From the NCBI GenBank assembly GCA_947034885.2, contig OX344750.2:37992821-38056820 (forward strand): DNA of 64,000 nucleotides. Reading direction: 5' to 3'. Source of the DNA: Thuidium tamariscinum. Its lineage: Eukaryota; Streptophyta; Bryopsida; Hypnales; Thuidiaceae. Each line of letters begins with the position of its first letter. The stretch's first letter is position 1. The position numbers and the translations under genes were made by a program. This document shows positions 1 through 64,000 of this stretch, in pieces. The notes beneath the pieces are model-generated. The model worked only from the letters and a program-made list of their open reading frames with translations, was not told the DNA's origin and ran no database searches.

Positions 1-518
1 CTCGCTCGCGACAGTCGTGTTGGTTTCGATGTTTTTTGATGCAGTAGTTGTCGGTGCAATATCTCATCTGGCTTATGAGAAGCGCGTTGGAGACTGCAGT
101 AACTTAACCTACTGCAAGCTTGGATGGCTTTGTTCCAGAAATTACAACCTTGCAGCCAGAAGTTGCAGGAAATTATGTATGTTCAGGAACTGGGTTGTAC
201 AGATTTGTGGAAGAGAGGAAGATCTGGTCAGAAGGAGAAGTCACCAGCCTTCAGAATTTGTGGTTTTCCAAGTACCCCTCCTGCCCCGCCTCCTGCGAAC
301 TTCGTCTGCTCAGAGTTTCTGTTACATTATGATTGTCTGAGCGACTTCCTGGAGACGTCCTTGGCAAATCTGAGAGTGGTAGAAGATCAACATTCCTGGT
401 CTTGAATTGGGAGAACATGCACTCGTCATAATTATGGCACGGTGGAGTCGGTTCTGCAGTCCCAGTGGGCTGTTTGTATCTCACGATATGATTCTTCGTG
501 GCAATTAGCTTCGTCTTT

Positions 519-567
519 TTTTCCTTTGAAACAAATGAAAACGAAATTTCATTGCGAAGGGAATAAA
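519..567 (-). mobile_element. LINE 3'-end micro-insertion, 49 bp
   Basis: The insert is flanked by the 10-bp direct repeat CTTCGTCTTT at 509-518 and 568-577. Read on the minus strand it contains GAAATTTCG, then TTTTCATTTGTTTC, then an A-rich tail. This is the shared end motif of the other short insertions in the window. Such duplications are the hallmark of target-primed reverse transcription, so the source is probably an L1-type LINE whose copy was 5'-truncated almost completely. Confidence 0.7.
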
Positions 568-1767
568 CTTCGTCTTTCACCTTCTACTGTACTGTACAGT
601 ACTGTACAGTGAATATATCAGATGATACATTGATGTCTTTTCCACCAGTGAAAGTATCTGGAATAGCATCTACGGTAGTGCTTCAGTTCGTAATTGCGGT
701 AATTTATTAGTTTGCACAAGCTTTTGAGGGCTCTCACTGACCGAAACTTTGTAAGCAACTGATTACCCGACATTGCAAATTTGCAACAAAAAAACAAAAC
801 AAAAGTCAGATTTTACATTAGGGGTTGTCACTACATCTCCGAAGCCCTTTGCATTCCTTCAGAATGAGCACGGGTGTGCTGTGGTGGACCGTGAGCAGAA
901 GGCGGAGCTGAAACTCCCAGAGAATGCTGTTTCTTCTCCTCTGCGGGTGAAGAAACGGCTTTTTTTTTAAAATTCTTGCGGAGTTTCTGAAAGTGCTTGG
1001 CCCAGCGCAAGTAGCGGAGCTCCCACCCAACTTTGCAGGTCAGAAATTCCTTGAAAATAGCTCCAAACGACATAAAGGGGTGTCACACCTCCTTCACGCG
1101 GAACGCCTCACAATTGGCTCCACTTTTGTCTCGCTGATTTCTCCGACTTCAAGGAAGTCTGGTTCTTGCAGGAGCTGTGACTACCCCTGACGTCTAAAGA
1201 ACTCGTCTTAATATACATGGAGTCATGTCTGGAGTTGTCCTTTGGTTGAAACCTTGGTCTCGGACAAAGGTTTTGTACGAGGTTGTCAAATTGAGAAATG
1301 AAGAAAAACAGGAGAAGAAATTGGACCTTACCGTACCCTACCAGTAGGTGAGGTCCAACTTTGACCTCTAGCCAATTCTATTTTGCGATGCTTTGGGACA
1401 AAGATACAGACAATCAGTACCTACCATCTAGGAGTCTTTTGCTTGTCTGAATGGAATCCTAGGAATCCAGTTCTTAATGCTAGTTCTCCAGCCACTCTCT
1501 TTGCTCTTTGTCTTTGTGAACTTTGGCCATGGATGGACTCTTGATTCACGCCAGTTTTTGAAAAAGAAACAAAAAGAAAACTTATGATTGGGGACAGTAC
1601 TTCAGAAGCAGGCGATCAAATTCTTTCTTTGTTGCTGTGAAAGAAGAGAAAAGTGTCGAGATAGTGACGGTAGGCAATGCTTTGAAATAACCTCCTAGTT
1701 TCATGTTTTAGAGCTGTCCATTTCTTACCAACTTGTCAAAAGTTGGCTTTAACTTGCGTCACTCGTA

Positions 1768-1796
1768 GCAGGCAGGCAGGCAGGCAGGCAGGCAGG
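1768..1796. repeat. GGCA tetranucleotide microsatellite
   Basis: About seven tandem copies of a CAGG/GGCA unit are read directly from the sequence. No function is implied. Confidence 0.85.
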
Positions 1797-1939
1797 GGTG
1801 AAGGACCACAAGGTGAAACCTGCGAAAACAAGTTACTGGATGATATCGATGCAATTGCGGTACTTTCTGGAACAGTTGCAGGTCACCCCAGTCAGTGCAG
1901 TGTAGCACATGTTCTTGTTCCGTTTTTGATTTTATTTGT

Positions 1940-1966
1940 TTTAATAAACAAAGGAAACGGAATCAG
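1940..1966 (-). mobile_element. LINE 3'-end micro-insertion, 27 bp
   Basis: The direct repeat TTTATTTGT (1931-1939 and 1967-1975) flanks a 27-bp insert. Its minus-strand sequence contains ATTCCGTTTCC and TTTGTTTATTAAA, a variant of the common LINE end. The duplicated target is low in complexity, so chance is harder to exclude than for the other copies. Confidence 0.45.
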
Positions 1967-2404
1967 TTTATTTGTAATGGGCAGTGTAGTGCGCACATGT
2001 TTGGCAGGATGGGATCTGTTCCACTCACTCAGTTTGTACCTTTGTTTTTTGGTGCACCGCTAGCTAGCACGGGCTAAAACTTAGTACTGTGGTACTACGT
2101 TGCAGAATATGAAAAGAATTCGAGCATATGCAATTATTCCTCAACACAAAGCCTGACAGCAAGTAAACAGTCCGTCTTTTCCTGTCTTTGTTGTTCCTTC
2201 TCTTTTTTCTTTATGCTCATGCACAAGGGCTAAAGATGGCTACAGGAGTTCACCAGTCAGATCGGGCATGGGGATTTGTTTGGGCTGTCGTTTGCGAGCT
2301 GATTAATTTGAAGTAAGCTTAGCGGTTCTAGAGAGTTTAGTTCATTCAAGCAAGCATGACTACTTGTTAGCAGTTTTTTTAGCTCTGACTAATTCATTAA
2401 AGAA

Positions 2405-2449
2405 TGAAATTCCGTTTCATTTGTGTCAAAAAAATGAAAAGATAAATGA
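2405..2449 (+). mobile_element. LINE 3'-end micro-insertion, 45 bp
   Basis: Direct repeats ATTAAAGAA at 2396-2404 and 2450-2458 bracket an insert that starts TGAAATTCCGTTTC, continues ATTTGTGTC and ends in an A-rich tail. It is the same terminus as the other copies, here in plus orientation. Confidence 0.65.
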
Positions 2450-2774
2450 ATTAAAGAAGGATTTGGGAGGCCAGATGTGGGTACTGGTACAGTACTGTAA
2501 CTTCCTGCAAAAGGACTTCACATTGTCAACAGTTGCAACGCTTGCTTTAGCTTTACAGTGCTCTAACTTCGAAATGTGTTGCAATGGAAGTCAGACATTC
2601 AATCTTCTAGAGAGTCGGAACTGGAGACCGACAGTCGCTTCTGACTATGAACAGGAATTGGTTGGGGCTTCTCACTGCAAGCTTTTAGGTGTGGGAATTG
2701 ACATGCACTTGAACAAGCTACAAAAATTTCAAAGGTAAGCTTATTGGGTGGCCAACCTTCTGTACGCAGGACGT

Positions 2775-2975
2775 TTAAATCCGTCTCACAAAGTGGGACC
2801 AGCGGGGTAAAATTTGTGTTACCCCAGGGAAAAGTAAAAAAAAGTGCCCTGTTTTGTGCCATGTTTTGGGTATGATCTTGACCTCTTTGCAAAAAATTTT
2901 AAAAATTAAAAAAATTTGGTGTCTCCTCCTATGGTAAATCCAGCTTGCTAGTCCCACTTTGTGAGATGGGTTTAA
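2775..2975. mobile_element. MITE with TTAA target sites (family G)
   Basis: Inverted ends of 21 bp, differing at two positions (ATCCGTCTCAC... against ACCCATCTCAC...), enclose about 193 bp of non-coding DNA. TTAA lies directly outside both ends (2775-2778 and 2972-2975). The termini do not start with CCC, unlike families A-F. The interior resembles DNA around 36410-36600, probably a second, more decayed copy. There is no transposase, so it is non-autonomous. Confidence 0.75.
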
Positions 2976-3168
2976 TCATACATTTTGATACCATGAGACA
3001 TCATCTACTTTAAATAGCAAAAATACTCATTGGAAGTCAAAGTACTATAGAAGATCTTCCCTTTCCACCCCTAATACCAAGGATGAAAAGTTGCAATTCT
3101 GTCTTGTAAGGAAAGATTCTTTGTCATTCAAAGGACACCAAACATCTGAAGCGGCATTCAAGGGTTAA
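2972..3168. mobile_element. TTAA element, family F, copy 2 (decayed left end)
   Basis: From about 2980 to 3168 the sequence matches the complete family F element at 30933-31147. Shared blocks include TTTTGATACC and AGAAGATCTTCCCTTTCCAC. The right end is AGGGTTAA. The left end is unclear because the family G MITE abuts it. Confidence 0.55.
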
Positions 3169-3305
3169 TGGCCTTCCAAACAGACTATTCATCTATGAAA
3201 AATGTTCTTCAATATGTTTCTTATTGTAAGAATCTCAAAATGTAACAAAAGGCAACAAAGTTATATACTATTTAATTATTCTGATTTTCTCTTAGCTGCA
3301 TTTCT

Positions 3306-4827
3306 TTAACCCCTAAATGCCCTAAGGCACCAAATTTTGGTGTCCACAATATTTGAAGTAAGTTAAAACCTAACTTGTTGTTTTTAGTAGTCCATATTTC
3401 AACTTTCTAAATCCAATTTTGAAAATGATTGATTATGATTTTCTACTCAAAATTCTTGACTTTCCATAGTATTGAGGGCTCTTGGAAATGAGCATCAAAT
3501 ACACTAAATCTTGGAGAAAAAATCACATTAGAAATTCATTTAAAAAAATTGTAGATTAGATTTTGAGAAATCATAAATTAATTGGGGTTATACATGTTAG
3601 GCTCTTTAACCTCATTTTTTTTAGTGACCAATTTATTAGATTTGACAAGTGAAAAGAAGATTGAAAAACATCAAATCACTTTTGTAATTTTAACACCCAC
3701 ATGATGAAACATTATAAGCTTCAATCCATTAGTCATATTGTTGTGTTTTCTTTTCATGTGTGATCTCTAACATGTCTAGTTTGAATTTGAGTGGGTGCAA
3801 TTTAAAAAAAAATTGATACAACTTATCAAAATGTTGTCTTTTTGTTTAACCCCTAAAGGACCATTGTCCCCTCGGGGGACAATTTGGAATTCGGGCAGGT
3901 TCCGTAGACCTCAATTTTTAATAAATCTTTTTGAAACTTTCTCATAAGATAGGAAAACAGATTAGCTTCATGGGAATGTAATTTTTATTTCAATTGGTGA
4001 CCAGGAGAAAAAGTTATACCACAAAAAGCCCAAATTTTCATTCGGCAGGCAAAATTTTTTTTTTGCAAAAAGTCAAAATTTAATTTTTTAATTTTTTTTT
4101 CTAAAATAATATATTTTTGCCTACATGTGAAGCTTTGATTCACTCTATTTGGACTTATAATGAGAAAGTTATGGACAATCTTGTTTTTCAGGCAATCTAA
4201 ACAATTTCTTGAAAAAATAACTTATAGGATTCATTTTTGAATGCAATTTTCACAATTTTTCAAAAAAAATTGTTGGACAAGGTTATGTTTACTTTCTAGA
4301 ACAATCTCACCATTGGGATTATTGTAATTCAATTCCATCTTAGAGTTATTAACCATTTAGTTTTTCTTTCAATCTTGGACCTACATCTACTTAACAATTT
4401 TTTAAAGAATCAAAATCAAGTGTTTTTTGTGTGAAATTTTTTTCCTAGACTCTCAACTCAATTTATTAACACAAAAAATTAAAAATTAAAAGTCTATAGT
4501 GCAATTTTTTAATACAAATTCCAGTCAAAGTCATCTGAAATTGCAAACCACAGTTCAAAAAAACTTGTATTTCCAACTTTGAATGCTCATATCTTCCAAT
4601 CCGTACGGTCAAACCTCATGAAATTTTTACCACTTGATCTCAATAAAGTTAAGTACAAGATCCTACGGTTAGATTCTTAAAAATATATTTTTTTTGTTTT
4701 CTTGTATGAATGCAACAGAAATGGCAGTTTTGAGAGGTTTTTGACAGAAAAAAAGGCCTTGGTCCTTTAGGGGTTAATGTAGAGAACATTCCAAGAAGTT
4801 AAAAAAGGCCTTGAGCATTTAGGAGCT
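3306..4827. mobile_element. TTAA element, family B, split by a nested insertion
   Basis: The left part (3306-3845) begins TTAACCCCTAAATGCCC, followed by the palindrome CACCAAATTTTGGTG. The right part (about 4778-4827) ends GGCCTTGAGCATTTAGG. Both parts align with the uninterrupted copy at 18095-18726. Between them lies a complete family A element. The right terminus has lost its TTAA. No coding capacity is seen. Confidence 0.75.
3846..4777. mobile_element. TTAA element, family A, nested in family B
   Basis: Perfect inverted termini CCCCTAAAGGACC / GGTCCTTTAGGGG are flanked on both sides by TTAA (3846-3849 and 4774-4777). The element is 932 bp including both TTAAs, AT-rich and non-coding. Just inside the left end is a hairpin, ATTGTCCCC-TCG-GGGGACAAT. 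The TTAA target and CCC-type ends fit the piggyBac superfamily. Kolobok also uses TTAA and cannot be excluded. Ends this well preserved suggest it is younger than its host copy. Confidence 0.85.
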
Positions 4828-5391
4828 ACCCCCTAAAATAACAATAAGCTCCTATGGAACTTTTTAAGGCTAAAGTAGGTTTATACAAAGTCATTTTTTA
4901 ACAAATGAAGGTGAAACGTTATTAAAAAAGAAGAAGAAGAAGATGTGCACTTGTATTATCTTTATAAAAACATATTTTTTTCCTAATTGGATGCCCCAAT
5001 CAAAAGTTATGGGGCTCAAAATTGAAAGGCAACTTGAACAATCAATGCTAGTAGTAAGGGCAAGTAGGGAGGCAACTTGTGACTATTTTTCCATTAACTT
5101 TGAACACATATGTCTTACAATCTATAAAGCAAAATAGGCTAAAATACTTTCCTTGCATTCTCATGGTATTATAGGTCAATAATATCTTAAATTTAAAAAA
5201 TCATAATTTTTTTGAAATTTCACTATTGCAATAAATTGAATAGATTTAGAATAATTTTAGAACCATTGGCTCCAATTCTAGTGCAAATTTATGAAAAAAA
5301 TTCCACTTAATTAAGAGAAGTAAATATTTGTATTGACCATTGAGATTTTGAATCTTTCAAAAATGAATTCTCTCCAAAAAATTGAAATATT
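4828..5391. other. AT-rich spacer without recognised features
   Basis: Low-complexity AT-rich DNA with a short AAG run near 4930. A string at 4895-4920 resembles the LINE end motif, but I see no target-site duplication. No gene is seen. Confidence 0.5.
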
Positions 5392-6127
5392 GGGTGATTG
5401 CAAGAAACACTTGTCCTTTTTTTTGTCCCCTTGACCTTTATCAGGTAGTTTTTTGCTCATAAATTTTTCATTTTTTGTTTTTTCGACTTGAAATTTGGAA
5501 TGAAGGTGAAAACAAAAGTTTTACATGTTTTATAATTTTTTCAATTTTTAAAAAATTATTTTATTATTTTTAAACTGCTCCCGATTGGGTATCTACTTTG
5601 GCCATTTTGGGGTGGGGTGGGGTTTGGTCCTATTTTTGACCCAAAAATAAAAATTTTGAGCTAAAAATTGGCGTGCATGGTCCTCTAGTATAGTTACACA
5701 ATCCCTAAATTCTTTTTTAGAAAATATCAAACTGTCCAACTTCCACATGTGCTCAAAGTGCACTACCAAGGTACACTTGTACAAAACACAAAATGTTTTT
5801 TTTGAAGATGAAATTTATTGGAGAAGAAGAATCTGTAATTTAGGAAAAATGGATTATTTTATTGAATTTTATTGAATTTTTTTACTATTTTTAAAAAATC
5901 AAAGAAAAAAGTGTCTATTTTCATTGTATTTTTCATTGTCCTTTTTTTGTGCATAACTTTTAGAGGTAAATTTTCTTAGGTCTAAATTTTAAGAGACATA
6001 ATATTATCATTGCTTTTCAAATTATAAATATTTAATTTAGTTTTTAAAAAATTATTCCAAAAGTCACAAGACTCATGGAAATAGGCCATTTTGAAACAAA
6101 ATCAGTAAGTGTTTATTGCAATGACCC
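5392..6127. mobile_element. Foldback/MITE family P, long copy
   Basis: Ends are inverted: GATTGCAAGAAACACTTGTCC at 5395 and the complement of AAGTGTTTATTGCAATGACC near 6126. The same ends border a shorter 288-bp copy at 19743-20030, whose interior matches about 5935-6126 here. The extra 450 bp may be an insertion. No coding sequence is seen. Confidence 0.5.
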
Positions 6128-7962
6128 TATTGTTCAATCATGTAGTTTTTGGGACCTTTATCTAAATGTTGTATGTTAAGACACCTCTGTTATCTTTGAA
6201 AAGTGTCATACAAGTAATTAACATTACTACCTAGTAAATAGTTTGAGTTTCCAAAATTGGATATATTTTCCTTCACCACAAAATTATGTCAAACTATATT
6301 GATCTTGTTATGCAAAGCCCAAAACTTATTTTTAAACTTCAAATGTAATAATCTCACAATCTATGCAATCAAATGGTCTAAAGTTTTTTCTACAAATTCT
6401 TATAGCAATTAAGTACAAGTTTCTATGGTTGAAAGTTTGTAACTTTATAATTTTTTTAGTTATGATTGATGAACAAGAATGTGAAAATTAAAATTTTAGA
6501 CTATATAAATATTGTGAAAAATAGTCAAAAAACTTTAGAGATTAATTTTAAGAACTTGATTTTGGAGTTCCAAAAAATATGAAATCATGCAAAATCAAGA
6601 TTCACAATTAACACCAAGAATTCCAACCATTGTGATTCAACTAGTTTTTGAATACTATAATTTTCTTTGTTTTGGAATTCAAAACCTTTTAATTACATTT
6701 ACATAAATCAATCATAGATAGAAACCTTCTTTCATACTAACTCTTAGAATAAAACATTCAAAGTTTAGAATACACATTTGGAGACAATGTTGAAGAAATG
6801 GAATAACATATAGCCAACAAATTTCCTCATGAATTATAGCGCTCAGTTAATAAATTAATCCTTAAGTTAGCTATTTTGTATTTCAATGTATTTATCAAAC
6901 TTATAGAAGATTTGTTGTGCTAAAAGAAATCTAAAATTGAAAGACAAGGGTCATTGGTTTGTACAACTTAAATTTTTTTGGAATGCCATATACAAATGAA
7001 AAAAAAGCCTATATCCAAAATTTGAAGCAATTAGGTAAGGATTTCATTATAAAAGTCTTTGATCACAAAATATTGATATGATTAATCAACTTTGAAATTG
7101 GTTAGAATTATACTGACATCATTTTATACACCTTTATGATGTAATGATATTTATTTTAAAGATAATATTCTCATTTATTAGTGTATACAAAATGAAGTGA
7201 CTACAATATTGAATTAATGTACTTTTAATACTAGTATGCTAACTTGTTTGTAGATAATCATCAATCAACTCAACTCAACAACCATTAAAACTACCAAATC
7301 AAAAATTGAACCTTCAATATGCAATGGATAGAACAATTTGTAATGTAAGAGTTTAAGTTGTAACGAAACAACTCAAAGTACACCCTATTGCCATCAATCT
7401 TGCTCTATAATGTTGAATTTTGAAGGCCCTTCATATCTTCTATTGTTTTGACTCTTTGTATGTTATTGCCATGGCTCTATTATAATTCTAGCTTTTGCTA
7501 GTTGCATTGCTTTGATGCTTTTGTTAACAATTGTAGACCCCATATTCTATTGTTCATTCATGACTTTTTGAATTAAAAGTTGATGTTTTAAACTTAACTT
7601 TTGATTGCTATAGATAAAGACATGAGGGTGTAGTTTTCATTTGTGTTATGATGTATTGTGGGGAAAATCTCCCATTGGAAGATCATTCAAAGAACAAATC
7701 TCTTCAAACACTTTCAAAGCCTTCAAAACTAAATAGTAGAGCTCAAATTTGGGACATGTTCTTTGAGTAGCTCCAACTTATCTAAAACAAACCACGATAA
7801 TACTTCAATGCAAGGAAAAAACCAACAAACACTCTCACCAATGCAATCGGTATTGATCCCTCTTTAGTCCCATTCTCATTATTCTCCTTGAGTTCCCACA
7901 TCCAACAAGTTGTTGAAATATGAAGAACCTCAATTTGGCTCACAATAGAGAGATTCATAATT
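6128..7962. other. AT-rich intergenic DNA, nothing recognised
   Basis: No open frame of useful length, no inverted ends and no copy elsewhere in the window that I could detect by eye. It is probably decayed repeat sequence. Confidence 0.4.
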
Positions 7963-8229
7963 ACATAAGTTTTTTCGGGGATCTAAGAGACTGTTTTAGT
8001 CCCATTTCCCAATCTATGAAATAGTCACTGCTGGTCAGAATTTAAAAAAATTGAAAAATTGAAAAAAATAATTAAAAAAATAATTAAATATTATTATCTG
8101 ATGAGGTAGTCTCTGAACCACATTTGATTGCTTGTGTGGCAGATTTCAACATGTTGTGGTAGATGTCAGCGAGTTCCCACAATCCGGGAACTCATAGTCT
8201 TCCAATGTAGCTAAAAAACCTCTTATGTC
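7963..8229. mobile_element. MITE family H, copy 1
   Basis: The imperfect inverted ends run ACATAAG-TTTTTT... and ...AAAAAACCTCTTATGT. Inside is the family marker GAGTTCCCACAATCCGGGAA near 8170, followed by a CATAGTCTTCCAATG block. Four relatives lie at 31790, 51425, 53844 and 61014. It is non-coding. Confidence 0.6.
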
Positions 8230-9147
8230 ATACCTTTTCAAGCTTTGTTATGAATGCTAACAAATTAGGACTTCCTTTTTTTCCATGAAAGATTGTTTTT
8301 AAATGCATAATCTTTTCTTCCTTCTTCTAGTAATGCATGCATTAATGCATGACTTAGAGTCCATTCGAGGTTTGGATTGCAGACTTTGCAAGAATTCCTG
8401 CGAAGTCACTGTAGAGGCCTCTTTGATTTAGAGGTTCCGTTGGCGGGCCAATATGCAGGGTATCAATTGAGGATACCGGCTCTTCCAAACACCATGCTGC
8501 ACTATTGAGTGTCCAGAACCGGCAACTACAGGACAGTGGTCTTCCTCCCCTGTTTCCTAGTACAGTACTGTACTGTCACTAATAAGTAAATGTAGAGTAA
8601 ATTGGTCAGAAAAGTGGGGAGAAGCTGGACACTGTACAGTACTGTGCAGTGCCCTGCAAACTTGGATCATTGAGAGCAATTGCAGAGGTCAACTCTCCAC
8701 ATGGTTATTGACTTGTTGTCGACGACTCTACAGACTCTAGCCGCCGGAGTATTGTAGTGGGACAATTTTAATTTTAATTTAATTTAATTTATTTTGAAAC
8801 AAATGAAACGGACAATTTTGGTGAATTCCACTGAATCTGTCCAGACACATTTGTGATTCTATTGGTAAATGGATTCCTTCATATCCTTGGTTATGATTTA
8901 CACCTTCGGATCATGATAAGAGCCTGGGGTTGATGTTAAATAAATTTGTATTCAACGCTTTGGAAATTTGCAATTGATTATTTGAGGCAAAATAAGTACA
9001 GTCGATTCATATGGTGGACAAAAAAACAAATACTATAAGAATTTGGAATGTTTTTCAATTGCCAATACGACTTAACAAAAGTCAAGCAAATTTCATTGTT
9101 CATTGTTCATTGTGAGAATCATGCGCAGACATTTATTCGAATGCCTT
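8230..9147. other. Mixed-composition spacer
   Basis: This stretch is less AT-rich than its surroundings between 8340 and 8760, but no reading frame gives a recognisable protein. Two TACAGTACTGTA-type palindromes lie near 8560 and 8635. A short LINE-end insertion lies at 8770-8809. Confidence 0.35.
8770..8809 (-). mobile_element. LINE 3'-end micro-insertion, 40 bp
   Basis: The direct repeat GGACAATTTT (8760-8769 and 8810-8819) brackets an insert whose minus strand is GTTTCATTTGTTTCAAAA followed by a repetitive TAAAT-type tail. Only about 18 nt of the source element are present, an extreme 5' truncation. Confidence 0.7.
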
Positions 9148-9513
9148 TACGGTAGAAGCATCCAAAACCATCAAAATAAGGAATTCAACATAGTTGGAGG
9201 TAGCTTTTTCTAAAAATGATATTTTTCTAGGATTAGCAAGTGAAAATCATGAATATGAAAAAGAAAATTAGATTTTTCAGATACATTATGTAATTTCTAT
9301 AAATTTTCAAAGTGTTGGCTCCCTAGACTGCTGGAACTATCCTGTAGGTGTGCCTTGAACTGAACTCTGTTGAAATCAGCAGTGAGACAATCAAATATTT
9401 ATATGTGTCCTTGAAATGCGTCAGCCAATTAGAATCAAATATGTGGTGAACACATTAAGGGAACTCTATTGACGCATTTGGGTGAGTCTACAGTCCAATG
9501 CAAGGGACATGTT
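9148..9513. repeat. Dispersed repeat, copy 1 of 2
   Basis: About 365 bp aligns with 52508-52870 at roughly 80% identity by eye. It includes shared runs such as CAAAATAAGGAATTCA and GAACACATTAAGGGAACTCT. No inverted ends or coding sequence are seen, so the class is unknown. Confidence 0.65.
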
Positions 9514-9693
9514 CGAGAATGAGTGTTTCTCCCTTACATGTGTTTCGTATTCAGAAATAGAATCATGGGGTGGGTGATGTGTAAACACTAAGCTTACTTG
9601 AATTTGTAAATCAACATAACACTTTGGCTTGTCATGCTCATGGTAGTACCAACTTGCTTGAAGTATATTCAATGTACTCCCTCTATCCAAGTA

Positions 9694-10581
9694 TTAACCC
9701 TTTAGTGACCATAGTTGATTTGGAGGGCGGGCGTAGTTCTTCAAGAAAGTGAATTTTGTAGTCATTCTAAGGATGTAATCTTAGATCAAACCATATAAAG
9801 TATTTCTATAAGGGAGATTCTTCAACCTAACAAAAAATCAAATTCATTCAATGGTACAAATTTCTATAAATAAGGTAGAAGGTTCATAAATCAATCTTTG
9901 AAGGACTAGAATTGAATCTTGGGGAGGTGAAACATCTTTAAATATTTTTTAGTAAGCTTTTCTTGAGAGGCAAGTAGAATAGGCATCTAATCCAAGTTGT
10001 TTCATATCTTTTGAAGTTTTTTTGAAGTTAGTTACAAATTTTTGAAGTTCACAAAAAATGGTCATTTGTAGTCATCAAAAGTAATACCCTTCTAAAATTT
10101 GCAGATTTGGTACATTGAAGAAAGAGAAATGTACTTCTAAATCATGTTTTCTTTTAGAGCCTTGTTGGAATTTGAGTTGTTTCCCTTAATCCTCAAAAAT
10201 CGATGACTTGAATGACCCTTTAGAATTTGCGTTACATAAATTTCAATGCATAAGTTTACTTTGGGCATTCATGAGATTACAAAGCAACATTTATGCATTG
10301 TCAAGACATCAAGATACAAAAAATCTCACAAATTGGTTGATAATTTTTTGTATTTTTGCTGAACACTTCCCATTTGAGGGTCTAGGCCATTTGAGTTTGC
10401 AACCTCATAGCCAATGCATTAATGCTCCAATTATCTTGAAATTGGTTTTGTTTGAAGTACATGAAGACACTCTAATTGCGTTACTCTTTGAGATTTTTGT
10501 GATCAAATGTATTTTGAATAGTATTAGACCGAGAGTGCAAAAATCAACCAAAAAGTAGTCAACTGGTCACTAAAGGGTTAA
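9694..10581. mobile_element. TTAA element, family D
   Basis: Perfect 14-bp inverted termini CCCTTTAGTGACCA / TGGTCACTAAAGGG are flanked by TTAA at 9694-9697 and 10578-10581. The total length is 888 bp. The open frame at 10208-10558 shows no recognisable domain and is probably chance. A fragment of the same family occurs at 39079-39232. Confidence 0.85.
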
Positions 10582-10609
10582 CTACCAAAAATAAAAAATC
10601 TTTCCCTAG

Positions 10610-11435
10610 TGGGACTAATAATATTTTCAATCACAGTGCCACCAATATATGCATTTGAGAATGAATAACCTATTCCTTAGATCTATGCAAAATCTTAAGG
10701 TTAGGCATTGCCATATATTATATATGATATTTGAACACATTTTGTGAATATTGCCAACTTTGTCATTTTAGATGATTTAAAAGGTGGTGGCAACGATGGG
10801 ATTCTATATACATGTTACCCAACCTAAATATCCGCAATGTTGAAACCTAACTCACTTAATGATCAAAATTTCATAGTACTAAAGTAGTCTCTAAATGCAT
10901 TGTCAACATCAAAGCCTTTTTTTGGCTTTCTAGTACTAGATAGCATTGGGAAAAATTAAGTTGGCTAAATATTGGCAAAAAACCATGAAGTATTTTGCTA
11001 GAAAACATTGTATGAATAATAAATCTTACATGAAGTCACTAGATTGTGGATGAATATAGAAATATGTTCATGTAATATATGATAATGTAATATTTTCTAT
11101 CCAATATGTGGATGAATGTTGAAATTTGAAGTACCACTACTATAGCATTTACATTGACACTTTGACACTTTATAAAAAAGGAAAAAAAGAAAAAAAGAAA
11201 AAAAACCTTGATCAAACACCACTATTTGAGGAAGCAATTAGCACAAAGTGCCCCACATAGACAAGGCCAAGGTAGCTAGGTTAGAGGAATGCTCCCAAAT
11301 TGTTTAACTAGCCTCTATAAGGTCATTCAATACAACAAAAACTTACTGTATGATCAAAATTTTTTAAATAGAGCTTTATAATGGAACAAAAATTCTACTT
11401 GATTTGGAGGCTTTTAGTAGGACAAAGGGAGTAAG
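10610..11435. repeat. Dispersed repeat family O, copy 1
   Basis: This aligns in blocks with 19145-19655. Both share AATCACAGTG followed by CAATATATGCATT, later TGAGGAAGCAATTAG, and finally GATTTGGAG with an AAAGGGAGTAA end. It is non-coding. The class is unknown. Confidence 0.5.
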
Positions 11436-12376
11436 ATTGTTAAATACATATTTCTCATACAAGGCTTTGAGTAGATTGATTACACCCAAAATTATCCATT
11501 TGACCAAGGTTCCCATTGTTAACCTTATAAAGTAGGTGAACCCAATACGAACCGTTGACCTAATATGATCCAAATGTAGGACCCTTGTTGATTTAGAATG
11601 AAAATCTATGATAGTAGTAAATGCCTTAACTTCACAATAAGTGAAATTAAGGCATGTACTATTATAGTAGATTCTCACCATAGAGTCAATGATGGCCCTA
11701 CATTTGAGTGATATTACAGCAACATATTGGATTCGCCTACCTTAACGCTGCAGGAAAGTGTCATACTTTGATGTGCATTTCCACTACAAGATCAATGGCC
11801 TTCAACGGTCGAGAAGCCATTGAATGCTTACACCACTTGCTAATCGAAGTGTAAGTAGAGTGCATGAAAAGATGAGTTGCAGGTAACAGATCCCTAACAG
11901 TCTAAGGATTCTCTACTTTGTAACTCGAATTAGGCTCTGAAGGCACCTAATAAAGTTCGAATGCGTCCAGAATCAAACCGTTTCATTCAATCCCAACACC
12001 TTTTGCAATTTGATAACGTAAATTTGTTTGCTACGAGTAATCAATTACAAAATTCTAGAGTAACTCCGTAAAAGTGTACTGCAATGCGGTTTTCATGGCA
12101 TTAACAGCTCGCAAGTGAACAGCTGTTTGCCTTCAATTACCAACCATGGTTGGTTCCACAACGAAGTTCATAACGCTGCACGAATCATAAACCTACTCTA
12201 GATCTAGCAAATGCTGGTTTGACGATCACCAATAACATTAAATGCTCAATTACATCGTTTTCAAATAAAAACTACATTACATCAATTTCAATATGAAATG
12301 AGTATAGAAAGATCCTACCCAATATGGTTGCAACATGGAAGCCTTCATATGCAAAACAAGTTAATCCACTCATTGA
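11436..12376. other. Spacer downstream of the PPR gene
   Basis: From about 11700 the composition becomes gene-like and probably includes the 3' untranslated and downstream region of the PPR gene. The minus-strand frame at 11376-11681 has no recognisable features. Confidence 0.35.
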
Positions 12377-15300
12377 TCACCCCATCCGCTCGAGCACCTC
12401 CATGGCTTTGTCAACCTCACCATTTGCTTCGTACATGTTGATTAATGTTGTGTAGATCACACTGTCCGGTTTGCATCCAGCCACTTCCATTCTCTCAATG
12501 TAATCGACCGCCCGTTGACACTCTCCACAGGTCCAGCACGCCCAGAAAATTGCAGTAAAAGCATATTTGTCAGGCTTAACTCCATAAAGCGGTTCCATAG
12601 TTTCGAAAAAGAGTAATACTTTCTCTAATTCTCTCCCTTTGGCATAAGCACGAAGAAGTGCACAGCAAGCCTGGGCGTTTGGCCTGATACACAGAGATAC
12701 AGTTTAGAGGAAATTGAACAGCTATTTGCATTCAATTATCAACATTGTCCCGACGGTCAACTAGTTCCTAAGCCATAGCAATTTTCCCGTACTTACTATG
12801 GATAGTTAAATGCGTGATCTCCAGAGCAATTTTGAAAGTATCTAAAAACGATGTCAAATTTGAGATAGACGTACAGCTAATTTTAAAAAATGTCGCACCT
12901 TGTTTAGAAGATCGATCATATTTTAAACTGTCTACTCATCTTTGAACTGTCGTTTCCTGAAAGTATCTAAATATATTGTAATTTTCATAATAGCGGATGG
13001 GGTGATCAATGAGTGGATTAACTTCTTTTCAACATATTTAGATACTTTCAAAAATTGAAAAGGCTGTACGTTACACAGAACACCCCCAATGATTGGATCT
13101 CGTTCAATCATGCTGTCTAAAAAGGTCACCATAATGCTAAAGAAGGATAAAATTATGAGATATAATCACGCTCTCCATATCTAATGTTGGGTTGCCACTT
13201 CAAAAATATTGGCTACACTGAGGTGATGAATATTACATATTCCCGAGATTGTGAGTTGACTTTTCCTGCATCCGAATTCCAGAAAACGAAACAAAAGACG
13301 AAGAATCAAGGGGTGGTGAAGAAGGGCACCTAATGCCTCTTTGACACATCGATTTGAATACAGATTCTGCTTTCTCCCATAATGAAACATCCCCGTAAGC
13401 CTTGATGAGTGAGGAGTACGTGACAATGTTCGGTTGGCACCCACTCTGCTGCATCTGCCGAAATTTTTTCTCCGCAAGCTCCCACTGCCCGGCTTTTGCT
13501 AAAGCACTTATGGTCGTGCTCCATGCCACTACATCAAGCTGCATGCCTAGCTCTTCCAGTTTTTCAACTGTGTAGACGACCTTCCTCCACTGCCGACCCT
13601 TCTCGTAAGCACTAAGCAGAGAGCACCAAGCGACCTGCTTAACACAAGAACCACCTATTACAAACCGTGCGAAACAACAACATTTCCTGCTCTCCCACTT
13701 CGTTATCACTATCCTCACCATGTATCAAAGAAGTTGATGACTTATGAAGAGGACAGGACAAATAAGTCTGATAAAATTCGCTAAAATTGCAAGCGACTTT
13801 TTAAAATGTGCGCAGAACCGTAAATTCTTATCAAGCGGTTTTGCCACATAAGTGACCACGAAGACACTAGGAAAGGGTGGGTTAGACAGCTATCTACCCT
13901 GAGTCGCTTTGGTGACCATGTTGGAAGTACAATGGACGTAATACTGAAGGATGTATGGCTGGAATGGTATAATGAAGCATTCATACGCGCACATGGCTTT
14001 GTGGACTTCCCATAAATTTGGTTGAAGTCTATGAATAAAGAAAGTAACCGCTCACCTCTAAATACATATGAAAAAGGAAAATACAGAACAGGTGGCACAT
14101 TGAAGAAAATAAAAGCAGCAGTTGCCGAAGTAGTGCTACATAGCGAAAAAGAATATGAGAGGGCCCCAAGATAGACCTTATTTGGCGGGCACCCTGAATC
14201 CAGCATTGCATGGAACATCGCTTCCGCCTTCTCCCAATCGCCTCTCTTCTGATAAGCTTTCAGAATCCCACACCAGGACACGACATTGGGGGAACAATTA
14301 CTGGCCCTCATCTTCTCGAAAACTTCCAAAGCTATTTCAGCTTGTCCAGCATTGGCACACGCACTGATCAGACTACTCCACGACATAACATCAGGAGTGA
14401 GGCCCTTATCTTGGATCCAGACAAATGTCCTCAAGGCATTCTCCCATTGAGCTGTTTTCTCATAAGCGCATAAAAGGGCATTATAGCTTTTCAGTCTGAG
14501 TTCACAGCCCTGTTCAAGCATCACTTGGAAAAGACCGTAGGCCTCTCGAGGCTTCCGTGCTCGTGCACATGCCCACTGCATTTCAATGTACTCATTTACT
14601 CCAATTGAGAACCCTCTGGCCTGCGCACATCTAATTTTCCTGAGTACACGGTAATAGATGACTCGCTTCAACGAACAAGAGCTTCCACATTCAACGTGCA
14701 GAATGTGGCATCATAAATCACTTAGAAAGCCAGAACAAGACTTACTTGCATCTTATCAATAAATTCTTGAGCAACCTCCCATTGCCCTGCAGCAGTGGTT
14801 GCTGAAACTAAGGCAGTGAAGGTTATCCTATCAGGCGCTATGCTCAGTTTCTCCATCTCCTCGAAAAGCTTGACAGCAGTGTCGGCTGCGGCACACTGAA
14901 AAAAACTCTTATTCTGAGTTGTGATTGACACACATGAATTTATCCCCAAGCTGGTCCTTTAGGGGTTCTTTATAGAGCACCGTGGTACATCTGATATCAT
15001 CCTAGCGTCCACTCCATGTGCAAGGTCAGTACCTTCGACAAAAATCTCCACACTGAAGCAGTCCAAATACATTGCGGGAAAGCTGGGCTACTCCAATTTA
15101 GAAATTCACAGACCACTGATTACTCTCCTTGTCAAATGCAACCATTTACAATGGCGTTTGCATTAAAATCAAGTTCATACCCTGCCACATACGACCAGAA
15201 TTGCATTGAAGGTAAAAATAGGTCGCTCAATCCCTTTCTTTTCCATCCACCGGAACAGCTTTAAAGCTTGTGCCAATTCACGGCCACATCTGCATATGTA

Positions 15301-16267
15301 GAGAGAGTACGAAGGTCCGTTAGTCAAGGTCGCCTGCTCAGTCAGTCAGTCAAGACTTGACCCTAAAGAACCAAGAATTCATGATTTAGAAAAGCCTAAA
15401 TCGTTGCATCATGTTATGAAAAATGTAATCAAGATGGAGCCAAATTTTACATCACCAGAACCAGTAAAGAATATCGCATGTGTTGGTCGGAAGATCAGTA
15501 AAATTGGACAACAGAAACTCTCCATTTGACCTACTCAAAACTGTTAGAAAACCATGAAGCTCAACTTGATCCTCTCGGGGCTAATCACACTCTTCCGCGT
15601 ACCATAAAACCCTAAACCCTAAACTATTAAAAAAAAGAGCAATTCAGCATGAATCCCACCCTAGGGCTGCAATGAGGGATGTGCAGACATGCGCATTCGG
15701 CTCCACTCCCACACTTCGAAACGCGCGAAAGACCTTTGTGGCCGCATGCCAATTCTGCATATGCCCCAGCTGCCAAACCACCATGTTCATCGACCGCACC
15801 TCCACTCGCAACCCCGTCTCATAAACAACTCTCATGACCTCCACATCGGATACCAAATTCTCCGACGACACGCGAAGCGCCACGGTCTTCGCCAGGTTAT
15901 GCAAAATGTCATTCGGCGCTTCCTTCCTTGGACTTCTCACATAGCCACTGTACTGCGCCCTCCGTACGACTTGTCGCAACTCCTCTTCACCGTCAATCGC
16001 ATTCTCTTGCACGAAACTCTCGGCTAATCTCTGCACAGCTTGAGCCACTCCTAACCTTTTGAATTTGGGATTCACCCTAACACGGACCCTAATTTCACGA
16101 TTTTGCAAGAAATTGGGGATGGTTATTCCAACTGCATTACGCAGAAGACGTGATGAAGAAAGATTGAATTGAAATGCGGAGGTTGTGCTGAATGCACAAC
16201 CAGTGCATGGCCCCGCAAGGCAAAGTCCGTTCATCTCCATCGCCGGCAACGCATTATTAGTGCGCAA
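12377..16267 (-). CDS. P-class pentatricopeptide repeat protein, six exons, 640 aa
   Basis: Exons on the minus strand are 16267-15660, 15289-15181, 14895-14746, 14620-14177, 13634-13330 and 12683-12377. Phases agree and all introns are GT-AG. Joined, they give 640 codons plus stop. About 150 N-terminal residues, rich in Ser, Arg and Asn, look like an organelle-targeting and linker region. Residues about 157-640 form some 14 consecutive 35-residue P-type repeats, without PLS spacing or a C-terminal E, DYW or SMR domain. Trp-containing helices (QW, LW, DW) recur. P-class PPR proteins bind organelle RNA sequence-specifically, acting in stability, splicing or translation. Residue pairs such as N/D and S/N fit the PPR code. 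The target RNA and closest ortholog cannot be named. A second in-frame Met lies at residue 10. Five introns are unusual for this class. Confidence 0.9.
12958..13050. repeat. Foldback holding an inverted copy of the PPR gene's 3' end
   Basis: Arms TGAAAGTATCTAAATATATTG (12958-12978) and its complement (13030-13050, one mismatch) lie in PPR intron 5. Within the loop, 12992-13021 is a perfect 30-bp inverted duplicate of 12361-12390, which includes the gene's stop codon. Weaker similarity extends about 10 bp further. It resembles a small Pack-type capture, or a local inverted duplication. Confidence 0.75.
14950..14968. mobile_element. Orphan TTAA-element terminus
   Basis: The string CTGGTCCTTTAGGGGTT matches the right terminus of family A. 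It lies in PPR intron 2, with no matching left end nearby. It may be a remnant or a chance match. Confidence 0.3.
15607..15625. promoter_or_regulatory. Telomere-like CCCTAAA repeats in PPR intron 1
   Basis: Two and a half CCCTAAA units lie just inside the first intron. Telo-boxes (AAACCCTAA) occur in promoters and first introns of many plant genes for the translation and organelle machinery. A regulatory role here is inference only. Confidence 0.35.
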
Positions 16268-16544
16268 TTCTCAACCCCAAAGAGCTGCAGAAAAACTGTT
16301 TGCATTGTAATCTATTCGATGCGGTACCCTCGGAGTTTTGCAACTTGTGCGCAATGGAAACAGTAATGCGGAATGTGCAGAAGGAGAAGAAGCAATTCGC
16401 AACAAGGTCTTCGTCTGCCCACGAATCTGAAAACGCTATCCTCGCAAGTGGATAGAAGTTTGAAAGCCTACAATCGTCCGGACAAGCAATTCCTACCAAA
16501 ACCAATTGACAGGTTTGGGACCCGCAGAGGTTCCAGTGACCGGT

Positions 16545-16581
16545 CAAAAGTTCATCCAAAAGTTCATCTAAAAGTTCATCC
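16545..16581. repeat. Three tandem 12-bp units upstream of the PPR gene
   Basis: AAAAGTTCATCC/T is repeated three times, about 280 bp upstream of the PPR start codon. On the minus strand it reads as a short Asp-Glu-Leu-Leu repeat, which I regard as coincidental. Confidence 0.7.
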
Positions 16582-16876
16582 AATTTTCATGCACCGCATT
16601 TCATCCCTGTACCCAATTTGCTATGAGTGAAATCAATTTATTCATTTTGACCATGCAAATCTAGGTGAGCACAAGATTTCATATATTTTTTAACTGAATT
16701 GGGAGTAATATTTGGTGCTTTGATGGAATCGGAAATGAATTACTGAGTTTTCTAGTGTTGGAATTGCCTTCACCTAGTTTCATGATGCTTTTATTTCTAT
16801 GTGAAAAGCTTTGCCTTGTTAATGCTTTCGGTTTAACAACAAAGCAAAACTACTTCCATTAATTATTTTTTGTCTT

Positions 16877-17789
16877 TTAACCCCTAAAGGACCAAAATGC
16901 CTTTTTGGCAACATAGAGATTTTGTGACTAGAGATTTTTATGTTTTGAAACCAAATTTTAATAGAAAGTGTGGACAAGGAGTATCTTCAAAGTCGAACAG
17001 TTTCATGACTTTTGACTACATGGTTGAAATGATATGTTGTTTGTTTCTCAACTTGGGTAGTTTAGGCAAATCAGAAAAAATCATTTTTTTTGGAAATAAG
17101 AATTTGAAATTGGTTTTATAGATTTATATATCTATGGAAAGCTTTGAATCATTCCATTTGGATTAATGAGTCAAAAGTTATATAGAATTTTAGTTTCCGG
17201 ATAGTTATGGATTCTCTACTCTAAAAAAAACTGTGAAGTCCTTTGTTTTATTCAATTTTCAATATTTTTGAAAAAAAATTGAAAAATTGGATGTAGATTG
17301 TTTATTACAACATTTGAACCTTTGGGATTGGCATTTTTCAATTCAACAAATAAATTGTCAACATTTTAGTATTTTGAATCATATAATTCTCTACTTCTTT
17401 CTACTTATCATTTTTTTTGTACATGTTGTACAATTCCAAATGATTTGAAAATTTTCAAGCATGTAGCCAACTTGAATTGAAGAATGAATCTAAAGAATAA
17501 CAACCATTTTGAAAAAAAATTCATACAAATGTCGCCTTCTAAATTGCAATTGCCCGGATTTTTGCAGTGGTAAAAAAAGGACTTTTGCAACTTCAAACAC
17601 TAATATCTTGCAATCTACAAGGTGAAACCTTGTGAATTTTTTCTACATTTTCTTGAACTAGTGAACTAAAAGATTCTATAGTTATATTATTTTCAAAATA
17701 TTCTTTTTGTAAAATTTGGTAGTTGTCCTAGAAATGACAGTTTGGGAGCAGTTTTGGTGAAAGCATAGTCAAAAACCTTTATGAGTTAA
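16877..17789. mobile_element. TTAA element, family C, copy 1
   Basis: It begins TTAACCCCTAAAGGACCA with a nearby TGCCTTTTTGGCA hairpin and ends AAAACCTTTATGAGTTAA. TTAA lies at 16877-16880 and 17786-17789. The length is 913 bp and it is non-coding. It matches 22258-23180 closely, and 38128-39078 and 57808-58905 in reverse orientation. Confidence 0.8.
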
Positions 17790-18094
17790 GTAAGGTTTGA
17801 CCAATGTTTTTTTAGATTGTCTATCAATTTGTTGGCTTTTTTGTATAGGTAGAAACATGGTGGGACAATACCAAAGAGGTGAGAATCTATTAGATAGATC
17901 AATACTTCATTCAAAAAGAACCCATTGGATTTGACTTATTTAAAGTACACAAAAAATCTGCCCTAAGTGATAAAAGATCAAGGCTTTAATTTGTTAGTTC
18001 TTGCAATAGGATTTTTACCTTTTGAATTAAAAAAAATTGCAAAAAGCTAGAAAACATTTTAGAGCCTTAATGTTGTTACCATTTTGATTGAACT

Positions 18095-18726
18095 TTAATC
18101 CCTAAATGCCCCCAAGGCACCAAAATCTAGTGTTTGCAAAACTTTGAAAATCTAACTGACTTGTTGTTTGTAGTAGTTCATATTTTTTTTAAACTTCTTT
18201 TTTGAAGTCTCGTTTAAGCAATAAAACCTTATCTTAAAACGATTGATTATTTTTTTTCTAATCAAGATTTTGTACAAGGGTATCCATTGCAATCTTGACT
18301 TTCCATAGTATTGAGGGCTCTTGAAAATAAGCCTCAAATACACTAGATCTTAGAGAAAAAATCACATTAGAAATTCAATCTTGTAAAAAACTTGTAGAGT
18401 AGATTTTGAAAAGCCGTGAGTTGATTGGGATTATCCATACTAGGCCCTTAACCTCATATTGTTTTTAGTGACCAACTTATTAGATTTGACATGTAAAAAA
18501 TTTCTTTTGTAATTTTAACACCCTTAAAATTGAATATTATAATCTTTAAATCCATAGGTCATATTGTTGTATTTTATTTTCCTATATGATCTCTAACATG
18601 TCTAGTTTAAATGTGTATGGTTGCAATTCAAATTTTTTTGATAAACTTATCAAAATATTGTCTTTCTGTTCAATTCAGAACAAATTCCTAAAAGCATAAT
18701 AAAGGCCTTGGACATTTAGGGATTAA
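18095..18726. mobile_element. TTAA element, family B, uninterrupted copy
   Basis: TTAA (18095-18098) is followed by TCCCTAAATGCCCC, and the right end is GACATTTAGGGATTAA (to 18726). It aligns throughout with the split copy at 3306-4827 and shows the empty site where family A inserted there (TTCAA here, TTTAA there). It is 632 bp and non-coding. Confidence 0.8.
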
Positions 18727-19144
18727 TATTGCAATGGCTTGAGAAGAGTGAAATGACAATTATAGATGTTGCTTTAATTGCTTTTGCAATTACTATATTG
18801 ACCAATGGCCAAGGTCACTAAATGATATTTCTAAATACATATACTAAAATCTTTGAGAAGTCATATTTCATATTTTTTATACTAAAAATAATAATCTTGT
18901 AAAATATCTCTATTTTTCAATTTCTCAAGGCTACCAACTTCTATTTGATCATTGGTTGTAATAAACTGAATGTCTTTAAGAAAAAATTCATATGGTTGAA
19001 TTTTAGATTACTACCATATAACAGTAAAAATTAGCCTATCTAGTGTAATTAATTGTAGAAAATAATAATGGTTGGATTTATAGATCATATTCCCTTTAAT
19101 TGTCCTGCTAGAAATCTCACCCGAAATCTTATCTTGAAGGATTA

Positions 19145-19655
19145 ACCCTATTTTTAATCACAGTGTCAACAATATATGCATTCAAGAATGAGTAACTCAT
19201 CCCTTCAAACTATCCAAAGTCCCCAACTTAGATGCTGTTGTTTAGGAGCTCAAAATCCATGTGAAAAGTATTATATTTGAGTTTAATTTGTGAATGTTTC
19301 TAGCTTTGTTGTATAAGATGATTTAAAAGATGGTAGAAACAATGGGATTCCAAAAATATTTCTCCAATCTAAATATCTACAATAAGGAACCTAGCCCATT
19401 TTATGAACAAATTTTTATAGCAATGAAATGGTCACTAAATGCATTGCCAAAACTACCCTTTGAGGAAGCAATTAGTACAAATTGCCTTGTGTAGGCAAGG
19501 CAAAGCTTGCTAGGGCAAAGGAATGCTCCAAAATTGTTTCACTTGTCTTTGCAAGGTCATTCAACTTCAGTTAGTATACACTCATTCAACAATCAAAATC
19601 AAAAACAAAAATTCTCTTTGATTTGGAGTTTTTTAGTGGGATAAAGGGAGTAATC
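19145..19655. repeat. Dispersed repeat family O, copy 2
   Basis: This is the counterpart of 10610-11435, colinear with it and missing some internal blocks. It is non-coding and of unknown class. Confidence 0.5.
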
Positions 19656-19742
19656 ACTTTGCAAAAATGTCTCTTTGTATTTCCTATTTAAAAGACAAAC
19701 ATTCAAATTGCAAACAATGGATGAATACAAAATACATGTTAC

Positions 19743-20030
19743 AGGATGATTACAAGAAACATTTGTCCTATTTTTTGTCCTTTTGACCTCAGATACATGT
19801 TTTTTTATTCATAACTTTTGCATTTTTGGTGTCCTAATTTTTGAGTGTACTTAACTTTTAGAGAATTTTTTTTAGACTTGAATTTTTATACATATATTTT
19901 TTTGAGTGATTTATAATATATCCATAATTTGAATTCATTTTTTTAAAATTATTCTAAAAGCCACAATACTCAAGCACTAAGACCACTTTGAGCCAAACCT
20001 AGTAAATGTTTCTTGCAATGATCCTATGAG
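19743..20030. mobile_element. Foldback/MITE family P, short copy
   Basis: The ends are inverted: GATTACAAGAAACATTTGTCC near 19746 and the complement of AAATGTTTCTTGCAATGATCC at 20010-20030. It is 288 bp and non-coding. It is related to 5392-6127. Confidence 0.6.
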
Positions 20031-22257
20031 CACACAAAATCTTCATTTTTTCATCCATCCAAATAATTAAAAAAATTGTGTTCATTCTCTTATATTTGAA
20101 TGCTATATATTTTTACTTCTTTTTGCTAATTTTCCCTTAATTCAAAGGGTTTCAATAAGTATGACTTCAAATTAAAACTATCTTTTTCAATTCAAAAAAT
20201 GAACCTTTAGTAAAATGACTTTAGTAAATAAATATAAAAAAATGCCTCTTTAATTACTACAACTAGAACTTCACACATTTGAACTCAAAAAGAAAAAATC
20301 TTGTAAAAATAATTTTCTATTTTCCATTTCAAATTTTATTTAAATATATTAGTTAGTATAGTACATGATCTAATTGTATAGGTATATTTTAGAGACTATA
20401 TTTTACAATTTTTGTTTGAAATAATTATTAAATAATTATTTTAAATTTCATTTTATGATACATCTCTACAATATTGAAAATTGTCATCAACTTGGTCATT
20501 GTACAAAGTCAAATTCATCGAATCGTCAAAAAAATTTGGCAATGAAATGGCTAATTGGAGAATATTCTAAAAATTGTCAACCTAATTGATAAAAAAAAGA
20601 TTTTTGGTATGTTAGAGATGGTCAAATGAAAAACATGTAGATATTCATTGTAGACAATATAAAGGTCCAACTATGCTTTTGGGTTCCAATCTAAAATGGC
20701 TCAACTGTATCACTAAAATGTTATCCAAAAGTTCCACTTTATGATGTAAAAAATGATTAACCCTAAGAGTTCCAACACTCATATTCTAAATGATGAGCAA
20801 AGTGTTCATGCCAAATTTTTCTTCTAATACTTTTCCATTCATCCACATAAATAGTTGAATCTTTATAAGAATATGTCTTTTATCACTAGTTTGATGAAAT
20901 TGAGATAAATAACATATTTGTACTTAAATATAAGCATAATGTGCAAAAAACTAAAAAGAATTCATGCATTAAAGAGATGAAATCTAAATTAGAGTCAAAA
21001 TCACCTACTTTCAATAAATCATTCTTGTCCCTTTTCACTCTCCCCTTTTCAAATAATTATATAATTTAGCTAGGATATAGTGTGGGACATAACTTCTTTT
21101 TCTATAAAGATAAATAATCTAGGCATTACTTGAAACAACTTACAAACTCTTTGTGTACTCCAAGGACATAGTGGCTGAAATTAAATCTCTTTTCTTCTTA
21201 AAACCTAATTCAAAGCATTGGCCAATGAATGTAAACTCTTTCTATCATCAATTACATGAAGATGCAAAAAATGTGGTATTAGTAAAATTAGTAGGTCTTA
21301 CAATTAGAAGGATAACTTCAATCATAGGTAATTCTACCTTATGTGGTTTAAAAGCACTAAATTAATTAACCCTTTAATCCCTCAAAGACTAAGAGGAGAC
21401 TATGTATTTTCTTCAAATTTTTTCAGTGTCAAATTCTTAGATTCTAGGGTGAAAGAAATCTAAATGTTTTGCAAAGTAGGTTCTTATAAAGTAACAAATT
21501 GACATATTTGTTGCATTTTTCAATGTGAGAAGTATTTAATAATTAATTTAGGAAATATAATTTTATTGAAAAAGGAGAAAATATTATTATTTTTCCAATG
21601 GAAGAAATAGTAGGGATGGAAAAAAAATTCTTGTGAAATGCTAGTCCTAACTTTGTATAAACAATTTGGATTTGGAGATTTTTTTTCCAAATTTATATTT
21701 TTATCAGTTTTAAAGATACAAGGTTCAAATTGGTGTGATACACACACAATAAAACTATAATGATTCCAAGTTTTTGGAAGATGTTCCAAATTTTATATTA
21801 AAAATATCAATTGTTAAATTTCTAGTTGGATTGATGCATAATTATATAGATTTCTTGTTTGGAAATGTGAACAAATTTGATTTTTTCTTAATTAAAAAAT
21901 ACATTTCCCTAAGATTCCAATATGATTTTTTTGGAGGGCATAAAAAATCATTATTCATATTCTCTTCTTCCCCAAAGCTACATTTTTTTTCCTGAAAAGT
22001 TAATTATCCAAAACTATTATTATCTAAAAATCCAACAACCAATATGATTTTAGACAATTAATTCCACATATACTAGAGAACATAGCCTTTAATTCTGTAT
22101 TGTTAAAATTAAAATTTTAAAATATATTCATGTGCAAAGAAATATCAAAATGGGACAATTCATTGAAAACCTCAATTCAATCCATTGTCAAAAATTTGTT
22201 AGCCTTAAAGGACTAAGGACAAGCAATTCATCATTTCAAAATACCTATTTTTATTGA
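20031..22257. other. AT-rich intergenic DNA
   Basis: No gene is recognised. A TTAACCC start occurs at 21366 (TTAACCCTTTAATCCCTC), but I find no matching right end, so a decayed TTAA element is possible. Confidence 0.4.
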
Positions 22258-23180
22258 TTATCCCCTAAAGGACCAAAGTGCTTTTTTTGGCAACATAAAA
22301 ATTTTAGGCAAGTATGTGTGACTAAAGATTTTCATATTTTGGGACCAAACTCTTAAAGAAGTTGTAGACAACGAATATCTTTAAAGCCCAACAATTTTTG
22401 TGACTTTTGACTACATGGTCAACTGAAAAGTTATCACATGATATGTTGTTTATTTTTCAACTCGAGCAATTCAAGTAGATAAAAAAAAATCACTTCTTTC
22501 AGAAGTAAAAATTTGGAATTGGTTTTATAAATTTTTACATATGTGGAAAGCTCTTAATCATTCCATTTGGATTAATGAGTCAAAAGTTATGAAGAATGTG
22601 GGTAGTTATGGATTTTCTATTCTAAAAAAACTTTGAAGTCCTTTATTTTACTCAATTTTCAATATTTTAAAAAAACAAAACACATTGGATGTAGATTGTT
22701 TATTACATTGAACCATTGGGATTGGCATTTTTTAATTCAATAAATAAATTATTAATAATTTAGTATTTTGATTTATTTTCTACATCTTACTACTTACTAT
22801 TTTTTTTGTACATGTTGTGAAATTCCAAATGATTTGAAAATTTTGAAGAATGTAGCCAACTTGAACTGAAGAATGAATCCAAAGAGTTACAACCATTTTG
22901 AACATTTTTTCTTACAAATGTGGCTTTCTGAAGTGCAGTTGCTTGGATTTTCACAATGGTAAAAAAAGGATTTTTGTAACTTCAAACACTTATACCTTGC
23001 AATCTATACGGCAAAAATTTCTGAAATTTTTTCTACATCTTTTCAAATTAGTGCACTAACAAATCCTACGGTTATATTATTCCAAAAATGTTTTTTTTTC
23101 TAAAATTTGGTAATTGTCCTAAAAATGATAGTTTTGAAGTAATTTTGGTGAAAGCATAGTCAAAAACCTTTAGGGGTTAC
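22258..23180. mobile_element. TTAA element, family C, copy 2
   Basis: It runs from TATCCCCTAAAGGACCAAAG to AAAAACCTTTAGGGGTTAC. The TTAA target sites have decayed to TTAT and TTAC. The body aligns with 16877-17789 over its whole length. Confidence 0.75.
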
Positions 23181-23880
23181 AACCATAACTAAAATGGAAA
23201 GGGTATTTATATCATTAGATTGAGTGAGGAACATTGCAAGAATCGGTTAAAAAAATTAATTATATGAATTGATAAGAATTTTCAAAACTCTTAAATTAAC
23301 AACATGAAACCAAAACATGGTCTCCACTGTCGTCCTAAACCCTAAATCAAAATTGAAGACACACTATGTCTCATGGATGACTTTCGTTATTGTTGTTGAA
23401 ACTCAAAGAATACACCTACTTGTTCAAAAATTGAATCATATTTGAGTGAGTGCCTAAGGTAAGAGGCTCATAAACCACTCATTATTGAATTAGTTATGAA
23501 TTTTCAAGCATAGTCTAGCATAGGGCCCTATTTGTGATCAATAGTCCTTGCAAACCCATACATGCATAGTTTGAAAAAGAAATTGACTTGGTTCAAAAAC
23601 TAGCAATGTAACATGTAAAAAGTAATAGAATTTGTTTCTAAATGTGTCCCTTTCAAAAACTGAAATGAATGCTTGAATAAATCATTATTTCAGATTTTTA
23701 AACACTTGAAAGAAGCTAGTTCAACAACCAATTCTTGAATATAATCAAAAGACACCTATCCACTTAGTTAAGAATAAATCCATTGGAACTCTGAAACCAT
23801 CCATTCAATTAGTAAAAAACAAATCTTAGCATGCTTCAATGTAATCCACAATTTCATTTCTCACAATCAACTATCCATTT
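23181..23880. other. Spacer, nothing recognised
   Basis: AT-rich sequence without an open frame or a repeat structure that I can support. Confidence 0.4.
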
Positions 23881-24540
23881 CAGAGCTTTCTAGTGGACAA
23901 GTGCAAAAGCCTGAGCGGCGACATCCTTCGAAAATTTTCTGGCAGGTGTTGCTTCTACTTGTCCCAACCACCAGATTTGTGATCACTAATCAACCACCAT
24001 TCGGCTCAGAGACTTGACTTTCTGATGCAGCCCCATGTCACAGGCAACCACTGTCAGGACACAAAATCTTACCTTCCCGCATCTGCGCAAGCAGGCAAGA
24101 AACTCGACCTCGGCCACCTGGATGCAACCATTCTTTGGTGGCCAAATAATATCCTTAGATTGAGACAGTTGTTTGGGTCTCGTTACCAGCTTCAAGGAGG
24201 AAAATGCACTAATTGTTTAGCCTGAAGTTAATGAAAACTTGTTGTAAATCTCTAGAATCTGTAGAGCAATGTAATAGGAACTAATATCACCAATTTGAAC
24301 AAAGTAATTAGGATTATCACCAGTTAAATCCATATATATCCTAGACATTAGACCTTCATGTACATTCATGTCACAATTTCTGGCGCTGGAATCGCGCCAT
24401 CTTATCGAAATTGTCGCCACTTAAAACGAAATAAATTGACGTTTTTCTAAGTGCGCAGCCTCCTCCTCTTCGCTCCAGAGTCGATGACCGGCATGCGGGA
24501 CACCAGACTCAACAGACTGCGTGGACTCTAGAGCCATTGC
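23880..24540 (-). other. Possible small gene on the minus strand, unrecognised
   Basis: The composition changes abruptly to gene-like. Minus-strand frames at 24420-24217 (67 aa) and 24195-23986 (69 aa) are open and have balanced codons, and a GTAAGA donor-like site lies inside the second. I recognise neither protein and cannot build a convincing joined model. The pyrimidine-rich DNA at 24450-24480 could be a 5' leader. It may equally be a decayed gene piece or the upstream region of the reductase gene. Confidence 0.25.
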
Positions 24541-24802
24541 ATTGCTGGACATACATCAGAGGAACTAGGATGGAGGTCAGTGACCTCGGACTCGATCAGG
24601 ATTTTCATAATTAGCAAAAAACACAAGCACGTCATGAACTGTTTGGGTTGCTGACAGTCTTATTACACAGATCCAAATTGGTAAATTAAAGTCGTAAACA
24701 CTACCCTCATGTGAGCTTACAAGTACTGTTGTGGACAAGCTTTCGAGATTTGCCACATGCATGTCACGGCATTAATATATGGTGGAATTATGGGTATTTG
24801 GT

Positions 24803-24999
24803 AATTTAAATAACAGATATTTCGTTAAAATGGCGATATTACTTCGCCATTTTTTCATTTGTTTTCTAGAACGGGTATAGATTTCAGCCTTCAAGGTCTT
24901 AAAATCTAGGAGCGGTATACATTTTAGATCGCACGGTCTAAACCTAAAAATGCCAAGTTTGTGGCATACCGCCATTTTAACCAAATATCCGTTAAATGC
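24803..24999. mobile_element. Foldback MITE upstream of the CCR-like gene
   Basis: The left arm (ATTTAAATAACAGATATTTC, then GTTAAAATGGCG) pairs with the right arm (CGCCATTTTAACCAAATATC, then CGTTAAAT) over about 30 bp with a few mismatches. The element ends about 260 bp before the start codon, so it may lie in the promoter. GTTAAA-TGGCGG-like strings recur in the gene's introns. Confidence 0.6.
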
Positions 25000-25259
25000 A
25001 TAAATTGGGTCTCCTTTCGGATCGAACTCACATATTGTCCCTTGGACATTTCCTCATGTTCCACAGTCTTTCTTTCTGATTTCAGAGCCATCTGTTTGAG
25101 TACGTTTCCTCATGCAGCCTTAGCTTCGATCGATCTTCTTCTGTGAATTTCTGCATCCTGCAGTCTGTCCGCGCGCCTCGTTCGCGCGCTGTCTGTTCAA
25201 TTTCGATCGTCTCTTCCATTTTGGGCCAGTCAGATAGTCCGTGACAGAGTCGATCGATC

Positions 25260-28200
25260 ATGTCGACACCCTGGAGCCCCAAAAATGAAAGTTTCAGTGC
25301 TCCAGGTCATGACTCCTTCAGTGTCGAAGCATTTAAGCACACCACTAGTGAAGCTCCAGAAGAGAAAGAGCAATGTGAAGATGAATCCATGCGTGACGAG
25401 GAAAGCAAAACACAAATTATCCGTGAAGTGGTGGACAAAGTGCAAGACCTGGTTGAATCAAGTCGAGCTCGTTTGACTAACCACGTTGCAGAAGTGAACA
25501 CACAATGGGAGGAAGTGCAGCGTAATTGCAATTCCAGAGTATTTGCGCAAACGTCTTCCCACCAGTCAGACATGGGAGCTCGACTTTCAAGTGGATCTGC
25601 TCGTGAAAATCTTCGAGAGGATTGTGAAATCCTGCATTCGGGGAAACAGCCAGAGTGCCCGCGCATGTTTTCGGAAGCTGGAGTAAACTTGAAGAAGCCC
25701 TGTTGTGTGGCCGTCATAGGTGCAGGAGGATTCATTGCTTCCTGGATCGTGAAGTTGCTTCTTCAGCGCGGCTTTTTTGTGCGAGGAACTCTCCGTCATC
25801 TAGGTAATGTCGATTTTGTTAAAGTGGCGGTACTCCATGCCGCAGTTTGACATTTTTATTAGTTGGATCTGCCAAGATATGCAGATTAATATACAAGTTG
25901 CATCTCATCCACAGCATTGTGCACCGCTAAGCGAGGATTTTAACTCCACACCCATCTTCCACCTAGCTCCCTAAATCATTTCATTTCCTCCTTTGGTTTA
26001 AGGTTCACTCAGTGTGCTATGTTTATAGAATGGCGTCAAATCAATAACGAAATTGTCTTCAGGTGGCATTTGAAACGGATCTAGCCCATGCCCATTCTAG
26101 ATCACAAATTTTTGATGCATCGTCTAGTCAGGGTTCTGAAATTCTGATACTGGCGTACATTAAAGGAACGTCAGGATCGTTATATAGGAGCTATTCAGAG
26201 TTCCAGCATTGTGACATTCAACTCTAAAAAGGATTGGAATAGACTCAGGTTTCAGGGTGCAAGTTGGTGCAAAGTGCCAATATAGTGAAGCTATTGTCAA
26301 GTTACTTAACGAAATTGGGATACAGGATATTGTTTGCGTCACTTTTAAGCATTATAACTAATGTGTAGCAGTGTGATTTCATACGAGAGTCGGACTTTAT
26401 TGCGACCAAATTTCTACCACTACATGTACAAATTTCTTACACAATCATTCAAAGTGAGGAAGTTGAAGACCAATCTCATGCCTCTTAACCATTTTAGTAA
26501 GCCTCTACATCAAATTGAAATTATCAGAAGAAGACTTTGTTAATTTGCTCCATGACTTTCACTCAATTGCCAAGAAGTTGACCATCCATTTGACGAAGGT
26601 GTCTCACACATGTCACGATTCTAAGTCTGTGCCAACATGTTGATTTTCTGTCATCACGCAATATCAAAGTTCCTGAATAACTGGGATCTGAAAGTCTACG
26701 CATATGACTATAATTAACTAATTTTTTTCCCCTAATTGCCATCCTCTGGGTGAATGTGAGCGTTTCTAATTGGTTGACTTTGATTATTCTCAGATGATGA
26801 GAATACAGCGCATCTGAGAGGTCTGGAAGGTGCGAGTGAGAGGTTGGAGCTCCGGAGGGCCAACATTCTGCACCTGCCCAGCCTGGTGGGTGTTGTAGAA
26901 GGTTGTGACGGCGTGTTTCACACAGCGTGTCCTGTCCCACCTACAATTTCAGACCCCGAAGTGAGCATTGGCCAACCCTTCACCTCAATCTCTTAATGTA
27001 TCTCAAATGTCTCATGCATTGGAAGTGCCAATCGCTGCTGGTTTAACAGTTTATTCTCTCATAATTTTGAGATTTCACCTCAGAAATTGCCAAAATGGAA
27101 GATTTTAGTAAAAATGGCGAAGTTTCAGTCGCCCAACCAAAACCTCAGATCTGTACCTGTCCTAGTTTTCAGAGCTTTGCGGACTTGCGCACATCAACAT
27201 CACAACTTAGGCACTCGGAAACAAGCCATCTCTAACAGATATGACCATATTGTCAATGCAATCAAATTCATTGTCTAGTTGGATGGTCGACTCCGTAAAA
27301 TTGGCATGATTTCGGCAACAAACATTGTGACATGTATGCACAGAGACGTCTAAAATCTGGGACTACTATGGATTAATGTAAACTTCAGAATGTGTGTTCT
27401 CAAAGGTAGCAAAGTATTGGAATACTGCCAATTTAACAAATTAAAGGCTAATTTGTTAAATAGGATCTTCACGTTTCAGTTGATTCCCTAGAACTTGGCA
27501 TTAAACGCCCTCTAATCAATGTTCGAGTGCCGAGAATCTCAAGAGCATTAGTTGCTGGTTCAAATTGAGTAAGCAGTAAAAGGACTGTATTGATAGACTG
27601 CACACCCAGGCCCAGATGCTGAGACCGGCAGTGGAAGGCACAATGAATGTGTTACGGGCGTGTGCACAAGCTCACGTGAAGCGAGTGGTCATGACTTCGT
27701 CAATTGGAACTGTGTACATGAATCCCAGCACTTCACCGGCGCAAGTCTTTGATGAGAATTGCTGGTCAGACGAAAACTTCCTCAGGGATACCAAGGTACG
27801 TACAACCATCAAGCTCAGTCGGATCATCACATTTCCGCTGGATTGTGAGAGTTTCCTTTAATTTCAAACTAAATGAGGAAAAGTGGAATAAAGTTAGAGA
27901 CCGAACTTGTGGTTTCTTGTGGCACATAATCAATTTCGTTAAATTGGCGGCATTCCATGTGTCAAAGATTGTTATACTCATCTGCACAAAGATTTAAAAC
28001 TAAAAACTAGCACTGGTAAGAATTAACGTTTCAGGCCTTGCACCTTCGAAAGCGCGAAGTTTTGAAACTTCATCAGCTGACGAAATTGACGAAATTGAGG
28101 TGAAAGTGGTAACTTAATGTTCATATAAAACTACAAGGTTGGGAAAGAGGATTAACGGTCCATGCATCAAAATATTTACATGTATGTATAGACAGGTTGA

Positions 28201-30627
28201 TCCATGTTTGGCAGGTCGTGAAATACGGAATGCAATTTCATAAGCTTACTATATGATGAAAAGGAATTTGTCAATAGGAGGGATAAAATTATGAGTAGTA
28301 TGAAATAACTGGTACTCTTATTATACAGTGTAAAAAAGGAGATGGGTTGACCAAGTCAGTGAGTGCCACACCTGAATTGCAGGAGTGGTATTGCTTGGCC
28401 AAACTTCTGGCGGAGAGAACTGCTTGGGACTACGCAAACTCACATAACGTAAATTTGGTGACCATATGTCCGGGTGTCACACTGGGAAGCATGTTGCAGC
28501 CTCGCATTAACCAAAGTTCAATCCATATTCTCAAATACCTCAATGGTATGTGAAGCTGAACTCCACATCCACGGTCAAATTCGTGAAATTCCATAAGCGA
28601 AAGATTGTGACATTCATATGCACAAAGCTCTAAAGACTGGTATAGATTTGTATTTCAAGATATTTTATTCGAGTCGTCCTGACAGAACTTGTTTATAAGT
28701 CCAACGAAGTACATAAAAATAGAGGAGTTGATATTGGTAGCAAGGATCGAAATGGAAGACAGGATGAGGTCCGCAACCGTTTATTTTCTACCTGTAGTTT
28801 TATGACTGGCTTGTTAACCATACACCGCGTGTTTAGGGTTTAGGTCTTGGTCCACGACTTCATGGATTGAGTGTTTTTAGGGTTTAGGGTTTTAAGGTTT
28901 AAGGTTTTAGGGTCTTATTAACCCCTCAAAAATCTACATTTCAACAAACTGCAGGATTCTGTGCTTTCATGAATGACTTCATTCTTTCCTTCCATCTCCA
29001 GGTTCCACAAAAACATATGCAAATCTCTGCCAGGCCTATGTTGATGTGGAGGACGCTGCTGAAGCCCATGTTTTAGCATTTGTGACACCAGCGGCAAAAG
29101 GGAGATATCTTTGTTGCAAGTGGTCTCGGCACCGTGGCCAAGTAGTGGAGGCTCTTGCTCGCATGTGGCCCCATTACCCAGTCCCAACAAGGTGAACTCA
29201 CTGCTCTCGTTGCTCGGCATTTTGCCTTGCATTCTTAACTTAATGATGTTGTTAATTATCCTCTGAAGCATACTTCATGATCTTTAACTTTCCTCATTAT
29301 AAACAAAATTTAAGACTGGTAGTGTAGATCTACTTTTCAAGGGGTTTGCCTCAAAAGTCCCAAAGCTGTGAAACTTTACCAATTTAACAAAATTGATGTA
29401 ACGAACAGAGCATTCTTAGGAATCCTTGTTGAGCACCCTTTTGAATTGGCATGAAAAGGAATCTCTCAGAGTCTCAGACCTTAATTTGTAAAGTTTAGCA
29501 TAATTTGAGCAAGCCAGAGATATCTACTCAAATCGATGAGCCATTAACTTCACATGTGGGATTATGTCAGAAAAGTAACATACGTGTTGTTGTTTTTGAA
29601 ACAAATGAAACGGAATTCCATTGCCATAACATACGTGTTTCAAACACCTAAATGTTGACCATGAACTCCGAAATATAGTACCTGTATAGGGCTCCAAATG
29701 GGCATTCAGAAAAATGCTAATCTCGTGACAATTTGCCAATTCATGTTTACTGAGACCTTCCAATTTCGTTTGATTTGAACCTCTCATTTAAGCATTGAAG
29801 GGACTTAACATTCCTGAGAGTCCTTGTTGAGCAGTATCTGATCCCGCACACCCTATTTTGTAAAGTTCAGCTTCATCCGAGCAGAATAGCAGATCAAAGC
29901 TAACATTCAAAGCAATGAGCCGTTAGCTTCCCGTGCGGGAGTATGTCAGAGTGGTCACACTCGTGTTTCAAAATACCCAAATTGTGACTTGGAAATCCGC
30001 AGTTCCGCACAGCTCCAAATCTCGGTAGTACACATATGAGTTCCAATTGGGCGATCTCGTTGAAATTTCCCCATTTCATTGATAACACCTGTCGTGAGAG
30101 CTTTAATTTTCCAACTTGATTACCTCTAATTTGACATGATTCTGCTCTCCATAACCCCTTAATTGGCACTATTTCCAAGCCATGCCGTGCCGTGCCATCA
30201 ATTCCTCCTCAACACTCTTATGAACACGAGCTGTTGCAGGTGCAAAGACGAGGGTGAACCCCCGAAAGTCCCTCTCGATTTCTGCAACCACAAGGTGGAA
30301 CAGCTGGGACTGCAATTCACGCCCCTCGACCACACCTTGAGAAACGCTGTGTCCAGTTTGCAAGCCAAAGGAATCCTCCTCCACAATCAATTGCAACCCA
30401 CCATCTCGGATGTGGAGGATCCCTCTCAATCAAGCCAGCGCACTGGCACTGACTCCAATAATAATTCCTCCACGGTGCCAACGACGAGCGCTGTCCTCCA
30501 CTCCCCCAGCAATGTCCCCCCCACTCCCCACCTTGGATCACGACGAAGCTTATTAAGTTACGGTCAGATCGATGAAGCTCACGAGAATGCAAGCATTGGA
30601 CTGATTGGAGGAGGCCCCAAGCTTTAA
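25260..30627 (+). CDS. Cinnamoyl-CoA reductase-like SDR with N- and C-terminal extensions, six exons
   Basis: Exons are 25260-25803, 26794-26960, 27610-27795, 28383-28545, 29002-29191 and 30240-30627, all GT-AG and in phase, giving 545 aa. Residues 147-470 match the extended SDR family of CCR and dihydroflavonol reductases. Features are the dinucleotide motif GAGGFIA (154-160), RGTLR typical of NADP binding, [11 protein letters not shown] with the catalytic Ser (267-268), and YCLAK with catalytic Tyr302 and Lys306. True CCRs carry NWYCYGK where this has EWYCLAK, so the substrate may differ. The family reduces CoA thioesters or ketones with NADPH in the cytosol. Odd are a 145-residue acidic N-terminal extension with a possible coiled coil (about 50-90) and a 75-residue Ser/Thr/Asn-rich tail. 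Exon 4 could also start at 28329, in frame, adding 18 residues. Family alignment favours 28383. Confidence 0.88.
27938..28020. repeat. Intronic repeat shared between CCR-like introns 3 and 4
   Basis: This block, with TCAAAGATTGTTATACTCAT and GCACAAAGAT, aligns at about 70% with 28575-28660 in the next intron and more weakly with 27296-27370 in intron 2. Either one small repeat was inserted several times or intron sequence was duplicated. Confidence 0.45.
28831..28916. repeat. Degenerate telomere-like TTTAGGG repeats in CCR-like intron 4
   Basis: Several GTTTAGGG and TTTTAGGG units with TTTAAGG variants are interspersed over about 85 bp. They are interstitial telomere-like sequence of the plant type. 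Confidence 0.7.
29400..30180. repeat. Diverged tandem duplication in CCR-like intron 5
   Basis: The segment from about 29400 to 29800 is repeated from about 29805 to 30180. Shared landmarks are CCTTGTTGAGCA, TTTTGTAAAGTT, CAATGAGCC and CGTGTTTCAAA. The first unit contains a LINE-end insertion that the second lacks. Confidence 0.7.
29589..29626 (-). mobile_element. LINE 3'-end micro-insertion with an empty site next door, 38 bp
   Basis: The perfect 13-bp duplication TAACATACGTGTT (29576-29588 and 29627-29639) brackets 38 bp. Its minus strand reads TGGAATTCCGTTTC, then ATTTGTTTC, then AAAAACAAC. The second unit of the local duplication has the uninterrupted target (CACACTCGTGTTTCAAA near 29957), so this is an insertion rather than a loss elsewhere. 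Confidence 0.85.
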
Positions 30628-30790
30628 TTTGAACGTGGGTTTCGATTTCGATTTGGTATTGATGTCCCACGGTTCCGAGGGTTCATTGATTAGGAAACCA
30701 GTGCATTAGCTGTTGGAGAAGGTCAAACACTTGCAGTTATTATTAGTGCACTGGAGGAGACGACAGTCTCGTTGACAAAAAACACATTTA

Positions 30791-30826
30791 ATTTCTATTT
30801 TTTACACAAATGAAATTGCACGTAAC
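30791..30826 (-). mobile_element. LINE 3'-end micro-insertion, 36 bp
   Basis: The minus strand carries GCAATTTCATTTGTGTAAAAAA. Flanking repeats CACATTTA and CACATCTA differ at one base. It lies just downstream of the CCR-like stop codon, probably in the 3' untranslated or flanking region. Confidence 0.5.
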
Positions 30827-30932
30827 CACATCTAGTTGTTCATTATCAAGGAACGGTAATGTTTACTTTTTTGAAGTTTATTTCAACGGTGAATAAGAAA
30901 CCCACAAGGGAGAGGTACCCATAGTCAATCAC

Positions 30933-31147
30933 TTAACCCCCAAACCGTGGAAATCATGAATTTTGATACCTTGCAAATCATTGGTTCCAAAAAATTCAAA
31001 AGCTCTCATTAGAAGTCAAAGCATTGTAGAAGATCTTCCCTTTCCACCCCTAATTTTGAAGATGAATAATTGCATTTTTGTCCTATATAGAAAGATTATG
31101 TCTTGTTCATCAACCAAAATATCACCTGCACATTGTTTAGGGGTTAA
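30933..31147. mobile_element. TTAA element, family F, complete copy
   Basis: TTAACCCCCAAAC at the left and GTTTAGGGGTTAA at the right give a 215-bp element with TTAA at 30933-30936 and 31144-31147. It matches about 2980-3168. It is non-coding. Confidence 0.75.
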
Positions 31148-32300
31148 GCAATTTTCCAGGAAGATCATGAGCAGTATGAGGCAAGTGAAATTTTTGTCAA
31201 GTAGGAAGATAGGAAATATGGGGACCAATGATCTCAAAACTGTTTTTGGAATTTAGTGCAATATGCTACCTTTCAAGAGAAATAGGCATCAACCTTGGCT
31301 ATCTTGAAAGTGAGTAGTAGCAGAACAAAGTAGAAAAAAAAGGATTTTGCAAGTTGTGAAGGATTATTGGGAGTACTACAAGACAAAACTAACTAAATAT
31401 ATGCTAATTCTACTATAGAAGAAGTTGCAAATTGGCTATCAAATTTTATTGTTTGTTGTAATCTTGACTAAAATGGCTCCAATAAAGGTCCTTTTTTACA
31501 ATGTAATAGTAGCGCAAGGATTTTTTTTTGGTAGAAATGGAGTGAAATTTAGTCAGTTTCAATAACATTGATGGAGATTGCAAATTTTTCAAAATTTTAT
31601 TTCCAAAATTGAAATAATTGTGATTTTTAGAAGCCAAAAATTTGTTCAAACTAATAGCCAATGTTTAGACTCTTCCAATTCCAACCATAGATTAAGTATT
31701 TTCCTACTCACTACTTTCTACTTTTTTATTCATTACTTTGGGACATGTATCATAATCTTGTTGGGCCCAACTTCGAAATGGAGGAAAAAATGCATTAGAT
31801 GTTTTTTCTACTAGTTAGAAGGCTACGAGTTCCCGACTATGGGAACACTAGGGATCTCTACCACATCTGCAATCTAACATAGCTGAGAGATTGCCAAGTT
31901 AGATAATATTAAAAAATTTATTATTTTTTTAAATTTATTATTATTTTATTATTTTATTATTTTTTATTCTGACTGTTCCTAGCACTGGGAACAGGCCTGA
32001 AACAGTCTTCTAATCCCTGAAAAAACATCTAATGCATTCCAAACTTTGGTTGGAAATATGTTCCATAGCCTTGGTTGGAAATAGATGCATTCTACAGGTT
32101 GGTTATAGGTCCCTAGTTTGGAATGGGTACCTCTATCTTACAACAACAATACTTGGGGATGAAACTAGTGAATTGGATTTCTGTAAAAAAAAAAGTAAAT
32201 GGAGAATTTATAGGGTGACTCAACTTTTTGCCCTTCTTTTCACATGTCATCTTGGTAGTTTTTTGTGGTCATTCGATTGTTATTTAACCTTTGACATTTA
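31148..32300. repeat. Dispersed repeat family M, copy interrupted by a MITE
   Basis: Blocks from about 31570 to 31789 and 32034 to 32130 align with about 62160-62460. Both have ACTCACTACTTT followed by an ACATATGTCAT-like string, and CTTTGGTTGG. The family H MITE at 31790-32037 interrupts the alignment here and is absent from the other copy. The class is unknown. Confidence 0.5.
31790..32037. mobile_element. MITE family H, copy 2, with near-perfect ends
   Basis: Inverted termini ATGCATTAGATGTTTTTTC at both ends enclose 248 bp containing GAGTTCCCGACTATGGGAAC. The uninterrupted family M copy near 62390 supplies an approximate empty site. The palindromic ATGCAT makes the exact target duplication ambiguous. 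Confidence 0.75.
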
Positions 32301-35204
32301 ATTCCATAAAGAAAACTAATTTTCTTCTGGAATTCTAGTCATTTCCTTAAGCTAGCTAAAGCTATTGGTTATAGAATCAACAAATAAAATTACAATTTGG
32401 TTCATATATTGAGTTTGAAGGCAATTCATATATTCAATGCAATTTGCACACTAATTCAACATTGACTACTATGTACAAATAGAGAATCATTTCAAATCAT
32501 ACTTTGAAGCAACAACAAGTATTAAAGTGGAAAAACAAAAACAAAAAACAATGATATAAAAAACAACACCCAAAAGTATCAAATTAACACTCTAAAATAT
32601 CAAAATGGTACCTTAGAACAATAAAATAACATTTAGAGACATCAAAACAACATCATAATATATCCTTGGCAAGATTTGAACTTGGCATAGCCTTTTTTCA
32701 TTAGAAGGCCAAGGACTTCTCACCTCATGACATTTAGATGAAGTGAGATTTGTTTTAAAGTTCACTAGAATAGAAATAAAAATATATTAGTAGCCAACAT
32801 TATATACAAGACTATTAAACTAAAATACAATAGTCATCCTCCACACAAGAATAGCTACTAAGATATTTTGTAGGATAAGATTACATGCAAATACCTCCAT
32901 TGAGCCAAATCTTGCATAGCCCAATAGCAACAACCAACATGTGATTAGAATCCTAGAAAAAAGACCTTCTATAGCCACCTTTAGTATACTTTCAAGATGC
33001 TTTGTATATAAGGGCATTTCAAACTTCTGAACAATAGATTTGTATATTATATATCAATGAATGATTGAATTGGTATTGAATTGAAATTGAGATGGTCTTA
33101 AAAATTACATTGAATCAACACATCTTGATTTATTACTTCTTTAATTCACAATATCTTGGTGTTGTTTCAATTTTTTTCTTATCAATACTATTTCAATCAC
33201 CTTTGATAATGAAGCACTTAATTAGCACCTTGAACTTGATGGAATTGAAAAATGTACAAGCTAGTATTAGTTCAATCATAAGTTGAAATTGTAACATCAA
33301 AGTAACCAATAGAGGTTGAAAACTTAGTGAATCAATTTTGATGTGGAAGCTCATAAGGCATTTGAATTTTCCAAAAATATTCATTGAACTAACCTACTTT
33401 TCTTTTGGTTCAAATCTTAAATGTGTTTATGAAATAAGTGCCATCTTTAATAAAATTTGGAAGCACTTGAATGTCTTACAAAATGTTTTGAACATCAAGA
33501 ATTACATAAAGATCACAAATTTCTCTATCATGGTTGTTCCTTGATTTAGTAACCTAAGGTCTTATAGTTTACTAAAGTAAATTGGAGGCATTGAACCAAC
33601 CTACTAAGCCAATAAAGGCCAGACCATCTTGATGCATTCGGCAAAAATTTTAAACCTTTCACAATTAGATTTTTGTATTTCATCTCTTATAGGCACTTTG
33701 AAAATCAACTGTAGTTGCCCATAAAAGTCATTTCAAGCTCACTAGATGCTTTTGTCTATATGGTGATTCTACTACACCATCATAAACTATAGAAGCTTCT
33801 TGTGTTCTATATTGTGGCTTAGTATCAAACTGCCTACCAGGATTTATTGGGAAGACCATTGATGTAACGAAATGAAATACTTGTTCATATCAATAACTTG
33901 ATTATCAACTTGTATACATTCCTTAATGATCACAACTAAAATAGAAGTAGTATGTACACTAGGTTTCACTCCCTTGTTGATTCAATGGCATGAACCAAAT
34001 TGAGTATTTGCTCTCTCTTTATTTTTGTGAAAGTATTGTAACTTTTCAAAGACAAAAGAAAACTTCATCTATAATAAACATAAATGTTCATGATGTAAAT
34101 AGCTTAATTACTTCAATAAAGATTGCAAGGGTTATTACATATTGGAGAAATTGTACATTGCAAATCTTTAAAAATTCATTGATAAAGGGAAAGGATGGTA
34201 GTGGAATTCTATTTCGTTCGCCAAAAAAAAAGGAGGGAGAAGGATGAACCTTAATAAAAGCAACAATTTTGAAGCATGTAATTTCTACTATTAATTTTTA
34301 GCTTTGAATAAAACATAATTTTTTAAGAGTTTTTGGACCTTTATACATTGAATTTTCTAAAATACATACTAATACTTCTCTTTATACTTAGAACATCCAC
34401 CAACTTATAGTTTCCCATCATTATACACTAAATGTATCCCACAAACAATTATTCCACTTTCAATATGCCTCAACTTCAAAATGTAGGATTTCCTAGCCCT
34501 TCCAAAGGGTAAGTATTTGTCTTCCAATATTTTTAGAAAGATACATGTACATCCTATAATTTGTGCATTTTAGTCAATATCTTGAAAAATGGTTTAGAAA
34601 TATATGAAAGAAAAAATGGAAGAAATTTTTTTACTAATAATAATTTTTACAAGAAAATTGAGAATTTTTTTTATTGCAATGGTTAGAATGTTTTTGTCAA
34701 CAATAGGTATTCTATATTTGTTCTATTTGAAAATCCTCAAAGTGGAGTTCAAAAAATAATTTTTATGTTTTTTCTATCTTCATTGCCCAAAAAGTAAAAC
34801 TTCTTATAACTTCCATCTTTTTGTTCAAAATTGTGAATCTATACAACCCCTAAAAATTACTTAATAATTTTTTAGAATATATTTTTTGTTGCCCATTTAA
34901 CATTGAAATTTAAAAAAATCTTCTAATTTGCAATTGGTAGGGATGTTGACTCTAAAATTTTGGGACGATGTATTTGAACAAGTTAGCACTTGGCATTTGT
35001 ACCAAACAACTCTATGGTTGAATGTGTTAAAATTCATAATTATAGATGAAGATTTTAACTTTGCTTTGGATATAAGTATTTAAAGTAATTTTGGACCTCA
35101 AAATAGTGCATGATTCTTAGGATTAATGTGAAAAAAGTGCAATTGGTGAGCGAAAATAAGCAATTGATTTTAAGAATTGCCATTTAAAGACAAAAGCCTT
35201 CAAA
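32301..35204. other. AT-rich intergenic DNA
   Basis: Many short chance frames but no recognisable protein, RNA gene or paired ends. It is probably old repeat sequence. Confidence 0.4.
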
Positions 35205-36275
35205 GACTACTTAAAAGAGCTCACAACACTTTTCATCTATTTTATTGTTGTGTTTGAACTTGCACTTACTCTAAAGGGTATATAATTTAATTCAATAGCA
35301 AGAAAAATAAAAATTCTTTCATCTCATCTCATTCCTTTAGAAATACAAATGGGTGGCAAGGTGTCCATAGCAAAAGATAGAAAATTGAGTCATTTTTTGA
35401 CAACTGATGCCTCCAATCAATCTTCTTTGGACATTGAATGAATCCTTGTAATAATTAACTAACCAATCACAAGCTAAATGTAGGAAAACAATGACTATAC
35501 TTAAATTCAAAGTCCCGAAATGAGACACAATAGTATAATATAAAATGGCCTATGACAAGCCAAATGATTAATTTGCCTTTTTAGCATTGTTGAAAATTAT
35601 TAGATTTTTTCTACACAAAGACAAATGTAAGGACTGGAAGAACAACTGCAGTTTTATTTTTTTGAAAAAGTATAAAGTTTGTAATGAATTCTTCAAGTGT
35701 ACTCCCAAATTGGCCAAAAAGAATCTTTATACTACCCCAAAACCAACAAAAAATCTATCTATAATAGTCCTCTCACTCACCTAAAGTAATCATAGTATTT
35801 CTTGATATAACCGCAACATGAAGGGTTGATAAAAGTCATTTTGTATGATGAATTTACTCTCAAAAGGTGGAAGTTCCAATAGCATTCACAAATCACTCCA
35901 TCATCATCATCATCCAAGAGATAAATTGTGGCCACAAACTCAATCTAAAGTAGCCCAAATCTCATGTATTGAAAAAAGTTTATCATGGCTTGATGCAAGA
36001 TTTTAATGGGTCCTTTCTAGGGTGTTTATGACGAAATTTTTGCCCATTATAGGTTGGTTTACCGCCAAAGCCTTGATTGACTAATTTAAAGAGCCTACAA
36101 CACTTTTCATCCATTCTAGTGTGTGCTTGAATTTGTGTCGAATGTGAAAGATATGCAATTGATTAGCAATAATATAGAAATCAAAGTGATAACCTTTTCA
36201 CTCCATTCCATACATAACTTGTTAATCAATTTAAATCATTCTTCTTTAAAGATTGGAATGATCCCTCCTTAGATC
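35205..36275. repeat. Dispersed repeat family N with an internal direct duplication
   Basis: A block around 35640-36070 aligns with 48225-48565. Shared strings include ACTACCCCAAAACCAA, ATCTATAATGGTC/AGTCC and CTCACTCACCTAA. In addition, 35205-35460 resembles 36085-36275 (ACAACACTTTTCATC). It is non-coding and of unknown class. Confidence 0.5.
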
Positions 36276-36798
36276 CATAGGAGTGAATTTAATTTAATAT
36301 GTAGAAAATCATTGGTTGGCTAAGAAATTGCAACCCTAAAACCTAAGGTTGGTTAATATTGTCATGTAAGTCCCATGAGAGTCACTAATGGAGAAGGCAA
36401 GACACTAAATTTGGGTTCTCTTGGATCAAAGTAAAAAAAAAGTCCCCTATTTTGAGTCGTGTTTAAGGAATGTTCAAGGTCTTCTGTACCTCATTTGGGG
36501 TCTCTAAATGCAAATATGAATTCAAAATTTTCAAATTTTATCATGTGTGACAAATAAAAAAGTTCTTGCATTCTCAAATCCACCCTACTGGGCCCACTTC
36601 AAATAGAAGATTTAGCGTCTTGCATAGTAATGTGCAGTGATCTCAAAACAGATTCAAGGTTTTTAACCAAATGTTCATTTTTAGAAGATTTTTCAAAATT
36701 TATACAAAGGCCATGAAAAAATTAAGTAGAAAATGAGTGAAATTTAGCCCGTTTTGTGATCACTACTAAGGTGTCAATCCTCCAAAGGATAGAAAATT

Positions 36799-36850
36799 GC
36801 ACTGCAATTCCGTTTCAATCGTAAAAAATACTAAATAAATAAAAATAAGT
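36799..36850 (+). mobile_element. LINE 3'-end micro-insertion, 52 bp
   Basis: The perfect 15-bp duplication AAAGGATAGAAAATT (36784-36798 and 36851-36865) surrounds GCAATTCCGTTTCAATCGT followed by an A-rich tail with TAAA units. It is one of the clearest members of the set. Confidence 0.85.
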
Positions 36851-36967
36851 AAAGGATAGAAAATTAATTGAGTCACCTTTGCCAGCTCATACCTCCATTC
36901 AGTCTTCTGACCACGGTTGTCCCGTATGAAGCGAAAGCAATGTCTCAGCACCATCAAGTGCAGACCG

Positions 36968-37155
36968 GACCCTGGAGAGGTTTGGATCCTAGAGGTTTGG
37001 AGGCTTCGACCCTAGAAGTTTGGAGGCCTGGAACCTGGAGACTTGGCTTGGACCCTGGAGAGGCTTGGAGGCTTGGATCCTAGGAGTTTGGAGGCTTGGA
37101 CCCTGGAGAGGCTTGGAGGCTTGGACCCTGGAGAGGCTGAGGCTTGGACCCTCTC
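36968..37155. repeat. Minisatellite, 23-25 bp units
   Basis: Units of the form GGCTTGGACCCTGGAGAGG with short spacers repeat about seven times, more regularly towards the right. All three plus frames stay open because the unit lacks stops. I do not regard them as coding. Confidence 0.85.
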
Positions 37156-37194
37156 CTCCGAAGAGGACCTTATCTGCTTCTGGCTCCCCACTGA

Positions 37195-37581
37195 GAGCAT
37201 CCCCATGCCTGCTCTTCAAAGGGCTCCAAATTCATTATATAGAGTGTTTGCTCTGTGAAACTGCCCCATGCCAGGCACTTCAAAGCAAATTTTTACCCAA
37301 CAGAAACTTCAAAGTAACAACCACACTGTATTATTGTGTTCCTTCAACGTGGCTCACTAAATCTTGATTTCTTCAATCTGGCACACTTTCATAGAATTTT
37401 CAGCCATTGGGAGCATGGAGGCCCAACACTTGGCCTGACAGGTAGTTTTTTTCCTTGGGGGATGTGGTTAGTGAGTCTATTTGGAGTGTTGGCATGGGGC
37501 ATGAAGCACTTTCACCAACCATGAGCCCATGTCAACACTCATTTAACGCCCCTGTTTGAAGGCTGTGGCATGGGGATGCTC
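37195..37581 (+). mobile_element. PIF/Harbinger-like MITE, left copy of a head-to-head pair
   Basis: Inverted termini GAGCATCCCCATGCC / GGCATGGGGATGCTC are flanked by the 3-bp duplication TGA (37192-37194 and 37582-37584). It is 387 bp without coding capacity. A 3-bp target and a GAGCATC-type end are typical of plant Harbinger MITEs. The right copy is its inverted relative. Confidence 0.8.
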
Positions 37582-37635
37582 TGAGCTATGTGGCAAGAAT
37601 GCAATAGCGTGTTGTACTTCACAGCTGAAGTGTAA

Positions 37636-38042
37636 GAGCATCCCCATGCCACAGCCTTCAAACAGGGGCGTCAAATGAGTTTTGACATGGGTTCATGGTT
37701 GGTGAAAGTGCTTCATGCCCCATGCCAACACTCCAAATAGACTCACTAAACACATCCCCCAAGGAAAAAAACTACCTTTATCAAGCCAGTGCAAGGTGTC
37801 AGGCCAAGTGTTGGGCCTCCAAACTCCCAATGGCTGAAAATTCTCTGAAAGTGTGCCAGATTGAGAAAATCGAGATTTAGTGAGCCACGTTGAAGAAACA
37901 CAACATTAGAGTGTGGTTGTTACTTTGAAGTTTTTGCTGGGTAAATATTTGGTTTGAAGTGCCTGGCATGGGGCAGTTTCACAGGGTAAACACTCCATAT
38001 AATCAATTTGGAGCCCTTTCAAGAGTAGGCATGGGGATGCTT
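37636..38042 (-). mobile_element. PIF/Harbinger-like MITE, right copy of the pair
   Basis: The same termini are flanked by TAA (37633-37635 and 38043-38045), the preferred Harbinger target. It is 407 bp and inverted relative to 37195-37581, with about 50 bp between them. Because each copy has its own target duplication, the pair arose by two insertions, not one inverted duplication. Confidence 0.8.
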
Positions 38043-38127
38043 TAAGTGGAACCTCACTACCAAGGCTTCAAATCTGCAGCAGAGAAAATTGGCAACCCAT
38101 GAGGGAGGAGGTCCATAAAGTGCCTAT

Positions 38128-39078
38128 TTGACCCCGAAAGGTTTTTGAATATGTTTTCACCAAAAATGCTCCAAAATTGCGATTTCTATTATAAGTGTAA
38201 AATTTTAGAAAAAAAACAGTTTTTGACACATGTAACCATAGACTCTTGTAGTAAGGTGGTTTGAAGAGATGTAGAAAAAATTTCAGAAATTTCCACAAAG
38301 TAGACTGCAAGATATTAACATTTGAATTGATAAAAATCTTTTTTTTTAACCCTACAAAAATCTGGGCAGTTGCATTTCACAAGGTTGCATTTGTTTGAAA
38401 AATGTTCAAAATGGTGGTTATTCTTTGGATCCATTCTTTAATTCAAGTTATTTATATGCTCAAAAACTTTCAAATCATTTGGAATTGTACAACATATACA
38501 AAAAAAAATAGTAAATAGAAAGAAGTAGAAAATGCTTCAAAATACTTCATTGTAAATAATTTATTTATAGAATTGAAAAATGCCATACCCAATGGTTTAA
38601 ATGTTCTAATAAACAATCTACACCTGTGATTTTCATCTTTTTTTCAAAAATGTTATAAATTAAATTAAATTAAAGATTTCAAGCTTTTTTGTAGAGTAGA
38701 GATTCTATAACTACCCGCAAACTACAACAAACTAAAATTCCTCATAACTTTTGACTCATTGATAAGAATGGAATGATTCAAAGCTTTCCACTTACAAAAA
38801 AATCTAATAAACCAATTTCAAATTTTTATTTCTTAAAAGTATATTTTTTAAAGAAGTTTTTTGAGGTGCCTAGGCTGCCCAAAGATTTTTTTTAAATGAC
38901 ATATCATACCATAACTTTTTAACCATGTAGTCAAAAGTTATGAAAATTGTTGGGCCTTAAAGATACTCCTTGGACACATGTTTTTGTGAAAAATTCAAAG
39001 AAAAAAAACTCCATTCATAATGAGCTGCCCAAAATTGCTATGTTGCCAAAAAATGTAGTTTGGTCCTTTAGGGGTTAA
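38128..39078. mobile_element. TTAA element, family C, copy 3 (reverse)
   Basis: It runs from TTGACCCCGAAAGG to GGTCCTTTAGGGGTTAA (TTAA at 39075-39078). The body is the reverse complement of the 16877 copy. To its right, 39079-39232 is a family D fragment into which it probably inserted. Confidence 0.75.
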
Positions 39079-39234
39079 CAGCTGAAACTGAATTTTGGGG
39101 AGGTAAAACTTTTTAAATTATTTTTCAATAAATTTTCTTTGAAAGACAAGAGCAATTGGCATCTAACCTAAGTTGTTTCATATTTTTTAGAGCTTTGTGG
39201 AATTAGTTGTGAATTTTTTAAGTTAAAATGGCAT

Positions 39235-39350
39235 AAGGCTCTAAAACCACCCACCTTCCCAAATGTACACTTTTTCTACATTCTTGTAAAATTGGAAAAG
39301 AAACATGTACAAACTCTATACATTTGGGAAGGTGGGTGGCTTTAGAGCTT
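39235..39350. mobile_element. Palindromic MITE with 30-bp arms
   Basis: The left arm GCTCTAAAACCACCCACC plus TTCCCAAATGTA pairs with the right arm TACATTTGGGAAGGTGGGTG plus GCTTTAGAGC. It sits inside the family D fragment. A related arm (GAAGGTGGGTGCCTTTAAAG) lies near 52243. Confidence 0.75.
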
Positions 39351-40762
39351 GAGTGGTTTTCAAGCCTCTTTTCTTAGAGTTTTAGTGCATAGTTTGAAAG
39401 CAATGGAATCGAATGTAGTTGCATTCAAGGGATGTAACCTCAATACAACTACTTCATTAGCATGGCTTGGGGGTGTTTTCTTCACCAAGAAGATGGAAAA
39501 AAACAAATTAACACCTTAATAGGTAGGATTGCCTTCGTATAGAACGGATTTTTAATCCTAAAAGGAAAAGACAAAATTTATCACCAAGGTATTTTGCCAA
39601 ATATGATTTGATGTGGGGACCAACAAATATATTCTTCATTCTAGCAATGATCTAGAAAGTCATTCATTGACCAATTTTTTTTGTCTATGAAGGTTTTACA
39701 AAGTTAACAAAATAATTAAACATGGAAGAACTTAAAGTATATGATAGGGGATATTAGGGTTGATTCAATTGAAAACCTAAACCTGTCTTGAAGGTAGGAT
39801 TTTGATAAAACATAGAAGTTGGAGGGCTCATTGAGTTGCTCTCTTTGCTTCAAGGGCAAGTTTGGGTTCTCTCATGAAACAACATTAGCACCCATGGATG
39901 AATGATACAAGATGATTGTGTAAAAATAAGAAATGCACAAATTCAAGTGACTAATCTCTTATTTAATCAATGTTTGATAAGAGTCTTTACATTTGTAAGC
40001 ACATACCAAAGTCCATGAAAAATTGCCAAGTTATAGTGGGAACATTTTACCCTTGCCAAAGGATGTATGCTACATTAACCCCTAAATGCCCAAGCCTTTT
40101 CAAGTGTGTTTTGACTATGAATAAAGTGCATGGACTTGTAGTCATCCCTAGTGAAGCAAATTGATTTTTTTTCAAAATCTAACCGCATAGATGTTTAAAG
40201 AGCTTGTTTATTAGTAAGTATACAAATTTTGAGTACAAAATTGCATTGGAGTTGTGAGACTATAATGAGAGAAGAGTACATTTTCTATATATAGTATGTT
40301 GTCTTTTCCCACAATGTTTCTCAAATTTGCATATAAATTTTTGGGGGGATTTGAGGCGACATGAACAACTACAAAAAGTGTTAGCACACTAAAATGCACT
40401 TCTAAAAAACTTAATTTCACATGAAAAGCTATTAAATTCATTACACAATCCACCTTACAATTGTTGAAATGCAATTATTTTTATAAGTAGAAATTGAAAA
40501 AAACTCCAAATCAATAGTTATATGTTTATATTTTCAATGGTGAATATCATGAAAATACTTTCCTCTTTCCATTGGGACCATTTTCAAAGCAAATGGATAT
40601 GTACAATTTTTTAGATCTCAAATTAAGTGAAATCGCATAAAGCTAGGAAATGAAGTAAAATTGGCAAGCTTTACACTTCACTTTTAGTACATGTAGGCCT
40701 TTGAAGACCTCTCAATAATCAAATATGTACTTTTTTCAGTGAAAAATGAAAGTTTTCAATAG
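39351..40762. other. AT-rich spacer with a partial TTAA element
   Basis: At 40075 the string TTAACCCCTAAATGCCC, a family B start, appears, but no matching right end is found. No gene is seen. Confidence 0.4.
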
Positions 40763-40884
40763 TTAACCCTTAAAACTGCCCGAAATTTTTTTTAAAACGG
40801 GCACAGGAATTTAACTGCCCATTCAGAATTGAGCCTGAAATTTCAGATCGACCATATACGGTCGATGGGGCAGTTAGGGGTTAA
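40763..40884. mobile_element. TTAA element, family E, 122 bp
   Basis: TTAACCCTTAAAACTGCCC at the left and GGGGCAGTTAGGGGTTAA at the right have TTAA outside both ends. Inside is a CGACCATATACGGTCG palindrome. It is the shortest member of the TTAA group. Confidence 0.75.
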
Positions 40885-41207
40885 ACTCTCATCTTTCTAA
40901 CTATGACCTCATTACCTTATGAAGAGAAATGAAGAGAAGTGGGCTTCTAGATTCACTCAAATTTATTCCGAACATGATGTTTGGACGTTCAACCAGATGT
41001 GTTACACATGACAAATTCTCAAAGATACACGTGGAATTCTTGTGCTCATACAAACTAGGTCTTTTTTGAGAGCTAGAAAGCTCGAGGAAAGGTATCCACG
41101 ACATAATGTTCGGCCCTGTTGAAAGGCTCCCTCAACTATTTCCAAACGTAGGATGTGTTCTTCGAGAATCATAAGAAAAAATAGAAGAGAGACTGAGAGA
41201 CTTCATG

Positions 41208-41705
41208 TCATATTTCATTTGGAGCTAGAATGTCATACTCAGTAAGCCCTAAATCGTCCAGCACAGTGCAAGTGGGTACAGTCTCTTTTCTATCAATGGT
41301 GAAAAAACAAAAGAGCTTATTAGACCGACCTCCTGCACAGCTTGCATCAACGATGAAAACAAGACTGCGAGGCAAAAGTAACTTAAAATTGTGAAGGATC
41401 GGCCAGAGCTGGTAGCCACGATTCCCCGCGGCAGGCGAGTCTTCAGGATTTATCGCTGTTGCCAGGAGATGTGTCACTGCGAGCCAAAAACGGCCCATGT
41501 GGAACCGAATCCTCCATTGATTCAAAAGTTCAATAATATTACCGTTTGGAGAAGCATGAGCACAACGTGCAGGCACATATGCGCTAGAATACCTTGCAGA
41601 AGATGCGCTTTCTGACAAGGCACGTGGGAGAGCCAGAGTGTCAACCAAGAAAGCCGTACTCCTCTTCACTACCGGCACGGGCTTCAGTGAAAAGCAAAAA
41701 AGCAA
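41208..41705 (-). CDS. Possible two-exon gene, 79-aa protein with a mitochondrial-like presequence
   Basis: Exon 1 is 41705-41543, with a GTAATA donor. Exon 2 is 41284-41208, whose acceptor follows a pyrimidine-rich tract. The phases fit and give 79 aa. The first 50 residues are rich in Ala, Ser, Arg and Leu with almost no acid (KPVPVVKRSTAFLVDTLALP), as in mitochondrial presequences. The C-terminus, VLDDLGLTEYDILAPNEI, looks conserved and acidic, but I do not recognise the family. The unspliced frame is also open (165 aa), so the intron is an inference from the sharp change in residue composition. Confidence 0.35.
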   Translation of the reverse strand: MLFCFSLKPVPVVKRSTAFLVDTLALPRALSESASSARYSSAYVPARCAHASPNGNIIELLNQWRIRFHMGRFWLAVTHLLATAINPEDSPAAGNRGYQLWPILHNFKLLLPRSLVFIVDASCAGGRSNKLFCFFTIDRKETVPTCTVLDDLGLTEYDILAPNEI

Positions 41706-41909
41706 GGGAGCACGGCAATGTGAAAAACAAACATGTGTGAAATGGAGAAGTCTGGGAACTCGTCAGAGAAAAATTCTCATACGGCTCGCCAACCGAAATA
41801 TATATTGCAGTTCAGAGTCACTCGCCTTAATGCGAAGGAGAGACATTAAATGTGCTGCACTACAGGTGACACTTCCTCCACATCACGGAGTACTTTACTC
41901 AATCAAGCT

Positions 41910-42305
41910 CACCCAATTGCGGGCATCAAATATAAACACTAATCAAGCAAAATTTTACCCAATTTTGGGTACTAATCTACGAGCAACTAACCAAGCAAGT
42001 TTCACCTAATTCGAGAACACTAATCTACGAAACCCTTATCTAGCAGGTTTACCCGATTGTGGGTTACTAATCTATATGCACCTTAAAATGCAAGTCACCT
42101 AATTATAGGGTAACAACTACGAGCACTCGATCAAACGAATCTACCCAAATTAGCACATTAACCTAAGAGCAAGCAAGTCTCACCCAAAATTGGGGTACTG
42201 ATCTACAGTATGAGCATTTCATCAAACAACATTACCCAATTATGGGCTACAACTATGAGCACCTAATCAAATCAGTTTACCCAATTATAGGTACTACCTC
42301 AGCAC
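41910..42305. repeat. Degenerate tandem repeat, units of about 45-50 bp
   Basis: About eight units follow the pattern ACCCAATTNTGGG, TACTAATCTACGAGCA, CC-TAATCAAGCAAGTTT, with much variation. Each contains a small palindrome (ACCCAATT-GGGT). No coding or CRISPR-like property is seen. Confidence 0.7.
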
Positions 42306-42907
42306 CTTTGCAAACCATGTAAAATGAATCAGGTGCCAAAAAAATACACCTGCACATGATGGGTCACTGAAAACTAGAGATGACCGACAAGCATCTCATA
42401 AGAGAAGTCATGACTACCAAATTGGGTAAAATTTGGGTTTAATGAAACGGTTCTAATACCTTCCCAACTTTCAACCAACTCAAATGAACGTCAAGTATAC
42501 AGAAAAAATTGAAGAACTTCTCTATGAGAGAAGTTCTGGACCGGGGTCAACATCGGAAAACATTCACTCGATGAAGCCCACCTTCAAAAACCTAGTCTTA
42601 CCTTCCACCCACCCCCGAGCTAACTCTTCCATAGACTGTATACTTGCTAATCTAACAACCCCCCTTGATACACTAAATTAGAGTAACATCAATGTGAAAA
42701 ATCAATACCCCTGAAAGTCTACATCAACGTAAAACGAAAAGATAAAAGATAAAAAGAAAACTGTCACCTTTTGGGTTCTCGCCTTTGAAAATTGAAGCAA
42801 AAACCGAACTCTCTTTCACCTCATGTGCACTTTCTACAGGCAGCTCCTTGGTCCTGCTTCACCAACTCTTGTCTTGCACGTATGGTTACACCTTGCGTCT
42901 ATGGATG

Positions 42908-43018
42908 TCTAGCCTAGCGTAACCGAATTGTTAATCCTAATTGTAGGCTGCACCAGTAATTAGCACCCAAACTAAGCTTCATGTTAATCCTAATTATGGA
43001 CTACACTGGAAAGTAGCA
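42908..43018. repeat. Two-unit tandem repeat, about 54 bp
   Basis: GTTAATCCTAATTGTAGGCT... is followed by GTTAATCCTAATTATGGACT..., and both continue to a TAGCACCCA-ACTA block. Confidence 0.65.
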
Positions 43019-43107
43019 CCCACACTAGCCTCCATACCGACTCTATAACCTTGAGCCCAACGCAAATTAGTTGCCTCTGTGCCAATCTGGCACAAAATCA
43101 CATCCTA

Positions 43108-43386
43108 CTAATATACAAAAGGTGCAACAACTTCATACTCTACTACTGAAACAAGAGCACCGCATTCTCCACCCTGACTGTAGTAGTGTTGATCAACTGG
43201 AGTGAAAGAGCCAAGCGGGTCGTCGCCCTTGCCGGTTGCAAAGAGTCGACCAAGTAAAATGGGGAGGAAAATGAAAATGATGTACAAGCACTTGGAGAGC
43301 AGCAGATAGTGCTGCCTAGTCGCTCTCGCTCTCTCTCTATCTTTCCTACTTGAGGATTTAATTCTTAAAACGAAAAACTCCAACAA
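43108..43386 (-). other. Possible exon, unrecognised
   Basis: The minus-strand frame of 92 aa includes a hydrophobic segment (CLYIIFIFLPILLGRLF) followed by GKGDDPLGSFTPVDQHYY, with coding-like codon use. I cannot place it in a family. It may be part of the untranslated region of the upstream DUF1685 transcript. Confidence 0.2.
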
Positions 43387-43849
43387 TCCTGTAAACTCAA
43401 CCTAAGGGAGCTTCAAATCTACTGATTGCTTCCTTCCTACGAACTCAGGGCCTGCGGTACTCCAAATGAGATCATCCAAACATGATAGATCTCTTATTGT
43501 ACCACGCCAACAAGAAAGAAAAACAACCAGAGTGTCCCCTTACCTTGCTGCCCACCCCCTCTCTCTACTTGCGAATCCAACTGGTCCATATTAACAAAAG
43601 TCCACCAAAGTGTTCCGAGGGAATCCAACAGCAAGACCAGGACTTCTTCCAACACACCAGGCAGCAGACCTTCGGTCCAGCCGTGGGATGCAAAGGCTGG
43701 AAGCAGAGCCCGCCTTGGGAGTTCCGCTCTCAACTCCATGGTCAGCAATTCCGGAGATCTGTTCCCACCGCCACAAGCAGAACCCACTCTTCCTCAACTC
43801 TCTTTTGCCCTCTCTGTATCGCTCAGTGTCTGCCTCTTCCTCTGCAACA

Positions 43850-44095
43850 CCAGTCGTAGTAATAGTAGTAGCACATTCCAGCAATTTCACATAAGAAAAA
43901 TACTGATCTTGTTGTTTCCCTGCCCTCTCTCTGCAGCCAGCCATAGTAATTGTAGTAGCACATTCCAGCACTTCACACAAGAAAAGAACTGGCCCCATTG
44001 TCTCCCTGCCCTGCGCCATAGTGATAGTAGAGGCACATCCCAGAACTTTCACATGTGATAAGAACTGGCCCCATTTTTGCCCGGCCCTGTCTGTG
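43850..44095. repeat. Three tandem units of about 80 bp downstream of the DUF1685 gene
   Basis: Each unit has a GTAGTAGCACATTCCAGCA-like block, then a TTCACA-AAGAAAA block and a CCCTGCCCT block. They lie immediately 3' of the stop codon on the minus strand, so they are probably in the 3' untranslated region. Confidence 0.7.
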
Positions 44096-44099
44096 ATTG

Positions 44100-45299
44100 C
44101 TAGCACTCAGTACTAACAATTGACGCCATTTCACTCGCCCAGCTCTTGAGCTGCCCCTTCATGTCGATACTGGGGTCCTGGAACGGCGCATTCGTCAAAG
44201 GCGAATCCGGTCGGCGTGGCCATTGCACCAAATGTTGCACTGGCGGAAACCGGCTCTGGCTCAACACATTGTGCCCAATCTGTTCCCGCTGGCTGTGCGG
44301 GGAGTTGTACGGCGGAATGCCTTGCCGTTGTAACCCCGGAAACATCCTGACAACATGTGGCGTCAAGTCGTCTTTCGAAACCTCGAATCCCAAGTCCTTC
44401 AAGCCCCGAAGCTCCTCGTATTCCAAGTCCGTCAAGCTCTTGGTCCCCTTCAACCGACGCCGCTGCCGCGACTGTGGCTTCGTGGGTTTCGGATTCTCGC
44501 CACTGTTGGTGTGCTCTTGGAGCGGACCGCGCGCGAGGCGGCCAGGGTTTATCGTCAAAAGCTTCGCGGGACGATTGGCCAGCATCTTGGCGAACAAGTC
44601 GTTCTCGAGCTCCTCATCTTCCGTGACGCCCACTAAGGGGCCGGAAGGAGGAAGCGCTAAAGGCGAGAACACGTCGTCCATGGTGGTGGCTTCGCTGCAG
44701 AAGCGCGTTTGATCGGAAACATCCAAATTCGTCGGCGTTTGGGGGAGACTGGAAACCGAAGTTACGAGATCAGTGGGGCCGCGGCGATGCGGAGTGTCCT
44801 CGGCGGGCTCCAGCAAGAGGCGTCGTCGCGGGATCGCGTCGCGCTCGAGGTAGCGGCGGAGGTGGTGATCACCGTCGGAGAGGCGGCGCGTCTCGTGGTG
44901 ACGGGCGCGCGCTGGGTGAAGAGTTGCCCAGGGACGCGACGACATCGACTTCGTTGCGAGCTCGGCTTGACTCGTAGACGAGAGGCCTGATTTGAGAGGT
45001 AAGCGTCGGAAAGGGGACGTGATGTTTTTGTCTATTATGCCGGGTGGGGAGCCTGGGCGCGACGACGGCCAGCGGACTACATTGTCGCAAAACCATTGCT
45101 CGTCCAGCTGCGCCAGCACAAGCTCCGCCGCGTCGCTCTCCTCACGCCTGGTAGAGGCTGCTGTGGTGGCCGCGGTGGCCTCGTCACGGACGTCACGAGG
45201 AGCGGGCGAGGCAACGCGGCGGAAGAAGGCTTCGCCACCCAAGTGCCACTGCAGTGCGGGCTTGGGCGAATCCGACATTCTGGATCCCGGGGGTGGCAA
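44100..45299 (-). CDS. DUF1685 family protein, intronless, 399 aa
   Basis: A single uninterrupted frame gives 399 aa from the first Met, or 392 aa from Met8 (MSDSPK), which is a plausible alternative start. The C-terminal domain (about 284-397) has the family layout: KSLTDLEYEELRGLKDLGFE, a short run to FPGL, then a variable stretch and a final QLKSWASEMASIVS helix. An N-terminal motif (ELVLAQLDEQWFCDNVV, 59-75) resembles the LDxxWF segment found in plant relatives. The middle is basic, Ser/Pro-rich and probably disordered. DUF1685 is a land-plant family of unknown biochemical function. There are no membrane segments or signal peptide. High GC sets it apart from the surrounding DNA. Confidence 0.85.
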   Translation of the reverse strand: MPPPGSRMSDSPKPALQWHLGGEAFFRRVASPAPRDVRDEATAATTAASTRREESDAAELVLAQLDEQWFCDNVVRWPSSRPGSPPGIIDKNITSPFRRLPLKSGLSSTSQAELATKSMSSRPWATLHPARARHHETRRLSDGDHHLRRYLERDAIPRRRLLLEPAEDTPHRRGPTDLVTSVSSLPQTPTNLDVSDQTRFCSEATTMDDVFSPLALPPSGPLVGVTEDEELENDLFAKMLANRPAKLLTINPGRLARGPLQEHTNSGENPKPTKPQSRQRRRLKGTKSLTDLEYEELRGLKDLGFEVSKDDLTPHVVRMFPGLQRQGIPPYNSPHSQREQIGHNVLSQSRFPPVQHLVQWPRRPDSPLTNAPFQDPSIDMKGQLKSWASEMASIVSTEC

Positions 45300-46330
45300 T
45301 AGTTATGGTGTGATGTTTTCAGGGGACTGTTGGAGTCACCGATTATTTTCCCACTCTTGGTAGTGTCGGTTGCAGACCTCGCCGCCACTCATCGACGCGT
45401 TTCCGCTTCGAAGACACGGTCTCGTCTCCTCCTCCGACTGCTTCCATTAGCATTGAGACCTGCTCACAACCACGAACTCCATCAATAAAACAACAAAACA
45501 ACAAATCCACCCGAGCCTGGTCACCTCGACTACACCGACAAAACCACCACCTCCACCCCAAAACCAAAACTATCACCCAAACCAACAATTACAAAGCCAA
45601 CACCCTCGCGCGCACCTGGTATCACAGCACCTTGCTGAAATGCAGCGCTATTAAAACAGACGCGAATCTCCACTCCAGAGGCGTCGAGGCAGCCAACTCT
45701 CCCGTATTTAAAATCAAAAGGAGTCCCACTTTCGATCTCTTTCGAACCTCTTTCGAACTTTACAAAACCTGGTCCTACTAATCTACGCGACCGCGTGAGA
45801 GACGGGACCTACAAGCAGCAGCAATGAAAAAGGATGCGATTCCCTACCACTACGCCTACACTACAAGTGACAAAGAGGCACGATGAAGAAGGGAAGAAGT
45901 AGTGTCGCAATGGAGTGGGTGGTTGATTACGTTCCCTTGGGAGGTAACTTACCAACCCAGACAGACTCCAGACGGACCTTGAGATGAACGACTAGAGATC
46001 TTCGTCGTCAGTGGCGGAGAGTGGGAGACTGGGAGGGAGGGACCTTCTGCTGAGGCTGCAACAGGCACGCATGAAGACCAGCGCAGCAGCCGCGGAGGTA
46101 CAGGAACAGGGGTGTGTAGAGTCTGGCGTTGGTTGCTGACGTGATGACGGACGCCGACGTGACGGGTGATGGTGGGAGGGCGTGCCGTGCCGCGCCGTGC
46201 CAGGGAGTTGCGTCTCGGTCACGGCTCCTGGCGGCGACTAACGCTGCGCGGGGAACGCGCTGCCGTGAAAGATGCTCCTGCGTTTTCTTTTTCGCTTCCC
46301 CTGCCCGTGGGGCGACTTAACTGGCGGAAA
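45300..46330. promoter_or_regulatory. GC-rich upstream region of the DUF1685 gene
   Basis: About 1 kb of GC- and CT-rich sequence precedes the start codon and ends abruptly in AT-rich DNA near 46340. It probably contains the 5' untranslated leader and promoter. Short frames on both strands here show no recognisable protein. No TATA box or transcription start could be fixed. Confidence 0.4.
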
Positions 46331-49300
46331 CGGTGACTGTAAAGCTCTTGACATCCATGACTGGGGATGATACCTCATTTTTTCATCCAAATTTGCACGA
46401 ATTCACCCAAAACAGAGCAAAAACTGTTCAAATGTTTTGGAACCATTTAGCTATTTCTCGTGGTTGTAAAACCATGTATATATGTATTTTATTTATTTAT
46501 TTATTTATTTTTTAATCTCTGAGCTTATCTTTTCTAACACAACAATCAATAACTTGGATACCCAATTCAATGCATTTGACATACGACATGTTCTCAATGT
46601 TATTCATCTATACTATTGCAATGTCAATAATATTCAAGTGAAAAATGTGGTTGATTTTGAATAAATTTTGAAATATATATATTTGTATACACACAATTTC
46701 ATTTGCATCAGATAATAAGAATAAAAATGTTGATTTTTACAATGGAAAACTTCAAGTTGGAAAATAAATCATTATACTTAAATAATATTATTTAGAAACT
46801 CATTTTCAAAAGAAAAATAATTCCGTGGATAAAATATCTCCAATGCTCTAAAATAGTATTATAATTAGGAAAAATTCTTCAAATGAATTGATGATTTTTG
46901 GTGTGAATAGATTGTACCGATTCTTTTGAATACATTGTATGAACTTCAACAACAATTTGAGTCAATTTCAATACATTATAACAATTTTAGATTATTTTGT
47001 AAAATAAATAAAATGATATTATGAATTTTTTATCAAAAATAATTTAGAATTGTAAGGCTTTTAATTACAAAAGTATAAATTTAGCTTTTGATTTTCTTAA
47101 TCAATGCTTTAATTCATTATGATGAGGTTTAGAACTTAAAGGGGGGAGATAGTGAGCGGTTAGAGTAGGAACATACGTGTGAACAAATGATAGGATATTT
47201 TAAAAACATGGAGGCAAAAAATTATAGATGGATTATTTGTGCTATAAGATATATAAAATGGCATTAGATGACTATAGGGTATGGAATAATAGGTTCCATT
47301 AGAAAATGCAATATTCCTAAAATACCCCCCTTTATATTCCTTTTTTGGGCCAAAAGTCTCAAAAAGTTACCTTGTGAATGGCATATTAGGTAGAATATAT
47401 TCATTTAAAGACATGGTGAGGACTTTTAACAGGTTGTTTTTGAATAGTAACTTGTAGTCGTGAGATCTTCATGGATTTTGCAAGGAAGTCTGCGATTTTG
47501 AGTATGTGGCCTAATGTGTGTGTTTGTGTGTTCATGTTCTTTTCAAACATTTTCATTGATCCGACTGTGTGTGTATTAGCAAAATAATTAACCTTGTAGA
47601 TGCCCCCTCCAGACTCCTTAAAGGGACCCCAATACATATTTTAAATTATACATCCTAAGTCAAAAAAATGCCTTGCAACCCTACTTTCCCATACACCAAG
47701 CTCTAACTTCATGATGGCTGACATTGGCATGTACAACCTCCAATGGTTGCCAAAAATATACGTTCAAATTACCGTGTCGCTTTCTTTGTATATTATAATC
47801 TCAAGCTAAGTACCTCAATCAGTCAAGTACCTTCATGTACTACTCCAATCAAGGCCAAAAACAAACCATAATTAGCATCTTATGTTGTAATAATATGTGT
47901 ACCAAATTACTTCTTTAGTTCAAAACATAGGAAATCATGATGGTAGAAACAATAAACCATTTAGCCATGATGGTATCCATCACCATAAAAACTTTAAAAA
48001 AATGTGGAACAATCCTTGATTATATCAATTCAACTTTGGGAAAAAAATATTAAATACATTCTTTTTGTGGAGTTTAGCCCTTGTCCACATATGAGATAAG
48101 GTAAAACAACCTATTACAGACCAAACGAGGAGTTTGCCCTCTTATTACAGCTGAAATCTTCTAATTCTTTTCCCACATGTAGATAAGTAATAGAAATAAT
48201 GAGAACAATTGAAACTATATTTTTTTGACAAAATGTGAGTTTGTTATGAATTTTTGAAGTATTCCATCCATCATGGTTTCTAGACTACCCCAAAACCAAG
48301 TACAATTGTATCTATAATGGTCATCTTACTCACCTAATGCAATCAAAACATTTTTTAACACATAAGACTTGAAAAAGTCACTTTCTACAATGAATTAACA
48401 CTAAAAGCTAAAAGTTCCTATTGTGGTGACTAATCACCCCATTCCAATTAGTTAAAACATTGATTGTGGCCAGAATTTCATTCTCTGGAAGAAAACTGTA
48501 ATGGACTTATTCCTAGAATTCCTTAGTGGATAAAAGTTCATAATGAGTTGTTTTACCTTAGCAATGCTTCACACACACTTCTGGTGTACCCAACCTAGAC
48601 TCAATACATTTTAACAATGTCAAAAATTAAAGGGCTCTTAGAGGGTTCATTATTTTGCTAATAGTCTACTACAATGTAGGTGCAGAATTGTAGGGGACTA
48701 TTTGAATTACAAAAATGCATTTCTCCTTGTATTTCCCTCTCACGTGGAAGACAATGATTGTTTCATTGCTTTTCCATCACTTACAATAGTCCATGTTTGA
48801 ATTAAATAGCTATACAAGCTCAGTTTTGTTCATGTCTCCATAATTAAACATGATACTACCATGATTGTGTACAAATACTTCTTACATTATATTTCATGCT
48901 ATGATTTCATACTACCATGATAGTGCAAAAACAATTCCTACATATTATTGTGCATAAATTGTGAAGACATGTATATTGAATTAAACAATGTAGGTTAATG
49001 TAAAGTTGATATGAAAAAGCGATCTCTATATCATTCATATTGATCATGTAAAAAAAAAATTTTAAAAACTAAAGTTCAATTGATAGAATTGAATAATATC
49101 ATACCATCCTAGTAAATGAGTGTAATTGACAATTTTTATGGAAGATGCAATAGTAATATTGACTGCATTTTTTTGGTTAAATTCTAGTTGTAAATAGTCA
49201 TTATTGGTGGAAAGAAAATAAAGTTTGAAATAAATTTGATGTAGGACAAAAATTGTAGTAGAAATATTTTGAATTCAAATTATCATATCATTTATTCATA

Positions 49301-49858
49301 TCAATTTAGAATTATAAGTAATGCAAGCCTCTTCTTCAATAACCCAAAGTAGAAAATTACATAATGATAGTGTGTTTAAGAAAAAAGTAACATCCCCTTC
49401 TAAAATAGTTGTTGTTCCTACCTATATCCTTATTTTCTTAACACACCAACCCACCAAGATTGAAAATTGAAAATTCCAAAACTTCATCCAATCTTTGTCC
49501 CAAACTCCAATAAAGACAATGAAATTAATAGCAAGTTTGTCTTTTAATAATCAAAGGACCTACATTAAATTATGAATGGTCAAATTGAATTTCTTTTATA
49601 TCATATAGAACTATGTACAAAAGAAAATCTAAATCTAAAATTTTATGGATGAAATTGACTCATTTCTTTGCCTACTCTATTGGACTTCACCAAAACTTTT
49701 GTTGATGATGTTGGAAATCCAAAGTTGTACTCTAGAAGCTAACAAAAATTACAAAAAAAATAGATTTTAAAATACTCCATTCAATTATTCATTGATGGAA
49801 TATCAAAATTTGCAATTTCAAAATTTTATACTGTCAAAAATTTAATAAAATATTGATT

Positions 49859-49862
<4 letters not shown>
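46331..49862. other. AT-rich intergenic DNA with a family N repeat
   Basis: Apart from the dispersed repeat at about 48225-48565, related to 35640-36070, I see no gene, RNA or paired ends. Confidence 0.4.

Positions 49863-49913
<51 letters not shown>
49863..49913. repeat. AT dinucleotide microsatellite, about 50 bp
   Basis: An uninterrupted run of alternating A and T. Confidence 0.95.
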
Positions 49914-49914
<1 letters not shown>

Positions 49915-50505
49915 CTCTAGGTATTTTCTTGCTTCCTTTAAAATCTACCAAAATATTTTTTTTAAATATTTTTGGTCTCTAGGAATCATAGGTGTTAATT
50001 ATTCATATTTTAGATTTAGAAGACTTTTCCACTTGTTTTTATGTACTTAAAGTACAATCGAGCTTTAGAATCTAATCCAATATCTATTTACTTATCTAAT
50101 GTAACTATAAAATAAGTTTTCTCTTTGCAAGTACAAACAAGAGAAATTGCACATCAAAATCAAGTACTTTAGGTTTTCAAGCATAGACAATTGTCATTAA
50201 TTTAAAGAAATAAATAATTTAAAAATAGAAAGTTCCATACTTGGCACTATTAAGCCCTAAACATAAGACCAAACCAACATTTTTGGCTTTGTTACATTCC
50301 AAAGGTGTTGACACTAGGTTGCAATGTACTTGTATTAGAAAAAAAATTAGAATATGATGCTCTTACAACATATTTCTTACTTGTTTCTTTGGTATAATTA
50401 TACTATTTAAATAGAAAATTAGTCCATAACAAAATTCAATACTTGAGAATCACTATATATATGTTAGGAATTCACACTTTTATCTTGTCTAATAGATAGA
50501 AGCTG

Positions 50506-50640
50506 CACTAGAAGAAAAGCCTGAAATTTTGCGTTTGTTTCAACACAACGCGTCAAGTGAGTTGTGTTGAAACAAACGCAAAAAACGCAGTGAAAAACTG
50601 TGAAAACGCAGAAAAATGCATTGAATCCAAGTTAATATAT
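50506..50640 (+). mobile_element. CACTA-like terminus with a perfect 23-bp hairpin
   Basis: CACTAGAAGAAAAGC at 50506 matches the CACTA(G/C)AAGAAAA ends of plant En/Spm elements. Just inside, TTTTGCGTTTGTTTCAACAC plus AAC (50527-50549) is followed after 11 nt by its exact complement (50561-50583), and then by A-rich GCG repeats. No right terminus is found nearby, so this may be a truncated element. Confidence 0.5.
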
Positions 50641-51424
50641 TGCAATATCTCTTTTGCCATCCACCATCTATTTCTATTAGAACATTCCAGTGACACTACC
50701 ACCTATTGACAAAAAAAAACATTACAGATTAGACATTGAATCTAATAGGTAGTCAATGCATTGATTGGCAAAAATATCTTCAAAAGATTCTTCAATGGGA
50801 TATTTTGCATGGCGGGTGCTTGATCTAAACATATCTAAGTACAATTTCTCTTTTGCCATTTGTCATCTCTTTATATTATAGCATTATAGTACAATCACAC
50901 CACTCTTTGATCCTAATAGAACACCACTTAATATACATACAATTTAATGTGACAACAAGAGAATTGATATGCAAATAAATTTGTAGAAAGATTCTCTAAT
51001 GTAACATTTTGGGCCTAAAAATTCAACTCATAGTCACAATGAGTTTGATTGCAATATTTCATTCACCATGAAGCATCTCTTTATATTAGAGCAAGACATT
51101 GAGACCAACACATATTGATCCTAATAGACCACTAATGACTCTACATTATACCAAACTCTCCAACCTATTATATAATATAAAAACAATTTAGAGAACTAAT
51201 GTTACAAATAGGAGCTAACCTTCAAAGGACATTTGTGGCCCTTGCACCTTTTAGTTAGGGAATAACAAGAATTCAATGACTTGCTATAAACGGTTCTTTT
51301 CAAAAATTGTTACATTTTTTCCTTCATCTCCACAAGCACAAAATGCGGTTGAAGTGCTTTCAAATTTTCATTACCTTCAAAAGATTCCTCTAGATTGATA
51401 CTTTTAATGGAAGTTTTGAAATAT

Positions 51425-51554
51425 TAAAAAAATTCAAATATTTAAAATTTTTTTTTTTTTAATAATTATGTGGTAGTGTCCCGACCATGTACAATTCATG
51501 TTCCTGTAGTTTGGGAACCCGCAATCTCTCAATGCCCTCAAATTTCATCTAATG
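51425..51554. mobile_element. MITE family H, copy 3 (left end unclear)
   Basis: The right half carries GTTTGGGAACCCGCAATCTC and ends CATCTAATG, as in the other copies. The left end is lost or too diverged. Confidence 0.5.
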
Positions 51555-52174
51555 ATTACTCTCTTCCTTGCTTGCCCTAAAACACCATAGAAGATTCATT
51601 TGATTGCCTCAATTTTTTTGGTAAATTTTCCTTAGAAGGAAAATGAATTTAGCATCTATAGTAATCCAAGTCCTTCCATATTTTGGAGACCTTTGCCAAA
51701 GTAATTATGAATTTTGAAGTTGAAATGTAATGGTCACAAAACACATCCATCCATAACATTTAGTAGCATGAGTAAGGGCTGCCTTTCTTCTCCGAAGTCC
51801 CAACTAAACAGAATTCATCCTTACGATCAGAAAGGAAAGAAGGTAGGAATTAGTTTATAGTAACTTACTTGAAATGGTGCATGTCAGCTTGCCTTGGGAG
51901 TGCAATCTGTCAGCACAAGTTATTGTACCATGGCAACAGGCCACTAGATCAACTTGATTTACTTTGTTAAATGCTAAGTCAGTTTTAGGCAACTGAACAA
52001 GCAAGGGACTGCCAACCTCAAACTCTGAAATCAGTAGTTACTGATATGGTACGGAATATTCCACACCATTCCATCCACATGAAGGCAAGTTTGCTTACTG
52101 CTACTGAATGTTATGTCTCCTGGAATGTACATTTTTTGTACATTGCTCATGCAATTAGAAAATAATATGTACAA

Positions 52175-52211
52175 TTTTATTTCATTTGTGTCAAAAATTA
52201 ATTAAATAATT
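52175..52211 (+). mobile_element. LINE 3'-end micro-insertion, 37 bp
   Basis: Flanking repeats AATAATATGTACAA (52161-52174) and AATAATATATACAA (52212-52225) differ at one base. The insert is TTTTATTTCATTTGTGTCAA followed by a tail of AAATT units. Confidence 0.65.
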
Positions 52212-52507
52212 AATAATATATACAACTAAGCGTGCATTTCTGAAGGTGGGTGCCTTTAAAGCCCAAGCACTTTATGGACCTGCAGCTGCCTTTTACTTCC
52301 TCCAGGTGGAATAGACTCCTTGGCCAGTTGTGTGAACATCAATGCTGTTGAAGTCAATGATTTTTGTGCACAGGCTAAGGTAGTGGTACTTGAATGCCAT
52401 GAAATTAATGACTTGGCAGCCCATTAGAATTTACAAGGGTAGCAGCCAATGGGTGATCAGGATTGAAGAATGGTGCAAACTGAATCAATTAACTTACCTC
52501 ATCAACC

Positions 52508-52870
52508 ATACGGTGGAAACACCCAAAACCGTCAAAATAAGGAATTCAGCATAGTTGGAGGCAGCACTTTCTAAAAATGATATTTTCCTAGTATTAGCAA
52601 GTGAAAATTATGAATATCCAAAAAAAAAAAGATTTTTTGGCTACAATATGTAATTTCTACAAATTTTCAAAGTGTTGGCTCCTTAGACATGTGAAACCGT
52701 CCTATAGGTGCCCCCAAAACTGACCCCTGTGAAAATTAGCACTTAGTCAACCAGATTTTCCTATGTGTCCTTTAGTTGTGTCAACAAATTACAATCACTC
52801 ATGTGGCGAACACATTAAGGGAACTCTACTAACACATTTAGGTGAATCTATTGTCCATTGCAAGGAACAG
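52508..52870. repeat. Dispersed repeat, copy 2 of 2
   Basis: This is the counterpart of 9148-9513, colinear throughout, with small gaps. Confidence 0.65.
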
Positions 52871-52952
52871 GCACAGGAATGTGTGTTTTGCCCTTACTAC
52901 CGTAGGTTGGGGGGTGCTTGAATGCTTGATAGTGGAGTGGAAAATGTTGGGC

Positions 52953-52975
52953 ATTCATTTGTTTAAAAAAAATTG
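52953..52975 (+). mobile_element. Candidate LINE 3'-end micro-insertion, 23 bp
   Basis: ATTCATTTGTTTAAAAAAAA with three further bases is flanked by AAATGTTGGGC and AAATGCTAGGC, which match at 9 of 11 positions. It is the shortest and least certain member. Confidence 0.35.
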
Positions 52976-53012
52976 AAATGCTAGGCTTCATCCCAAAACA
53001 TCTTTAGATGTT

Positions 53013-53180
53013 CATTTTTGACACAAATGAAAGGGGATTTCATTGCAAAGAAAAAATACAAGACCACTAGCCATAAGTGGCCTAATGAGAGAGTAGAACT
53101 GGACACAAGCAAACACAAACTAACAACTAGGGACAAATAAATAAGAAAGCAAAAGAGACACAACGCAAAGAAGGGCCTTG
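53013..53180 (-). mobile_element. Longer LINE 3' end, about 165 bp
   Basis: On the minus strand the sequence runs through TTGCTTTCTTATTTATTTG, a pyrimidine-rich stretch, then GCAATGAAATCCCCTTTC, ATTTGTGTC and A5. This is the layout of a plant L1-type 3' untranslated region. A diverged duplication (AACATCTTTAGATG against AACGTCTTGTGGATG) may flank it. It shows more of the source of the short insertions. The open minus-strand frame through it is not protein-coding. Confidence 0.55.
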
Positions 53181-53195
53181 CAACGTCTTGTGGAT

Positions 53196-53346
53196 GGCCA
53201 AGCAATTTGTAGAGGGCAATGCTCGGGGAGGAAGGGATTGTAGGGGAAAAAATGCGTTAACGAAGAGGGTAGAGCCCCATGAGGAAGCTCATTTTTTTCC
53301 TACAACCCCCAACGACAAGGGCATTGTCCAATGTAAACAATTGCCA
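53196..53346. mobile_element. Foldback MITE, about 150 bp
   Basis: The two halves pair imperfectly over about 60 bp. The best part is ATTGTAGGGGAAAAAATG against CATTTTTTTCCTACAAC. It directly adjoins the LINE 3' end. Confidence 0.55.
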
Positions 53347-53655
53347 AGAAATCAACAAAGCAAATGAACATTTATAATGAAAGTCAAATGTTGGATGAAA
53401 AAATCATAATGCCTGATTATGTACACAAAACTATGTAATTAGGCATTACAACTTGGTTACGTTGTAAAAATGGCCTAGAAATTCAATAGGGGATTACCTA
53501 GGAGTAGTTTACAAATCTAAGTCACTCCTTTGGAGCAGACACTAATGGCAACTAGAAGATGAATTCATTGAGAGAGCTGGCCTTTAGTGTAGTTGTTTTG
53601 CATCCATTGTAGCAAACATATCCATCTTGCACCTACAATTGATATATTGACATGT

Positions 53656-53807
53656 TGGGCAAGAAAAGTATGTTGCAATGAACAAAAAACATCACCTGAA
53701 TTTTGTTGACTGTGTGTTTTCAATCACAAAATTTGCTTTTGAAAATGCATAGTCAACAAAATCCAGGTGATCTTTTTTATTCATTGCAACATACTTTTCT
53801 TCTAGTG
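53656..53807. mobile_element. CACTA-like foldback with 50-bp arms
   Basis: The arm AGAAAAGTATGTTGCAATGA (53662 on) continues through ATCACCTG and TTTTGTTGACT and pairs with the segment ending at about 53801, with about 47 of 50 positions complementary. The right end CTTTTCTTCTAGTG is the complement of CACTAGAAGAAAAG. The left CACTA has decayed. Confidence 0.7.
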
Positions 53808-53843
53808 GACAAACAAGGCTATTAACTTGTGTTGGGAAGCTTC

Positions 53844-54168
53844 ACATTAGATGTTTTTTTAAGATTCTAAGAGAGTATTTCATAATTATTCCTTTAATTG
53901 ATTCCCTATGTAGTCAATGAGCCATTGCTAATTAAAAAATTTGAATCCAAAAAAACCATCAAAAGAAGAATTCAATATTTTTCAAAATGTATTAAAGAAT
54001 TGAAAATTTATTTCAAAATAACATTTTTTCAAAAAAATAATTAATTCATACTATTTGAGGTGGTAGTCTCTTAGCCATATCATATTGCTTACACGGTAGA
54101 GTTTTTAAGTGTGTCAATGCATTCATGTAGTTTGGAAACTAGGTAAATGATTGGGTAAGCCTCTTGTG
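53844..54168. mobile_element. MITE family H, copy 4 (decayed)
   Basis: The left end CATTAGATGTTTTTTT and GATTCTAAGAGAGT match other copies. The right end is degraded around GTAGTTTGGAAACT and CCTCTTGTG. Confidence 0.5.
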
Positions 54169-55264
<1,096 letters not shown>

Positions 55265-55748
55265 ACTATTGTGATTTCATCAATTGGTAAAGAAGTATAT
55301 ATTTGAAAAAATATATATATTTTTAAATAGATTTCTTTGAACAAGAATTAAATGAGCATAATACTTCCTAGTAATTCTCAATCAAGTCAATTATGGTGCC
55401 CATAAAGTGCCTTTTACAATTCAAAAGTCAATTTGATCCAAAAGTAATCAAATAGGAGTTACATCCAACCTTGGTAGTCTCAAATTTTGAAACTTTTATG
55501 GATTAATTTGTGAAATTTTTGAACTTCAAATGATGTTTCCTATTACTATTTACATTTTGATCTTGCACATATACCATAGAAGATGCTTGGACAATTTTCA
55601 CTCATCATATGGTCTACATTATAATATAGCTTAAACACATAGTCATGAATACTATACCTACACATTAAGATTAAATTTCACATAAAATAAATACAAGTGT
55701 CAATTTTCAGTGCTAGCATGAAAATATAGAATTGCAAGCATTTGAACC

Positions 55749-55905
55749 ATGAGCCTAGATGTAAGTAGCTCTTCTACAACCATTGAAAGTGTCTATAATA
55801 TAAACTTCTATAATATAGGTTTTTATAATATAAATATCCTATAACCATATAATGTTTCTATAATATAGGCACCTATAATATAGGTGTGTAGATTCCTAGG
55901 CTCAT
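55749..55905. mobile_element. MITE family R, copy 1
   Basis: CATGAGCCTAGA at the left and TTCCTAGGCTCATG at the right enclose TATAATATA-rich DNA with CTACAACCATTGAAAGTGTC. It matches 58341-58504. Confidence 0.6.
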
Positions 55906-57807
55906 GATCTTAGAATCATGTAATGGTAACTCTCAAGGAAGTATCTCAAATATATCAAAACTGTAGGAAATTTCTATTGCAATTTCATTCAAATAATTTT
56001 TGGAGTAAATTTTGAAATGGGATGAAATGGTTATAGTACAACTTCTAAGTTTCCAACCTTTTTTGTAGTTAGACATTATAGTTTTTTAGTCCATGTATAA
56101 TTATGTTACAATTTCTTTTTACATGTAAGCAATTACAAGAAATATATGCCAATTTCTTTTCATTTTATAGTATTCATGATTTTTGGAGGGTACTTTAAAA
56201 TTAGAGTTTAAAAAATAAAAAAATAACATTAATATAGCCAATGTAAAGACCTTCAAGAAGATTTTTCTTTGGAAGATAGAGTATAGAACAATCACCTCAA
56301 AAGAAGATCTAAAAATTGAAGAATCTCAAGAAAATAGGTCTTTTGATGTTTAAATTTGTGAAAATAAGAAGATAATCTTAGAAATATAATATAAATGATC
56401 AAATAGTTAAAACTTTATAGAGACGGTCATACACTAATGGAAACACTAAAATAATTTCCATATCCTAGAATGTATGTAGAAAGAAGCTCAATTAGTTGGC
56501 TTTTATCTAACACAAAATTTACTATTTTAAAACTTCTTTCATTTAGTAGTTGTTCATCTATCCTTCCAAATTAGCAAGTGTGGCATTCAATCAAGGGATA
56601 TTATGAATATGAATTTCTTTTAAGAAAATGGAAAAAAGATTAGCTTAGGTATAATCATCATGAACACTTTAACCATGGATTTTGAGTATTTAGACCCACA
56701 ATAGAAAGTTAAAGCTAAAAAACAATTAGTTAGAGATATGTAATAGTTTACAAAATTAAAGATTGTTACAATTGTCTACATGGTCTATAATTTATTTTGT
56801 TTTAGATTCTATATTGATAATTTCAAGATGTTACTAAACTTATTAAGCTTACCAAAAAGATCATTTAAATAGAAAAAAATACTTTACAAAGTTTGAAAAA
56901 GATCTTAGACATTAGAAATCAAATATTTTTTAATACTATCTTATATAATGAAAAAAATAGTCTCAGATCGCCCAGGTAGAAGTTCATAATGAATGTTGAG
57001 GCCCACTTCTTAACTAATGTGTTCACACTATGTACCATGGAACTCAACAATTATTTTAACTTTGAATCAGGGGTTTTGTTTTAGGCAATTTAATGCCTAA
57101 TTTCCTCCAAAAAAATTGGGCAGCTTCAAGTCTATTGAAAAAAATGAGTATAAATGTAACAAAAAATGCCACACAAAAATAATAGCCCTCTTTACCATTG
57201 CCAACATGCTTCTATACCTCATTTCATTTGTCATGCAAAGCCAAAATTGCATACATAAATTACATATTCAAAATTGTATACTCAAAATTGGCCTCCTTCA
57301 ATTGAAGTCCCCTAAGTTAAGGAGCCAGTCAATTGAAAACCTTCTTGAAAGGAAGGCCATACTACCATTTGTCTGAAAATCCAAAAAAATACCTTGCTTT
57401 GAATTCCTTTCTGAATAAAGCACCTACGGCCTTGGCTTTCTAGCTATGGCTTTGCCACACCAATGAAGGTTATAAGTTCAAACCTAGGTAGTAGCTAGGT
57501 GTTTACCACCATAGTTCATCCAATGAAAATGGAGAGTAAAAGACCTTGTCATTGTATATGAACTTGAGAATTTATTAGGAGTCTAAACATTATATTGTAG
57601 TTATTTATAGGGTTGGAATTCACCAACTAGGTCTAGAAGCTTTTGATAGTTGAGCCATTCACAACAGATGCACCGTGAAGGATGAGAAGTATTTTTCAAG
57701 TGAAATTGTCAAAAATTAAGATTTAAGGGGGGGGGGGGAGAGGGGGGAATGACCAAACTTGAATTCTTTTCCCTTGAATCCTAAACAAACAAAAGTGTAG
57801 TAGACCA
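55906..57807. other. AT-rich intergenic DNA
   Basis: No recognised gene. A G-rich homopolymer run lies near 57726-57748. The 86-aa frame at 57116-57376 has no recognisable domain. Confidence 0.4.
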
Positions 57808-58905
57808 TTATTTCCTAAAATTCTTTAATTATATTTTCATCAAAAATGCTCAAAAATTACCATTTCTAATTCAAGTACCAAATCTTAGAAAATCAACAAC
57901 ACTTATTGATACATTTAACTATAGGATCTTGTAGTACATTGGTTTGAAAAGATGTGGAAAAATTTCAAATATTTTTATTGTAGATTACAAAATATTAGTG
58001 TTCAATTGATAGGAATCCTTTTTAAGGCCCTATGAAAAAATGTTTATCTAAACTTCACAAGATCACATTTTTATGAAGTATGTTTATATTGATAATGCTT
58101 CATTGAATTTGCTCTTCAAGGCAAATTGATTAGATGATTGAAAATTTTCAAATCATTTGGAATTGTACAAGAGTAAGAAAAAAATAGCAAGTAGAAAGAA
58201 GTAGAAAATGATTCAAATTACTAAATTGTTAAGAGTTTAGTTATGGAATCAAAAAAGGCCAATCATAATGGTTGTTAAGTTGTACGTAGTAATAAACAAT
58301 TTAGAATGGTGCTAGTATGTGAATATGAAAATGTGAGCATATGAGCCTTGAACATATGTATAAGTAGATATACTACAACCATTGAAAGTATATTTAAAAT
58401 GAACGCCTATAATTTAGATATCTATAATGTAAATGCACTATAATCATAGAAGGTTTCTTTAATAAAGAGACTTATACTATAGGTGTATAGTCTTCTAGGC
58501 TCATGGGCTTTCACTTGTAGGCTTACATAATAGCAATTCTCTTTTAGAGTAGAGTACTCATAACTACTTGCAAACTAAAATTCTTCATGACTTTCATCTC
58601 ATTAATCAAAATGGAATCATTAAAAGCTTTCCGCACATACACAAATCAAAAAAATTAATTTCAAATTTTAATTTCAAATTTTTTTAAGCTATCCATATTT
58701 TTTGGTTGGAGAAAAAAAACTAAGTGTCATACAATTACTTTTTAACCATGAAGTCAAAAGTGATGAATATTGTAAAACATGAAAAAAACCCTCATCTCTA
58801 TGTTATGTAAATTTCAAAGAAGACAAATAAATTTTTTATTTGTAGTGAGTCACCTAAAATTGCTATGTTGCCAAAAAAAACATAGCTTAGTCCATTAGGA
58901 ATTAA
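57808..58905. mobile_element. TTAA element, family C, copy 4 (reverse, decayed)
   Basis: It is colinear with 38128-39078, from TTATTTCCTAAAATTC to GTCCATTAGGAATTAA (TTAA at 58902-58905). It is longer because a family R MITE inserted within it. Confidence 0.65.
58341..58504. mobile_element. MITE family R, copy 2, nested in a family C element
   Basis: ATGAGCCTTGAAC at the left and TTCTAGGCTCAT at the right, with CTACAACCATTGAAAGTAT inside, match 55749-55905. The element lies within the family C copy around it and is absent from the other copies. Confidence 0.6.
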
Positions 58906-61013
58906 GGCAAGGTGTGCAGATGAATTCAAAACATTGGATTGCTTGGATTATAAGATTATAAAATTTTAAGTGATTGAAGAAGATCCTTTCCAACCTTGCC
59001 AAACAAAGACAAGAAAATGTAAACTCTTTTAAAGTGAAAACTTAGTTGTTTTGCAATTGAGTCTCTACACCCCTTGAATATTGCAACTTATTAGATACAC
59101 TCATGAATTTTTTTCCAAAAACAAACAAGGGATCTACCTTATTCTAAATCATCTCATAAAATGAGGATGTTAAGTAATTTGGCGATATTGAATATGAAGG
59201 TAGAATTCAACACTTAGGTGCCAAAATACTTTTTTTTGCTTACACAAAGAATTTTGATACGTAGAACTATTTGTGTTAGTATTTTGGCATTATAGCATTT
59301 TAGTTGTTTTTCTAATTTTTAACAAATTTTGTATTTTATTGTAGATCAAAGTTTGTGATTGTACTCGGCTATTCTAATTACCAAACTGATGTTAATGATT
59401 GTATTAAAATTTTACACTTGAAAATGATATTTTTGTATTTTTTTTCCAAATTTTTGAAACATTCAAGAAATCAAGCAATATAGATGAAAAATTTCTACGA
59501 TATTTTGGATGTTCACTTATAATATTCCAAAAAATTCATAGATTCCCAAAATACTCAATTTATGTTTGAATTTGATCTTCACGTATGGTATATAAGCTAT
59601 TTTTTATGATTTCTTGATCATTGAGATTTAAGAAAATCTAAATGGTAAAACCATAAAATTAAACATTTAGAACATGTGGAAAGTTTCAAAATCTTTGACA
59701 ATTTAGATTACAAGATGTAGTATTTGAATTTAGAAAGAAATGTTCTTTTAAAAAAATCAATATAGTATCAAGTTCGACTCCCCTCAAAGTGTGAATTTAA
59801 AACATTAAATTTTTTTTGATGATTTTGTACCAAACTAATTTTGCTACCTATGAGCCAAATTTCAAAAGTGGATGAGGATTATAGCATAAGATGCCCAAAA
59901 GATGCATGAATTATCCAAATTGTTTTGGACAACATAACTTTTCATTTAGGCATGTAAACACAATTTTTTTGCTTTCTTGCAAAAGCAATTAATGAACACA
60001 TTTTGTATTAGATTTTATAAAAGGCCTATCCAAAATTGACTTCAAGGTAACATGCATGCATTTTCAAAAGTCCATTTGAGGGGCAATTGACCTTTATGAG
60101 TTAAAGGAAATGTTGGTGACTAGCCATGCCAACATGGATTGTCCTTGGCCATGCTTTGAGCTTGGTAATTGCCCTTGAGATATACATTATATACACATTT
60201 TCTTTGCAAAAATCAATCAATATTCAATGATTTTCATAAAATTATAAAAATATTTGCATCTTCACCAAGGTAACAAAAATGTCCCTCATATCTTCCCTCT
60301 TCACTAATTCTCTTTTGAATGTAAGGTAGCAACACCTAAAAGAAGCATAGTCCATTTTCAAATACCTAAAGGTGGCATTAAAGTAACACGCTCTTGAATG
60401 GAGTGGTCATTAAGAATCACTTGTTAGTAGGCCATGAAACTATGTGGTTTAGAAAATGGCTAAGTTTTGGTGAGGTGATGATGTGTGATTTCTAAGGAGC
60501 AATTTTAAGACAATAAGCATTCTATATCCATGGAATAGTAGATTGTGTAGTTTGTCACTCATTAATAAGTCCTTCAATTGGTGATGGAGAAATTAATATG
60601 ACAGTAAGAACCAACAATGTAAAAGTCTCTTTTTCCTTGCGAGGTGACTAAAAAAATGATTACAAAAGCAAGTATAGTGAATTAGATGATGTGCTCTATT
60701 TTTGACACTCTCTATAAACATTCCATAAATTCTATAAACATATTGAGCCTCATATCAATTAATTTCTGAATTCATTCATTGCATTCTAAGGCACAGTCCT
60801 ATTCATGATTGATGCAACCTATATGTACACAACAATAGTGCCTTTTGGACCTACCCCTTCAGAAAATCATAGTGTATCAATCATAATTCAGAAAATTACC
60901 AATAAGAAGACTTTCAGTTGTTTTTCATTTCTCTATGCACCCTCGAAAAGACAAAAGTGTTGGGCGCAATGGTCCATCATTAGATACAAATGAAATTTTC
61001 CTTTAATTATTTC
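58906..61013. other. AT-rich intergenic DNA
   Basis: No gene, RNA or paired ends recognised. Confidence 0.4.
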
Positions 61014-61281
61014 CATTAGAGGGGATTTGAGGCCTCCAAAGGGCCGTTTCAAGGCTGTTCCCCAAACTGTTCTTGTAACTGCTAGCCGCTGTCAAGCCAA
61101 CTTATACCAAAAATAATTTTTTTGGGGGTCCTTAAATATGAAAAAAGCCCAAAATAAATTCAAATTTTTTAATGACATGGCACTCTCTCGACCACGTCGG
61201 ATTTCTGTTCACGTAGCAGAAATTGCGTTCCCGTAGTCCGGGAACCCGCAGTCTTCCAATGGCCTCAATAATCCTCTAATG
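61014..61281. mobile_element. MITE family H, copy 5
   Basis: CATTAGAGGGGATTTGAGGC at the left pairs with the right end around CCTCAATAATCCTCTAATG. The marker TAGTCCGGGAACCCGCAGTC is well preserved. It is 268 bp and non-coding. Confidence 0.75.
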
Positions 61282-61606
61282 TCTTGAGTATGCATGAATT
61301 TTTTTGGTGTTATTTGTTGCTTTTTGGGTGTTCCTACCCTACCTTCACATGAGAGTTGAAATTTGTGGGAGTAGTATTTCACGGAAATGTACATGGAAGA
61401 ATCTTCAAAATAATTGAATAGTGTGTGGAACAATTTTAGGACAGAAACTCAATATTCTCCGGATCCTCACACAGAATAAATCAGGTACCGGATATATTAG
61501 AAATTTGAATATGCTTTCCTTGCAACTGAAGTTGCTGAAAAATTGTCAATACACGAGCATTCTATCTGCTGAGGATGAGTCTACACTCTACACTCCACAT
61601 ACTTTT

Positions 61607-61643
61607 TATTTTTTTAAATTGATTTTTTTAACAAATGGGAGAC
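61607..61643 (-). mobile_element. LINE 3'-end micro-insertion with a 16-bp target duplication, 37 bp
   Basis: The perfect 16-bp repeat CACTCCACATACTTTT (61591-61606 and 61644-61659) brackets an insert whose minus strand is GTCTCCCATTTGTTAAAAAA with an A/T tail. The core differs from the consensus, but the long duplication is decisive for a retro-insertion. Confidence 0.8.
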
Positions 61644-61839
61644 CACTCCACATACTTTTGACCATAGCAAGGTGAAAGTACCTATTTCCATTTATTAAAG
61701 CATCTGAACCCTTTGGAAGAGATTCCTTCATAGCACACACACATTTTCCGTGTACACACATTTTTCATGCTTTGATAAAAAGCTTTAATAGACACACCTA
61801 TTTAAGTGAAAATTTGGAAAAAAATCGCAATTTCTTTTC

Positions 61840-62700
61840 ATTTGTTTAGTGGATTAATTTTTTTTTGGTTTTTTTGAGGTAGAGGGACTTCTACCTTGGA
61901 ATGTACACACGTGAAGGAAAGCTAGGTAGAAGCATCCATGTGTACGTTCATTCACAAAATTGTCTATTACGAGTAGCTTCAAAGAAGGGTTTGCAATTTC
62001 ATCTATTTTTTAAAACAATTTCTTCGTGCATACATTTTCTGTGCAATGATTGAAAGGAAAAAGATAAATTTAAGTATGATAAAACTTCCTATAGTTAACA
62101 ACTTAAGTGATTCTGCACAAGTTTGGGAGCAATATAAGGCAATGATAAATTTTTACCATGTAAGGAGATAGAAATCACAAAGATTGCCAATTTTTTGTAA
62201 TTTATTTTCCTTGAATTCAATTTACTATGAGTTTTGAAAGCCAAAACTTGGTGTGAACCTATTACCTATGTGGAGTCTTCTAATTTTAACCATTTAAGAA
62301 CAACTTCTCCACTCACTACTTTGGAACATATGTCATGAACTTAATAATCATGATTTAAAAAAAAATTAGAAAACACATTCAAAGCTTTGGTTGGGAGCAG
62401 CTACATCTACAAGTTGGATATGGATCCCCACTTGCCAACGGGTGGTTCCACCACAAGTCAAAGTATAACGTTTTGACAAAAATTTATACTCATTTATATA
62501 GCAACATCCAATTTTATTTTTATTTTATTTTTTGTGGTTGAGCAATTTGCACCTTGGAATGTATGCAAGTCAAAGAAAAATGGATAGAATTATCAACATG
62601 TGTACTTTCATCCACAAAATAATTTATTATTAGTAGCTTTCATTTATATATTCATGAATCTAGTAATTTTTTAATGAGGAGTTTGGAGATATCATCTAAT
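61840..62700. repeat. Family M repeat with an internal tandem relation
   Basis: The block around 61855-62010 (ACCTTGGAATGTACACACGT, TGTGTACGTTCATTCACAAA) recurs at about 62515-62640. The segment between includes the part shared with 31570-32130. It could be the two ends of a decayed element. The class is unknown. Confidence 0.45.
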
Positions 62701-64000
62701 CTATTTTTCAAATCTTATATTATAGTAAGAATTTGCCAAGAAAAATTTGGTTGTTGAGTGATACAATTTTTCATAAATCAATCATTATTATTCATAGGTA
62801 GTAGCTGTAAATATTACAAAAGAAATCTATAATCAAGCACTAATTGATCTACAACATACTAATAAATCTCGTTGAACCACCCAACTCTCATAATTAAGTA
62901 CTTTCCAAATGAATGCGATATTCAATCTAAACCCTTGATCTCATGTAGTAGTGTATGAATTGCTTGACCACTACCAAAGAAGCCTATTACCATTTCATTA
63001 GTAGTTTGAAAATCCTTTACTTGCGAGTTATTTCATTTTTTTTATCTAACCTTTCACATATCATTGTAATTGTGATGGAAAAGAGTGCAAAGAAATGTGG
63101 GATTGGAGTGGGAGAAGTTAATATGTTCATTCAAATGTCATAAGAGCCTCTTTCCAAGTACACCCATCCCATCTACTTTCTTTGATGACTAATTACTTAC
63201 ATGTGTTAATATTAATAGCCAATTTGTCATCATAATGACAAGTTTTTTAAAATTAAATGAGCTTGCCAAGAAGATATGGCAAGTCCATGAATAGGAATAA
63301 GGTAGTTTGTATAGCCAAATTTTGGGTTCTTGAATAATTTGTACTATGAGCTTCTTCTATGAAATAATCTTGAAAGACCTTATGTTTGGAATTGGTCTTG
63401 ATGGGTAAACATACTCATAATCAACTCATTTTTTCTATGATTGTGCTCACCAATTGCTCAAGGAAGCTATATGAAATGAAGTATAATGACCCACATTTGG
63501 TTGTACCCTAAATTATCGTTTTCATAGTTTTGTATTCCTCCTATTCTATAGAATTTACTTGAATAGCTAAAACCTAATACTACTAGTACCTACAATACTA
63601 GAAGTACAAGGAACCAAGTGTAATAAATCCACAACTTGGAATTCTCACTACTTTAGGCTAATCCATTGTATAGACTGTAGAGTTACAATGAAAAGTATGT
63701 ATTTCTTATGCAACTTGCATTGCCTTGTGGACTTTGTAGACACGTGACTTTGAAGGCATGAACTAACCAATGATAATTTTCTTTTGTCTTCTATTTTTTG
63801 CCAAGGAAGATTGCACTAGCCATACCAACCATTTAGCCTCAGAAGGTTGCCACCCTATTACCAAAGTAGTCACTCTCAAAAAATGATTTGATTTTTGATT
63901 CAATAGGTGCATTCTTCATTTCAACAATGATTTGGCAAGTCACCTATTGGAGACTTTAATACTTAAAAGACATTGAGGTGGAAATGTGGTTGATCAATGG
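62701..64000. other. AT-rich intergenic DNA to the window end
   Basis: Only short chance frames. Nothing recognised. Confidence 0.4.

What the first reader, a model, noticed from the sequence alone, without database searches (positions are those of the whole stretch)
509..61659. Family of ultra-short LINE-end insertions with intact target-site duplications
At 519, 1940, 2405, 8770, 29589, 30791, 36799, 52175, 52953 and 61607 there are inserts of 23-52 bp, each between direct repeats of about 8-16 bp. In every case the insert is just the last 15-30 nt of one 3' terminus (consensus close to TTCCGTTTCATTTGTKTC) plus an A/T-rich tail. The 1940, 30791 and 52953 members are weaker. Truncated L1 copies are well known, but a set almost all under 55 bp, about one per 6 kb, is striking. 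Either reverse transcription here aborts almost at once, or the enzyme is using a tiny template. These would be invisible to normal repeat masking.
Basis: partly seen in the sequence, partly recalled or inferred. Interest (0 to 1): 0.88.

Follow-up and report, generated by a model that had tools for sequence, protein, structure and literature searches.

The report
Tiny aborted LINE insertions in clusters
A plant-type jumping gene (an L1-like LINE) in this genome has left many copies that hold only its last 15 to 110 letters, each of the clearest ones still flanked by the short duplicated target sequence that a true insertion leaves, so the copying step seems often to stop almost at once.

Summary
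The core TTCCGTTTCATTTGTKTC occurs 236 times exactly and 2,080 times with up to 2 mismatches in this 363-Mb genome (reversed controls 0 and 90). At 50 exact sites (48 in list order, 2 in the window) direct repeats lie where tail homology ends far more often than in controls: 20 of 50 score >=12, against 14 of 1,500 AT-rich 18-mers. In 25 delimited sites, inserts with tail are 24-113 bp (median 53), duplications 10-16 bp. The source exists: L1-like LINEs end in this tail. At least 2 of 100 listed exact cores, and few more at best, have LINE coding sequence upstream. The 5' ends lie 0-22 or 43-66 nt upstream of the core; one doubtful site falls between, and this gap is a post hoc pattern. A fixed tiny SINE is unlikely. 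Early stop of target-primed reverse transcription is the best reading; short RNA templates and selective loss of long copies are not excluded. One per 6 kb is a local cluster. Copies under 50 bp are in print for anole CR1, so this is an extreme variant, not a new kind.

The parts
500..577 (-). short tail copy; repeats 500-518 / 559-577, insert 519-558
   Evidence: p 0.015; p 0.016; core with 2 mismatches at 528
1905..2001 (-). weaker member; repeats 1905-1913 / 1993-2001; insert holds tail-like sequence in both orientations (fold-back, by eye)
   Evidence: p 0.047; p 0.015
2396..2461 (+). short tail copy with exact core at 2410; repeats 2396-2407 / 2450-2461
   Evidence: p 0.04; p 0.087
8760..8819 (-). 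very short copy: only GTTTCATTTGTTTC of the tail plus an A/T-rich tail; exact 10-bp repeats 8760-8769 / 8810-8819
   Evidence: p 0.038; score 12.4; the anchored test missed it (p 0.43) because the repeat runs into the core
29576..29639 (-). short tail copy with exact core at 29598; exact 13-bp repeats 29576-29588 / 29627-29639
   Evidence: p 0.02; p 0.015
   Evidence: p 0.23; p 0.59
36784..36865 (+). short diverged tail copy; exact 15-bp repeats 36784-36798 / 36851-36865
   Evidence: p 0.012
52161..52225 (+). very short tail copy; 14-bp repeats with 1 mismatch, insert 52175-52211
   Evidence: p 0.015; p 0.044
   Evidence: p 0.41
61591..61659 (-). very short copy of a tail ending CATTTGTTA; exact 16-bp repeats 61591-61606 / 61644-61659
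   Evidence: (p 0.007)

Best explanation
These are 5'-truncated insertions of L1-like LINEs that carry a conserved, probably structured 3' tail. The LINE protein nicks an A-rich site, primes on the 3' A-run of its own RNA, copies the tail and in many events stops within about the first 100 nt; the stub is joined, leaving a 10-16 bp target-site duplication. Shown: the insert anatomy, the duplications, and LINEs in the same genome with the same 3' end. Inferred: that copying stopped early (rather than the template being short), that the protein recognises the tail hairpins, and that the stops fall just past the hairpins.
For: Core 236 exact copies genome-wide, 0 reversed; 32-nt version 799 with <=3 mismatches, 0 reversed. 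Anchored duplications, 20/50 at p<=0.02, and local controls. Of the 29 sites at p<=0.06, 25 were kept (dropped: L079 duplicate; L060, L068, L077 doubtful): duplications 10-16 bp, median 13; inserts 24-113 bp, median 53. L1-clade duplications peak at 13-15 bp (passage of PMC4245944). Duplications begin AAA (21, 20 and 15 of 25 at the first three positions; inflated by alignment to the A-rich tail). LINE C-termini lie on the same strand 394-431 nt upstream of the tail at 7 places (one search set; checked); six of these ends were read (L094-L098, L088+L099). Related LINEs carry Exo_endo_phos and RVT_1 (L040) or RVT_1 and zf-RVT (L045), and match chains named LINE-1 ORF2 protein best or nearly best among solved structures (L045: 8c8j 5.1e-43 'RNA-directed DNA polymerase', 8sxt 6.6e-43; L040: 8uw3 2.6e-66). 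2 of 100 listed exact cores and 4 of 100 listed 32-nt matches have such a C-terminus upstream.
Against: 21 of 50 sites gave no repeat at p<=0.06. Eight of these have tail homology of 40 nt or more and no repeat in the stretch fetched by either test (L003, L055, L065, L066, L075, L083, L085, and L088, which is a LINE end); they may be longer insertions, so the true lengths are somewhat longer than the delimited set. The LINE-body link is a lower bound: 150 of 551 candidates were scored and 61 were compared. No expression or biochemical data; early stop and short template cannot be told apart by sequence. Loss of longer copies by selection was not tested.
Confidence: 0.75

Rival explanations
1. 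The templates are short: the 3' tail of LINE RNA, folded and held by the LINE protein, survives decay of the rest of the RNA, and these 30- and 70-nt fragments are copied completely.
For: 5' ends of 25 delimited inserts fall at 0-22 or 43-66 nt upstream of the core and none at 23-42, i.e. just past hairpin 2 or within/past hairpin 1; exponentials predict about 6 in that band.
Against: The band was chosen after seeing the data, and the chance of a gap this wide is 0.02-0.11 under exponentials. If the three doubtful sites are kept, one (L060, 28 nt, repeat p 0.02) falls in the band. 5' ends within each class are spread over about 20 nt, and some stop inside hairpin 2 (8770, 52175).
Confidence: 0.25
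2. A miniature SINE of about 30-80 nt, sharing the LINE tail, is the source.
For: Copies outnumber LINE bodies: 236 exact cores against 61 L045-like C-termini among 150 scored.
Against: No fixed 5' end; longer copies continue into T/G/C-rich sequence like the LINE 3'UTRs (by eye).
Confidence: 0.07
3. Ordinary truncation plus selection: long insertions happen as often but are lost because they harm genes or recombine.
For: PMC5389967 reports stronger selection against complete LINEs in anole (passages). Copies cluster: 4 further hits at <=2 mismatches in 43 kb of flanks against 0 in 253 kb around reverse-transcriptase genes (1 at <=3 mismatches).
Against: The genome holds many reverse-transcriptase genes (150 RVT_1 matches scored of 696 candidates); exact, hence probably young, cores are short too.
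Confidence: 0.2
4. Chance AT-rich matches.
For: Two of ten window sites show no significant repeats.
Against: Reversed controls 0 against 236 and 0 against 799.
Confidence: 0.01

Closest known systems
5'-truncated L1-clade LINE copies (human L1 and others)
   Same: 3'-anchored copies, A-rich tail, duplications near 13-15 bp, L1-like ORF2
   Different: delimited inserts are 24-113 bp; PMC2912911 (passages) counted human and chimpanzee insertions only from 50 bp upward
Anolis CR1 insertions (PMC5389967; passages, section 15)
   Same: [quoted passage not shown] truncation commoner near the 3' end
   Different: CR1 clade in a vertebrate; no two-zone pattern is reported in the parts read; there about 40% of L1 insertions are complete
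Stringent-type L1 LINEs of green plants (PMC3747384, passages)
   Same: green lineage, L1-like, poly(A) after a conserved 3' hairpin with compensatory changes; Chlamydomonas L1-1_CR shares its 3' end with a SINE
   Different: tail here has two predicted hairpins; no SINE partner was seen, though none was searched for genome-wide
Zebrafish ZfL2-1/ZfL2-2 tail recognition (PMC4176376; abstract and outline)
   Same: a 3' stem-loop near the end of a LINE
   Different: L2 clade; binding was tested there, not here

Membership tests
L1-type LINE | APE-type endonuclease, LINE reverse transcriptase, C-terminal zf-RVT | tested here: met
   L040 ORF: RVT_1 1.2e-33, Exo_endo_phos 3e-11; L045: RVT_1 3.8e-33, zf-RVT 3.3e-07. 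zf-RVT was found in L045 only; the L045 endonuclease part was not scanned. No tree was built; the ORF2 of the LINEs that end in the exact core (L094-L098) was matched only by its C-terminus, at about 54-61% identity to L045.
L1-type LINE | target-site duplications of about 13-15 bp | tested here: met
   10-16 bp, median 13, n=25
L1-type LINE | same 3' end in LINE bodies and short copies | tested here: met
Stringent-type LINE | conserved 3' stem-loop with compensatory changes | tested here: inconclusive
   Folds and stems show different stems at one place in several LINEs (AATGAAA/TTTCATT, AGTAAAGG/CCTTTATT, AATGGA/TCCATT, AATGGG/CCCGTT). Against: in 4 of 12 tails (L039, L040, L046, L088) the scan's best stem lay elsewhere (33, 100, 167 and 150 of 500 shuffles as good); L043 is weak (44 of 500); L042's fold did not form hairpin 2.
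Stringent-type LINE | tail needed for retrotransposition | not testable with these tools
   needs an assay
SINE | fixed 5' end with a promoter-bearing head | tested here: not met
   5' ends spread 0-66 nt upstream of the core in 25 sites; promoter motifs were not searched for

The most novel reading that the evidence does not exclude
Target-primed reverse transcription in these LINEs is gated by the tail's two hairpins: the enzyme usually leaves the template just after copying one of them, so the genome keeps a footprint of two checkpoints in the first 100 nt of cDNA synthesis.
Probability: 0.3. Interest if true: 0.65.

Novelty: new variant of a known kind. Interest (0 to 1): 0.5.

Why it matters
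LINE truncation is usually measured on copies long enough for repeat finders. Here hundreds of core copies, many with intact duplications in the sample examined, record where copying ended in its first 100 nt, which makes the early, poorly seen step of target-primed reverse transcription open to counting. It also suggests that LINE insertion numbers in such genomes are underestimated: of 100 listed exact cores only 2 were found with LINE coding sequence attached (a lower bound).

Tried and rejected
Rfam scan of the window: no match at gathering thresholds. PF00078 search: most top hits look like Gypsy-type elements (my reading of their match lengths, recalled); LINE candidates were picked by longer matches. 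Related tails as a comparison: TTGCAATGGAAATTGTCCTTTGTTTC has 21 copies at <=3 mismatches, 2 with a LINE C-terminus upstream (against 53, by eye); CAATGGAATTGGTCCATTTGTTTC has 473, 4 of the 100 listed with one (against 53, by eye). So strong truncation is not special to the core family. MAFFT misaligned the stem arms; stems were listed by script. Paper searches: (the last found nothing); 'not in print' is not claimed. The gap in 5' ends was tested on 25 sites and on 28 with the doubtful ones kept (1 in the band, 6.5-7.7 expected, P 0.001-0.004 for a band chosen after the fact).
Full report
The window is G000:C2:37992821-38056820 of a 363-Mb genome in 19 contigs. A RuBisCO small-subunit gene on the 54-Mb contig C1, in two pieces and two inverted copies, and a PPR repeat frame in the window suggest a photosynthetic eukaryote of the green lineage (that a nuclear small subunit marks this lineage is recalled); the species is not known to me.

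Observation. In the genome it occurs 236 times exactly, reversed control 0, and 2,080 times with up to 2 mismatches, reversed control 90; a 32-nt version occurs 799 times with up to 3 mismatches, reversed control 0.

Test on sites not chosen for repeats. I used 50 exact sites: the first 48 listed (L001-L008, L054-L073, L074-L093) and the two in the window. For each, homology to the tail was followed upstream and a repeat was sought near its end. Against the downstream flanks of the other sites, 20 of 50 reach p<=0.02 and 29 of 50 p<=0.06. Against local controls of the same geometry, scores >=12 occur in 20/50 core sites, 14/1,500 AT-rich 18-mers and 15/1,000 AT-rich 18-mers followed by an A-rich stretch. 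An unanchored version gave 22/50 above the 95% point of the null (15/292 in the null). Of 15 further inexact sites in the loaded loci, 6 have p<=0.05. L079 and L082 are copies of one insertion; no other pair has alike flanks.

Anatomy. From the 29 sites I dropped L079 (duplicate) and L060, L068 and L077 (repeat short, of low complexity, or far from the tail). In the remaining 25 the duplications are 10-16 bp (median 13), the inserts 24-113 bp with tail (median 53), and the 5' ends lie 0-22 (17 sites) or 43-66 nt (8 sites) upstream of the core. The dropped sites would add 5' ends at 28 (L060, p 0.02), 7 and 14. Two more sites are delimited only by the unanchored search: L080 (61 nt upstream, score 18.5) and L091 (93 nt, score 16.5); L004 (78 nt, score 11.8) is just below its 95% point. 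Eight sites with homology of 40 nt or more have no supported repeat in the stretch fetched and may be longer; one of them, L088, is the end of a LINE body. Some copies stop inside hairpin 2: at 8770 only 14 nt of the tail are present.

Source. L1-like LINEs are present. L040 has a 1,474-codon open frame with endonuclease and reverse transcriptase; L045 has reverse transcriptase and zf-RVT; both match LINE-1 ORF2 chains best or nearly best among solved structures. LINE C-termini related to L045 lie on the same strand 394-431 nt upstream of the tail at C2:30495486, C3:18281792, C6:10489623, C6:13239883, C6:28283859, C7:5989292 and C7:14144016 (one search set; recounted). Six of these ends were read (L094-L098, L088+L099): their 3'UTRs differ, but the last ~65 nt are alike, CCAGGCCACYTGTGGCTGG with small changes, a variable linker, then GCAATGAAATTCCGTTTCATTTGTKTC with single changes and an A-run. 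L045 itself ends in a changed version that can form the same two hairpins.

RNA structure. Two example tails fold into both hairpins (z -2.4 and -2.0); a third, from L042, forms only the first (z -0.9). Stems near the 3' end differ in sequence but keep pairing in several LINEs, yet in 4 of 12 tails (L039, L040, L046, L088) the scan's best stem lies elsewhere and is weak. So a structured tail is likely but not proved by covariation counts.

How short? Of the 100 exact cores listed, 2 have an L045-like C-terminus upstream; 4 of the 100 listed 32-nt matches; 3 of the 30 places that keep hairpin 1 (using the 61 L045-like rows, which scored 150 of 551 candidates). Two related tails show the same: 2 of 21 and 4 of 100 (by eye). 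These fractions are lower bounds.

Clusters. In 43 kb of sequence around the 48 fetched focal sites there are 4 further hits at <=2 mismatches; in 253 kb around reverse-transcriptase genes there are none (1 at <=3); the window has 6 in 64 kb. The genome mean is about one per 175 kb. In this sample the copies sit in clusters, and the window is one.

Mechanism and rivals. Target-primed reverse transcription with a stop in the first ~100 nt explains the 3' anchoring, A-rich tails, duplications and varied 5' ends. A fixed small SINE does not explain the spread of 5' ends. Short protected RNA templates, and loss of long copies by selection, remain open. The thin band at 23-42 nt is a post hoc pattern: exponentials predict about 6 of 25 sites there and 0 are seen, but the chance of a gap this wide is 0.02-0.11; with the three doubtful sites kept, 1 of 28 falls there against 6.5-7.7 expected.

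Known work. Severely truncated (<50 bp) anole CR1 insertions are mentioned in PMC5389967 (passages and section 15). Stringent 3' ends in plant and algal L1 LINEs are reviewed in PMC3747384 (passages). L1-clade duplications peak at 13-15 bp according to PMC4245944 (passages). PMC2912911 counted insertions of 50 bp or more (passages). PMC4176376 was seen as abstract and outline. Hence an extreme variant of a known process.

Noticed in passing
window 1905-2001: The 1940 member holds tail-like sequence in both orientations, a fold-back that could be a 5' inversion.
   Followed up: partly
L008:935-1910; L005:1415-2040: Several core-like copies within about 1 kb of each other.
   Followed up: partly
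window 37188-38049: Long inverted repeat (arms 253 nt at 91% and 143 nt at 97%), perhaps a fold-back element.
   Followed up: no
window 9148-9537 and 52509-52897: Direct repeats, 78-88% alike, 43 kb apart.
   Followed up: no
G000:C1:37895537-37922307: Two RuBisCO small-subunit genes in inverted orientation about 26 kb apart, each matched in two pieces.
   Followed up: no
window 13781-14671 (-): PPR repeat protein frame.
   Followed up: no
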